From IMG/VR virus record IMGVR_UViG_3300042478_000574, positions 1-44,357 of that record: a DNA stretch of 44,357 nucleotides; one strand, 5' to 3'. Below the pieces are notes generated by a model that did not search any database, had not been told where the DNA came from, and saw nothing but the letters and a program-made list of their open reading frames with translations. This document shows positions 1 through 44,357 of this stretch, one piece after another. Position numbers and translations under genes: made by a program. The stretch's first letter is position 1, and each line of letters opens with the position of its first letter. Origin of the DNA: a virus.

Positions 1-127
1 TTGGGCGATGAAGTTTGAGAGAGCAGAAACACCTGCATTGTCCAGGTTCATAACTATCTCTCTACTTGCATAATCCACTGCTTTATCCCTGATCATTCCA
101 GTACTGTCAAACATTTCGTTGTACTGG
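1..127. repeat. Terminal duplication, copy 1 (contig circularisation overlap)
   Basis: The first 127 bases are repeated exactly at the other end of the window (44231-44357). The gene that crosses this point stays in frame when the ends are joined. The overlap is therefore most simply an assembler overlap of a circular graph and not a biological terminal repeat, which in T7-like phages lies near the terminase and early gene junction. The unit length after removing one copy is 44,230 bp. Confidence 0.95.
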
Positions 128-2583
128 TCATCAAGCGCAGCTTTTAGGCCAGATTCATCGAGCTTCCTACCGCCATCAATAAACTTGTCATAAACCCTCC
201 CACGCACTTCTGCATTCGCGATTACAGCCCTAGCAAAGCCATCAAGTGCGGTCATGGCATTCGCGCCAAAGCGAAGTATGGGGTTGTTGGCGAGATCATG
301 CAGGGCTTCTGCCTTGTAGTACAACGCAAGAGGTCCAAGCTCGCCACGTTTCTCTGCTGCTCTTGCAAAGGAGTGCAGGACATCTAGTGTCTGTTCATTC
401 TTTTGAACAATGTCATCACGCATAATGTAATTTACGGATGACGGGTCAGTCGATGCTTTGCGATAGACCATGCTCATATGATCCAATCCTTTACGGAGCG
501 TGTCATAGAAAGCGGAGTACTGATACCAACCACGCTTCATGGTCTTGACATCGCCAAACATCATGGCCCCACCCATTACTGTGATTGGCTTTTCAAGGAG
601 CATCACAGTGTTACCTAATCCAGCCTTAAGTACTGTTGATACTGCAGTCAGAACTGAGTTGTAGATATTACTCCACATCCCCTGGACAAGCACATTTGGG
701 ACTTCAGGAGAACCATCAATGAATGCCTTTTGAATGTCAGTCAGGCTGTTCTCGACGAATCGGTTGAGCTTTGACATCGAGTCAATATTCCCATCCGTCA
801 TTTCCCACGCCATCTGTAGAGGCATCAAGAACTCAGGACGTTCCTTCGAGATATCACGAAGAGTATTGGCAGTGTTCTTTGCACGAGGAATGATGTTAGC
901 CAGAGCATCTTGGGTTTCTGCACGGGCATTCTCTGCAACCTCTGCCATCTTCCTAGCATCTTTGCTGTAGAGCAACCTCTGCCAGATCTTGATGTTGTTT
1001 AGACCAGAACCACGAACGTACGACGCAATCCCCTTCTCAACCATCAGATACTCAATTCGATCAAGGATCTGTTCCTGAGCACGTTCAATGGCAGCTGTAC
1101 CCTCCATGTACCGAGCTCCCTCTGCAATGTCAGACACCTGTCCAGCTAAGGAGGTGGTGACATAGGCTTGGGCTTTTAGGGTATCTATATTGATGAACTC
1201 ATCCATGTAACCCTTGATGGTTTTCATGGCTGCGTTGTAGCCAACGTCATTGAGGTTCTTCAGACCATCAACCTCATTCATGAAGTTGTCAAGAGTCCCC
1301 TTGAGCATGCCAGAATCCATACGTGGATCCAACATGATCTCTGCAAGCTCAGTCCCTGCACGATCAATTTCCTCAAATGGGATCTTCTTCCCATCTGCAA
1401 GGTAGCTGTACTGTCCAGCAGATTTGATTCTGTCAGTTACTGCTTTGATGATATCCCGCTTGGCCAGACTATCAGCATTGAGTCCATTCTTGATAGCTGC
1501 TTCGGTGATGATGCTACCAAGACGACCATTCACAGTGCCGATGTTGTTGACGATTCGTGCTTGGTCGACTGAAGCACCGATGACATCCATCTCGTCGACT
1601 GAGCGGATACCAGATTCCTCAATGTCGTAGATATCATGCACACCGAACATCGGTTCATCTAGGTTCGGATTCTTAGCGACTCGGTAGTCACCAAGATTAT
1701 CCTTCGCTACCTCACGCAGTTCAGATGCTTTAGTTACAACATCATCAACTGACATCTCCCCAGTCTTTAGCTTCTTAAAGAAGTTCTTAGCTTGTTCATT
1801 TTCAGGAACCCACCTCGTAACCGACTTGGTTCCTTGAATACTTCTAAGGAGTTTGGCAGCACCAACTAAGAGGTCAGTACCAATACCTAGACCAACACCT
1901 TCGTTTGTATTCTTAGCTCGTTTGACATCTGGGCTGTCTGAATCAAGAGTTGCCCAGTCATCAGAGATCCAACTGAAAGTCTTAGGGAACATCTTCTTAA
2001 GAGTCCCTTGAAGGTTGTCATCCTTTTCGTTGATCTTGTTAGTGGCATCAACGTAAGCACCAGCACCAGCCGCAACACCTGTTTCTCCAATCCACTTCAT
2101 CAGCTCAGATTGACCAACAGGTGCTTTGACCTTGGCGTTCAGAGCCTTGCCACCTTTAACTCCAAGCCTAGTTAAAGCTACTGTTGGAATAATGATGGAA
2201 GATAATTCCCTAACAGCCTGAGCAAACTCGTTCTTGAACTTAGGTTGCTTAGGAAGGTTGACACCAGGAATCAGGTTGATCTGATCCACAAAGAAGTCAT
2301 TAACTCCACGAACAGGTGATGTCACAACATCCATAGCCGTAGCAAGTGGATTCTGTTGTTCACCTTCTGGTGCTTTAGTAGGAGCTTCTTGCTGTTGAGT
2401 TGGTTGTGATGCTTGCTGAGCAGGTTGAGGAGAGGCAGCAGGTGTTTGTTCCTGCTGTTTCTCTGCAGACAGCATATTGACTACAGTCTCAACTGACTGA
2501 GCCGCATCATCAGCTAATCGCTGTTTGACTTGTTCAGATAATGGTTGATCTGACTTTTCAAATTCCTCGTAAGGATTGTACAT
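1..2583 (-). CDS. gp16-like internal virion protein, N-terminal part (continues at 44230-42953)
   Basis: This is the first 861 codons of a roughly 1286-residue protein that runs off the left edge and continues in frame from 44230 to a stop at 42953. It starts MYNPYEEFEK at the ATG at 2583, with AGAAGA just upstream. A Gln/Pro/Ala-rich low-complexity stretch lies at about residues 40-75, and a hydrophobic segment at about residues 630-670. Its place after the gp14- and gp15-like genes and before the tail fibre matches T7 gene 16, whose product is ejected to help carry DNA across the cell envelope. I do not see the lytic transglycosylase motif that T7 gp16 carries at its N-terminus; that domain is in the preceding gene here. 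The assignment rests on position, size and composition. Confidence 0.85.
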   Translation of the reverse strand, partial: MYNPYEEFEKSDQPLSEQVKQRLADDAAQSVETVVNMLSAEKQQEQTPAASPQPAQQASQPTQQQEAPTKAPEGEQQNPLATAMDVVTSPVRGVNDFFVDQINLIPGVNLPKQPKFKNEFAQAVRELSSIIIPTVALTRLGVKGGKALNAKVKAPVGQSELMKWIGETGVAAGAGAYVDATNKINEKDDNLQGTLKKMFPKTFSWISDDWATLDSDSPDVKRAKNTNEGVGLGIGTDLLVGAAKLLRSIQGTKSVTRWVPENEQAKNFFKKLKTGEMSVDDVVTKASELREVAKDNLGDYRVAKNPNLDEPMFGVHDIYDIEESGIRSVDEMDVIGASVDQARIVNNIGTVNGRLGSIITEAAIKNGLNADSLAKRDIIKAVTDRIKSAGQYSYLADGKKIPFEEIDRAGTELAEIMLDPRMDSGMLKGTLDNFMNEVDGLKNLNDVGYNAAMKTIKGYMDEFINIDTLKAQAYVTTSLAGQVSDIAEGARYMEGTAAIERAQEQILDRIEYLMVEKGIASYVRGSGLNNIKIWQRLLYSKDARKMAEVAENARAETQDALANIIPRAKNTANTLRDISKERPEFLMPLQMAWEMTDGNIDSMSKLNRFVENSLTDIQKAFIDGSPEVPNVLVQGMWSNIYNSVLTAVSTVLKAGLGNTVMLLEKPITVMGGAMMFGDVKTMKRGWYQYSAFYDTLRKGLDHMSMVYRKASTDPSSVNYIMRDDIVQKNEQTLDVLHSFARAAEKRGELGPLALYYKAEALHDLANNPILRFGANAMTALDGFARAVIANAEVRGRVYDKFIDGGRKLDESGLKAALDDQYNEMFDSTGMIRDKAVDYASREIVMNLDNAGVSALSNFIAQ

Positions 2584-2617
2584 GTTATCTTCTAGTAGTA
2601 ATCAAAACTAGGCGTAC

Positions 2618-5524
2618 CTAGCCTTGACGTAAGTTTTTAGCGATGTACCTACGGAGCTGCTCATATCCAGAGTATGGAGCCATAGATTTAGAGCCCTTTG
2701 GAGCTGGTGCCAGGAAATCAATACTGGCAATAGTTCCGTCTTGACTAACAACTCGGCCAGTTCCGCCTTGCCGTCCAATACGAGAACCGGCCTTCAAGCT
2801 TTGACCTTCTTTGACATTGATTGAATCAAGGTGTGCATACAGCACATCAACTGGTCGCTGCGTTAGTGGATCGATAGATTCGACAACTACATAGTTCCCG
2901 TATCCATTACCACCGGCAGTAGTTTGATTGCCGACTTCCTTTACGCGACCAGGAAGGACAGTAGTAAAGTTCTTGTCTTCAAAATAGACATCGATTCCGG
3001 GTTGCCCTGAATCAAATGTAATTGATGTAGCAAATTTTCCCCTCATAGTTGCAGGGTCATTCCAAGCTTGGCCGTAGCCGTACTTGGCAGCTGCTTTCAT
3101 CACTTTTCCGTAGTACTGTTGATTCTCACGACTGCCAGGGATTGGTCCTCTGTACTTGGCAATAGTCGGTGTACCACCGTTGTATGCAAGAAGTGCAAGA
3201 CGCATGTCTCCACCAAATTGCCTCTGTGTTTCTGCAATATGGCGTGCTGCGTATTTGATGCTTGCAATCGGATCGTCAGGATTCACACCCGGATGATATT
3301 GGGGCATAATCTGGGCAATGCCTCTAGCACCAGCTCTGCTTACTGCATTAGGAGTAAACCCACTCTCCACTTCCAGCAAGCCAGCAAGGATCGCAGGATC
3401 GATACCATTGGCCTTTGCAGCGCTCTCTACGACCGGTCCGTAGCCACCAGGGATAGCCCTAACGTCAAACCGTCGCATGCTGCTCAGAGCCCTTGTAGAG
3501 CGGTTTGGTGATTGGAAGCTGTTTAGTAGGCGTTGAAGACCAGGAGAGATAGAGCCTTTAACCATCTCGATGGAGGCTGGGGTTGCCAGCTCTTTCATTC
3601 CGACAGCCTTACGTTGACGGTTGATGATTTCAAGAGGATTAACGTTGAGTTGGCCAGACCAGTACTGAACGACTGGTGGAACACTCCATCCTGGTTCTCC
3701 GTAGCCTTTTTCTAGCGAAAGGAGTTCATTCTTATTGAGAAGAAGCTCTGGGCTTTCAAGTCCTAGTTTTCCTGTTGCCTGAAGGGTTTGACGGATGTTG
3801 TTTAGCTTGTTATTGAGAAACTTGCTTCTTGCAACTGAGCCTTGGAAGAGGGATTGCTTGAAGTTTGCAAACTCACCATAGTTATTGAGGGCGTACCGGG
3901 GACTGGAGCTAAATTCTTGAATGGTTTCAGCTAAAGCTTGCTGTGAAGCCTGAGTACTTGATACACCCGCGCCAACATATTCAGAAGCCTTACGCTTAAA
4001 TTTACTCTGGAGTTCACCAATAACTAGCGTGGCCATTCCACTGGTTGAACCATCAGGCGAGACCTTGACGCCAGGATTGGTCTTAACCGTGTTCTCAATA
4101 GACTTCAGCTCGTTCTTAAATCCACCTGTCTTATCAGAAGCCTCTTGCTGCTTCTGTGCAACACTCAACCATTTCTGCTGTACTGCAAATGGAGCACGCA
4201 CAACCATGTCAGGAGTGAGCAGTCCCTGTGATGCAAGGTTCTCAAATTGATCATTGAGACGCTTTTCTTGCTCAGCATCAACGGTGTACGTCGACTTCAT
4301 CGTGCTCAGAGCTGAGCTGGTCTTGCCATACTTCCTGAATAGATCCTTCTCTGCAGCCTCGACATCAGCTTGAGATGGCTGATTCGTATTGAAGTATTCA
4401 AGGATTGCCTTCTCCTCTTGCTTGAACTTCAATTCAATCTCAGCTTCGTCTTCTGCGAAGTTCTTCCGGTTCTCAGAAGCACGGTCTTCGTCGAGCTTCT
4501 TAAAATAGAGAGGACGGCTTTCGTAGAACGTTTTACCCGTAACTGGATCTACCTGTTTCTTGACCTCATTCCATTGCTCATCGGTGATCATGTCGACATC
4601 GAACATTTCTTTTATTCGACCGAATACATATTTGTATGCACCTGCATAGCCATATGCATTGCCATTCTCATCGAAGGTATTGGCAATCTTCTTGAGATAA
4701 GTTCCTAGGTTGTAGGTTGTTCCAAAGTCAGCATCAGCATCGCTTCTCGTCTGCTCTGACTGCTGATAGCCCCAAGCCTTACGCTTGATGCCCATCAACT
4801 TGGAATCGGTTTTATCAAGTGCTGGGAGAGTGTACTTAGCAAGCAAGTCTTGACTAATTTGATCAAGACCTGTTTCCTTGAGATACTGACTCTTAAGCTT
4901 AGTCCTAATGTACTCGTGCTCTGGAACACCCCAGGTGACATCGTTGACGGGTTTGACAACACCATTGATATCGATCTCAGTGTTGTTGGTAAGGAGCTGG
5001 TTCTGAATCCATTCCTCGTACTTTTCACCGTAGTACTTTGCAGCATTCCTTCGGTAGTAGTAACCACGTAGACCACCAAGGTTAGAGCCCTTCAGCTTCT
5101 CTACAATTTCGACTGGAGCACCTTGCTTAATAGCAACAGCAGCCGTGTCTTCATGCGCCTGGTCAATCTCGCTGACCTTTAGGTCGACCTCGTTCTGACG
5201 AGCTACAGCAGCTTCCCTAGCACTCACATCATTGGTGAAGTCCAACAGAGCCTGCTCTTCTGCATTCTTGGCATAGAACTCCATTCCTTGTTGAAGGGTC
5301 TTACCAAGGGTGTCAGAGAACTTACCAAGCTCTTGCAAATTCTTATATCGGGCATTGATATTATCAACACCACTAGTCCGCATGTTGTCAAAGCTCTCGT
5401 TAATAGTAGCGAGCTTTGCATTCAGACCAGCATTTGGATTAGGAATGGTAGCCGGGTTGAACTGACCACCTTGTGCAGATCCGTTGAACTGCACTCGTTC
5501 ATCAAGTGGTTTGATTTGAGCCAT
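2618..5524 (-). CDS. gp15-like internal virion protein with lytic transglycosylase and LytM-like domains
   Basis: The protein has 968 residues. The first 650 or so are helical and charged, as expected for a virion core protein of the T7 gp15 type. A soluble lytic transglycosylase domain sits at about residues 700-800: catalytic-type Glu in LLEVESGF, then SRAGARGIAQIMP and the AYNGG motif. A LytM/M23-like beta domain follows at about residues 840-935 (GRVKEVG, GYGNYVVVES, LYAHLDSI, GQSLKAG, IGRQGGTGR). In that domain the first zinc motif HxGxD reads QPGID and the HLH motif reads SID, so it is probably not an active zinc peptidase. The gene overlaps the upstream gp14-like gene by one base and is followed by the gp16-like gene. 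Its role is inferred: local opening of peptidoglycan as the ejected core enters the cell. Confidence 0.88.
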   Translation of the reverse strand: MAQIKPLDERVQFNGSAQGGQFNPATIPNPNAGLNAKLATINESFDNMRTSGVDNINARYKNLQELGKFSDTLGKTLQQGMEFYAKNAEEQALLDFTNDVSAREAAVARQNEVDLKVSEIDQAHEDTAAVAIKQGAPVEIVEKLKGSNLGGLRGYYYRRNAAKYYGEKYEEWIQNQLLTNNTEIDINGVVKPVNDVTWGVPEHEYIRTKLKSQYLKETGLDQISQDLLAKYTLPALDKTDSKLMGIKRKAWGYQQSEQTRSDADADFGTTYNLGTYLKKIANTFDENGNAYGYAGAYKYVFGRIKEMFDVDMITDEQWNEVKKQVDPVTGKTFYESRPLYFKKLDEDRASENRKNFAEDEAEIELKFKQEEKAILEYFNTNQPSQADVEAAEKDLFRKYGKTSSALSTMKSTYTVDAEQEKRLNDQFENLASQGLLTPDMVVRAPFAVQQKWLSVAQKQQEASDKTGGFKNELKSIENTVKTNPGVKVSPDGSTSGMATLVIGELQSKFKRKASEYVGAGVSSTQASQQALAETIQEFSSSPRYALNNYGEFANFKQSLFQGSVARSKFLNNKLNNIRQTLQATGKLGLESPELLLNKNELLSLEKGYGEPGWSVPPVVQYWSGQLNVNPLEIINRQRKAVGMKELATPASIEMVKGSISPGLQRLLNSFQSPNRSTRALSSMRRFDVRAIPGGYGPVVESAAKANGIDPAILAGLLEVESGFTPNAVSRAGARGIAQIMPQYHPGVNPDDPIASIKYAARHIAETQRQFGGDMRLALLAYNGGTPTIAKYRGPIPGSRENQQYYGKVMKAAAKYGYGQAWNDPATMRGKFATSITFDSGQPGIDVYFEDKNFTTVLPGRVKEVGNQTTAGGNGYGNYVVVESIDPLTQRPVDVLYAHLDSINVKEGQSLKAGSRIGRQGGTGRVVSQDGTIASIDFLAPAPKGSKSMAPYSGYEQLRRYIAKNLRQG

Positions 5525-6168
5525 TACCTAAACCCCTTAATCATCTGTGCAGTACTCAGGCCTGTACTAACGCCACCCATCAAGGCATTACCAATCTTCA
5601 GCCCCATATTGTTTGGAGCCTCATAAGTTGTTGGAGCAAGTGTGGGTAGCAGGCTATCCATCTGACCTTCAAGATTGTTGACGGTATTCCGATCAGCTTC
5701 AAAGCGTTGCTTAGCAAGATCGAACATAGTTCTTGCTTGCTGGTTGTAAGCGCTGGAGACGGTCTCCGAGAACAAAGCGTTCTGCCTACCGTATGCTCCA
5801 ACGATGTCTACATTCCTGATCCGTTCTGCTGAGCGGCCATAACGTTCTGCTGTGTTGGCAGCACCTTGAGCAAGGATTCGATCCCTGATCAAGCTCTGCT
5901 TACCCATGGCAAACCCATACAGTTGCTCATTGAAGGCAGCCTGTTGCCTCGACATAGCCCTGTAGGACGCATCCTGGTTCTCCAGGAGCTGCTCTGCTGT
6001 CATGTCGACAGCCCGGCCTCTAGCCCTCAGCTTCTGTCTGTTGCTGATGCCTGTCTGACTAATGGACAGTTGGTTTTGATAAGCGGCTGCGGCAGCGGAA
6101 CCATCATCCCCAAAGAGGCTGGTTATCATGGACAAACCGCCCATTACCAGCCCGCCAATCAGTTCCAT
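5524..6168 (-). CDS. gp14-like internal virion protein
   Basis: The product has 214 residues. It begins with a short hydrophobic glycine-rich segment (MELIGGLVMGGLSMITSLFG) followed by Ala/Gln-rich helices. This pattern, the size and the position just before the gp15-like gene match T7 gp14, an ejected protein thought to form the outer-membrane part of the DNA channel. The C-terminus is again glycine-rich and weakly hydrophobic. It overlaps the upstream acetyltransferase-like gene by 10 bases, which suggests coupled translation. No enzymatic motif is visible. Confidence 0.8.
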   Translation of the reverse strand: MELIGGLVMGGLSMITSLFGDDGSAAAAAYQNQLSISQTGISNRQKLRARGRAVDMTAEQLLENQDASYRAMSRQQAAFNEQLYGFAMGKQSLIRDRILAQGAANTAERYGRSAERIRNVDIVGAYGRQNALFSETVSSAYNQQARTMFDLAKQRFEADRNTVNNLEGQMDSLLPTLAPTTYEAPNNMGLKIGNALMGGVSTGLSTAQMIKGFR

Positions 6169-6611
6169 ACTTTCACCACCTCCACGTAGTAAATGTTATT
6201 CATAGTTCTAGGAACAACTCTTATGAACTTGCAACCAAGTTTCTTAAAAAATCTGAGTAGTGTTGTGTTTTGAATATCGATATAGTTGTACAGAAATCTT
6301 GGCTTGTTTTTGCTAAGCCAATCAAGAGTGGTACGTACAAAGGCACGTGGATGCTTATTGATTTCGTTGGTCATTTGCATCCACATATTCCCGTGACTAT
6401 TGATTCCATAAAGCACCATTGGCTTGCCATCAGGACTAAGAGCAAGCTGTGTGTTGTATGTCAGCATGTCTTTGGATACTGCAAGAGCTGGATTGGTTCC
6501 AGCCCTGTAGTGCTCCAAGACACAGTTATCAAGAAGATCATCCAAGAAGCTTGGAAGGTCTCCTAGTGTGGCTGGCCTGATTACACAGGTGGATTGGTAC
6601 TCCTTGGCCAT
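6159..6611 (-). CDS. GNAT-like protein in the gp13 position
   Basis: Taking the ATG at 6611, the product has 150 residues. It starts MAKEYQSTCVIRPATLGDLP, which resembles the first strand and helix of a GNAT fold. Near the C-terminus NTTLLRFFKKLGCKFIRV matches the helix and strand that end acetyltransferase domains. The gene lies between the tail tubular protein gp12 and the gp14-like gene, where T7 has gene 13. Small GNAT-fold proteins are common here in marine T7-like phages. Whether it acetylates anything is unknown, as a clear acetyl-CoA loop (Q/RxxGxG/A) is not obvious; it may be a structural derivative. A longer reading frame upstream runs into the gp12 gene and was not used. Confidence 0.7.
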   Translation of the reverse strand: MAKEYQSTCVIRPATLGDLPSFLDDLLDNCVLEHYRAGTNPALAVSKDMLTYNTQLALSPDGKPMVLYGINSHGNMWMQMTNEINKHPRAFVRTTLDWLSKNKPRFLYNYIDIQNTTLLRFFKKLGCKFIRVVPRTMNNIYYVEVVKVWN

Positions 6612-6612
6612 A

Positions 6613-9561
6613 TCACTTTCTGCGATAGAATCGGTTGTTGTACTTACCTTCCCAATCAAGTTTCCTAAGGGTAACCGGGAAGGGTGTGTCTCCAATGATC
6701 TTGATACGGGTATTCTTGTTCCGTTGGTAGATCGGTACGGTGTGGGTATCTTCAGCTGACAGGTTGACGTTATTAAGAACGTAGAGGCTAGGCAGGGTCA
6801 CGTTGACCACATTTATCCATTCCTCTCTACCAGTGATATCAATTTGGTAGGTAACCGGACCACCAAGGCCTGTCTGTACCTTGATGCGTTGGATGATCAG
6901 ATCAGCAGTTGTATCAGAGACATACGAGTTACTGTCTGATGTACCAAGGAACAACTTAGGTAATTCAACAGTCATCGTATAGATGTATCCAAGAATCACA
7001 TCCTTACCTCGATAGTCTCCATCAATCACCACGTAATAGGTCCCTGTAGAGCCCTGTACCGTTGGGTAAAGGACTGCAGCTACCGAACTATTCAAAGATG
7101 TGCTAGAGCTCCCTATAAGCCCTCCTAGAGCCATTACAGAGAGGGTCTTGCCAGTCAGATCATCATATGGCAGGTAGATGGTTGTTTGATCAGTACCTGA
7201 GTTATATGTCCTGTATGGGTTGATTGTGAACATGTCTAAGCAGACATCTGTTCGTTCACCCGTAGGTAGGGTTAGATACCCCTCCTCACTGGCCTGGGTA
7301 AGGTCATAGGAGTTAACTGATACCTTGGCACCATTAACGACAACAGCGTAGTAGGTGCTCTCATCAAAGAACTGATCAAGAAGAGTCCCAGTCAGCTCCC
7401 ATTTGTACCAAGTACTACTCTTTCGCTCCTCTCCAGTCGTATATGACCTGTACTGATAGACAGTGCTAGAGCCTGGGGTTGCTAGAGAGATCAGAGAGAG
7501 TGCTGGAGAAGCAATCATGCTTTTGACCGTACTAGGTACGAACTCCGACACATAAGTGCTGATCTCTGCAATTAAGGGAGGATTGCCATTACTAATTCGT
7601 CCCTTTTCAAATAACCTTGTATACAGCGCTGTCTTGGCTGCAAAGAGAACAGTCGTGCCTAGTGCTTGGGGCGTCAGATCACCATCGCACTCATAGCTGC
7701 TGAGCGTTTGTACAGAGACTGAACGGGGTGTTAAAGGCCCAGTCTCCTCAGTATTGAGAAGGAACTGCTCGTTCTGACTGAACAGTACAAGTCCTGCGCT
7801 AGTAGTTACTACATTGCTTAAGTTAACTGGCTTTGTGGATGAAGCGATGACATCAATCGGATCATCATCAGAAACTGTCTGAGCAGTCGTGCCAAAAAGG
7901 TTGAAATAATCACCAGCCTTGCTTAGAAATATGATGTCTCCACAAATGAGGCCAAACCTATTTCTATAGAAGAAAAGGTTATTAATTGGAACTCCTGCGT
8001 CAAGAAAGCTAGGTATGGGATTTGTATTATCATCTCCTACTGTCCTGTCTTCCCAAATAATTGGTTCGTACTTAAAGCTCCCGTCTGACTGCCTTACCAA
8101 TTGATGAGGCATTGTAAGCTCGTCAATCTCATACTCAATTCCAGGAGCAACTGACTCTACCCAAACACCTGGACCATAACTAGCATTGTTGGTGGTTTTG
8201 AATTCCACCCACATATCATCTATGTCTAGGTTTGTGCTATTTGAAATCTGTACTTTGTAGCCATTCTTGCACTGTATAGGTAGCTTACCTACAGTACTGA
8301 CCTGATCCAGGAAACCAAACAAGCCCTGCTCAGCACCTGAGCCAGCAGTTTGCAGTGTAAAGGAAGATGAGTTAGTGATGTAGACACCAGGCCCCACAGC
8401 AACAGCAGTGAACCCAGCTGAGCCGTTGATGGAGGTGGCTAGTGAACTTGCAATCGATGCAGCGTCAGTAGTTCCACCACTTACGTCCTGAGGCGTCGTT
8501 TTGGTGTAGTTGGTGCTATTGAGACGGATTGTGTAGTTGGCATTGTAAGCAACTACGTTGACGACAACAAAGGCTTGGTAAGGGATGCTCGCAGAGAGCG
8601 TAGCCTTCATTGCTGGCACCTTATTCTTGTTCAGAACGAAGGTGTAGTCATTGAGAGTAAGGACTTCAATGTCATTTGCAGTTGCATCCTTCAGGTATGT
8701 ATTAGAAGGAACTGTTGTGATATTGCAGTTTGATACAGAAGTATCGTATAGACCCTTCTTGGTGGCTAGATCACTGACAGCTGTGTTGTAGTTCGTCTGC
8801 GCTGTATTCATTGCAGACAGTGCTGTTGCAAGCTGTCCGGCAGTATGAGTAGCTGCTGTGCTCCTATCCAGTTCGTAGATCTTGAAGCCCTCTCGCTTCA
8901 GGATCGGGTAGTCATCAGACCTTTCATTCCCAAAGCTGTAACCTGCAGGAAAGGCAGAGGCGTTGGCATAGCTGCCTACAACAGTCCCGTTCTCTTTGAT
9001 GGTGTACGGGTTGGTTGTGACATTGGTATTCCAGACAATGCCTGAAGTCACCGATTGAGTGACATCCCCATATGGATAGCTGGTATCAATCTCAAAGAGA
9101 TTACTGACCGATGCATTCTGACCAATTAGTGCTTCTTGGTAATTGGCTTGAGCGGTATTCAGTTCTGAAAGCCTGGTAGCCTTTGTAGTGACAGCTGTGT
9201 TGTAGTCAGATAGTCTTGTCTTCAGTGTGGCAACATTACACGTACCAGGGACACCTGTAGTGGTTCCCATATCAACAGCCTTTGGAGAGCCATCCAGCAG
9301 ACTCCACACCTTGAAACGGTTCTCAGAGTACTGAGCTACATATTTCTCCTGATCATCCCTTAGGATAGAAAACCAACGTCCTGAGGTGGTGGCGTTGTAC
9401 AGCTCAGCGCTAAACTTACCCCCTGGTCTTTTCAGCAGACCTAGTGCATAGTCTGGATACGTGTTAACACTATCAACCAACTGACCTGGAAACTTCAGGT
9501 AGTCAGGTTGTTGAGAGATACCTCCAAGAAAGTTGGGTATCCTTTGGGATACAGTTGTCAT
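6613..9561 (-). CDS. Tail tubular protein B (T7 gp12-like)
   Basis: The protein has 982 residues and starts MTTVSQRIPNFLGGISQQPD, the typical gp12 opening; the motif NFLGGISQQP is common to podoviral tail nozzle proteins. The body is Thr/Ser/Asn-rich beta structure, and residues around 840-982 carry further beta-rich sequence. T7 gp12 forms the hexameric nozzle below the gp11 ring. The gene is longer than T7 gp12 (794 residues), as is usual in cyanophages. Its start overlaps the gp11 stop (ATG at 9561, gp11 ending at 9558), a four-base ATGA coupling. Confidence 0.95.
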   Translation of the reverse strand: MTTVSQRIPNFLGGISQQPDYLKFPGQLVDSVNTYPDYALGLLKRPGGKFSAELYNATTSGRWFSILRDDQEKYVAQYSENRFKVWSLLDGSPKAVDMGTTTGVPGTCNVATLKTRLSDYNTAVTTKATRLSELNTAQANYQEALIGQNASVSNLFEIDTSYPYGDVTQSVTSGIVWNTNVTTNPYTIKENGTVVGSYANASAFPAGYSFGNERSDDYPILKREGFKIYELDRSTAATHTAGQLATALSAMNTAQTNYNTAVSDLATKKGLYDTSVSNCNITTVPSNTYLKDATANDIEVLTLNDYTFVLNKNKVPAMKATLSASIPYQAFVVVNVVAYNANYTIRLNSTNYTKTTPQDVSGGTTDAASIASSLATSINGSAGFTAVAVGPGVYITNSSSFTLQTAGSGAEQGLFGFLDQVSTVGKLPIQCKNGYKVQISNSTNLDIDDMWVEFKTTNNASYGPGVWVESVAPGIEYEIDELTMPHQLVRQSDGSFKYEPIIWEDRTVGDDNTNPIPSFLDAGVPINNLFFYRNRFGLICGDIIFLSKAGDYFNLFGTTAQTVSDDDPIDVIASSTKPVNLSNVVTTSAGLVLFSQNEQFLLNTEETGPLTPRSVSVQTLSSYECDGDLTPQALGTTVLFAAKTALYTRLFEKGRISNGNPPLIAEISTYVSEFVPSTVKSMIASPALSLISLATPGSSTVYQYRSYTTGEERKSSTWYKWELTGTLLDQFFDESTYYAVVVNGAKVSVNSYDLTQASEEGYLTLPTGERTDVCLDMFTINPYRTYNSGTDQTTIYLPYDDLTGKTLSVMALGGLIGSSSTSLNSSVAAVLYPTVQGSTGTYYVVIDGDYRGKDVILGYIYTMTVELPKLFLGTSDSNSYVSDTTADLIIQRIKVQTGLGGPVTYQIDITGREEWINVVNVTLPSLYVLNNVNLSAEDTHTVPIYQRNKNTRIKIIGDTPFPVTLRKLDWEGKYNNRFYRRK

Positions 9562-10172
9562 CTAATTAGTGCAGTGTATGGTTGATAACTGTTGTAGTAA
9601 TTTTCTCCATCACGCCAGCCAAACATGCTGTAATCACCTTGATTGCATTCATATTCAACAGCGCTAGCCCTGGTCCAGATCTCCTGCTCCTTCAGTAGTG
9701 CGTTGATCTCCTTGTCGCCCACAAGCTTGGTAGCAGCAATCCGAGCAGCTCTTGCAACGATGTACGCCTGGATAGCAGGAGGGACATCCTCAAATGGGAA
9801 GAGCCAAGTGATGTCACACTTGACAGCTTCGTTCCACTGGTAGGTGTGGTTCAGCCTGTCGTACAACTTACCGTCCCTACGGATCGGGTCGTACTTTGCT
9901 TTGTACTCATCATTATTTGTGTCAATTGAGAGAGCATTGGTTGGGAATGCAATCTCTTTTGTAGTGGTATCAGGAGTCAGTTCATAACCCCTTTCAGTGT
10001 TGTAGATCCAACCTTCTGATTGAACCTGTCGGTTTACTTCCCTAAGTGTATTAAGGACAATCGAGACCTCAGGATTTTGCAGGTCAAGTGTAGTGACAGG
10101 TGCCTGTCCTACAGAGCTCAATATTTGATTAACAGCATCCAGTTCGGTGGACACAGCATAAGTAGCAGGCAT
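9558..10172 (-). CDS. Tail tubular protein A (T7 gp11-like)
   Basis: The product has 204 residues, starting MPATYAVSTELDAVNQILSS at the ATG at 10172. The motif AVNQILSSVGQAPV near the start and RAARIAATKLVGD in the second half are characteristic of the T7 gp11 / P22 gp4-like adaptor family, which forms the dodecameric ring between portal and nozzle. An open frame extends further upstream through the terminator that follows the capsid gene, so it is not the true start. The gene lies right behind that terminator and directly precedes the gp12 gene. Confidence 0.93.
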   Translation of the reverse strand: MPATYAVSTELDAVNQILSSVGQAPVTTLDLQNPEVSIVLNTLREVNRQVQSEGWIYNTERGYELTPDTTTKEIAFPTNALSIDTNNDEYKAKYDPIRRDGKLYDRLNHTYQWNEAVKCDITWLFPFEDVPPAIQAYIVARAARIAATKLVGDKEINALLKEQEIWTRASAVEYECNQGDYSMFGWRDGENYYNSYQPYTALIR

Positions 10173-10191
10173 CTCAATAAGAAATATGAGT

Positions 10192-10217
10192 AAAAAAAGG
10201 GACTCCGAAGAGTCCCC
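10192..10217 (-). terminator. Intrinsic terminator after the capsid gene
   Basis: On the minus strand a perfect GGGACTC / GAGTCCC stem closes a TTCG tetraloop and is followed by seven T residues. It starts about 14 bases past the capsid stop codon. This is the position of the T7 T-phi terminator, which lowers transcription into the tail genes relative to the capsid gene. Confidence 0.93.
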
Positions 10218-10230
10218 GTATATACAGTGA

Positions 10231-11355
10231 TCAGAATGCAGCAGGTGCAGTAGCAGTACCAGCAAACAGCTCGACAGAAGCTGCAGGGTTCAGGTAATCA
10301 GCACCCATAGCCAGACGACCAACGATCACATCACCCTGGTAGATGATGGAGGTATCGCCGCTGGTGACTTGGACCTGAGGACCGATAGCTTCAACACAAC
10401 CGGCTGCTTCACGCTGGAAGATCAGACCGCAGGTGTTGGAGAAATCAGCAGCAAGGCCGTAGTCGTTCTTGATACCGGTGGTGCTGTCATCAGCAGCTTC
10501 CATCGTGGGAGCCACGAAGGAACCGGTGTTCTGAGGCGAGGTCACACCGGTGGTGCCGCCATAGGCAGTACCGTACTTGCCGAGGAACGGGATGTTCATC
10601 GACTTGTAGATCTTGATACCGGCGATCTCGATGATGCCGTTACCCTTCTGCAGGGAGTCACCCTGGTTGTCACGATTGACCAGGCCGTTGGTGCCAACAG
10701 CTTGGATCAGTTCGTAGTACTGGCGGGGGTTCAGCACACCCACACGACCTTCGGTGCTCACACCCTTCTCATCCATGGCCGCAGCAGCGTCATAGAAGGC
10801 ATCGACCAGAGCCGAGGAGCTGAAGGCATCAGAGGTGTTCAGGCTGCTGCCAACACGGATCTGAGTGCCACCGGGCTCAACGAAGCTGGCTTTGGTGATG
10901 GGGCTAGCCTGACGTGCACCCCGAGTGATGGCACGGAAGATCAGACGGTCATACTTCTCAGCGAGAGCATAACCAATCTTGCGGCTGATCTCAGAGCGCA
11001 GATCATAGTGCGAAAGCACCTCATCCAGCTCATACACAAAGGCGGAGCTGATCAGAAGGTCATCACAGGTGATGGTCTTCTCAGCCACCGGAGGTGCACC
11101 ATCGGTATTACCAAGGATGCTATTTCCGGGGGTATGATACTCAGCCGTGGTGCGACCGGTATAGATGAACTGAAGCGACTTGCCATTCTTCAGGGTACGC
11201 TTCATCACCATGTCACGGGCGATGGTGTTGTTCTGGAAGCCCTTGAACATCTCACCAGAGAAGAGCTTCAGATACAGAGCGCGGGCGTCACCAGCGCTAT
11301 TAGATTGACCAGGACGAGTCAGACTCGTGGTCACAGCATTCGATTGTTGGGCCAT
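10231..11355 (-). CDS. Major capsid protein (T7 gp10-like)
   Basis: The product has 374 residues. It begins MAQQSNAVTTSLTRPGQSNS and contains ALYLKLFSGEMFKGFQ, FIYTGRTTAEYHTPG and IYQGDVIVGRLAMGADYLNP, all typical of the T7 gp10 HK97-fold capsid family in cyanophages. The size is close to T7 gp10A (345 residues). It follows scaffold, the psbA insert and a tRNA-like element, and is followed at once by a strong terminator. The long leader (11356-11482) includes the self-complementary CCAAAGCTTTGG at about 11390. Codon use appears well ordered, as expected for the most abundant virion protein. Confidence 0.97.
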   Translation of the reverse strand: MAQQSNAVTTSLTRPGQSNSAGDARALYLKLFSGEMFKGFQNNTIARDMVMKRTLKNGKSLQFIYTGRTTAEYHTPGNSILGNTDGAPPVAEKTITCDDLLISSAFVYELDEVLSHYDLRSEISRKIGYALAEKYDRLIFRAITRGARQASPITKASFVEPGGTQIRVGSSLNTSDAFSSSALVDAFYDAAAAMDEKGVSTEGRVGVLNPRQYYELIQAVGTNGLVNRDNQGDSLQKGNGIIEIAGIKIYKSMNIPFLGKYGTAYGGTTGVTSPQNTGSFVAPTMEAADDSTTGIKNDYGLAADFSNTCGLIFQREAAGCVEAIGPQVQVTSGDTSIIYQGDVIVGRLAMGADYLNPAASVELFAGTATAPAAF

Positions 11356-11791
11356 TGTAAAAAGAGAGAATTAAGGTTTACGTTCTCTCCAAAGCTTTGG
11401 AAAATTTTTTCGATGTTTTTATCGTGGTCTATCCCACCGTCTAGACGGCTAAAGGGTGTCCGCGTACGGGCCAATAGCCAAAACTTCCATCGGGAATCGA
11501 ACCCGAACTCCAACTGCCTTGTCGGCGTGTCCTGACCACTGGACTATGGAAGTAAGTGACCCCTCTGTTTGAGCTTCTTCGAGAGGCTTGAGGGGTGTTC
11601 TTGATTCGTTGTGCTTGCCAATTGGGTTCCCGGCGCATCCGTGAATCAGACGGGCGAGGGTGATCAATCCCCCGGCCTGGAAACCCAGGACTTCGTTCGC
11701 CGTTACAATGCCACGGGTGCGGGCTTTTAGAGGATTAGCAAACTAGATTATCGCGGTTCCCTTTATTTCTACCTATGAATTTTATTGGTGA
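11356..11791. other. Gene-free segment between psbA and the capsid gene
   Basis: About 435 bases without a convincing gene. It holds the tRNA-like element at 11483-11553, the self-complementary CCAAAGCTTTGG near 11390, and a short inverted repeat TTGGT/ACCAA that includes the psbA stop codon. The part from 11560 to 11740 has open frames on the minus strand, but they run through the tRNA-like element. The minus-strand word GCACCCGT near 11713-11720 resembles the core of the promoter I recall for the Syn5 phage polymerase (GGGCACCCGTAA); this is a weak match. Confidence 0.5.
11483..11553 (-). tRNA. tRNA-like element with abnormal anticodon arm
   Basis: The 71-nt minus-strand element has a perfect 7-bp acceptor stem (ACTTCCA / TGGAAGT), a D stem (GTCC / GGAC) around AGTGGTCA, and a T arm (TCGGG / CCCGA) around TTCGATT. 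The anticodon arm does not form in the normal register: there is no U before the anticodon position and the 5-bp stem fails. An alternative CCGAC / GTTGG stem leaves a six-base loop. It may be a degenerate tRNA, a highly diverged one, or a tRNA-shaped RNA processing site. I cannot name an amino acid. Confidence 0.5.
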
Positions 11792-12853
11792 TTAACCAAT
11801 GACAGTTGCTTCTTTTGTAGCCAGATCCAAGGGGAAGTTATGAGCATTCCGCTCATGCATTACTTCAAATCCAAGGTTGGCTCGATTAAGAATGTCTGCC
11901 CAGGTGTTGATCACACGGCTTTGAGAATCAATGAGAGACTGATTAAAGTTAAACCCATTAAGATTAAATGCCATGGTTGAAACCCCAAGCGCCGCAAACC
12001 AGATGCCAATAACAGGCCAAGCAGCAAGCAAAAAGTGGAGACTGCGGGAGTTATTGAATGATGCATATTGGAAAATCAAACGACCAAAATAACCATGAGC
12101 TGCAACAATGTTGTAAGTCTCTTCTTCCTGTCCAAACTTGTAACCAGCATTCTGAGATACCTCTTCAGTCGTTTCCCGTACAAGCGAGGACGTAACAAGC
12201 GAACCGTGCATTGCACTGAATAGCGCCCCACCAAACACTCCAGCGACCCCCAACATATGGAACGGGTGCATGAGGATATTATGTTCAGCTTGGAAAACAA
12301 GCATGTAGTTGAACGTACCACTAATACCCAGTGGCATCCCATCAGAGAAGGAACCCTGCCCAAAGGGATAGACAAGAAATACAGCGGTTGCCGCTGCCAC
12401 TGGAGCTGAGTATGCAACACAAATCCAGGGCCTCATCCCTAATCGATAGCTAAGTTCCCACTCCCGTCCCATGTAAGCAAAGATGCCAATGAGGAAGTGG
12501 AATACGACGAGCTGATACGGGCCTCCGTTGTAGAGCCATTCATCAAGTGAATGAGCTTCCCAAATTGGGTAGAAGTGAAGTCCGATGGCATTGCTGCTCG
12601 GAACGACGGCTCCCGATATGATGTTGTTTCCATAGAGAAGACTCCCTGATACAGGCTCTCTAATCCCATCGATATCAACCGGAGGAGCCGCAATGAATGC
12701 AAGAATAAAACAGGTTGCTGCAGTAAGGAGGCATGGAATCATCAGCACTCCAAACCAGCCAACATAAATACGATTGTTAGTGCTAGTAGTCCAATTAATA
12801 AAGCGCTCCCAATCATTAGACTGAGAGCGTTGTTCTGCGATTACAGCAGTCAT
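11792..12853 (-). CDS. psbA: Photosystem II reaction centre protein D1
   Basis: The product has 353 residues and is recognisable throughout as D1 ([50 protein letters not shown]). Residues binding P680, the manganese cluster and the iron are in place, including the C-terminal [14 protein letters not shown] block. Glu is found at the position equivalent to D1 residue 130 (GREWELSY), the form linked to high light in cyanobacteria. After the CtpA processing site only eight residues remain (TKEATVIG), about half the usual extension. Phage D1 keeps photosystem II running in the infected cell. The start is five bases past the RlpA-like gene, so both are probably on one transcript. Place between scaffold and capsid matches phage P-SSP7. 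Confidence 0.98.
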
Positions 12854-12858
12854 TGAAG

Positions 12859-13155
12859 TTAGTTAAGTCGGGTTACGTTTACCCTTCCAACTCCAGAGCG
12901 TGTGAGACCGATCCGTTCAGCCGCACCTTTACTGAGATCAAGTGACCTACCATAGGCATATGGTCCTCGATCATTGACCCGTACAACGGCACACCTTTTG
13001 AAGCAGACTCGAAGTCTTGTTCCGAAAGGGAGTGTCTTGTGCGCTGCAGTAAGGCCGTATTGATTGTATCGTTCACCGTTAGCAGTAAGGTTACCCTGGA
13101 ATCCAGGACCGTACCAACTAGCGATCACCGACAGTGTAGTTAGAATAGGAAGCAT
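12859..13155 (-). CDS. RlpA-like double-psi beta-barrel protein
   Basis: The product has 98 residues. Motifs [42 protein letters not shown] and [10 protein letters not shown] follow the RlpA domain from end to end, including His and Asp at the positions reported as catalytic in the Pseudomonas RlpA lytic transglycosylase. No SPOR domain is present. The N-terminus ([12 protein letters not shown]) is short and hydrophobic and could be a minimal export signal, but a full signal peptide is not seen. It sits directly before psbA, where P-SSP7 has an hli gene. Possible roles are peptidoglycan cleavage during lysis or entry; this is inference. Confidence 0.85.
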
Positions 13156-13197
13156 TATTCATAAGCAAAGAACTTTCATATTGCTTGCTTACATCAA

Positions 13198-13226
13198 TCC
13201 GCCAATACACTCGCAGTATTGACGGA
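13198..13226 (-). other. Stem-loop between scaffold region and RlpA-like gene
   Basis: On the minus strand TCCGTCAATAC pairs with GTATTGGCGGA (11 bp, one G-T pair) around a seven-base loop. No T-run follows, so a terminator is unlikely. It could be an RNA processing or stability element separating scaffold from the RlpA-psbA unit. Confidence 0.6.
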
Positions 13227-13236
13227 CTTGCCAATA

Positions 13237-13284
13237 TCAGCAGCCTTTTTTACCGCCGCCGCCTTTGCCGCCTTTGCTTTTCAT
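13237..13284 (-). CDS. Putative 15-residue Gly/Lys peptide
   Basis: An ATG at 13284, two bases past the scaffold stop codon, opens a frame reading MKSKGGKGGGGKKGC and then stops. The composition is striking and the frame is clean, but so short a peptide cannot be assigned from sequence alone. I do not see a good ribosome binding site; translation could be coupled to scaffold termination. It may also be an artefact of a GC-rich spacer. Confidence 0.35.
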   Translation of the reverse strand: MKSKGGKGGGGKKGC

Positions 13285-13286
13285 GG

Positions 13287-14096
13287 TCAGAAATCAATAT
13301 CAGAACGCTCAAGCTTGTCGATCACATCCTGACGATATGCAGGGTCTGAGTCATAGCGAGGATCAGCCATAGCTCGTACCAGCTCCTGCTGGCTACGGAA
13401 GGAATCCATTGATCGTGCAGGCTTGCCTTGCAGCGTTTCTCCTTCGTAACCCATAGCGTCTGTGTATCGATAGTAAAGTGCTTGGAGTGCCAGGTTGATG
13501 GCAGGCATGTTGCCAGTGTCAACCAACTGATCAAAGGCTTCAATCTCCTGAGGATCCAGGTTCTCTGAAGCCCAGCTAGTCAGCTGTTCGTACGCAGCAT
13601 CACCACCTACTGAGTTCTTGATTTGATTGACTTGTGAGTCACTCAGCTCCACTCCTTGTGGTTGCTGTTGCTCAAGACCACCAATCTTATCTTGGAAGCG
13701 AAGGTATGCTTCAACGAGTTCTCGTGAGGACATCTCAGAGAACATCTCTAGAGTTTCCTCTGACAGCTGTCCGTTTTCGTTGAACTCAAGGTTTACTTGA
13801 CTGATGAAGTCAACAGCAGGATCTTCTGATTCATCCTCAGAGTCCTCGTCGTTTTCTTCTTGGTACTCCTCTTCGCTTTCATATCCTTCTTCATCTGAAT
13901 CTTGTCCACCAAGCTTCTTCTGAAGTTCAATGTAGGCTTGCTCAAGTTCCTGAGCATTCTTGTACTTGCCTGCAAGCAGGCTTTCATGAGCAGCTTCTAG
14001 CTCTTCACCGATGGCAAGAGATTCAGCTTCATCTGCTTCGATGGAGCTTACTACTTCTGCAGGTGGAGTTGCATCATAGGTAAAGGTTTCAGCCAT
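13287..14096 (-). CDS. Capsid assembly scaffolding protein (T7 gp9-like)
   Basis: The product has 269 residues and is very acidic, with a run of Glu/Asp/Ser at about residues 65-93 (DSEDESEDP and neighbours). The C-terminal third is helical and ends MADPRYDSDPAYRQDVIDKL, a form found in cyanophage scaffolds. T7 gp9 has the same acidic, helical character and guides capsid shell assembly before leaving the head. It lies between portal and the psbA insert, six bases downstream of the portal stop. Confidence 0.9.
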   Translation of the reverse strand: MAETFTYDATPPAEVVSSIEADEAESLAIGEELEAAHESLLAGKYKNAQELEQAYIELQKKLGGQDSDEEGYESEEEYQEENDEDSEDESEDPAVDFISQVNLEFNENGQLSEETLEMFSEMSSRELVEAYLRFQDKIGGLEQQQPQGVELSDSQVNQIKNSVGGDAAYEQLTSWASENLDPQEIEAFDQLVDTGNMPAINLALQALYYRYTDAMGYEGETLQGKPARSMDSFRSQQELVRAMADPRYDSDPAYRQDVIDKLERSDIDF

Positions 14097-14101
14097 AAAT
14101 A

Positions 14102-15703
14102 CTATTGTTGAGGTGGTTGTTCATTTCCAGTCATGGCACCAGACATCCCACTGAACATCTCTTCAGCGTTGGGATTCTTAGAGGGATCAGCCATGGGTGC
14201 TTGCATGAATTGACCAGCTTGTTTGGTCAGGAGCATTGCAGCTTGTTGCTTCATCTGAGCAGACTGTTCTTGCTGCTGCTGCTCTGCACTCTTCACAAGG
14301 TTGAGAACATCAATGCCTTGTGCTGCTGCCAGACGCTTGATTGCTTCATCAGGGTTGATGAACTTCATCAGCATCTCTGGTCCCAGCGTCTGGGCAATGG
14401 TGCCAATGAAAGTGGTCAGTGACTCCCTGTCTTGTCCTCGACCCAGAGCATTAATACCAGCGACAATCGTTGGACGGACAATCTCTTTCGGGATCCGAGG
14501 AAGCTCACCACTGCGTTGCAGAACAAGCAGCTTGCGGTTGAGATAAGGAATCAGGAACTCTGAAGTCAGCAGGCTGAATAGTCCGCCAAGGGATGATTCG
14601 AGTTCAAGTTGAGTAAGGCGGACTTCTTCGGCAGTTGTGCGTTCGCTTTGACGAACAGTCAGTACAAGGAATGCATCAGAGATCCGACGCTCCAGCGTGG
14701 CAATCATGTTGGCAGCTGTACTGAAGTCAGCAGTCTTACCAACTTGAATCACACCGATATCCTCAGGCCTTCCCTGAACGATCGCTCCGTTGCCTGCCTG
14801 GGCCAGCGTCTGGGGTTTAGTCGTACTTGAGGGGGATACCACAAAGACGACTTTTGCGGCTGCTGCAGAGCCTTCTGTGAGGGCCTGAGCGAGTGCATTG
14901 AGAGACCTCAGATCACCAAGGAACTCCTCAACTCGTCCCCTTCCGTAGTTCTCTCCATCAACCGAATTGAAGCGAAGGACCAACCAAGGTGAGGCTTCCT
15001 TAGGAGCCTTGCTCTCAGTGCCAGGGATCCGCTTGTCGAAGACTTCCTGGTGCCAGATCCAGCGGTTGTTGTCCAGCTTGACGTGAGTAAAGACCTCAAC
15101 GTCATCACCGTTCAACGTGCTGGTGTTGTTCATGGATGGGTTGGGTGACCGATCCAATGACTCAGAGATAGCTGTTGGAAGCAGCTTCTTGTTAATCAGT
15201 TCTTTCGTTACGATCTCTATTACTTGACCGTTACCATCTCTTTCTACGACGTACCTGTTCAGTGGGTAGTGCTTCAGACCTTCCTTACCCATGAAGATCA
15301 AGGCGTTACCACCAACGACCAAATGCTTAAGAGCTTGATGAACAGTGACCCTATCGCTGGAAGCAGCAATAGAATCCATCACCATCCGCTCCATCTTGGC
15401 AAAGCTCAGGTCAAGCTCTGAACGGACTTGTGCTGGCAACTCAGTGCCAAGCTTGTCATCTCGAACTTGAAGTTTGAAGAACGTAGTTTGAGGCGGCAGT
15501 AGTGACAGCATCAGCTTTGCTGCCAAAGTAACTACCGCCTTTGCTCCTACGGATTGCCAAGGCTGAATTAGATTCTGGTGTGTAACCCTTGTTTCATCAC
15601 GTTGGATGAGGTAAGGAAGGGTGAGCTCGGAACACCGAACTGCTGTGTCAAGAAATTGAGAACGGTAGCTAGATAGCGCATCGTACCTGCTACGTGCTGT
15701 CAT
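14102..15703 (-). CDS. Portal (head-tail connector) protein, T7 gp8-like
   Basis: The product has 533 residues, matching T7 gp8 (536). It opens MTARSRYDALSSYRSQFLDT and contains LTLPYLIQRD, QPWQSVGAKAVVTLAAKLM, NALIFMGKEGL and RISDAFLVLTVRQSERTTAEEV, characteristic of podoviral portals. The C-terminal tail is Gln-rich (KSAEQQQQEQSAQMKQQAAM). Twelve copies form the ring through which DNA is packaged and ejected. It begins five bases past the preceding small gene. Confidence 0.97.
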   Translation of the reverse strand: MTARSRYDALSSYRSQFLDTAVRCSELTLPYLIQRDETRVTHQNLIQPWQSVGAKAVVTLAAKLMLSLLPPQTTFFKLQVRDDKLGTELPAQVRSELDLSFAKMERMVMDSIAASSDRVTVHQALKHLVVGGNALIFMGKEGLKHYPLNRYVVERDGNGQVIEIVTKELINKKLLPTAISESLDRSPNPSMNNTSTLNGDDVEVFTHVKLDNNRWIWHQEVFDKRIPGTESKAPKEASPWLVLRFNSVDGENYGRGRVEEFLGDLRSLNALAQALTEGSAAAAKVVFVVSPSSTTKPQTLAQAGNGAIVQGRPEDIGVIQVGKTADFSTAANMIATLERRISDAFLVLTVRQSERTTAEEVRLTQLELESSLGGLFSLLTSEFLIPYLNRKLLVLQRSGELPRIPKEIVRPTIVAGINALGRGQDRESLTTFIGTIAQTLGPEMLMKFINPDEAIKRLAAAQGIDVLNLVKSAEQQQQEQSAQMKQQAAMLLTKQAGQFMQAPMADPSKNPNAEEMFSGMSGAMTGNEQPPQQ

Positions 15704-15707
15704 TTAC

Positions 15708-16013
15708 TTATCCAAGATTGATCGAATTACCCGAAGAAGTAGACCCACTATTGAGGGGAATCTTCAGAGAGTTAGTACCTTTGTTGACTGCAAACGTTTC
15801 ACGCTTACGGCTCTTATTCGTTTCCACTCCGCCTTGATAGTTACCGCTGACAGTTGCCATTGTATCCACAGGAGCAGGAGTGTATTGCTTCTTCATCGCT
15901 TCAACAGTGGTTCGGTTTTGTGCCTCTACTGTTGCAAGCTGACGTTCGTATTCTGCTGCTTGTTGAGCTGCTGCTGCCCTTGCAGCACCAGCCCCGCCAT
16001 CACCACCACACAT
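15708..16013 (-). CDS. Small conserved protein before the portal (possible virion protein)
   Basis: The product has 101 residues starting MCGGDGGAGAARAAAAQQAA, then an Ala/Gln helix and a Lys/Ser/Asn-rich tail (SKRKRET-like and NSGSTSSGNSINLG). Short Ala/Gln-rich proteins starting with MCGG lie directly ahead of the portal in several T7-like marine phages. Position corresponds to the T7 gp6.7/gp7.3 area, where small virion proteins are encoded; equating them is inference. No enzymatic motif is seen. Confidence 0.65.
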   Translation of the reverse strand: MCGGDGGAGAARAAAAQQAAEYERQLATVEAQNRTTVEAMKKQYTPAPVDTMATVSGNYQGGVETNKSRKRETFAVNKGTNSLKIPLNSGSTSSGNSINLG

Positions 16014-16015
16014 GG

Positions 16016-16204
16016 TTAATCGTCCTCTTCGAGTTTTGATTTGATGTAGTCCACAACACTGCGTTGACCAGCTCGATACATGATGTGCTCGATACTGTTG
16101 TCAGGTTGTGGTGTAAAGTTTGGGTAGAGATCTTCTAGTTCTTCTAGAAGACGTTCCACAGTCAGCCCTAAGTTAAGCGTACTGTGGGAGGTTCGTATTT
16201 GCAT
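16016..16204 (-). CDS. Small hypothetical protein after ribonucleotide reductase beta
   Basis: From the ATG at 16204 the product has 62 residues (MQIRTSHSTLNLGLTVERLL through IKSKLEEDD). It is mostly helical and acidic. It overlaps the 3' end of the beta subunit gene by 32 bases and ends two bases before the next gene, typical of this compact cluster. An in-frame TTG at 16243 would add 13 residues but overlaps further. No function can be named. Confidence 0.6.
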   Translation of the reverse strand: MQIRTSHSTLNLGLTVERLLEELEDLYPNFTPQPDNSIEHIMYRAGQRSVVDYIKSKLEEDD

Positions 16205-16889
16205 GTTCAAAGAAGGCAGGCATTCGAGCACGTTGTGTCTCAATAAGGCCCTCAGCCTTTCCTGAATACATCAACGAGTCACTCGAATCCAGCCAAAATT
16301 TTTTGTTCAGATACTTGTTGGGGTTGCTGCTGGACAGCGGTTCCATAATCCAGTTGATGGTTGCTTTACGGAGTTTGTCCAGAGAAGGACTGACCTTCAG
16401 ATTCAGCTCCCGGCAAATCAGACTGTTGCAAGCTACGTGCACCTGCTCATCACGGCTGATGTCAGCGGATACTGTTCGTAGACCTGCATCACCGTTAAAG
16501 CGGAAGAACGGCAGGAGCACAAAGAAAATTGCACGCTCGGCCACCATTGCCTTGAGGACCGTGTGATCTGGATGAGCAACCCAGGCGTCCCTGAGACGGA
16601 GCGCTTCGGCTTCAGCTTTCTCATCAGTGCCGATAGCGTTGGCGATGTAAGAGAGTGCAAGATCATGCTTCTCTTCATCCTTGATATTCGATCGCAGAAG
16701 AGATACTGAGCTCTCTGGTACTTCACCTTTCAATGCCTCCTCAATGAATTCACCAACTGGTAGTTCCATATGGCGAATAGCGAGAGCACGATAGATGGTT
16801 TCCTCCGCTCCTTCAGCTAGCTCGCCTGCAGTTGTCTGGACAGGAGTCCAAGTTCGTTTACGTGATAGAAGTTTTTCGTATGGGTTCAT
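16173..16889 (-). CDS. nrdB: Class I ribonucleotide reductase, beta subunit-like
   Basis: From the ATG at 16889 the product has 238 residues (MNPYEKLLSRKRTW). It is a short ferritin-like R2 protein. Metal ligand candidates are Glu42, the E72-x-x-H75 pair (DEEKHD), Glu119 (VAERA) and E148-x-x-H151 (DEQVH). The residue four after H75, where E. coli R2 carries the radical tyrosine, is Leu79. This suggests a tyrosine-free cofactor of the kind known in class Ic and Id enzymes. It follows the alpha gene by eight bases and the two form an enzyme making dNTPs from host ribonucleotides. An in-frame TTG at 16916 inside the alpha gene is a less likely start. Confidence 0.88.
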   Translation of the reverse strand: MNPYEKLLSRKRTWTPVQTTAGELAEGAEETIYRALAIRHMELPVGEFIEEALKGEVPESSVSLLRSNIKDEEKHDLALSYIANAIGTDEKAEAEALRLRDAWVAHPDHTVLKAMVAERAIFFVLLPFFRFNGDAGLRTVSADISRDEQVHVACNSLICRELNLKVSPSLDKLRKATINWIMEPLSSSNPNKYLNKKFWLDSSDSLMYSGKAEGLIETQRARMPAFFEHANTNLPQYA

Positions 16890-16897
16890 TTCAGTTT

Positions 16898-18289
16898 TTA
16901 TTCGCCACAGTTGCAATCAGGAGCAGGGTCATTCAACAAAGACTCCAGGTAGGCATCTACGTCTGACTCGTCCAATGCAGCGTATGCATTGCTCTTATCC
17001 TGCGTATCCCCCATGACCTGAAGTGAGTAGTAAAGAGAGGTTTGCGGTGATTGCAGCCACTCTTCAATAAAGGCTTCGTCGTACACCATCACATCGCTCC
17101 ACGAGTTAAAGCTATAGCCGTGGAGAAGAGACGTGGAATCGAGAAGTTGGACGATACCGTTAGCCACTTTGAAGTAGGCATCCCAGCCCACCTCAGAAGC
17201 GATCTCGACCGGACCGTAGTCAAAGCTCTGCACACCAAAGGTGCCACTGTCACGATCGACGTTACGGGCGATTGGGGGAGCAATCTCGGGACATGTGGTG
17301 TACCCATCCAGGTCGGTGTACCGGTAGCTACAGGACGCAGTAGGAGCGATTGCAAAGGCACGGTCCATGTTGTTGGCACGGGCCACCTTGGCTGCGCTGT
17401 GAATGGCTAGCGACAGCTCATGGGCAATCTTGGTAGCAGGTGAGGCTTCATGAGAAAGATTCTTATTCAGCTTCTCAAGAGCTTCACCAAACTCTTTGTA
17501 AGTTACATTATAACGTCGAAGTAGGTTGGCAAGACCCAGCAGGCCCAAGCCAACTTGTCGGTCCGTTTCAGGAGCAAGATATTCACCTGTGTTTCCAACA
17601 CCAGTCTTTGCGTGGAGTTCACATAGTTGTGCCATTCCATCAATAAATGCTGGAACGATATCTTCGATTTCACATTGTCCAAGGTTGACGTGTTGCAGCA
17701 GGCAGGTGCCCCTGGAGGGCAGGTAGACCTCAAGGCAGACATTGCCTCGAATCCGTTTGCCATCCTTATCTACCTTGGTTTTGTTGAGCCAGATATCCCC
17801 TTGCTTAATTCCCTGGAGCAGGCTCTCCTTCACCTCTGCTGAGGCTTCAGCCCACCAGTGGGGGTTGATGTTGACGCATCGCTTTACCCATGGCAGCTCA
17901 GACCTGCTGGCTGTGATGAAGTCAAGGACATCGGGGTGGTTAAGGTCAAGGTGGCAGACGACTGCACCATTCTTGTAGATCCCACCACGCCTCAGGATTT
18001 CGTTGAGGGTTGAGTAGATCTTGGCAAAGGAGACCGGGCCTGATGCCACAAGTCCCTTGCCATTCTCATCGCCTTTCGGTCGGAGCTTGGATAGATGGAC
18101 AGCCACGCCAGCTCCGTAGCGGAGAGCGTGGGAAACAAAACGCCAGGATGCTTCAATTCCATTTGGTCCCTCCATAGTGTCCTCCACCACAAAGACAGTG
18201 CAGGAGACAGGCAGGCGGGAGGTGGGGTCGTCAATCCATGACTGCACACGCCCAGTACGGGCAATGAGTTCTTTTGTAGTGGTCGACAT
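16898..18289 (-). CDS. nrdA: Ribonucleotide reductase, alpha (catalytic) subunit
   Basis: The product has 463 residues from the ATG at 18289, much shorter than E. coli NrdA (761). No N-terminal ATP-cone is present, so overall dATP feedback control through that domain is unlikely. Active-site residues are seen: Cys30 (PVSCTVF), Asn183-x-Cys185-x-Glu187 (GNVCLEV) and Cys196 (GTCLLQHVNLG). The C-terminus ends in a redox-type CxC (DCNCGE). Podoviral cyanophage enzymes of this type were once labelled class II; I recall that the P-SSP7 enzyme was reassigned to class I because a beta gene is adjacent, and the layout here agrees. The gene begins one base past the MazG-like stop. Confidence 0.93.
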   Translation of the reverse strand: MSTTTKELIARTGRVQSWIDDPTSRLPVSCTVFVVEDTMEGPNGIEASWRFVSHALRYGAGVAVHLSKLRPKGDENGKGLVASGPVSFAKIYSTLNEILRRGGIYKNGAVVCHLDLNHPDVLDFITASRSELPWVKRCVNINPHWWAEASAEVKESLLQGIKQGDIWLNKTKVDKDGKRIRGNVCLEVYLPSRGTCLLQHVNLGQCEIEDIVPAFIDGMAQLCELHAKTGVGNTGEYLAPETDRQVGLGLLGLANLLRRYNVTYKEFGEALEKLNKNLSHEASPATKIAHELSLAIHSAAKVARANNMDRAFAIAPTASCSYRYTDLDGYTTCPEIAPPIARNVDRDSGTFGVQSFDYGPVEIASEVGWDAYFKVANGIVQLLDSTSLLHGYSFNSWSDVMVYDEAFIEEWLQSPQTSLYYSLQVMGDTQDKSNAYAALDESDVDAYLESLLNDPAPDCNCGE

Positions 18290-18290
18290 A

Positions 18291-18680
18291 TTAAACAAGA
18301 TCTAAGAGATTAGGTGGTTGGTAATTAGGTCCCTTGAGAACTTTTCCGTCTTCTCGATAGAGGGGCTTGCCATCCTCATCAAGCTTGGTCATGTTGCTTT
18401 GATGAACCCTATCGAGAGCTTCATCAAGATCCCAATTCATATTTTCTGCATACTGGTAACAGACGTATACCAGATCTGCAAGTTCTTTGAGGCAATGTGC
18501 TTTGTCCTTTGCCCCCATCAAGTACATATCGTTTTCAGCTTCCAGGAATTCCTTAAATTCCTCAACGATCAAATTCGTCTGACCAGTCCGTGAAACTTTG
18601 CTCGTACTGTTGTTGACCCGGAAACTTTTCCGAAACTCCTTTGCTTGTTCGCTCAGAAAGGATTTCGTTCTGGAGTTCAT
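18291..18680 (-). CDS. MazG-like nucleotide pyrophosphohydrolase
   Basis: The product has 129 residues. The signature of the all-alpha NTP pyrophosphatase superfamily is visible: LIVEEFKEFLEAE (the EExxE helix) and, about 30 residues later, KELADLVYVCYQYAE (the ExxD helix). The C-terminal part (KLDEDGKPLYREDGKVLKGP) is typical of phage versions. These enzymes hydrolyse NTPs, dNTPs or alarmones; the substrate here is unknown. It overlaps the upstream DUF3310-like gene by 119 bases in another frame. It lies directly ahead of ribonucleotide reductase, so a nucleotide pool role is likely. Confidence 0.85.
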   Translation of the reverse strand: MNSRTKSFLSEQAKEFRKSFRVNNSTSKVSRTGQTNLIVEEFKEFLEAENDMYLMGAKDKAHCLKELADLVYVCYQYAENMNWDLDEALDRVHQSNMTKLDEDGKPLYREDGKVLKGPNYQPPNLLDLV

Positions 18681-18867
18681 TCTGTAAGTAGTGGATTGCT
18701 TTGGTCAGGTCACTTATCTTGCTTTCCTTGTGGCCTGCACGGCAGACATATTTGATGGCATTACCCAGGTGGTAATTCAGTCCTTGGTCTCGGATGAAGT
18801 CCCAAACTTCAATCTGTCCGCGTCGATAATATTTTGGGCCGATGATGGGTTGGTTGTCTTGGGCCAA
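18562..18867 (-). CDS. DUF3310-like protein (T7 gp1.7-related domain)
   Basis: The product has up to 101 residues. GQIEVWDFIRDQGLNYHLGN followed by AIKYVCRAGHK and LTKAIHYLQNEL is the DUF3310 pattern, the family that includes T7 gp1.7, reported as a nucleotide kinase. The first start codon compatible with the domain is a TTG at 18867; no ATG is available and the frame stays open upstream, so the exact N-terminus is uncertain. The C-terminal third overlaps the MazG-like gene. It fits the surrounding nucleotide metabolism block. Confidence 0.78.
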   Translation of the reverse strand: MAQDNQPIIGPKYYRRGQIEVWDFIRDQGLNYHLGNAIKYVCRAGHKESKISDLTKAIHYLQNELQNEILSERTSKGVSEKFPGQQQYEQSFTDWSDEFDR

Positions 18868-19076
18868 TGTTTTAGAAGGTTGTTCAGGGTATTGGTGATG
18901 CAGAAGCTTTGGCGTTGCAAAGCCATGAAGACAGTGATGATGTCCTTCTTATTTGTAGAAGGATTGTTCAGCGCATCTTCAATCTGTCGTAGCTTGAACT
19001 GCTGCTCCATCGTCAGCTCCAGCACTGGAGGAGGCGGGAGGTTCCCAGAGTCGAACTGCTTGTTCAGAAAAGTCAT
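18777..19076 (-). CDS. Small conserved hypothetical protein
   Basis: The product has 99 residues starting MTFLNKQFDSGNLPPPPVLE. A helical middle (TMEQQFKLRQIEDALNNPST and TVFMALQRQSFCITN) resembles a short coiled coil. The gene begins inside the 3' end of the exonuclease gene (98-base overlap) and runs into the DUF3310-like gene. Similar proteins occupy this spot in other cyanopodoviruses to my recollection. No function can be assigned. Confidence 0.65.
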   Translation of the reverse strand: MTFLNKQFDSGNLPPPPVLELTMEQQFKLRQIEDALNNPSTNKKDIITVFMALQRQSFCITNTLNNLLKHWPKTTNPSSAQNIIDADRLKFGTSSETKD

Positions 19077-19752
19077 AGTTCTCTACTTGTAAGATCTTGG
19101 CTAGGCGTGCATTGAGAAGAGCTTCTTCCACACCAAGGTCTTTCTCTTTGAATGCGTTGACGACTGTCTCCCAGTTATCTCCGTGCTCATCCAGCAGAGC
19201 TACAGCTCTTTTGATTCCGATTCCCGGCACACCAGAGTATCCATCAGTCTGATCACCAGCCATAGTTTGAATAAGGTGCCATCGGTCACCCATCTCTTTT
19301 GTGATCTCAACCACTTCAGTGGATAGGTCAAAGAGTTCACCAGGGATCTGCCTCATGTCTTTATCAGGTGAACAAATGATGTTCCCTGGGTATTGCGTAG
19401 CATGAATACCAATAGCATCGTCTGCCTCTAGATATGGCATCACGATGACTTGGTTGTTCTCCTTTAGCTTGTTGATTACTCGACGGTATCCACAGGGCTT
19501 TTTCCTGTTACGGTGACCTTTGTAGCTGGCTGAGATAGCTTTGCGGAAATTAGCAGAATCAGAGAAGAAAAGAATAGAATCGTCGAAACAACCGATGTCA
19601 TTAGCTATGTTGTAAAGTTCCCGCTCGACCATGTCATAAGCCTCAGTGAATCGGCTTGTGACTGTGATTACGTCATCGCCCCAATCAATCTCTGTCTCGT
19701 TAGCAGCGCAGCATTTGTAGACAATGAAGTCTGCATCAATCAGCAGTGTCAT
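18979..19752 (-). CDS. 5'-3' exonuclease (T7 gp6-like, FEN/PIN fold)
   Basis: The product has 257 residues. Conserved acidic motifs of the flap/5' exonuclease family are present: LLIDADFIVYK at the start, YKGHRNRK, YLEADDAIG, ICSPDKDM and MAGDQTDGYSGVPGIG, the last being the helix-three-turn-helix. T7 gp6 degrades host DNA, removes primers and trims ends for recombination; the same role is likely. The tail is Ala/Ser-rich and low in complexity. It starts with an ATGA overlap on the preceding 47-residue gene. One copy of the repeated word AGTGGATAGGT (plus-strand reading) lies inside it at 19318. Confidence 0.93.
   Translation of the reverse strand: MTLLIDADFIVYKCCAANETEIDWGDDVITVTSRFTEAYDMVERELYNIANDIGCFDDSILFFSDSANFRKAISASYKGHRNRKKPCGYRRVINKLKENNQVIVMPYLEADDAIGIHATQYPGNIICSPDKDMRQIPGELFDLSTEVVEITKEMGDRWHLIQTMAGDQTDGYSGVPGIGIKRAVALLDEHGDNWETVVNAFKEKDLGVEEALLNARLAKILQVENYDFSEQAVRLWEPPASSSAGADDGAAVQATTD
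19318..19328 (-). promoter_or_regulatory. Repeated motif A copy (ACCTATCCACT)
   Basis: Exact copy of the 11-base word, here inside the exonuclease gene and about 240 bases ahead of the small gene starting at 19076. All copies in the window have the same orientation. Confidence 0.4.
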
Positions 19753-19892
19753 TTACCTTGCCCCACTCGAAGTTTTCGCCCGTGAGAAGGAAGGCTCCTT
19801 TTTCCATTGCCTTGATGGGTGTGCTTAAACTTTGCTCGTGATTGGAACTTCTTAAGTGCGAGCTGGGTTTTAGATTTGTTCTTGGGTGGCAT
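19749..19892 (-). CDS. 47-residue basic protein
   Basis: The ATG at 19892 opens a frame of 47 codons reading MPPKNKSKTQLALKKFQSRA and ending in a Lys/Arg-rich tail. Its stop overlaps the exonuclease start (ATGA) and its start overlaps the endonuclease VII-like gene by 23 bases. This tight packing between two genes and the strong basic bias support a real gene. It may bind nucleic acid; there is no recognisable domain. Confidence 0.6.
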   Translation of the reverse strand: MPPKNKSKTQLALKKFQSRAKFKHTHQGNGKRSLPSHGRKLRVGQGK

Positions 19893-20376
19893 TCGTATTT
19901 AATGAAAGGTATAGCGCAGCTTTAAGAATCCCTGCTAGGTTGTCTCCAAGCTTCCCTATCGATGTATTGCATTCTCCGCAGATCCATCCACGGAATGCGT
20001 TGGATTCGTGGCAGTGATCAACGACCAGCTTTGTTGTAGCTTTCCCACAACATTGACAAATGTCTGGCTTGTTTGGAGCGTCGATCTTGACTTGCTTTAG
20101 AACTGATTGATAGACACGACAGCATTGCTTGCATCGTGAGTCATGCCTATCTAGATCGCTTCTCTTCTTGTGAAACTCACTGTATGGTTTATCAACACCA
20201 CACAGCCTGCATTTCTTAGTGGACTTCGGCCCAGTTGAATCCTTGCTTAGCTTCTGCTGCAATTGGGACTCTAAGGTTGTAATGCTCTCCAGCAGACTGA
20301 GCTGCCCAGCACAAGGTAAATTTGAGATCCTGCGCATATGATTCTTCGCACTCAAACTGGAGCTCGTCATGGACAA
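19870..20376 (-). CDS. Endonuclease VII-like (HNH-type) nuclease
   Basis: The domain begins at KKCRLCGVDKPYSEFHKKRS and continues through DSRCKQCCRVYQ, ICQCCGKATTKLVVDHCHES and GWICGECNTSIGKLGDN. This is the recombination endonuclease VII fold: paired CxxC zinc ligands around a DHCH catalytic core. Such enzymes resolve branched DNA. The longest frame gives 168 residues from 20376, but its first 45 or so lie in the 3' end of the polymerase gene and look non-coding in this frame. The true start may be a TTG near 20255 or a restart at the polymerase stop (20216). It coexists with endonuclease I at 24430. Confidence 0.82.
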   Translation of the reverse strand: MSMTSSSLSAKNHMRRISNLPCAGQLSLLESITTLESQLQQKLSKDSTGPKSTKKCRLCGVDKPYSEFHKKRSDLDRHDSRCKQCCRVYQSVLKQVKIDAPNKPDICQCCGKATTKLVVDHCHESNAFRGWICGECNTSIGKLGDNLAGILKAALYLSLNTNATQEQI

Positions 20377-21487
20377 ACGCCAATTGATTTGCCTTGATGT
20401 TTGCCTCTTTCATGGTCTCGTTGGTGATCACCATCCAACGCTTTGCAATGCAGGCGGCTGACCCCTGGAGGAGGTAGTTCAGAGCTTTGTGAGGTACATC
20501 ACAAGCAATGCGGCGACCGTCAACAGCGCAGATGTGCTTATCGTTTTTCGCCTTACGCTTAACCGCCTCAACCAGTTTCTGCAAACCTGGAATTGCATCC
20601 ATGTATGCCTGGCGGATCTCCTTACCCTTTGCAATTGCTTTATCATCAGTGAGTTGTGGGTCGTAGCTAAGTCCGATCTTCTTGTCACCAGCACCGTACA
20701 GGAATGCATACGTAACTGTCTTCACTAAGCGTCTACTGATTCCGATCTTGTCTGCGTTCTCTTGGTGAATGTCCCCGTTGAGAAGAACATCTGCGTACCG
20801 GCCTCGATCATATCGAGCCAGGTAATGTCCAAGCATCCGCAGTTCAATACCTGCGAGGTCAGCACCAACCATGACAAGACCAGGGCTAGCTCGAAATAGC
20901 TTTCTAAATTCAAGTTCACTTGGCACTTGACCTAGGTTTGGCTTTCTGTGTGCGCATCTATTAGTGTTAGTTGAAACCGAACAGTGATGATGAATCCTGT
21001 TCTTAGTCACTAGCTTGAGCCATGCGTTGACTCCTTCAGTTAACATCCCAAGCTGCTTTGTCAATTCCAAGCAGCGAAAGAAGTCCAAGGCGATTGGGCT
21101 CCCAATGTCTTTGAGGACTACTTCGTCAATGACTGGCTTACCTTTATCTGTGAATTCAGTAGGCTTCCAGTCATAGAAGGTCTGCATGACCCAAGCAATG
21201 TGATCTCTGCTTGTAGGGTTCAGTTCTTTCAGACGAGTTGACTCACACCCTGCGAAATACCCTTGTGTTTTATTAGGTCGTTTTGGATTAAAGATTGTTC
21301 CTGCAACGAAAGGGTGCCTGTCTCGAAGTACTTGACTAAGACTTTCAAGCTCACGTCTGAGAGTTGATTCAAGTTCCCATGCAGCAGGCTCATCAAAGTA
21401 CCATCCATGTATCTCTTGATCTGTAAGTATCCTTGCTACCTCGTGCTCTAACGAGACCCAGTCAGGTAGGGTTGGAAATGTGTCCAT
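20216..21487 (-). CDS. Family A DNA polymerase, polymerase domain (split gene)
   Basis: From the ATG at 21487 the product has 423 residues. Motif A is GADLAGIELRMLGHY, motif B RRLVKTVTYAFLYGAG with Tyr at the position equivalent to T7 Tyr526 / E. coli Phe762, and motif C FVHDELQFEC, so the active site is intact. The 3'-5' exonuclease half is in a separate overlapping frame (21448-21972). The junction text suggests an ancestral single protein: the exonuclease frame reads into WTHFQPYLTGSR then stops, while this frame carries the expected continuation SLEHEVARILTDQE. This may be a natural split, a programmed -1 shift or a sequencing error. Confidence 0.93.
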   Translation of the reverse strand: MDTFPTLPDWVSLEHEVARILTDQEIHGWYFDEPAAWELESTLRRELESLSQVLRDRHPFVAGTIFNPKRPNKTQGYFAGCESTRLKELNPTSRDHIAWVMQTFYDWKPTEFTDKGKPVIDEVVLKDIGSPIALDFFRCLELTKQLGMLTEGVNAWLKLVTKNRIHHHCSVSTNTNRCAHRKPNLGQVPSELEFRKLFRASPGLVMVGADLAGIELRMLGHYLARYDRGRYADVLLNGDIHQENADKIGISRRLVKTVTYAFLYGAGDKKIGLSYDPQLTDDKAIAKGKEIRQAYMDAIPGLQKLVEAVKRKAKNDKHICAVDGRRIACDVPHKALNYLLQGSAACIAKRWMVITNETMKEANIKANQLAFVHDELQFECEESYAQDLKFTLCWAAQSAGEHYNLRVPIAAEAKQGFNWAEVH

Positions 21488-21972
21488 AGTTTTGTGGTAA
21501 CTTTTACGTCTTGAATCATGTAATCCTGCATCTCCTCTGACCAATTCCTCCAGTCAGTGGACTTGCTAAAGGATCCTTTGTACTCACCTAAGCGATAACC
21601 GTACGATTCAAGAGAGTGCCTGCCATACAGCTGCAATGGCATCTGCTTCAGCTTTCGTTTGTCTAGGTTGTCTAGATCAAGACGGTTGGCGAAGTACAAC
21701 CGGCTTAGGATCAGTGTGTCTATCACAAGTCCGCTAGGTGCAAACCATGGGTACAGTTTCTTGATTACAGGCAGGTCATAGCCAATGATGTTATGCCCAA
21801 TAATTGCAGAGGCGTCTTCAAGGAGCTGAACACCCTTTGTGATTGGCTGAGCATTACCCGTATCATTGAAGACAAGCGTCTCCTTGGTATCGAGATCGTA
21901 GATACCAATACAGTGGATACAGGTAACATCATTGTAGAGACCGTTTGTTTCGATATCGAAGACAAGGTTCAT
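21448..21972 (-). CDS. DNA polymerase, 3'-5' exonuclease domain (split gene)
   Basis: The product has 174 residues. ExoI is LVFDIETNGL, ExoII HNIIGYDLP and ExoIII YMIQDVKVT, so the DEDDy proofreading site looks complete. In T7 this domain is the N-terminal third of gp5. Here it ends at a TAG at 21448 and overlaps the polymerase reading frame by 40 bases, in the frame that a -1 shift would join. The start overlaps the preceding small gene with an ATGA. Two polypeptides could assemble to restore the holoenzyme. Confidence 0.9.
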   Translation of the reverse strand: MNLVFDIETNGLYNDVTCIHCIGIYDLDTKETLVFNDTGNAQPITKGVQLLEDASAIIGHNIIGYDLPVIKKLYPWFAPSGLVIDTLILSRLYFANRLDLDNLDKRKLKQMPLQLYGRHSLESYGYRLGEYKGSFSKSTDWRNWSEEMQDYMIQDVKVTTKLWTHFQPYLTGSR

Positions 21973-22205
21973 TGAATCTCCAGCTCGTTGGCGATTGCAA
22001 GGAGCACGGCGCGTTTGGCTGCTGCGTGAACATCACAGCATGAGTAATAGGTCAGCCGCTGGATTGGCACCACCTGATCCGCAGCAGCTCGCAGGGCGGC
22101 GGGGAGGGCGCCGTGCATCAAGTTTTCGGCTATGTGATCACCATGCAATGGGTACTTGCCGAAGGCATCCAGCACCGCCTGCGCAGCCGCTGAGAGGTCA
22201 GCCAT
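21969..22205 (-). CDS. Small MADLS-family protein, paralogue B
   Basis: The product has 78 residues: MADLSAAAQAVLDAFGKYPL, then ALPAALRAAADQVVP and a C-terminal helix VLLAIANELEIQ. It shares the opening (DLSxAAQ) and the ALRAAA block with the next gene upstream (22198-22482), so the two are tandem paralogues. The region is visibly richer in GC than its neighbours, which suggests recent gain. No function is recognised. Start and stop both overlap neighbours by a few bases. Confidence 0.68.
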   Translation of the reverse strand: MADLSAAAQAVLDAFGKYPLHGDHIAENLMHGALPAALRAAADQVVPIQRLTYYSCCDVHAAAKRAVLLAIANELEIQ

Positions 22206-22482
22206 TGGCTCCCTCCAGCTCGGCGGCTATGGCGAGAATCTCATTCATTGCCTTTGTGTATCCCCACTGTGCTGCAGTCCAGTAAGACAGTGTTCTTCCT
22301 CTTATTTGTTCCCATTGGTTAATGGTTGAAAATGGAACGTCTATCTGCTTATCTTTATCAATTGCAGCAGCTCGCAGGGCAGCAGCGATGGCAGGCAGGT
22401 AGTGCCAATCATCCGGCTTGCCACTGGCAGCTCGGTTGAAGTCCCAGAACACTTGTTGCGCGGCGGGGGAGAGGTCAGTCAT
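22198..22482 (-). CDS. Small MTDLS-family protein, paralogue A
   Basis: The product has 94 residues: MTDLSPAAQQVFWDFNRAAS, then IAAALRAAAIDKD and a C-terminal AMNEILAIAAELEGANG. It pairs with the following gene as a tandem duplicate. The middle (TINQWEQIRGRTLSYWTAAQ) is not shared, so the copies have diverged there. Proteins with this opening are, to my recollection, frequent in cyanobacterial phages and metagenomes without known function. Confidence 0.68.
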   Translation of the reverse strand: MTDLSPAAQQVFWDFNRAASGKPDDWHYLPAIAAALRAAAIDKDKQIDVPFSTINQWEQIRGRTLSYWTAAQWGYTKAMNEILAIAAELEGANG

Positions 22483-22634
22483 TTACCTACCCAAACAAAG
22501 GTCTTGTCTTTGAATTGGGCTTTAGCAATAGCTTCTGCTGTAGGAGGTTTTGGACGTTCTAACTGTGCCAAATAGTTGAATGCTCGATCCCAACGCTCTT
22601 TAGCTTTATCAGGATCTCTCCAAACAGGTTTCAT
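22479..22634 (-). CDS. Small hypothetical protein after primase-helicase
   Basis: The ATG at 22634 is preceded by AAGGA at good spacing and gives 51 residues (MKPVWRDPDKAKERWDRAFN to FVWVGK). A longer frame reaches back to 22733 with non-ATG starts, overlapping the primase-helicase 3' end, and is less likely. The sequence is basic and Pro-rich in the middle (LERPKPPTAEAIAKAQFKD). Function unknown. Confidence 0.6.
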   Translation of the reverse strand: MKPVWRDPDKAKERWDRAFNYLAQLERPKPPTAEAIAKAQFKDKTFVWVGK

Positions 22635-22686
22635 AGGCAGTCTTCCTTGAAGATTCCAAGGATCAGGGCAGTCAACCCATGGCTGG

Positions 22687-24273
22687 TCAGAAATCTGGGT
22701 TTGCGTCGAATTCTTCTTCGGCTTCACTTTCAATAAACTTACAAGTGGATAGGTCGTAGCTCAGCTTGCAAGCGACGCCAACTTCGCCTGAATACCGATT
22801 CTTAAGGACTCGCACTGTCGTGCTATTTCCCTCAGATGAGGACTGTTGGTTTCGCTCAAGTGCAATAACTCCGTCAGAGAGTTGTGCAATTGCTGCACTT
22901 CCCCTGAGCTGCCCAAGAGTGACCCGAGCTCCTTCTTCGTGATTCTTGTCATTAGCTGTACGTCTGAGGTGTGATACAAGGAACATCGCCACACCAGTCC
23001 GCTCAACCAACGACCGGAGCTTGGTCATGGTGGTGTCGATCATGCGCCTTTCATCACCATCAAGACCACTGAGCAGTATCGAGAGGTGATCTAGAAAGAT
23101 GACCCTCGCATCAAGACCTGCTGCCAGGTACTCAATTCTGTTGTAGATGAGATCAGGATCATAAGAACCAAAGCCATCGAAAAGAAAGAGATTCCAGTTA
23201 GCAAGAGTTGCTTGATAAGCTTCGGTGAGAGTAGATCTTTCATGTGTGCCCATGTAAAGGTTTTGACCAACTCCTACGGACATCAGTCCGAGAGCTGTGC
23301 GACGATTGGACTCTTCGAGAGCCAGATATCCAACTCGTTCTCCGGCACTGAGAACGTGAGTTGCCAACTCTCTACAGAATGAGGATTTGCCAATGCCACT
23401 CCCTGCAGTAATTGAAACAAGCTCCCCGTATCTGATCCCGTGAAATTTATCTTGTAAACCCCTGTATGGGTAGTCATGATCGGCAGGTGGTGTTGGTGTG
23501 GTTACTAGCTCTAAGAGAGAAGAGCCTTCAACGATCCCATCTGGACGATAAGGTTTTGCGTCCCAAATAGCGCGACAAACCGCTTCAGCGTCATTGGCAG
23601 AGAGGGCGTCAGACGCATCTTTGTAATCGCCTTGTAGGTGAGCAATCTTGACCTTGCCCGGTGGCAGTACGCTTGCTGCCTCCTCCGTTGCTTTACGGCC
23701 TGCGTCGTCATTGTCGAAGAACAGGACAATCTCCTCATAACCCTGAAGCCAGGGGAGAGCCCGTTGAATCGACTTCTTGGCCGCTGCGGCACCGCTAGGT
23801 AAAGAGACCATCGGCCACCCCGACATAGCTTCGTAACATGAAGCCGCATCGAGCTCGCCTTCTGTAATGACCACTCTCCGTCCAGTGGAGGGAAACAAAT
23901 GTTGTCCAAAGAGGGTTCCAGGGACTTCGCCTTCATAACTGAAATCTTTCTGCTTAGTCTTTACTTTGCAGCCTTTAATGATTCCAGTGCTGTCGAAATA
24001 ATAGAACCGTAGAATGTCTCCGTCGCGGTGGATTTTGTACTTTTGACAGGTCTTTTCTGAGATGCGTCTTTTGGGTAGACGCTCGGCATTTCCTTGGATT
24101 CTGACATTGGCCGACATTTTGTGATTGTGAACAACTTCTTCGGGGTTGTCGTAGGTGTTGCAGACATAGCAATAGGTGTGACCATCGGAGTACAACGAGT
24201 TGCCATCCGATGATCCACAATGCTCACAAGGCAAGTGCCTGACGAACTCGCTCGTGCAGTCGTTCGTACTCAT
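22687..24273 (-). CDS. DNA primase-helicase (T7 gp4-like)
   Basis: The product has 528 residues from the ATG at 24273, which has AAAGG upstream. An N-terminal zinc ribbon (PCEHCGSSDG with YCYVC) is followed by a TOPRIM domain (VITEGELDAAS, LFFDNDDAG) and a RecA-type helicase domain with Walker A AGSGIGKSS and Walker B VIFLDHLSIL, then VSHLRR and LRGSAAIAQLSDGV. T7 gp4 (566 residues) unwinds DNA as a hexamer and makes primers. The gene overlaps the 3' end of the small gene upstream by 50 bases. It carries one copy each of the two repeated words described elsewhere (22744 and 24121). Confidence 0.96.
   Translation of the reverse strand: MSTNDCTSEFVRHLPCEHCGSSDGNSLYSDGHTYCYVCNTYDNPEEVVHNHKMSANVRIQGNAERLPKRRISEKTCQKYKIHRDGDILRFYYFDSTGIIKGCKVKTKQKDFSYEGEVPGTLFGQHLFPSTGRRVVITEGELDAASCYEAMSGWPMVSLPSGAAAAKKSIQRALPWLQGYEEIVLFFDNDDAGRKATEEAASVLPPGKVKIAHLQGDYKDASDALSANDAEAVCRAIWDAKPYRPDGIVEGSSLLELVTTPTPPADHDYPYRGLQDKFHGIRYGELVSITAGSGIGKSSFCRELATHVLSAGERVGYLALEESNRRTALGLMSVGVGQNLYMGTHERSTLTEAYQATLANWNLFLFDGFGSYDPDLIYNRIEYLAAGLDARVIFLDHLSILLSGLDGDERRMIDTTMTKLRSLVERTGVAMFLVSHLRRTANDKNHEEGARVTLGQLRGSAAIAQLSDGVIALERNQQSSSEGNSTTVRVLKNRYSGEVGVACKLSYDLSTCKFIESEAEEEFDANPDF
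22744..22754 (-). promoter_or_regulatory. Repeated motif A copy (ACCTATCCACT)
   Basis: Exact copy inside the 3' end of the primase-helicase gene, about 110 bases ahead of the start at 22634. Confidence 0.45.
24121..24133 (-). promoter_or_regulatory. Repeated motif B copy (TGTTCACAATCAC)
   Basis: Exact 13-base copy within the primase-helicase gene, near its zinc ribbon coding part. It shares two further bases (GTTGTTCACAATCAC on the minus strand) with the copy in the integrase gene. Confidence 0.4.
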
Positions 24274-24442
24274 TGACTTGACCTTTGTGGTATTCACACC
24301 AATCTTTGAGAGCCAGTAGAAAACCTTTGACTAGGTTGTCGCCATACTCAGGAGAATCAGCCTGGGCATCAGCCACAAAGTCCTGAAAGAAATGCTCGGC
24401 ATAATATTCAGGAGTGCCGTAGTAGTTGCTTACGTTAGCCAT
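24224..24442 (-). CDS. Small acidic hypothetical protein
   Basis: The ATG at 24442 gives 72 residues (MANVSNYYGTPEYYAEHFFQ to RVRQALAL). It is acidic and helical, with several aromatic residues at the start. It overlaps the endonuclease I stop by 13 bases and the primase-helicase start by 50, typical of the T7 gene 3-4 interval, where T7 has gp3.5 lysozyme. It is not an amidase: no zinc ligand pattern is seen. Function unknown. Confidence 0.65.
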   Translation of the reverse strand: MANVSNYYGTPEYYAEHFFQDFVADAQADSPEYGDNLVKGFLLALKDWCEYHKGQVNEYERLHERVRQALAL

Positions 24443-24783
24443 GTGATTGGGATGGAGTGGAATGCACACCACATAAACCCGTGCTTCTCAGCCCAGGCTG
24501 CATAGGTGGTTTTGGAGCCTTTGTTGATCTTGTTATATGGTGCTTGAAAGACGAAGCGAATATCTAAGTCTGGATTGCTCTTCTTGACTTCGATCATCTT
24601 GCGTCGATCCTCAGTGGTCAGCCTGCCCTTGGTCTCTAAGTAGATGCCATTCGGTAGCAGGAAGTCAGGCGTGTAGTTGCACTGCAGGATGTACGGAACC
24701 TTGGTCGATTCATATTCAAACTTCACCTTCAAGCTGGTGAGCAGATCAGCGACCTGCTCTTCCAAGCCTGAACGAAACTTCAT
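24430..24783 (-). CDS. Endonuclease I, Holliday junction resolvase (T7 gp3-like)
   Basis: The product has 117 residues; T7 gp3 has 149. The catalytic core YTPDFLLPNGIYLETKGRL carries the Asp, Glu and Lys of the PD-(D/E)xK site (T7 Asp55, Glu65, Lys67). IRFVFQAPYNKINKGSKTTY and AAWAEKHGFMWC follow, as in other family members. It resolves branched DNA and helps break down host DNA. It starts four bases past the single-stranded DNA binding protein gene. Confidence 0.95.
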   Translation of the reverse strand: MKFRSGLEEQVADLLTSLKVKFEYESTKVPYILQCNYTPDFLLPNGIYLETKGRLTTEDRRKMIEVKKSNPDLDIRFVFQAPYNKINKGSKTTYAAWAEKHGFMWCAFHSIPITWLT

Positions 24784-24787
24784 TCAC

Positions 24788-25363
24788 TCAAAAGTCTTCG
24801 TCTTCATCCTTAGTGGATGCGTTGAGCGTCACATTCGGCTCGCTGGCGATGTACCCCTTGGTCTGACCAAACAGGGCAGCCACCTCGGTTTCATCCAGAT
24901 CACCGGTGTCCACACCAGCCTTAGTCGACAACGAGATCAACTGAATGCCGCTCAGCTTGAGTGAGCTGCCATAGGTGACGTTGTCCTTCAGCACATAGGG
25001 CTTCTGTCGGAATGCCAGTTTGACAGTTGCACCGCTGTAGATCGGCGTCGACTCATCCGTGATCGGGGTGCCTTCTGAGTCGACCATAGGCGGGCGAGTG
25101 GCGTCATTCCAGCTGAACTTCACTTTGTACTTCCCCGTCGACACCTCCTCCCACGGTTCAGGCTTGAGGGTGGAGCGCTTGGGGTTCTTCAGTTTCGATT
25201 CACACCATTTGAGCAGTTCGTCTCGCTCGCTCTCCAGGCGTTCGATCAGAGCTTCATCATCGATGATGGCACTCAACGAGTAACCAAAGTTCGACGGGCG
25301 CATCACAGCTTGATAGCCCTCAAGGACCACAGGCTGTTGGGTGACATGCATTGTTTGTGCCAT
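24788..25363 (-). CDS. Single-stranded DNA-binding protein (T7 gp2.5-like)
   Basis: The product has 191 residues with an acidic C-terminus (STKDEDEDF), the tail that contacts polymerase and helicase in gp2.5. An OB-fold-like beta region is spread over residues 20-160 (PSNFGYSLSAIID, YKVKFSWNDATRPP, GATVKLAFRQKPY, GIQLISL). It sits directly downstream of RNA polymerase, its ATG adjoining the polymerase TAA. This order and size fit T7 gp2.5 (232 residues). The identification leans on the tail and position, since this family is weakly conserved. Confidence 0.88.
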   Translation of the reverse strand: MAQTMHVTQQPVVLEGYQAVMRPSNFGYSLSAIIDDEALIERLESERDELLKWCESKLKNPKRSTLKPEPWEEVSTGKYKVKFSWNDATRPPMVDSEGTPITDESTPIYSGATVKLAFRQKPYVLKDNVTYGSSLKLSGIQLISLSTKAGVDTGDLDETEVAALFGQTKGYIASEPNVTLNASTKDEDEDF

Positions 25364-27703
25364 TTAGCAAAAGAAATAGGTGGATTCAATCACGGATTCC
25401 GGCTTGAGGTCTCCAATGATCGGCGGTTCAGATTGGGCTCCGATTTGATTAGCCCAGTCTTTGAGATAGTCATGCTCTGCAAACAAATACATGTAGGCTT
25501 CCCGTACCAAAGTGGATAGGATTCCCATGTCTGTAGCCCTGCAGAGCACAGAGTCATGAATCAACGCAATCGGTGCATTGAAACGAAGCGTTGCCAGGTG
25601 CAACAACGATGCATCAAGGCTGTGAATTAGATTGGGAGCAGTAGCATTCTTGTGGTGATTCAGATCAACTTGATCCGTATCCCCCTCAGCCACTTGCACC
25701 TGACAGCGACCGAGCAGTTGTAGCTCGATCCGTTTGATGTTGCGCTTCATCAGCTTCTGAGTGACGACAAACCCTGATGGTGTCGTCCACTCCAGCTCCT
25801 GGGCGCCGTTGTTAATCGATTCAGCCACCTCCCGTTCAATCCAATGCATGACTTGCATCGGACCCGGAACGATGAGGTTCATCGCATCTCTGACGGCATT
25901 GACGGTGGCAGTGAGATCGTCTTTTTCAATCTCGACGCCCTTCTCCTTCAACGCCTCACGGATGTAACTGCGATTGGAGAACGGTTTGGCGTTGTAAGGA
26001 ACGGTCATCACGGTGCGCTTGGTCACCTTGCGATCCATGTGTGGCTGCACCGTCTCTGGTACATGGGGCCTAGCAGCCTCTGCAATGACCTTGTAAGCGT
26101 CTTGGGGTCTATCACTAGGCAAGACGTTCACAAGGCGTGCTGTAGAGGCATCACGGGCCAATCCAGCGAGGATCTGCAGACCTGAACACGTGGCATCAGA
26201 AGCCACCATCAAGCCTGTGTGGTGACGATCGCGCTTGATCACACAGTGGTAGTACTCCTCACAAGCTGCCAGGAACTGCCAAGGTTCTTCGGCAGCTTCC
26301 CATTCGCTGATTGTTCCGATCGGGTCGGTAGCGATGCGGCTGATGAGTTGATGATTGTGAAGCGTCCACGACAGACGCTCATCCATCGTTGCTTTGTCGA
26401 GACCATAGGTGGTGGCGACCTGAAAGGCCACCCACTCCTCCGCATCGGAAGTCATGTACGACTCCTCATAAAAGCGCAGCAGACTCTTTCCAAAGTCTGT
26501 GTCTTGGGGAGTGAGGAAGGCTGGAATTGGATAAGCCCTACCCCTGTAGTCAAACGACCAAGGGACATAGAACTTCTCTCGATTCTTAAAGATCTCCACC
26601 GCATTCATGGTCATGCGGGTGCGGCAGGATTTACGAAACGCCTGAGCATTGAGGTTCATCACCTCAGCAGCCCGGCGCCTGTAGTCCTTGCGGCTGTCGA
26701 AATTCTCCGCTATGTCCACCGGTTTGGGCGGCAGCGGCATCTCGACAATGGGAAGAAACTTACCCACCGCCACCTGCTTCTCCAGCAAGGTCTCAGCGAC
26801 CTCGACAATGAAGGGGTTGAGGCAGTAGGCCACCTTCTGAATCTTGTTCAGAAAGGCGATTGGTGTTTCTCCCTGTATAGATGAGGGCTTGCCCCGCCGC
26901 ACCATGTGGTGCCCCCGCATCACCTCGTTCAGCAGGTAGCCACCGGCCCGGTCATTGGTCCAGTCGTTGGGCTCGACCAGCATCGGCCAGGCCAGGGGGC
27001 TGAACAGCTCCGCCTGGGCCATCACCTCATCCTTGACCTGTAGGAACTCAGGGGTGGGAACGACGTAGTTCTGCCGCTTCTTTCCCTCGTAGCGCATCTC
27101 GACCATGAACCAGTGGGAGACCTCGCAGATGCACTCCAGCAACCATCCCCCCAATTGGATCTTGTTGCGGCTGCCCCAGGTATCCCAGTGGGGCACGTCG
27201 TAACGGTTCATCAGGGTCTTGATCACCTTGACTTTCTGCTGGGTGCCGATGGCCCGGTGCCAGTAGTTCTCCTGCAGCACCCGCAGCAGGCCCGGCACGT
27301 TGGTCTCGTAGTGCCGCAGCATGCACTCGTCCTCGATCGCATGGCCGATGGCCTCGGTCACCTTGGGCACCTGGGCGTTGACCGGCTTGACGCTGAACAC
27401 CTTGTCGAACAGCACCTTGCAGGCAATGGCAGCAGCAGCTTCCGCTTCCAGGGGGGCCAGGAACTGGTGGATCTCTTTGAACGCTCTGCCGATGTGGCGT
27501 TGGTGGATGCGGTCATTGGTGGCGTTGATCCGTTCAGCCACGAGCGGGATCAGGGTCTCGACAGACGACACCCCATAGATCGAGGCGCTGGCATAGGAGC
27601 GCTCTTCCATCTGCCTGGTGTTCTCGTGCAGCTTTTGGAGCCCCTGCCTGATTTGCTCCCGTTCCAGTTGGATCTGCTCTTCGATTTGAGCGGGTGTGGG
27701 CAT
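25364..27703 (-). CDS. Single-subunit DNA-directed RNA polymerase (T7 gp1-like)
   Basis: From the ATG at 27703 the product has 779 residues (T7: 883). Active-site regions are intact: VASDATCSGLQILAGLARD around the first catalytic Asp (T7 Asp537), RKVTKRTVMTVPYNAK with the Lys and Tyr of motif B (T7 Lys631, Tyr639), and IALIHDSVLC with the second Asp (T7 Asp812). The C-terminus ends YFFC, replacing the T7 FAFA foot. It should transcribe the middle and late genes from phage promoters; the repeated words in this window are candidates. The leader contains CCACTTAG, also seen ahead of the terminase. An in-frame GTG lies six bases upstream. Confidence 0.97.
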   Translation of the reverse strand: MPTPAQIEEQIQLEREQIRQGLQKLHENTRQMEERSYASASIYGVSSVETLIPLVAERINATNDRIHQRHIGRAFKEIHQFLAPLEAEAAAAIACKVLFDKVFSVKPVNAQVPKVTEAIGHAIEDECMLRHYETNVPGLLRVLQENYWHRAIGTQQKVKVIKTLMNRYDVPHWDTWGSRNKIQLGGWLLECICEVSHWFMVEMRYEGKKRQNYVVPTPEFLQVKDEVMAQAELFSPLAWPMLVEPNDWTNDRAGGYLLNEVMRGHHMVRRGKPSSIQGETPIAFLNKIQKVAYCLNPFIVEVAETLLEKQVAVGKFLPIVEMPLPPKPVDIAENFDSRKDYRRRAAEVMNLNAQAFRKSCRTRMTMNAVEIFKNREKFYVPWSFDYRGRAYPIPAFLTPQDTDFGKSLLRFYEESYMTSDAEEWVAFQVATTYGLDKATMDERLSWTLHNHQLISRIATDPIGTISEWEAAEEPWQFLAACEEYYHCVIKRDRHHTGLMVASDATCSGLQILAGLARDASTARLVNVLPSDRPQDAYKVIAEAARPHVPETVQPHMDRKVTKRTVMTVPYNAKPFSNRSYIREALKEKGVEIEKDDLTATVNAVRDAMNLIVPGPMQVMHWIEREVAESINNGAQELEWTTPSGFVVTQKLMKRNIKRIELQLLGRCQVQVAEGDTDQVDLNHHKNATAPNLIHSLDASLLHLATLRFNAPIALIHDSVLCRATDMGILSTLVREAYMYLFAEHDYLKDWANQIGAQSEPPIIGDLKPESVIESTYFFC
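25511..25520 (-). promoter_or_regulatory. Repeated motif A copy, 10 of 11 bases (CCTATCCACT)
   Basis: Near-exact copy inside the 3' end of the RNA polymerase gene, about 150 bases ahead of the single-stranded DNA-binding protein start. T7 has a promoter (phi2.5) in the equivalent interval. Confidence 0.4.
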
Positions 27704-27773
27704 AAGCACTAAGTGGTTGAGAAACGTCGCTAGAACCGGTCCTTAGACCTGTACAAATGTGGACACGTTGCAA

Positions 27774-27804
27774 CAAAAAGAAGGCCACCCCTTTCGAGGT
27801 GACC
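27774..27804 (-). terminator. Intrinsic terminator downstream of integrase and attP
   Basis: On the minus strand GGTCACC pairs with GGTGGCC (one T-G pair) with a further inner CCT/AGG, and TTCTTTTTG follows. It would stop early transcription arriving from the MarR-integrase unit before RNA polymerase. Confidence 0.7.
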
Positions 27805-27835
27805 TGTCCACGTACGATTGCTTTTAGACGAGCGA

Positions 27836-27874
27836 ACCTGAAACTAGCGCGTCTACCAATTCCGCCACATCCGC
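27836..27874 (-). other. Phage attachment site (attP) matching the 5' part of tRNA-Leu
   Basis: The minus strand reads as the first 39 bases of a cyanobacterial tRNA-Leu: acceptor 5' strand GCGGATG, then GGCGGAATTGGTAGACGCG and CTAGTTTCAGGT up to the CAG anticodon loop. After the loop the match stops: the ACTAG that would close the anticodon stem is missing. It cannot be a functional tRNA. It lies 85 bases downstream of an intact integrase gene. P-SSP7 is known to carry a 42-bp tRNA-Leu match in the same place, which makes an attP the natural reading. Confidence 0.88.
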
Positions 27875-27958
27875 GTGGGGATTCCAGCGATTGGACTCGC
27901 TGAGATGGGCCGCTTTCAAGCGACGAATAGACCGTAGCACAGGGGGTTGTAGTCGCGC

Positions 27959-28816
27959 CTAGATGGCAGCCATGGCTTCGGTCAGGGCCGAATCGGTGGC
28001 CTTTGCATAACGTAACGTGGTTTCGATTCGCTTATGTCCCATCAGGGCCATCAGCGTGCGGATCGGTGTCCCCGCTTCGGCGTGCCAGGTGGCAAAGCTG
28101 TGCCGCAGGGTGTGGAACACGTAGTTCTCATCCTTTGGTATCAGTTTGTTAACTTTGCGAAACGCTCGCAAGAGTTGATCCTTGTCACGCCACTCATCCC
28201 CAAACAGGCGCACGTGGCTGCGTGATTGTGAACAACGCGCTTGCAGGATCGGGGCGATGCGCTCGTGAATCGGGATGGCACGAAAGTTGCCAGCCTTGGT
28301 TTTCACGACCTCTTCTCCACCGACCAGCACCCGGTTGCTGATCCAGTCCACGTCCTTGCAACGCAACTTCAGAATTTCACCTTGGCGCATGCCCGTGAAG
28401 GCTGCAAAGGTGATGATGTCGCGCAGATCCTCTCGCATGAATACGTCCGTGGACAAGTATGCGAGACGATCCACCTCCTCTTTGGTGTAGTAAAGAACCC
28501 GACCTTCGTTTTCCTTGCGCCGCCTGAATTTTGGTGGCGTCCCAATCAAACCATCAAACGCACAGTGGTTGAGCACCGTGCTGACAGCGCTGACGACACG
28601 GTTGATCGTGGCATCGCTCTTGCCTTCGTCCTCCAGTTCAATCGAGACCTGGGTGACGTTGGGTTGGTTGATCTTGGCAATGGGGAACGACGAACCTCGC
28701 AACCGGGTGAAGTGGTTGCAATTGATCATCGCTGTTTTTTTGCCATTGCCGTGGCGCCAGGTGTGACGTGTGGAGAAGGTGTAGTCCATGGCTGCACCCC
28801 ACGTTTTAATCTCCAT
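27959..28816 (-). CDS. int: Tyrosine-family site-specific integrase
   Basis: The product has 285 residues from the ATG at 28816. The catalytic pentad is readable: Arg in FTGMRQGEILKLR, Lys candidate after LVGGEEVVKTKAG, HTLRHSFATWH (His and Arg), GHKRIETTLRYAKAT (His and nucleophile Tyr). The N-terminal part is a small core-binding helical domain. It should recombine the phage tRNA-Leu attP downstream with a host tRNA-Leu. It overlaps the MarR-like gene by 11 bases, so regulator and integrase are co-translated. One copy of repeated motif B is inside the gene (28222). Confidence 0.95.
   Translation of the reverse strand: MEIKTWGAAMDYTFSTRHTWRHGNGKKTAMINCNHFTRLRGSSFPIAKINQPNVTQVSIELEDEGKSDATINRVVSAVSTVLNHCAFDGLIGTPPKFRRRKENEGRVLYYTKEEVDRLAYLSTDVFMREDLRDIITFAAFTGMRQGEILKLRCKDVDWISNRVLVGGEEVVKTKAGNFRAIPIHERIAPILQARCSQSRSHVRLFGDEWRDKDQLLRAFRKVNKLIPKDENYVFHTLRHSFATWHAEAGTPIRTLMALMGHKRIETTLRYAKATDSALTEAMAAI
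28222..28234 (-). promoter_or_regulatory. Repeated motif B copy (TGTTCACAATCAC)
   Basis: Exact 13-base copy inside the integrase gene, in the same orientation as all other copies. Confidence 0.4.
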
Positions 28817-29162
28817 ACAGAAGCTCCTCGATTTGTTTGACCATTTGCTCACCTTTGGGAGTGAGCTTAAGAAGTTGTCTGCGTCGGTTGGTTGGGTCCA
28901 CCTCCTTGGTGATCAGGTCCATGCCCGGCTTGTTCAGCCGGTGGATTTTGGAGAGCCAGTCCGTGTTGCGACTGCCGGAAGCGGTGCTGAAGTCGAGTTC
29001 TTCTTCCATCGCTTGTTTGTGGCAGTTGTTGTGACTCGCAACGTAGAGAAACGTTGCCATCACCTGGCCTGGCACCTCCCGGTCAAGCAACCGCATCAGT
29101 TGGATGACCTTGAGCAGCCGCTCGATCTGTGGGTTGGTGAGTTGATGGCGGAGTGGATCCAC
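28806..29162 (-). CDS. MarR-like winged-helix regulator
   Basis: The product has 118 residues from a GTG at 29162; a TAG shortly upstream in frame excludes a longer form. The winged-helix core is visible: VPGQVMATFLYVASHNNC as the first helices, DWLSKIHRLNKPGMDLITKE as the recognition part, DPTNRRRQLLKLTPKGEQMV as the wing (the DxRxxxLxLTxxG pattern of MarR). The C-terminal helix could form the dimer interface. It overlaps the integrase start, and three inverted repeats lie in its leader, so it may repress its own operon and control integration. MarR-like genes have been noted in other cyanopodoviruses, to my recollection. Confidence 0.82.
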   Translation of the reverse strand: MDPLRHQLTNPQIERLLKVIQLMRLLDREVPGQVMATFLYVASHNNCHKQAMEEELDFSTASGSRNTDWLSKIHRLNKPGMDLITKEVDPTNRRRQLLKLTPKGEQMVKQIEELLYGD

Positions 29163-29182
29163 GTGAGCGTCTGCGACATTCC

Positions 29183-29279
29183 CATTCTAAACAAAGAATG
29201 CCCAAGTGGACACATACCGTGTCTCGTTCGACCCAAAGATCCCAAAATGCTTCTGATGTGAGACCGATATACAGCGGTC
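29183..29279 (-). promoter_or_regulatory. Operator-like inverted repeats ahead of the MarR-like gene
   Basis: Three inverted repeats lie within 100 bases of leader: CATTCT-aaacaa-AGAATG (29183-29200), GACAC-ataCC-GTGTC (29209-29223) and GACCG-N8-CGGTC (29262-29279). The first is closest to the start codon. Symmetric sites of this size suit dimeric winged-helix repressors. An open frame across this segment (start 29298) has unusual composition and was not called a gene. Confidence 0.5.
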
Positions 29280-29297
29280 CTGCAGCAAACAACGTCA

Positions 29298-29435
29298 CTA
29301 AGCCTCCGTAGCTAGGACAAATGTATCATCCGCCAGCTGCTCTTGCATCAAAGCAGTGAGCTCCCATTTATGCGGGTGATGCATAACGGAGTGGATGAGC
29401 TGCTGCAGCCTGCGTTCATAGGTCGAACTACTCAT
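29298..29435 (-). CDS. Small early hypothetical protein
   Basis: The ATG at 29435 gives 45 residues (MSSSTYERRLQQLIHSVMHH, then WELTALMQEQLADDTF). It overlaps the end of the previous gene by eight bases. Helical and moderately acidic. It is the last gene before the MarR-like leader. No domain is recognised. Confidence 0.6.
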   Translation of the reverse strand: MSSSTYERRLQQLIHSVMHHPHKWELTALMQEQLADDTFVLATEA

Positions 29436-29739
29436 CAATGCCTTCTGTGATGAGCTGATGAATGGAGTCGTGGTCACAAACAAGAATCTCAATGTCGGGT
29501 GTATGGAGTAACTCGTATACCTTTTTCTGTGCGTCCTTGTGGCGTTGGTAAATGTATTCTTTTACCTTGCCAGTCTTGTTATTCTGGGAACGAATGATGC
29601 AACAAACCGATGAGGGAAGCTCCCAATTACAAAGCTTCCATTCCATCACCTCATCAAAGGTATGAGGGAGAAACATGTCATCAGGTGCGTCTTTGTAGTT
29701 CTGCCAGTTGTTAGGAAAGTACTTTTTATTCCCACTCAT
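29428..29739 (-). CDS. Conserved cyanophage early protein
   Basis: The product has 103 residues. KYFPNNWQNYKDAPDDMFLP, then FDEVMEWKLCNWELPSSVCC and TGKVKEYIYQRHKDAQKKVY make a pattern I recognise as recurrent in cyanophage early regions, without a named function. The N-terminal half is aromatic-rich. Its start overlaps the preceding gene by 14 bases. It is likely to act early in takeover of the host. Confidence 0.75.
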   Translation of the reverse strand: MSGNKKYFPNNWQNYKDAPDDMFLPHTFDEVMEWKLCNWELPSSVCCIIRSQNNKTGKVKEYIYQRHKDAQKKVYELLHTPDIEILVCDHDSIHQLITEGIDE

Positions 29740-29896
29740 CGTGTATCCTTACGTTGATAAGTTTATCGTTACGTTCATGGGACAATTCCAATGCAGCCCA
29801 AGCAGCGTCCTCAGAATTGGGTGCTAGCAAGTATCTAGTACCTGAACCCAATGTGACGGCGTACACATGCAACGGGTGGTGTGAAGCAGTGAGCAT
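29726..29896 (-). CDS. Small early hypothetical protein
   Basis: The ATG at 29896 opens 56 codons: MLTASHHPLHVYAVTLGSGT, RYLLAPNSEDAAWAALELSH and a tail ending HDEWE. The beta-turn-helix look (VYAVTLGSG then EDAAWAALEL) is typical of small single-domain phage proteins. The stop is inside the next gene. Ribosome binding is weak. Function unknown. Confidence 0.7.
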   Translation of the reverse strand: MLTASHHPLHVYAVTLGSGTRYLLAPNSEDAAWAALELSHERNDKLINVRIHDEWE

Positions 29897-29898
29897 GT

Positions 29899-30105
29899 TT
29901 AGGGGGTATCCTTGGTAGGTTTGGGTTTGCGTGGTGTACGTGTGACTGGTTTTGTCTCAGTTGGTGTGGGTTCTTCCTTCATCAGTGCCAGCATCTTTTG
30001 CCGCAGCTCTTTGTACTGCGCTGTATACTTATGCTCAGGGAAGTAATACAACCAACATTCGACTGCGTTAAGCAACAACCAGTCTTCTGATTTGATCTCG
30101 TCCAT
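29899..30105 (-). CDS. Small early hypothetical protein
   Basis: From the ATG at 30105 the product has 68 residues (MDEIKSEDWLLLNAVECWLY, FPEHKYTAQYKELRQKM, then a Pro/Thr/Lys-rich tail ending KPTKDTP). The helical first part with a disordered basic tail suggests a small nucleic acid or protein binder. An upstream extension overlapping the previous gene was not used. Confidence 0.65.
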   Translation of the reverse strand: MDEIKSEDWLLLNAVECWLYYFPEHKYTAQYKELRQKMLALMKEEPTPTETKPVTRTPRKPKPTKDTP

Positions 30106-30127
30106 GTGTGTAAGTTGGTGGAATTGA

Positions 30128-30319
30128 TTAGGGCGAGGTGCGTTCAGCTTTTGCAAGAGTTTGCTCTACTTGGTGCAGTAGATCCTGCATGTAGGGTTTC
30201 CACACCTCAGCACCATGTGCCGTGGGACCATAACAACTGCGAAACAACAAGGTGTTGCGAATCAAGTTCAACTGTTCACGGGTGACATAGAGTGCGACTT
30301 GATTAGCACTGTCACTCAT
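30128..30319 (-). CDS. Small early hypothetical protein
   Basis: The product has 63 residues (MSDSANQVALYVTREQLNLI, RNTLLFRSCYG, EVWKPYMQDLLHQVEQTLAK). It starts four bases inside the end of the preceding gene (ATGA-like overlap). Two helices around a loop are likely. Function unknown. Confidence 0.7.
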   Translation of the reverse strand: MSDSANQVALYVTREQLNLIRNTLLFRSCYGPTAHGAEVWKPYMQDLLHQVEQTLAKAERTSP

Positions 30320-30468
30320 TGTCTGTGCCCCTTACGCTTAGCCTCCTCAATCCTCTTTAGTTCTTGAGTCAACATCCATTCCGGGAATGTTTGCCGCTTT
30401 GGTGGACGTTTGCGTGTGGCAAATAGGCTGCTGCGCTGCGGCCCTACTTTGCGACCAGTTGCTTTCAT
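30316..30468 (-). CDS. Small basic early protein
   Basis: The ATG at 30468 gives 50 residues (MKATGRKVGPQRSSLFATRK, RPPKRQTFPEWMLTQELKRI). The leader contains AAGGA followed by CGCACCCTGT. A copy of repeated motif B starts 19 bases upstream of the ATG. The protein is strongly basic and could bind nucleic acid. It is the first gene after a terminator, so it probably has its own promoter. Confidence 0.68.
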   Translation of the reverse strand: MKATGRKVGPQRSSLFATRKRPPKRQTFPEWMLTQELKRIEEAKRKGHRQ

Positions 30469-30486
30469 ACAGGGTGCGTCCTTGTG

Positions 30487-30499
30487 GTGATTGTGAACA
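30487..30499 (-). promoter_or_regulatory. Repeated motif B copy (TGTTCACAATCAC)
   Basis: Exact copy 19 bases ahead of the start at 30468 and just downstream of a terminator. This is the place for a promoter. The following bases CACAAGGACGCA are shared with the copy at 31114. Confidence 0.6.
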
Positions 30500-30508
30500 T
30501 TAGGCACT

Positions 30509-30533
30509 AAAAAAGCTGCTGATGAACAGCAGC
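30509..30533 (-). terminator. Intrinsic terminator in the early region
   Basis: On the minus strand GCTGCTG pairs with CAGCAGC around TTCAT, followed by six T residues. It lies about 23 bases past the stop of the 44-residue gene. Confidence 0.9.
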
Positions 30534-30555
30534 CCTTGAGTATTTGCAGGGGTGA

Positions 30556-30690
30556 TCAGACAACCCCATACAATGCATCTTCAAAGATTAGATCGTCAGA
30601 TTCATCATCTTCTAGCCACAGTGGTTTGTGTGAGTCCCTGAATTCATCGGTCCAGGGTGCATCATTGGGATCCATGTAAGGGTGGTTCAT
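30556..30690 (-). CDS. 44-residue acidic early protein
   Basis: The ATG at 30690 opens a frame reading MNHPYMDPNDAPWTDEFRDS and ending in the very acidic LEDDESDDLIFEDALYGVV. It overlaps the stop of the preceding gene with an ATGA and is followed by a strong terminator, so it is the last gene of a short early operon. Small acidic phage proteins often mimic DNA or inhibit host enzymes; that is only a possibility here. Confidence 0.68.
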   Translation of the reverse strand: MNHPYMDPNDAPWTDEFRDSHKPLWLEDDESDDLIFEDALYGVV

Positions 30691-30878
30691 TGAATAACGT
30701 TCCAATGTTGGTCGTTGGGTTCAACCCAGAAAAAGTAGTTACGGTTAACACTTGCAAGAAACAGTTTGCCGTTGCTGTGTTGTTCAACAATGCAACGGTG
30801 ATCCCCGTCCATGCAATTAGCGAGCCTGTTCTTGGCTTTGTTTGACTTAGCTAGAACAGTTACGGTTTGGTGAGTCAT
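30687..30878 (-). CDS. Small conserved early protein
   Basis: The product has 63 residues: MTHQTVTVLAKSNKAKNRLA, NCMDGDHRCIVEQ, KLFLASVNRNYFFWVEPND. The pattern KNRLAN...CIVEQ...NYFFWV is one I recall in cyanobacterial and cyanophage proteins, annotated as hypothetical. It ends in an ATGA overlap with the 44-residue gene. Beta-rich; function unknown. Confidence 0.72.
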   Translation of the reverse strand: MTHQTVTVLAKSNKAKNRLANCMDGDHRCIVEQHSNGKLFLASVNRNYFFWVEPNDQHWNVIQ

Positions 30879-30893
30879 TGTGTTTTATGGGTG

Positions 30894-31097
30894 TTAGTCT
30901 TGCTCCCATTCTTGACCTGTGGCCATGAAATAAAGATCTTCAAAGAAGAATGCAGGGAGAGCGCTATAACCCCAGGCAATGAGTGAGTCCTTTTGTTCTG
31001 TTGTTCCTTCTATTGCAATACGTTCTAGGTTTGAACGCGACATCTTTGATAGAACACTAGGAGACAAGGAAAGTAGATCAGTTTGAATGTTGATCAT
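30894..31097 (-). CDS. Small early hypothetical protein
   Basis: The product has 67 residues (MINIQTDLLSLSPSVLSKMS, RSNLERIAIEGTTEQKDSLI, AFFFEDLYFMATGQEWEQD). The leader AAGGACGCAGTCC gives a good ribosome binding site, and a copy of repeated motif B lies 17 bases before the ATG. It is the first gene after the terminator at 31138. Helical, acidic at the end. Function unknown. Confidence 0.7.
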   Translation of the reverse strand: MINIQTDLLSLSPSVLSKMSRSNLERIAIEGTTEQKDSLIAWGYSALPAFFFEDLYFMATGQEWEQD

Positions 31098-31113
31098 TGG
31101 ACTGCGTCCTTGT

Positions 31114-31126
31114 GTGATTGTGAACA
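31114..31126 (-). promoter_or_regulatory. Repeated motif B copy (TGTTCACAATCAC)
   Basis: Exact copy between the terminator at 31138 and the start at 31097, the expected place of a promoter for the next operon. Confidence 0.6.
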
Positions 31127-31137
31127 GTTGGGGAAAG

Positions 31138-31162
31138 AAAAACCCTGGTAGTTAACCAGGGT
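31138..31162 (-). terminator. Intrinsic terminator in the early region
   Basis: On the minus strand ACCCTGGT pairs perfectly with ACCAGGGT around five bases, followed by TTTTC. It begins seven bases past the stop of the 56-residue gene. Confidence 0.9.
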
Positions 31163-31168
31163 CGTTGG

Positions 31169-31339
31169 TTATGTGGTTACCTGGAAGGATGCAACCCAGT
31201 GAGGGATGCCCCGTTGTGCATACCTTTGATTGGCAGATGTTGCATAGGTTTGTGCATCTTTCTGATTTTTGAACGGTCCTGCAAAGTTGGCGTGCTGGAT
31301 TGTGAGCTGCGGTGCCTGTGAAAGAGAGACGAAAAACAT
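31169..31339 (-). CDS. Small early hypothetical protein
   Basis: The ATG at 31339 gives 56 residues: MFFVSLSQAPQLTIQHANFA, GPFKNQKDAQTYATSANQRY, ending WVASFQVTT. The composition looks coding (GPFKNQKDAQTYA resembles a SPOR-like beta-alpha unit, weakly). Another frame here gives a Cys-rich product that looks non-coding. The repeated motif A ends 18 bases before the ATG and the terminator follows the stop. Confidence 0.65.
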   Translation of the reverse strand: MFFVSLSQAPQLTIQHANFAGPFKNQKDAQTYATSANQRYAQRGIPHWVASFQVTT

Positions 31340-31356
31340 TGTTAAACACCTAAGTG

Positions 31357-31367
31357 AGTGGATAGGT
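31357..31367 (-). promoter_or_regulatory. Repeated motif A copy (ACCTATCCACT)
   Basis: Exact copy directly at the stop codon of the 247-residue gene and 18 bases before the next ATG. The longer string CCTAACCTATCCACTCACTT is shared with the copy at 32131. Confidence 0.6.
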
Positions 31368-32110
31368 TAGGCAGCGACTACGTACTTTGCACCGCTCCCA
31401 TGAGCAGCGACAAAAATATCAGTCCTAGCACCATCGCACAACTTGCAAGTTGAACATTGGGCCACACTATTTTCAACAGTTGCGGGGCATTGCTTGGCAT
31501 ACTTAACGATTGCATCTTTGCGAACAACAGTAAACGTCTTCCAGCCATGCGCTGTTGCGTCCAGATAATCTCTGAAGCCATCGCATGATGCCTGGAAAAT
31601 ACCCTTAAAAGGTTCGGCAAAGTCCTTGCGCCATTGGTGAGTATATCCAGTGTGTCCCTGAGTGTAACTGTTGAATAGGGTTACAACTTGCGGGTTGATC
31701 ACACTAGGATCACCATACGCACCCCAACGGATACGCTTACCCTTTAGTTCTGATTCGATGATTGAATAGAAAGAACCGTTAGATGGTAGGTCCTTGCAAC
31801 CTACATAACTTAGTTCCTGATACAATCCCCGCTTGTATGCCTTGTAAATACTGTTAGGACCTTGCCCAACGTTGACATAACAAGAACGTTTGCCGTTTGA
31901 TTGTTTACGGTGTGGGCAGTCGCCGCAGATCGTGGCATCCTTGCCAGTCTTGACAGCTTCCACAGGATTAATGTTCTCGCACAATATCCAGACCTGGGCC
32001 ATGTTGCCGGTCTTTCTATTGCTGCTCTTGAGAGTTAGGATTGCTACATAAGGTTGGCCATCAATTGGTGATAGGCCGCGATCAATAATGAAACCTTTAG
32101 GTTTGGCCAT
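31367..32110 (-). CDS. Early conserved protein with Cys motifs (possible DUF7227-type)
   Basis: The product has 247 residues and is the largest early gene. Features: ATICGDCPHRKQ with a later SCYVNVGQGPNSIYKAYKRG, RIRWGAYGDPSVINP, GHTGYTHQWRKD, FQASCDGFRDYL and CPATVENSVAQCSTCKLCDG. The C-terminal cysteines could bind zinc. Related proteins occur on phages and plasmids, to my recollection, without a known function; the family name given is from memory and uncertain. The segment GxYGDP...GYTHQW is the most diagnostic. A copy of motif A lies 20 bases ahead of its start. Confidence 0.78.
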   Translation of the reverse strand: MAKPKGFIIDRGLSPIDGQPYVAILTLKSSNRKTGNMAQVWILCENINPVEAVKTGKDATICGDCPHRKQSNGKRSCYVNVGQGPNSIYKAYKRGLYQELSYVGCKDLPSNGSFYSIIESELKGKRIRWGAYGDPSVINPQVVTLFNSYTQGHTGYTHQWRKDFAEPFKGIFQASCDGFRDYLDATAHGWKTFTVVRKDAIVKYAKQCPATVENSVAQCSTCKLCDGARTDIFVAAHGSGAKYVVAA

Positions 32111-32130
32111 GATTGGTTGTCTAGAAAGTG

Positions 32131-32141
32131 AGTGGATAGGT
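32131..32141 (-). promoter_or_regulatory. Repeated motif A copy (ACCTATCCACT)
   Basis: Exact copy at the stop codon of the 76-residue gene and 20 bases ahead of the 247-residue gene start. Confidence 0.6.
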
Positions 32142-32371
32142 TAGGCAAACTCAAGAACTTCGACAGCGATAACAAACTCAGAGTCAATGCCAAAGAACTC
32201 AACGAGATCATCAGGATTGAGTGACTCTAAAAGTGATTCGTCTGCATCCTTGATGATCACCTGAAACGTGCCGTCATCCTGAGGAAATACTTCAGAGATG
32301 ATGCCATCCATTAAGTACTCATCAATCGGTGTGTCTTGATCAAGTGTCAGCCGCAGGTTGAGTGTGTCCAT
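32141..32371 (-). CDS. Small acidic early protein
   Basis: The product has 76 residues (MDTLNLRLTLDQDTPIDEYL, then VFPQDDGTFQVIIKDADESL and FFGIDSEFVIAVEVLEFA). It is strongly acidic and beta-rich. It is the first minus-strand gene after the 570-bp gene-free segment and so probably the first early gene transcribed. A copy of motif A lies 15 bases before its ATG. Function unknown. Confidence 0.72.
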   Translation of the reverse strand: MDTLNLRLTLDQDTPIDEYLMDGIISEVFPQDDGTFQVIIKDADESLLESLNPDDLVEFFGIDSEFVIAVEVLEFA

Positions 32372-32386
32372 TGTGTTTAAAAAGCG

Positions 32387-32397
32387 AGTGGATAGGT
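32387..32397 (-). promoter_or_regulatory. Repeated motif A copy (ACCTATCCACT)
   Basis: Exact copy 15 bases ahead of the start at 32371, at the edge of the gene-free segment. CGCTTTTTAAACACA follows it. Confidence 0.6.
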
Positions 32398-32964
32398 AAA
32401 CTGTAGCTATTCAATTGTGCTGCGACCTTGTGATTAGGTGCGCGTGGGAGTGTATGGGCTCGGCTGATGGTGGCTAGCCATCGCGTCTGTTTAAAGCGAT
32501 CGCCATCGCCCGCCTGATCACCACACCATCGGGTGATCGCCGCCTGCCCCTATTCTGTTGTCGAGGTGCTTGCGGTCATCTTATCCATAGCAGTACTGAT
32601 ACGGCAATGGAGCAGTTACACTTCGTAAAGCGGCACACTGCAGCATTGATGCAGTACTGATACAGCATGGGAGAGTCGCTACAGATAGCAAGAGAATCAA
32701 GCGGGCTTGTTGCGAGTCATTCTCAATAAGGCAACGCTAGTATCCCTGCCGAATCGACCAAACCCCTAGTGTTTTCGCCCAGACTGTACATCTAGCGCGG
32801 CATCAGGCACCCCCACCACGGGGGAATTGCGGCCCTGCGATAGCGGTAATACCCTTCACAAATTTTTGTCGGATATTGAGCCATATCTGCATCACCCTGA
32901 GTCTTATACCTCTCACCTTGCTACGATATAGAGGTGGGCCAGCGAGGTTGCACCCTCCTGACCC
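32398..32964. other. Gene-free control or end segment with repeats
   Basis: No convincing gene in about 570 bases. It holds a 17-bp direct repeat GCAGTACTGATAC(G/A)GCA (32590 and 32651), an inverted repeat GATCACC / GGTGATC (about 32516-32538), one HIP1 octamer GCGATCGC (about 32496) as found widely in cyanobacterial genomes, a CCCCC / GGGGG hairpin (about 32811) and ACCTCT-N16-AGAGGT (32908-32935) just ahead of the plus-strand gene. It is the junction between rightward and leftward transcription and a candidate for the packaged genome ends or a replication origin. Confidence 0.6.
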
Positions 32965-33174
32965 GTGACCAGTCCAACCGTGATTGAACTGATGACCTCA
33001 TTTTCCTCCAAATACCAGCTCAAATCCGACGTTGTTCCCGTTATGACACGGAAACCCGTCAGAATCACAGCAACCATCACCTGGAAGACGTACCAAACGT
33101 TGCTCGACCGTAGCGATGTAGAAGGACGTAGTCTTAGCAACCTTGTCTCCTTCCTGATCGAACACAATCTCTAA
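32965..33174 (+). CDS. Ribbon-helix-helix (CopG/Arc-like) DNA-binding protein
   Basis: The only convincing plus-strand gene. From a GTG at 32965 it has 69 residues; ATG starts at 32992 and 33043 are alternatives. The C-terminal 43 residues form a ribbon-helix-helix domain: KPVRITATITWKTYQTLLDR, then SDVEGRSLSNLVSFLIEHNL. The strand, the first helix and the G-RSLSNLVSFLIE second helix fit the family. Such proteins act as dimeric repressors. It is transcribed away from the early genes across the gene-free segment and converges with the small gene at 33201. A regulator of early transcription or of lysogeny is the natural inference. Confidence 0.75.
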   Translation: MTSPTVIELMTSFSSKYQLKSDVVPVMTRKPVRITATITWKTYQTLLDRSDVEGRSLSNLVSFLIEHNL

Positions 33175-33200
33175 CCCCTCTACAATCGCCTACAAGGCTA

Positions 33201-33494
33201 TCAATTACTCTCCACCTTCTCCTTATACCAAGGAGCAGTTAAACGCATCTCAGGGAGGCTTACAGACGCCTCTGAAGGCCTCTCTGTATACACCGGAGTA
33301 ATCAAATCAGGGAGCGGTGGTTCAACAGCGACATACTCATTGATTGCTTGATCCACTTCACGTGTAACACGCACCTCAATGAACTTCTCTTCCAACCACT
33401 TCAACGCTCCCAACAACAAAAGATCCCACCACGGGATCCCACGTTTCCATTGTTGGTACAGTTGTTGAAACTCATTTAGTTTTAATTCCTTCAC
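33201..33494 (-). CDS. Small hypothetical protein near the genome end
   Basis: The product has 97 residues (MKELKLNEFQQLYQQWKRGI, PWWDLLLLGALKWLEEKFIE, then a Pro-rich acidic section VEPPLPDLITPVYTERPSE). A short amphipathic or membrane-associating helix is possible around WWDLLLLGALKWL. It overlaps the preceding gene by 23 bases and converges with the plus-strand regulator. Function unknown. Confidence 0.65.
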   Translation of the reverse strand: MKELKLNEFQQLYQQWKRGIPWWDLLLLGALKWLEEKFIEVRVTREVDQAINEYVAVEPPLPDLITPVYTERPSEASVSLPEMRLTAPWYKEKVESN

Positions 33495-33618
33495 CAGACC
33501 CTCCTAGATGCTCCTTTATGGCGTGTCTAATGTTTGCTGCAAGGAAAGTATTACCAACACGTTCTGCAACCTTTAGAGCGTCTTGTAGACGCCTTAGACG
33601 ATCATCATCATCAGACAT
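33472..33618 (-). CDS. Small hypothetical protein after thyX
   Basis: The ATG at 33618 gives 48 residues (MSDDDDRLRRLQDALKVAER, then NTFLAANIRHAIKEHLGG). It overlaps the thyX stop by eight bases, so translation is probably coupled. A longer frame to 33720 lies inside thyX and looks non-coding. The helical content suggests a small binding protein. Confidence 0.62.
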   Translation of the reverse strand: MSDDDDRLRRLQDALKVAERVGNTFLAANIRHAIKEHLGGSGEGIKTK

Positions 33619-34258
33619 TGTAATCCATATCCCACATTGCCTCACACACGTTCGGTATTTGCAAATAGAGAATATCCATGATCTGATCAGCAATAACAGC
33701 ATGCTCCTTCTGCGTACCATTACTGGTTCTCAGGTCACAGTAATGTAACCACGACCTAATAGACCCATTCATGTAGAGCTTGGTTGGAGATGCCAGGGGA
33801 AGCACGTCTCTTGCACACTCCTTAGCTACCCCAGCCTCTATCATCTCGTTGTAGAGGACGTAAGCCTTGGCATAGTGTCTGGCTATTTGTTTTTCAAACT
33901 CTCTAGCTACAGAGATATTCAGATCATCAATGCTGTTCTGTCTGTTCTTGGTGTCTTGCCTACGCAGTTCTGGTAGTTCAGGGGGAGTGTAGAGCTGGGC
34001 ATACCGCTGACTAAACTCTTGAAAGCTAAAGCTCCGATGCCGGAGGATCTGTGCTGCAATACTTCTTGTTGTCTCAATCTCTACACACATGTTCACCATT
34101 TCAAACGGTGACCAGTGTTTATGTTTGATGAGGTATTTAATCAGTTTAGCACTGGTCTCAGTGTTGGTTTGATTAGAAGGATTAGACACACGTGCCATAT
34201 AGGCAATGAGTTCTTCTGCTTTAGGAGTGATGTGGATAAGCTTGGCTGAATGACTCAT
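33611..34258 (-). CDS. thyX: Flavin-dependent thymidylate synthase
   Basis: The product has 215 residues. The ThyX signature is present: ILRHRSFSFQEFSQRY, fitting RHRxxSxxExSxRY. HWSPFEMVNMCVEIE and the C-terminal SIRSWLHYCDLRTSNGTQKE with AVIADQIM complete the fold. ThyX makes dTMP from dUMP using FAD and NADPH and methylenetetrahydrofolate. With ribonucleotide reductase and MazG it supports phage DNA synthesis. Many picocyanobacteria and their phages use ThyX. It is the first gene after the structured segment downstream of the terminase. Confidence 0.97.
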   Translation of the reverse strand: MSHSAKLIHITPKAEELIAYMARVSNPSNQTNTETSAKLIKYLIKHKHWSPFEMVNMCVEIETTRSIAAQILRHRSFSFQEFSQRYAQLYTPPELPELRRQDTKNRQNSIDDLNISVAREFEKQIARHYAKAYVLYNEMIEAGVAKECARDVLPLASPTKLYMNGSIRSWLHYCDLRTSNGTQKEHAVIADQIMDILYLQIPNVCEAMWDMDYNV

Positions 34259-34534
34259 GTAGAGGTGGGATTAGTAATCAGTTATACTCACTAAGTTATA
34301 CTGTTTAATACATGATGATCACTAGGGCCTCTTAATGGCCCACAGGATCATCCAGTATTACTTGCAGTACTCGTAGGATGGGGAGTTGTGAGTTTAGAAT
34401 GTACTTACAGAATGGTCGCTCCCGATGGTCGCCTGACCATTAGTAAAGGGGGAGAGAGTTAGCTTGATTGTCTTCCTCTCTCCCGGAGGGAGATGATTCC
34501 ACCCTTATCATTCCCCCCTATGATGAGGGCTTGG
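34259..34534. other. Structured gene-free segment between terminase and thyX
   Basis: About 275 bases. It holds a two-tier inverted repeat GATGATC-acta-GGGCC / GGCCC-acag-GATCATC (34314-34352), ATGGTCGC twice (34412, 34425) with ATGGTC-gcct-GACCAT (34425-34440), and GGGAGAGAG / CTCTCTCCC (34450-34484, 17-base loop), which with CCTTTACT after it on the minus strand may end terminase transcription. In T7 the terminal repeat begins just after the terminase gene, so a packaging end could lie here. Confidence 0.5.
34281..34308 (-). promoter_or_regulatory. Candidate host-type promoter upstream of thyX
   Basis: On the minus strand TTAAAC (34308-34303) is 16 bases from TATAAC (34286-34281), a fair sigma-70-like pair about 22 bases ahead of the start codon. 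The word AGTATAACT occurs twice, 14 bases apart (34280 and 34294). A host-polymerase promoter here would suit the first early gene. Confidence 0.45.
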
Positions 34535-36298
34535 TCAAACCCAAGTTGGGACGGGGGATTTGGAGGAACCGCGTGCTTGGCGTCTTTGCTCCAAGTTGAA
34601 GCCCAAAACGAGGTGGTTGGTCGCCTGTTGAGGGTCGTCTAGGAAGGCTTGGAGCATGTCGTTCCAGTCGTCCCGTTTGCGTTGGTTGACGACCTCTTGA
34701 GCTGAGATACCCATGGCGTCGGTGAAGTACTTGACACCTTGGGCTAGGGAGTCAAGGCGGTCATCGTGTTTGATGGCAAACTTCTCCCGGCACATGCGAC
34801 TCATCTGATAGAAGAGCATGTAGAGGAGTCGTTTCTCTGGGGCTTCGTCTTTGTTGGAGGCGTAGTCCCACTCCACCACCTTCCGGTCAATGATCAAGCG
34901 GTGTTGATTCATGATCGGTTCAAGGGCATCGATGATGCGGTCTTCCTTTCGGACGGTGGCTCTGACTTCTTCTACTGCGATGTTTTGTTTGGTCTGGTGC
35001 AGGTGCTTCTTGAACAGCTCTGCAACGATGCCATCACCAAAGTTAGTTTCGATGAGCAGCTTGGTGACGTTGTACTTCTTACAGCCTCTGAGGATGTCTA
35101 GAAGGGTGGTGTCGCTGTACCCGTCGTGGTAAGCGCGAATCTCATGGACGTAAAGGAAGCCGTTCTTCTGGCTTATGAACGTCGCTGCTGTTTCGTCTGT
35201 GCCTCGACCGCTCGGATCCACTGAGCAGATCGTTTCATCGTAGCTACTCCACTCTCCTTGAAGCTGCATTGGGGAGTAGAAATAATCACCCGGTAAGCCA
35301 ACCGTAGGCAGATCCTTGAGACAATTACGAGGATCAGAGCACCAGACAACAGAATCCGGCGCTTGAGTCGGGTTAACAGCGGTAATGATGAGGTCTTGGA
35401 ATTTAAGGGGGAATTTCTCGGCATCACTAAGGCTCGTATCAAGCATGAACTGCAACATGAAGTTGCTACGACCCATTGATGCTTCCCGCTCCAGCAGGTC
35501 ATCAGCAGTGAAGCGGTCTGGGTCGGTTACGTCCCACGACTCTGCTCCGTTGTCGATGTCCTCTTGCAGTTGAGGAGCAATCAAGCCTTCATAAGCTGAG
35601 AGCTTGCGGGGGTAACGAGCAGGCCAGACAAAGGGTCGGTAGTTGCGTTCAGCTAGTTTGCGGTAGACAGTGAAGGTTGTCTGTGGTGTCCCCAGGTACA
35701 TGATGCGTGAATCCGGTTTAGGGGTCAGGATGGATTCCGCTTCTGTACAGAGCTGCAGGAGCTTTTCCCGCATCATCTCGGTCATGGAGTTACCAGGAAC
35801 CTCGATGTCATCGAGAATCATCAGGTCAGCACGTGAACCGGTGAGCTGACCGGTGATACCCACGGATTTGACAGAGGGGGCCTGGTGAGGTGAGCAGTTG
35901 ACATCAAAGGAGATTCGAGACCAACGGGCATCGTCGCTCTTGGGTCTGAGGTGGATGAGCCAGGGGGTTTCGATGATCAGCTTCTGCAAGAAGATCGACA
36001 TGTTGTCTGCCCGTTCCTTCGAGGCAGAGATGATCATGATCTTCTTCTCTGGATTGTTGAACAGGGTCCACAGAACAAAGGCACCAGTAATCCAGGATTT
36101 ACCTACGCCTCGAAAGGCTTGGATCTGTAGTCGTTTAGGACCGTGCTGCAAGTAGTCCGCAATGGCGTACTGTGCACGGGTGGGGGAGGGAAGGTCGAGC
36201 TGCTGCCATAAGGCTTGTAGAAAGATCTTAAAGTCCTTCTGAAGGGACTCCAAAACGGAATCCCCTCCAGGAGCCGCTCTGCGGCGTTTTACTGGCAT
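34535..36298 (-). CDS. Terminase large subunit (T7 gp19-like)
   Basis: The product has 587 residues, the same as T7 gp19 (586). Walker A is QAFRGVGKSWITG, Walker B DLMILDDIEVPG, coupling motif region YLGTPQT, and the nuclease domain begins SVDPSGRGTDETAA with later ETNFGDG and KHDDRLDSLAQGV acidic residues. It is the packaging motor and end-cutting nuclease. A motif A variant (TTTATCCACTTAGGT) lies 20 bases ahead of the ATG. The C-terminal tail is Arg/Gln-rich, as in other family members that dock on the portal. Confidence 0.97.
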   Translation of the reverse strand: MPVKRRRAAPGGDSVLESLQKDFKIFLQALWQQLDLPSPTRAQYAIADYLQHGPKRLQIQAFRGVGKSWITGAFVLWTLFNNPEKKIMIISASKERADNMSIFLQKLIIETPWLIHLRPKSDDARWSRISFDVNCSPHQAPSVKSVGITGQLTGSRADLMILDDIEVPGNSMTEMMREKLLQLCTEAESILTPKPDSRIMYLGTPQTTFTVYRKLAERNYRPFVWPARYPRKLSAYEGLIAPQLQEDIDNGAESWDVTDPDRFTADDLLEREASMGRSNFMLQFMLDTSLSDAEKFPLKFQDLIITAVNPTQAPDSVVWCSDPRNCLKDLPTVGLPGDYFYSPMQLQGEWSSYDETICSVDPSGRGTDETAATFISQKNGFLYVHEIRAYHDGYSDTTLLDILRGCKKYNVTKLLIETNFGDGIVAELFKKHLHQTKQNIAVEEVRATVRKEDRIIDALEPIMNQHRLIIDRKVVEWDYASNKDEAPEKRLLYMLFYQMSRMCREKFAIKHDDRLDSLAQGVKYFTDAMGISAQEVVNQRKRDDWNDMLQAFLDDPQQATNHLVLGFNLEQRRQARGSSKSPVPTWV

Positions 36299-36318
36299 TG
36301 ATGATAGAATATACCTAA

Positions 36319-36326
36319 GTGGATAA
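36319..36326 (-). promoter_or_regulatory. Motif A variant ahead of terminase (TATCCACT)
   Basis: The eight-base core of motif A, followed by TAGGTATATT, lies 20 bases ahead of the terminase start. TATCCACT...TTAGGT is also seen ahead of the early gene at 31339. The match is partial. Confidence 0.35.
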
Positions 36327-36327
36327 A

Positions 36328-36360
36328 GAGAGGCCTTCTGGCGCCTTCTAGGGGCCTCTC
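36328..36360 (-). other. Inverted repeat between the disordered protein gene and terminase
   Basis: GAGAGGCC and GGCCTCTC pair perfectly (8 bp) around a 17-base interior with the self-complementary GGCGCC. On the minus strand TTTATCC follows, so it could be a weak terminator or a processing hairpin. Confidence 0.5.
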
Positions 36361-36375
36361 AGAGGGTTATATGAA

Positions 36376-37761
36376 TCAGCCTTCAGCCATGCGCTTCTTA
36401 CGCTTCTCCAGCAGAGCCTTCACAGCCTTCATGCCAGACATGGAATCTTTGGCATCAAGGAAGGCACGCCGACGCTCCAGATCAGGACCATCACTACCAA
36501 CTTTGCTGATCTTGAGTTTGTCGGAGTAGAGCTCACCGTCTTTGACCGGACCAACGCCGTTCAGGTTGGGTTGAGCTTTGGGTTCCTGTTTGGGAGCTTT
36601 GGGTGCGCTGGGAGGACGAACGATTTGAGTTGGTTGACGGGAAGCCGAGCTAGGACGACCAGAGGAGCGGACTTCAGCTTGTCTACCGCCAGAGGAGCGA
36701 GTCGCTGTGGTGCCTGAGTTGCTCGGTTTAGGAGCTTTGGGCTTGGCAGGAGGGTTGTACTGCTCCAGACGGACTGCCCGTGACCGCTCCTGTGCCGTTG
36801 TCTGGCGAAGGGGAGTGGCACGTTGACGACGGTTAGCCTCATCGCGGCTGTTGACGCCAGGCAGCATGTCATCAATACGACGACCAACCGGAATCAGAGC
36901 CTTACCCAGCTCCTTACCCATGCTTTGGCCTGCAGCCGACACAGCCGGTTCTGCCAGTGATGCAATAAAAGCTGCAGCAGCGCCACCGCCGCCTGCTCCC
37001 TTTGCACGAGTAGCAAGGGAACCACCAGGCCTACCAGCAGGAAGAGCAGGACGGTTAGGACCAGGCTGTCCAGTGCGTGCACCAGAGGCACGAACACTGT
37101 CAGCACCACCAGTTCCACCAGGCAGACCACGCTGACCAGGCAGTTGGCGGGGAGGGGTGTTACCCATGTCCCGAACACGCACGGGATCCACAGGACCACC
37201 ATTGCGGGTACGAGTCACACCACCCCCACGTTGGGTCAAAGCACCTCCACGTTGAGTCAAAGCACCACCGTTTTGAGGTTGCGGGCGACTAGCGGCTTCC
37301 CGTGTCTGACGTGCTCTACGGGAGTTCTGAGCACCACCTTGTTCGCTGAGGATGTCAAGGCCCTTGGCTTTCATCCTGAGCTGGGAAGGATCAGTTCCGT
37401 TGGGAAGCTTGATGGGACCAGCGGCTGAACGACGTGCTGGAGGCAGGGAGGGCTGACCTTTGGGGTTAGGACCGTTAGGGCCGGTGTAGCGAACACGAGG
37501 TGACGGATCCGGTTGAATCTGTCGATTGCTACGTTCCTGGTTCCGACGCATGTTGTCGGCAAGAGCCCGAAGGGTTGCAACGTCTTGATTGACCTTCTGT
37601 TGCACCCTGGTACTGGTGCGTTGAGCGGTTGCTTTCAAGCTATTTGCACTGGTGCCACCACTAGAAGGCAGTTGACGGCTAGCAGCTGCTTTGGTTTGCC
37701 GGGTTTGTTGAAGAAGTTGACGCTGACGAGCCAGCATCGATGGTTTGCGTTTTGGTGCCAT
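36376..37761 (-). CDS. Disordered Arg/Gly/Pro-rich protein
   Basis: The product has 461 residues. It is almost wholly low complexity: Gln/Arg-rich N-terminus (MLARQRQLLQQTRQTKAAAS), then Pro/Gly/Arg/Asn stretches with a short tandem repeat (ALTQRGG twice at about residues 165-180), an Ala-rich patch with AAAAFIASLAEPAVSAAGQS at about residue 260, and an ordered basic C-terminus (KDSMSGMKAVKALLEKRKKR). It is strongly basic overall, so nucleic acid or terminase contact is possible. It is coupled to the HNH gene before it by a TAATG overlap. The strong coding bias argues for a real gene, but I know no function. Confidence 0.75.
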   Translation of the reverse strand: MAPKRKPSMLARQRQLLQQTRQTKAAASRQLPSSGGTSANSLKATAQRTSTRVQQKVNQDVATLRALADNMRRNQERSNRQIQPDPSPRVRYTGPNGPNPKGQPSLPPARRSAAGPIKLPNGTDPSQLRMKAKGLDILSEQGGAQNSRRARQTREAASRPQPQNGGALTQRGGALTQRGGGVTRTRNGGPVDPVRVRDMGNTPPRQLPGQRGLPGGTGGADSVRASGARTGQPGPNRPALPAGRPGGSLATRAKGAGGGGAAAAFIASLAEPAVSAAGQSMGKELGKALIPVGRRIDDMLPGVNSRDEANRRQRATPLRQTTAQERSRAVRLEQYNPPAKPKAPKPSNSGTTATRSSGGRQAEVRSSGRPSSASRQPTQIVRPPSAPKAPKQEPKAQPNLNGVGPVKDGELYSDKLKISKVGSDGPDLERRRAFLDAKDSMSGMKAVKALLEKRKKRMAEG

Positions 37762-38087
37762 TATTTAATCCAAGATAAAATTAAACCTTCACGTTGTGTA
37801 ATGCCAAACCGGTCTCTCATCCAAGTGAGCCAGTTATTTGTTCCCTTGTCGTGATTACATTTCTTACAAGCTGGGACAAGATTCCTTGTGATTGATTCTC
37901 CCCCATAATGTCTTGGATAGACATGATCAAGCGTGAGTTCTTGTAGTTCATAAGTTTCTCCACAGTAGACACATTGACAATTGAAGTGTTCCTTGATGGC
38001 ACGTCTCCACAGACGTTTTGCCTCTGGACTTGTCATGGTCAGCATGTTGTAAATGTAATGTTCAGGACTGGGTAGCAAGGGTGTCAT
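37761..38087 (-). CDS. HNH endonuclease
   Basis: The product has 108 residues. The HNH core is complete: FNCQCVYCGETYELQELTLD, then DHVYPRHYGGESITRNLVPA and CKKCNHDKGTNNW, with the two CxxC zinc pairs and the D-H...N...H residues. HNH proteins beside the terminase stimulate packaging cleavage in several phages; in others they are free-standing homing enzymes. Its position between small and large terminase genes favours the packaging role. The start overlaps the preceding gene with ATGA. Confidence 0.9.
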   Translation of the reverse strand: MTPLLPSPEHYIYNMLTMTSPEAKRLWRRAIKEHFNCQCVYCGETYELQELTLDHVYPRHYGGESITRNLVPACKKCNHDKGTNNWLTWMRDRFGITQREGLILSWIK

Positions 38088-38341
38088 GCCAAACGTTTGT
38101 TATTCCCGTGCCCATTACGGGCTCTGTTTCGTTTTGCTGATTCAATTTTGAGAGATCCGTTCCGTTGATGAGAAAGGTCACCTCCACCTTTCCCATAGAT
38201 CCCCCGTTTTCGACGAGCTTGGTTTAGCTCAGACCGGTATTCAATTTTGCTGGGTTGTTGGTTATATTCCCGCATGTAGCTGCGGTGCTTAGCAGCAGCT
38301 TTGGGGTTGTCTTTGTAGTATTTACTTGTACGCCCTGCCAT
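38084..38341 (-). CDS. Small basic protein with HNH-like DxSH segment
   Basis: The ATG at 38341 gives 85 residues (MAGRTSKYYKDNPKAAAKHR, SYMREYNQQPSKIEYRSELN). The C-terminal half reads RGIYGKGGGDLSHQRNGSLK and then KRNRARNGHGNN. The pattern GKGDxxDxSHxxNGxL followed by NRxRN recurs in cyanophage proteins and looks like a small nuclease-type or zinc-free HNH relative. It is strongly basic. It overlaps the terminase small subunit gene by 20 bases. Role uncertain. Confidence 0.68.
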   Translation of the reverse strand: MAGRTSKYYKDNPKAAAKHRSYMREYNQQPSKIEYRSELNQARRKRGIYGKGGGDLSHQRNGSLKIESAKRNRARNGHGNNKRLA

Positions 38342-38573
38342 GGAGTCTCCGTTGTACAAGTTCTGGATCGACCTTGGGCATGATTGAGGCAAGCTTGTCT
38401 AAAGGGTTACCGGCGTAGGCAACCCCTGAGATATCGTTCTTTGCCAGCCAATCACAGGCTGCTTTTAGGTCAGCAGTGGACGCTTCACCGGAGCGGATCC
38501 GGCTGAGGAATTCAGTGGTAACGAGATTATGCAACTCGTTAAACATGTCCTCAGTTGCCTTTGCTTTAGCCAT
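38322..38573 (-). CDS. Terminase small subunit (T7 gp18-like)
   Basis: The product has 83 residues from the ATG at 38573 (MAKAKATEDMFNELHNLVTT). EFLSRIRSGEASTADLKAAC, DWLAKNDISGV and the C-terminal SIMPKVDPELVQRRLHGR fit the gp18-like small terminase of T7-like cyanophages. It is a little shorter than T7 gp18 (89). It should recognise the concatemer and load the large subunit. A TTG start at 38585 is possible but less likely. It overlaps the preceding gene by eight bases. Confidence 0.85.
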   Translation of the reverse strand: MAKAKATEDMFNELHNLVTTEFLSRIRSGEASTADLKAACDWLAKNDISGVAYAGNPLDKLASIMPKVDPELVQRRLHGRAYK

Positions 38574-38811
38574 TTCTAAGGACAATCTGATCTAGTTTGT
38601 TTTCGATGCGGATCATATGATCCTCCATCTTTTGTAGGGCATGAGCTAACTCTTGCCTTGGTACATATTTCTCTGCAAGCCGAAGTTCGAGATTATCAAT
38701 GCGCTTGTCAATCTGATCCATTCGGCTGCTTGATTTCGAGTTCACTGCAAGGATTCCGCCACCTGCTCCGACAATGATTGACAGAACACCAGTAATAATT
38801 GCTTCAATCAT
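38566..38811 (-). CDS. Membrane-anchored coiled-coil protein (holin or spanin-like)
   Basis: The ATG at 38811 gives 81 residues. MIEAIITGVLSIIVGAGGGI is a membrane segment; the rest is an alpha-helical coiled coil (QIDKRIDNLELRLAEKYVPR, QKMEDHMIRIENKLDQIVL). This single-helix plus coiled-coil layout resembles T7 gp18.5-like (Rz) spanins, which lie next to gene 18 in T7. It overlaps the C39-like peptidase stop by ATGA. A class II/III holin is the alternative. Confidence 0.7.
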   Translation of the reverse strand: MIEAIITGVLSIIVGAGGGILAVNSKSSSRMDQIDKRIDNLELRLAEKYVPRQELAHALQKMEDHMIRIENKLDQIVLRNG

Positions 38812-39356
38812 TGTTTCCTGAAGGTCATGTACCAACCAGTGCGGGGGCCATCGACCTCCCAACGCTTCAACCAGTTCTTCCAGGAATATCGAACTTCTTT
38901 GCCACCTGAACCAATGCGGGCATAGCCTCCGTTGACGTTATCCAGCTCCCCATAGGGGTCATGGAAGACACCGTTAGCTCCCTCATCACCGATCAGCAAC
39001 ATCCAGTGACCACCACCACTAGGAGCCGCAACTGGTCCGTGATGAAGGATTCCAGTAGCGACGGGGTAGCCAGCTTTGAGTTCTTGTTGAAGTTTGGTCA
39101 GGCTTCCATTGGTGTAGAAGGAAGCCATCACACCATAGTTTTGTAAAGCCCGGACTTGGGCTCTGGATTGAGTTGTGTCGCCGTATTTCAGGACAGTCTT
39201 CAAGTAATCATCGTCGGCGTTACTACCCGTCAATGACTTCGGCAGGAGATACTTAAGCGCCATAGCACATGTAGAGCTAAAGCACATCCGATCTCCATGC
39301 CGGGTGGCTGAGTCAGTTTGAGGATAATATTGTGCCACGTCTAGTAGCACCATCAC
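38808..39356 (-). CDS. C39-like cysteine peptidase
   Basis: The product has 182 residues. The papain-like C39 pattern is complete: Cys in MCFSSTCAMALKYL (after VAQYYPQTD), His in SGGGHWMLLIGDEG, and Asp in GVFHDPYGELD. Phages use C39-like domains as endolysin or tail-tip enzymes that cut peptide cross-bridges. It lies between two small membrane proteins, so a lysis cassette is the best reading. No other endolysin (for example T7 gp3.5 amidase) is visible in the genome, which strengthens that inference. The two nearby cysteines make the exact nucleophile unclear. Confidence 0.83.
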   Translation of the reverse strand: MMVLLDVAQYYPQTDSATRHGDRMCFSSTCAMALKYLLPKSLTGSNADDDYLKTVLKYGDTTQSRAQVRALQNYGVMASFYTNGSLTKLQQELKAGYPVATGILHHGPVAAPSGGGHWMLLIGDEGANGVFHDPYGELDNVNGGYARIGSGGKEVRYSWKNWLKRWEVDGPRTGWYMTFRKQ

Positions 39357-39357
39357 G

Positions 39358-39558
39358 TCAACCCTTGAGACTATCTTTGATGCGTTGAATCTTGTCGTCC
39401 TCTTTACGGACGATCTTCAGGTAGGTGACAATAGAAAGGAGCACCTGGACGATGCTGTTCTCTTTTAGTTTGCTGTTGCCGATGACTTCAGAGCCCAGGA
39501 ACAGGGCAAAGAAGACCAGGGTCTCGTAGGAGACTTTGATGCCAAGAATGGTAAGCAT
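39358..39558 (-). CDS. Small membrane protein, holin candidate
   Basis: The product has 66 residues. MLTILGIKVSYETLVFFALF and LGSEVIGNSKLKENSIVQVL form one clear and one possible membrane helix, followed by a charged tail (KIVRKEDDKIQRIKDSLKG). This is the size and layout of a class II holin. It precedes the C39-like peptidase and follows a strong terminator, so it begins a separate operon. Confidence 0.7.
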   Translation of the reverse strand: MLTILGIKVSYETLVFFALFLGSEVIGNSKLKENSIVQVLLSIVTYLKIVRKEDDKIQRIKDSLKG

Positions 39559-39573
39559 GGTTTTTTCTCAAAG

Positions 39574-39600
39574 AAAAAGGGGCCCCATTGCTGGGACCCC
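39574..39600 (-). terminator. Intrinsic terminator after the tail genes
   Basis: On the minus strand GGGGTCCCA pairs with TGGGGCCCC (9 bp, one T-G pair) around a GCAA tetraloop, followed by TTTTTC. It divides the tail block from the holin-peptidase block. A perfect 14-bp palindrome CTCCTAATTAGGAG lies upstream at about 39612-39625. Confidence 0.92.
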
Positions 39601-39704
39601 GGTGTGGTTAATCTCCTAATTAGGAGAAAGTTAGGAGGTGATTAGTGAAGGTGCCTAACGTGCCTAGCGACGTTATGCAGGGGTGGTGACGTTAGAGAGT
39701 AGGT

Positions 39705-39968
39705 CTACTCTGCTTCACTAGGGACAACTTGCTGTGCGGCTTGCTCTGCTAGATACAAATCAAGCGCGGAAACATACGGCTCTAGGATCGAAAAATTAGT
39801 AATGATCTCGTTTGGAGGCTTAGGCCTACCTTTGTATTCAATTTCACCTTCTGTGTCGTACCACTGGATAGCGTGAATGGTGACATCGTCAAAAGGCCAC
39901 TCGGAGAGGTTGGCCGCATCATCATCGCGGCGAATCCAGCGATCTGCTGGGATAACGGTAACTCTCAT
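39705..39968 (-). CDS. Small conserved protein after the tail fibre
   Basis: The product has 87 residues (MRVTVIPADRWIRRDDDAAN, then DVTIHAIQWYDTEGEIEYKG and PPNEIITNFSILEP). The IHAIQWYDTEGEIEY segment recurs in many phages directly after tail fibre genes, where such proteins are annotated as structural or fibre-related hypotheticals. It overlaps the previous gene with ATGA. Confidence 0.75.
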   Translation of the reverse strand: MRVTVIPADRWIRRDDDAANLSEWPFDDVTIHAIQWYDTEGEIEYKGRPKPPNEIITNFSILEPYVSALDLYLAEQAAQQVVPSEAE

Positions 39969-40258
39969 GATGCTACATCTAATATAGGGAATGTACTTGC
40001 AGCTGCTAGAAGTGCATGCTGCTGGTTGACCGCAACGACTTCATTGCGGAAGGACTCCACAGCAGCACCAGTCTGACGGCTCTGCTGGGCGTTCTCAATC
40101 AGCAGCACGGGCAGCCACGTCATCGCACAGCCCCATTCGTCCACCTCTTTGCCGGTGTTGGCGTTGGTTCCACGCACCTGGGTAAACCAGGAGCACTTGA
40201 TACCGATGCAGTCTTTTTTGATCAGGGGGCAATAGGTGCCAGGCTTTATTTGCGTCAT
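39965..40258 (-). CDS. Small Cys-containing protein after the tail fibre
   Basis: The product has 97 residues. The N-terminus TYCPLIKKDCIGIKCSWFTQ with a later DEWGCAMTWLPV makes a four-cysteine zinc-like cluster. A helical Gln/Ala-rich tail follows. It starts four bases past the fibre stop. Relatives in cyanophages are unassigned to my knowledge; a role in fibre assembly or in the virion is possible. Confidence 0.75.
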   Translation of the reverse strand: MTQIKPGTYCPLIKKDCIGIKCSWFTQVRGTNANTGKEVDEWGCAMTWLPVLLIENAQQSRQTGAAVESFRNEVVAVNQQHALLAAASTFPILDVAS

Positions 40259-40261
40259 GGG

Positions 40262-42922
40262 TTAGTTCTTGGTGGCCAGGATTACGTCAACGTATTGCAC
40301 AGCAAAGTCCAGCGCGGTGCCGGTGAAGGTGTGGTTGTGGGCGTTCATTGAGAGGCTGTGGTTGTGTGAGCCGCCACTACCAGTAGCTGCTGTCGTGACA
40401 TTGCCCGTAAAGTTTGTGGGACTCGACGGATTTTGGCCCTGACCGCCGACAAGGTTGGGGCCCACCGTGCCGCTGGCGATGGCCGCGTGTCGCTCGATGT
40501 GAGTGTGACTCGGAATTTGACTTTCAGTCAGTGTCGTACTGCCAACCGTGCCGGTATCTGTCGTGTTTCCAATCGTTCCAGAAGGTGTGCGGCTGGCGAA
40601 AACCGATGTAAACGCCGTTGTACCACCAGAGCCAGCCGAGCCACTGACAACGCGTAGGGCCTTGTTGTCGTGCGTGGTGCTCTTGGTCCAGCCGGTGGGT
40701 GCTGCCGTTTGAGCAAACAGCATCACCGTGCCAGCTGGGAAGGCAGCGATTCCCGTCAGGTTGGCGCCTGAGACTGCCGGAAGGGTTGCAGGAAACCTGG
40801 CATCTGGGATGGTCCCTGAACTGAGGTTCGAGGCGTTCAGTGCAGTAAGGCTGGCGCCGCTACCGCTAAACCCTGAAGCCGTTGCTGTACCAGTAGTGGT
40901 GACGTTCTGAGAGCCAAAGTCAGGGCTGATCTTGGTGCCTACGATGGCCGCCGTTGCGCTGATGTCTGAGTTGACAATCGTTCCATCGGCAAGCATGGTG
41001 CTCGTGACCGTGCCAGTATCAGCAGTAGTGACAATTCCAGCTGGAAGTGAGTTTGTAGTTACTCCTGTGACGATCCCTTTGTCATTAACAGTAATTGCCG
41101 GTATCAGGGATGACGATCCGTAAGTTCCTGCGGTTACACCAGAAGTTGCCAATTTGCTATTGGCAATAGCTGCTGTGGCGCTGATGTCAGCATTAACAAT
41201 CGTGCCATCAGCAATCATCGTGCTGGTGACGGTGCCGGTGTCAGCGGCAGTGATAGCTGTTCCGCTGATCTTGGTCTTGTCAATTGCTGCTCCGGCGGCC
41301 ACCTTGGCGTCTGTAACGCTGCTATCGGTCGGAGTGCGCGTATCGCTCAGTCGAGAATCGGTCGTAACCACAACAGCGTCCCCGCTCTTGCTGAGTGCGC
41401 CGGGAACGTCAATATTTCCTGCTGCGTCAGCAGTAAGCCTGGCGACACCACCGGTAATCAGGGCAAGTTCGTCCGCTCCAGTCCTGCCAACGCCTGTATT
41501 TGTGTCGCCATCAAAGACATAGGCAGGGGTTGCAGTAGAAGTGCTGCTGTCTCCCTTGAGTTGACCCGTAAGCGTTCCGCCTGTTTGGGCTAGGTATCTT
41601 GTCTCTGGATCGTTTGGGTAGTATTGAATCCAGCTCCATGTGGAACCTGTCGAGTTGTAAACAATGCGAACACTTAGGCCGGCATCGCCAGCAAAGCCAG
41701 CAGGCACGCCAGCAAGAGGTGTGAAACTTTGGATTCCCGTGCTATCTGTTACCTCAACGGCATCACCATTGGAAGGTGTGCTTGGAATAGCTGCGACGTT
41801 AGCTACGACATCATAGAGAACAGCACTGGCCACAGCAGATGCAGCGGCATTCGCAATTGCCACAGCCTCTAGCGCATTGCTGTTTGCTGCCGTGCCAAAG
41901 TCAGTAGCCGTTTGCGCTTCATCAAGTGCATCATTTGCAATTGAGACCGCATTGTTGGCAGCTGTTAGTGCAGAAGAGGCGTTTGTACTTGCCGTATTTG
42001 CAATCGTTACTGCGGCTGACGCGTTTGTCGAAGCAGTATTAGCAGTCGTTACTGCGGCTGACGCATTAGTACTTGCGGTATTTGCAGTTGAAACAGCCGC
42101 AGATGCATTACTTGCTGCTGTGTTAGCAGTGGATAGAGCCGTTGATGCATTACTTGCTGCAGTGTTAGCAGTGCTAAGTGCAGTAGATGCATTGGTGGCT
42201 GCAGTGTTGGCTGTACTAACAGCACTGTTGGCAGAGCTGACTGCACTAGAAGCGTTAGATGCAGCAGTATTCGCTGTTGAGACCGATGCTGAGGCATTAG
42301 TTGATGCTGTATTAGCTGTTGTAACAGCGATTGAAGCATTGCTAGAGGCGGTGTTAGCCGTGGTTACTGCTGCGCTAGCGGCTGTCGAGGCTGAATTAGC
42401 AGTTGACAAAGCCGTTGAGGCATTTGAAGCTGCTGAATTAGCTGTATTAACAGCGTTCGTAGCGTTTGTCGAAGCTGTATTTGCAGTAGTTACTGCCGCT
42501 GAAGCATCGGATGCTGCTGTATTGGCAGTTGAGACTGCTGCTGTTGAATTTGAAAGTGCTGTAGAAGAAGCGTTAAGGGCAGAATTAGCTGTCGCTGTAG
42601 CAGATGCAGCTTCATTAGCGCTTTCCTGGCTTACATATAGGGTCTGAAGCGAATTATCATTCAGATCCTGAGCCCTGATAGCAGAACCAGGATAGAATGT
42701 AGCTTGAGGCGTATTAGAATTAGTCTCCCTGTAGATCCTAATCGCCACTCCATTAGCAGGAGCAGTATTAAAGGAAACAGTGGTAGCGTTGGCCAGGGTA
42801 TATGCAGTTGTTGCAACTCCATTAAGGGTGACCTTAATGTCCGTTGTCTCAAGGTATGGGAAAGTGAAGGAATAGTTCGTAGTTGAACCATTCCCTGTAT
42901 ATGTATTTTGAGTTACAGCCAT
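40262..42922 (-). CDS. Tail fibre protein (T7 gp17 N-terminus, coiled-coil repeats, collar-like tip)
   Basis: The product has 886 residues. Residues 1-150 match the T7 gp17 virion-binding domain (NGSTTNYSFTFPYLETTDIK, FYPGSAIRAQDLNDNSLQTL). Residues about 115-360 are near-perfect Ala/Thr/Ser/Asn repeats of about 14 residues (for example VTTANTASTNASAA), a long trimeric stalk. A beta-rich shaft follows, and the C-terminus is a tail collar-like tip (FPAGTVMLFAQTAAPTGW with GSHNHSLSMNAHNHTFTG and histidine triads) that probably meets the host surface. The repeats are imperfect at the DNA level. It follows the gp16-like gene by 30 bases. Confidence 0.95.
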   Translation of the reverse strand: MAVTQNTYTGNGSTTNYSFTFPYLETTDIKVTLNGVATTAYTLANATTVSFNTAPANGVAIRIYRETNSNTPQATFYPGSAIRAQDLNDNSLQTLYVSQESANEAASATATANSALNASSTALSNSTAAVSTANTAASDASAAVTTANTASTNATNAVNTANSAASNASTALSTANSASTAASAAVTTANTASSNASIAVTTANTASTNASASVSTANTAASNASSAVSSANSAVSTANTAATNASTALSTANTAASNASTALSTANTAASNASAAVSTANTASTNASAAVTTANTASTNASAAVTIANTASTNASSALTAANNAVSIANDALDEAQTATDFGTAANSNALEAVAIANAAASAVASAVLYDVVANVAAIPSTPSNGDAVEVTDSTGIQSFTPLAGVPAGFAGDAGLSVRIVYNSTGSTWSWIQYYPNDPETRYLAQTGGTLTGQLKGDSSTSTATPAYVFDGDTNTGVGRTGADELALITGGVARLTADAAGNIDVPGALSKSGDAVVVTTDSRLSDTRTPTDSSVTDAKVAAGAAIDKTKISGTAITAADTGTVTSTMIADGTIVNADISATAAIANSKLATSGVTAGTYGSSSLIPAITVNDKGIVTGVTTNSLPAGIVTTADTGTVTSTMLADGTIVNSDISATAAIVGTKISPDFGSQNVTTTGTATASGFSGSGASLTALNASNLSSGTIPDARFPATLPAVSGANLTGIAAFPAGTVMLFAQTAAPTGWTKSTTHDNKALRVVSGSAGSGGTTAFTSVFASRTPSGTIGNTTDTGTVGSTTLTESQIPSHTHIERHAAIASGTVGPNLVGGQGQNPSSPTNFTGNVTTAATGSGGSHNHSLSMNAHNHTFTGTALDFAVQYVDVILATKN

Positions 42923-42952
42923 TTACGCTATGTGTTTAGGTTGGCAGGCGGA

Positions 42953-44357
42953 TTATTTGTTTTGAAGAATGTAGCTAGGTGTTTCCTGACCACGAAGCTG
43001 GAGCTCACCACTCAGTTGTTCTTGGTATTGGCGACGCATCACGTCATCACGGTTTGAGAGCTGTACCTCAGCAAGACGCTTGGCACGATCCAGAGCAACG
43101 TTAATCTTGTTGTAAACGTTTTCCCAGAGCTCAGGTTTGACCTGTGTACCGTTGCCTCGTGCAGTACGGATCGCTTCACGCCAAGCTTTGGCATTGGTGG
43201 AATTCATAATGCCTTGGAGTTCTTTCTTAAAGTATCCCTGCTTGCCAATCAAGCTGTACAGCTCAGAACGTTCCTGCGGTGTGTACTTAACACCCTTGCT
43301 GTTCTTCATGAAGCTTGGACGGGAGTCATACTCAATGTCCACAAGGAACTGACGCTCTGGTGAGATGCCGTCATAGACCTTCATTGGGCTAACAGCGTTA
43401 AAAGCTCTAACGAAAAAGTTTTCAGGGTATCCAATCTTGTTCCCATCAACCCAATCGTGTGCATCAGGGAGAGCACTCTTAGGATCGATCACATCAGTGA
43501 ACTTGTTACGGTTCCTGAGAAGCTGTGTGAACTCCATATCAACCTCTCTGAGCTGTGGTGCCAACAGACGACCAAGTTCGTTCCTAGCGCCACTGAGAGG
43601 TGCGAGGGAGCTGGCAAAGGAAGCAGCCCACCTGTTGAGTGCAGCAGGGTTACCGGCAAGGACATCATTCATTGGCTCCAGACCAGCAAGCGGAGATTTG
43701 TTGGTAATATTGGCACCAAGGATGAAACCCAGTTTGTTGATTGTGGTTGCAAGATCCGACTCAGTAATCGAGTCGAAATTATCCATTACATCAGCAGTCA
43801 ATGCCAGAAAATCAGAGATAGGACCAAGCCCGTCATAGGAATACCACTTACCATCAATTGCTTTGTAGGTACGTGCCTTCCATCCGAGGTCTTGCCTAAC
43901 CCTTTGGCGCTCCTTATCGTAATGACCGTTACCACGGAGGCTGCTGTTCATAAACATCCCAGCAGCTGCCATCATGGTGATGGTTCCAATTGCCTTTCGG
44001 CCTCTTATCTCGGCTCTAAGAGTATTAAACGTCTGCTCAATATTCTCGTCAATAGGAAGTCCTTTGGAAGTCAAGATTTCGACGATTTCATCGGTTGTGA
44101 ACTTGGTTCCAGGAAGGGCAATCCGGTTGTAGTCTTTGAGAAACAGTGATACAGGGCTATGCTTGTTAGCCATTGAGATCATGTTTGCCGATGTTGTCGG
44201 GAACATGATGAAAGGCTTAATAACTGGGTATTGGGCGATGAAGTTTGAGAGAGCAGAAACACCTGCATTGTCCAGGTTCATAACTATCTCTCTACTTGCA
44301 TAATCCACTGCTTTATCCCTGATCATTCCAGTACTGTCAAACATTTCGTTGTACTGG
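42953..44357 (-). CDS. gp16-like internal virion protein, C-terminal part (continued from 1-2583)
   Basis: This is the C-terminal third of the gene that begins at 2583. In the circular genome the coding frame passes from position 1 to 44230 and ends at 42953 after about 426 more codons. The last 127 bases of the window repeat its middle part. Segments such as AIGTITMMAAAGMFMNSSLR (hydrophobic) and LGPISDFLALTADVMDN are typical of podoviral ejection proteins. The C-terminus ends RGQETPSYILQNK. No enzyme motif is visible. Confidence 0.85.
   Translation of the reverse strand, partial: QYNEMFDSTGMIRDKAVDYASREIVMNLDNAGVSALSNFIAQYPVIKPFIMFPTTSANMISMANKHSPVSLFLKDYNRIALPGTKFTTDEIVEILTSKGLPIDENIEQTFNTLRAEIRGRKAIGTITMMAAAGMFMNSSLRGNGHYDKERQRVRQDLGWKARTYKAIDGKWYSYDGLGPISDFLALTADVMDNFDSITESDLATTINKLGFILGANITNKSPLAGLEPMNDVLAGNPAALNRWAASFASSLAPLSGARNELGRLLAPQLREVDMEFTQLLRNRNKFTDVIDPKSALPDAHDWVDGNKIGYPENFFVRAFNAVSPMKVYDGISPERQFLVDIEYDSRPSFMKNSKGVKYTPQERSELYSLIGKQGYFKKELQGIMNSTNAKAWREAIRTARGNGTQVKPELWENVYNKINVALDRAKRLAEVQLSNRDDVMRRQYQEQLSGELQLRGQETPSYILQNK
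44231..44357. repeat. Terminal duplication, copy 2
   Basis: Exact copy of bases 1-127. One copy should be removed to obtain the circular unit. Confidence 0.95.

Follow-up and report, generated by a model that had tools for sequence, protein, structure and literature searches.

The window analyzed here is the whole of IMG/VR record IMGVR_UViG_3300042478_000574 (positions 1 to 44,357, full length), which is a T7-like podovirus of cyanobacteria. The ends of the 44,357-base record share an identical 127-bp repeat, and the minus strand holds nearly all of the genes, whose content comprises a single-subunit RNA polymerase (RNAP), an integrase, a MarR-like regulator, psbA, ribonucleotide reductase, and a T7-type virion block. 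The RNAP is 59–72% identical to those of S-RIP2, S-CBP1, S-TIP37, and P-SSP7, the P-SSP7 enzyme reaching 59% only, and 38% identical to that of Syn5. The genes that matter most for the following argument are these:

25364–27709, minus strand: T7-like single-subunit RNA polymerase gene (PHROG 414, E 5e-223)
34535–36298, minus strand: terminase large subunit gene, terL (PHROG 38, E 4e-117)
28806–29162: transcriptional regulator, PHROG 9665
32965–33174: weak RHH-like protein

A short word, ACCTATCCACT, occurs in the window in five exact copies, all on the minus strand, which is the coding strand. Its 8-mer core, TATCCACT, is found nine times, again always on the minus strand, while 1.06 copies are expected from dinucleotide shuffles of the window, and none of 100 such shuffles reached nine. 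The copies, together with a second leader word, are located as follows:

32387–32397, minus strand: leader copy of ACCTATCCACT, 15 nt ahead of the ATG at 32371
32131–32141, minus strand: leader copy of ACCTATCCACT, 20 nt ahead of the ATG at 32110, overlapping the upstream gene's stop codon
31357–31367, minus strand: leader copy of ACCTATCCACT, 17 nt ahead of the ATG at 31339
36318–36325, minus strand: leader copy of TATCCACT in the extended form TATCCACTTAGGTA, 19 nt ahead of the terL ATG at 36298
22744–22754, minus strand: possible leader copy of ACCTATCCACT, at the 3' end of the primase/helicase gene
19318–19328, minus strand: coding copy of ACCTATCCACT, encoding DLST in the exonuclease gene
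25511–25521, minus strand: 10-of-11 copy, TCCTATCCACT, inside the RNAP gene (ILST; context LSTLVRE)
21912–21919, minus strand: coding copy of TATCCACT in the DNA polymerase gene, at a conserved IHC
42128–42135, minus strand: coding copy of TATCCACT in a repetitive tail-fibre gene
31114–31124, minus strand: TTCACAATCAC, a second leader word, which precedes the gene with its start at 31097

The original prediction had placed exact 11-mers at 19318, 22744, 31357, 32131, and 32387, together with one 10-of-11 match at 25511 and an eight-base variant at 36319, all on the minus strand. All seven sites were recovered, the last being the core at 36318–36325, as were the four spacings that it gave to start codons and the enrichment over shuffled sequence by which it proposed to be judged. 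Its list was nevertheless incomplete, since it lacked the 8-mer copies at 21912 and 42128, and the virion block, in which it had seen no copy, is not quite free of the word: the copy at 42128 lies in the tail-fibre gene, and that at 36318 precedes the terminase gene.

The copies differ in standing. Only those at 31357, 32131, 32387, and 36318 are intergenic leader copies, and the remaining ones, at 19318, 22744, 25511, 21912, and 42128, lie inside open reading frames. The signal that exceeds chance in the window is that of the intergenic copies, four being observed against 0.065 expected and none on the opposite strand. Within genes, five copies were counted against 0.64 in codon-shuffled window genes, for a word that was chosen post hoc. 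The copy at 19318, kept in none of the relatives listed, is a coding coincidence, and so is that at 25511, where no synonymous constraint was found across 60 RNAPs, whose codons vary freely at this position. The copy at 22744 is ambiguous as to leader or coding status, being situated about 11 nt ahead of the TTG of an overlapping 84-aa gene (22733–22479). For the gene at 31339, GTG at 31349 is an alternative start.

That at least two of the copies originally listed (19318 and 25511) are coding coincidences, and that the word was picked after the fact, would agree with an explanation of the repeat by chance together with codon and composition bias. Because of the post hoc choice, evidence independent of the window carries more weight, and it makes this explanation very improbable. 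In P-SSP7, all six copies of TATCCACT are on the coding strand, and five of them are in leaders, where 0.033 are expected and the opposite strand has none; these leader copies include those ahead of the RNAP gene and the MarR gene. In addition, an unbiased ranking of 7-mers by start proximity over 1,845 non-redundant upstream windows of the clade placed TATCCAC first, with 23 occurrences in the near band against one in the far band, and ATCCACT fifth, TCACAAT being also among the top five. The occurrence in P-SSP7 leaders and the first rank of TATCCAC argue that the word is a genuine start-associated element. These tests were restricted to leaders because the enumeration of coding-strand words over whole genomes was swamped by codon bias. 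Gene starts in the IMG/VR contigs were predicted by a simple script, which matched 49 of the 56 P-SSP7 genes at both ends.

The IMG/VR relatives keep the word, with diverged flanks, before terL, the 247-aa gene, and the gene after DNA polymerase; with the P-SSP7 RNAP gene added, the genes it precedes in related phages are thus non-homologous. Orthologous terL leaders corresponding to the copy at 36318 were found in L046, L047, L049, L122–L124, L126, and L131, and L049 keeps the leader word at 32131 ahead of the same gene, its flanks having diverged. Among 26 non-redundant leader sites, 16 lie 7–24 nt from the start codon, where 8.8 are expected (P 0.0008, for a band picked after the distances had been seen), and the other 10 fall outside this band, so the spacing is loose. 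The same 1,845 upstream windows are depleted of G at −25 to −16. The word is also replaceable before terL, given that only about half of the close relatives have TATCCACT in that leader and the rest have ACCACC or other sequence. Several other cyanophages have G-poor leader words of their own, such as TCACCATCAC (Syn5) and CACCTATGCCCTAA (S-SRP01). In L121, no substitute repeated through the genome in place of the word was found, a pattern that would have suggested a coevolving reader. A search of IMG/VR with the exact 15-mer CCTATCCACTCACTT returned mostly unrelated contigs and one near copy of the window.

The behavior of the flanks bears on the idea that the word is a gene-boundary linker that does little by itself and has been spread as early gene cassettes recombined. 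Copies of the word often overlap the upstream stop codon, TGCCTAACCTATCCACTCACTT is common to the copies at 31357 and 32131, and an identical 22-nt repeat covering the word at these two sites flanks the 247-aa gene, all of which favors the idea. In other phages, however, the core persists between two diverged flanks, an outcome that simple duplication does not predict, and we consider such an origin unlikely.

The original prediction compared the word to a phage RNA polymerase promoter or a regulator site. The independent occurrence of the word in P-SSP7 and the IMG/VR relatives upholds what it described, a cis element that precedes genes in a single orientation, but the assignment to the phage RNAP finds no support. 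In favor of that assignment, the word is multi-copy and lies in one orientation before genes; TATCCACTTAGG is slightly similar to CTCACTATAGG of T7, and the KP34 RNAP uses two unrelated promoters (PMC6834552). The promoter of the Syn5 RNAP, ATTGGGCACCCGTAA, has been established by experiment (PMC3950665), and it occurs in the Syn5 genome exactly twice, at 4929 inside the RNAP gene and at 44797, 6 nt after terL; it differs from the Syn5 leader word. Guided by these positions, we compared the two corresponding regions within each genome, and a phage-specific repeat was found at both in all 14 genomes examined. The repeat is exact over 12–21 nt in 12 of the 14, and in S-B28 and DSL-LC07 it consists of 9-nt cores with mismatches. 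The coordinates of the RNAP genes of S-CBP3 and NATL1A-7 were taken from tblastn. In the window, the two positions hold not the word but two exact copies of CAAGCCCTCATC, at 26880–26891 and 34522–34533, within the following predicted sites:

26872–26891, minus strand: copy 1 of the predicted promoter of the phage RNAP, within the RNAP gene, CAAGCCCTCATCTATACAGG
34514–34533, minus strand: copy 2 of the predicted promoter of the phage RNAP, immediately downstream of terL, CAAGCCCTCATCATAGGGGG

The corresponding predictions are AACCCCTACGTATACAGGGG in P-SSP7, GTAACCACGGGTGTATACAGG in S-CBP4, and CGAGGTGGTCCCCGTATA in S-CBP3, and IMG/VR contigs that hold both sites have GATCAGGGGTGTATACAGG twice (L046) or GATCCCACCCGTATACAGGG twice (L049). 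The match within a genome's own pair far exceeds that of pairs taken across genomes (0 of 5000 permutations). Across 60 non-redundant RNAP genes, residues 266–298, which contain the in-gene site, show the lowest synonymous diversity of the gene, with ATA at codon 278 (53 of 53) and CAG at codon 279 (58 of 60). Moreover, when overall RNAP divergence is controlled for, the variable half of the site still covaries with the RNAP specificity loop (partial r 0.30, P 0.0005); this value tops those of all 65 other 29-residue windows of the RNAP (maximum 0.25), and with the loop accounted for, the remainder of the enzyme contributes nothing further (−0.04). Low synonymous diversity and covariation with the loop are the signs that would be expected of a polymerase-promoter pair, and the phage RNAP most likely starts from this separate, predicted promoter at its two exact copies. 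TATCCACT, on the other hand, does not covary with the loop, and it is identical in L041, L046, L049, and the window despite their different loops and promoters. The probability that the word itself is the promoter of the phage's own polymerase is accordingly minimal in our estimation. At the level of sequence, these comparisons show the word to be enriched in leaders, strand-fixed, recurrent with diverged flanks before both homologous and non-homologous genes, and distinct from the predicted RNAP promoter.

An earlier prediction for the P-SSP7 promoter, AAAATTCTTCAAGTTTACAA, with which a recent screen of such polymerases worked (PMC11475235), differs from the P-SSP7 pair described here. By that report's own account, 18 of the 26 enzymes screened were inactive, including all 16 with low similarity to T7 in the DNA-binding domain, and the prediction of cognate promoters was the limiting step (PMC11475235). 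The strong promoter of the KP34 RNAP, TAATGTTACAGGAGTA (PMC6834552), contains TTACAGGAG, which is similar to the TATACAGGG half of our predicted promoters, and is unrelated to TATCCACT.

In another explanation, a regulator of phage or host origin would recognize the word in double-stranded DNA, as an activator box or an operator like a stoperator, and would act on the host RNA polymerase. Non-palindromic sites at gene boundaries in one orientation do resemble stoperators and activator boxes, and the window encodes candidate regulators, judged by sequence, in the PHROG 9665 protein and the weak RHH-like protein. When 30 sites are aligned, A is found at +14 in 22 of them, as part of a possible TAnnnT that hints at the −10 element of a host sigma-70 type promoter, and T at +18 in 14, although this weak signal is absent at several sites. 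Many sites lack a −10-like element at a plausible distance, and several leave 10 nt or less to the start codon, which is too short for a promoter with a normal leader. For pMarR of P-SSP7, several footprints on host rne DNA are reported, and a search of main-text passages for a binding consensus found none (PMC9692554). A regulator site therefore seems to us a possible but doubtful identity for the word.

We regard the chances as about even that ACCTATCCACT, with its core TATCCAC(T) and often as TATCCACTnAGGTA, serves T7-like cyanophages as a start-associated sequence and acts as a word of the mRNA leader, in the translation-initiation region. This is the simplest reading of an element that lies on the sense strand close to starts, is poor in G, is present even in leaders of a few bases, and is indifferent to the polymerase. 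The G-poor word, placed in the 5' leader of several genes and usually 7–24 nt before the start codon, would act in the mRNA, where it might keep the ribosome landing site unpaired or might bind an RNA-binding factor of the host or the phage, for example ribosomal protein S1, and the translation of the genes that bear it would thereby be raised or coordinated. The excess of copies within genes (five against 0.64 by codon shuffle) is not accounted for by a pure leader role. Pairing of the word with the 3' end of 16S rRNA was considered and rejected, AGTGGATA and AGTGGAT being absent from the Synechococcus loci searched, and no complementarity to a Synechococcus 16S rRNA longer than chance was found. 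A broader and more speculative scheme, which we hold to be rather improbable as a whole, is that T7-like cyanophages run two codes, one being the two-copy polymerase promoter that coevolves with the specificity loop of the RNAP, and the other a set of slowly changing, G-poor start-associated words (TATCCACT and TCACMATCAC) that a host or phage RNA-binding factor would read in the mRNA to coordinate the translation of takeover genes.

The timing of gene expression in T7-like cyanophages is poorly known outside Syn5, and the present analysis tells apart two signals that resemble each other in the raw sequence, namely, the leader word and the predicted polymerase promoter. Exact promoter predictions are now available for this phage, S-CBP1, S-CBP3, S-CBP4, S-RIP1, S-RIP2, S-SBP1, S-SRP01, S-TIP37, P-SSP7, and NATL1A-7, and weaker ones for S-B28 and DSL-LC07. 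With the start-associated word defined, its role in translation or regulation becomes directly testable.

Among known systems, the stoperators of cluster A mycobacteriophages are asymmetric sites at gene boundaries, mainly in one orientation, and bind a known immunity repressor. The cyanophage word resembles them in its asymmetry, position, and orientation, while a repressor is known only for the stoperators. The Syn5 RNAP promoter (PMC3950665) is, like the word, a sense-strand cis element of T7-like cyanophages, but it has two copies only, at fixed positions, and the window's own pair at those positions is unlike ACCTATCCACT. The nearest described counterpart comes from cluster K mycobacteriophages, whose Start-Associated Sequences (SAS) read 5'-GGGATAGGAGCCC (PMC3203893). 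Both are asymmetric short words that sit directly ahead of gene starts with nearly all copies pointing the same way, and in both cases related phages keep the word in front of genes from different families. SAS has a Shine-Dalgarno-like GGAG (PMC3203893), whereas TATCCACT is without GGAG and lies further upstream; the cyanophage word also has fewer copies per genome and an unrelated sequence, ACCTATCCACT not being within two mismatches of GGGATAGGAGCCC. Since the anatomy is shared and the sequence is not, the cyanophage word is, judged by analogy, SAS-like rather than a member of the SAS.

Comparison of sequences revealed a phage-specific repeat both in the gene of the phage T7-like single-subunit RNA polymerase (RNAP) and after the terminase large subunit gene, terL, in the window, in the cyanophage genomes L027-L039 and in the IMG/VR relatives L046 and L049. 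The specificity loop of RNAP covaries with the sequence of this repeat, and on these sequence grounds each repeat is predicted to serve its own T7-like cyanophage RNA polymerase as the cognate promoter. The window carries two copies and, separately, a second start-associated word, as follows.

26872-26891, minus: predicted cognate RNAP promoter, repeat in the RNAP gene
34514-34533, minus: predicted cognate RNAP promoter, repeat after terL
31114-31124, minus: second start-associated word TTCACAATCAC, in a leader

The word TTCACAATCAC recurs in cyanophage leaders, often with AAGGACGCA next, and its version in Syn5 is TCACCATCAC.

Two ORFs of the window gave domain matches below the cut-offs.

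18777-19076, minus: NblA-like ORF (Pfam PF04485, 24.2 bits, just below the cut-off of 25)
32965-33174, plus: ribbon-helix-helix-like ORF (PF07878, weak, 19.3 bits, cut-off 26)

NblA is a phycobilisome degradation protein. The latter ORF, which lies on the opposite strand close to the likely genome end, possibly encodes a regulator.

Other elements are RNA-like or tRNA-like.

11559-11595, minus: abiF RNA family match (RF03085, full-length, 47.8 bits, cut-off 37)
11424-11450, minus: two short hairpins, AGCCGTCTAGACGGTGGGATAGACCAC, upstream of the capsid gene
27710-27958, minus: tRNA-Leu-like fragment GTGGCGGAATTGGTAGACGCGC, between the integrase and RNAP genes

The abiF match adjoins a tRNA gene, with the capsid gene downstream. 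A gene for an AbiF protein was not noticed among the window ORFs, so the abiF-like RNA might act as a decoy for an abortive-infection system. Its core pattern is common in IMG/VR. In S-CBP1, a glutamine-II riboswitch match (20690-20773) lies upstream of the capsid gene. The related T7-like cyanophage P-SSP7 has an identical AGCCGTCTAGACGGTGGGATAGACCAC at the equivalent position upstream of its capsid gene. The tRNA-Leu-like fragment is a likely attachment site of the phage, and in P-SSP7 such a fragment is likewise found between integrase and RNAP.
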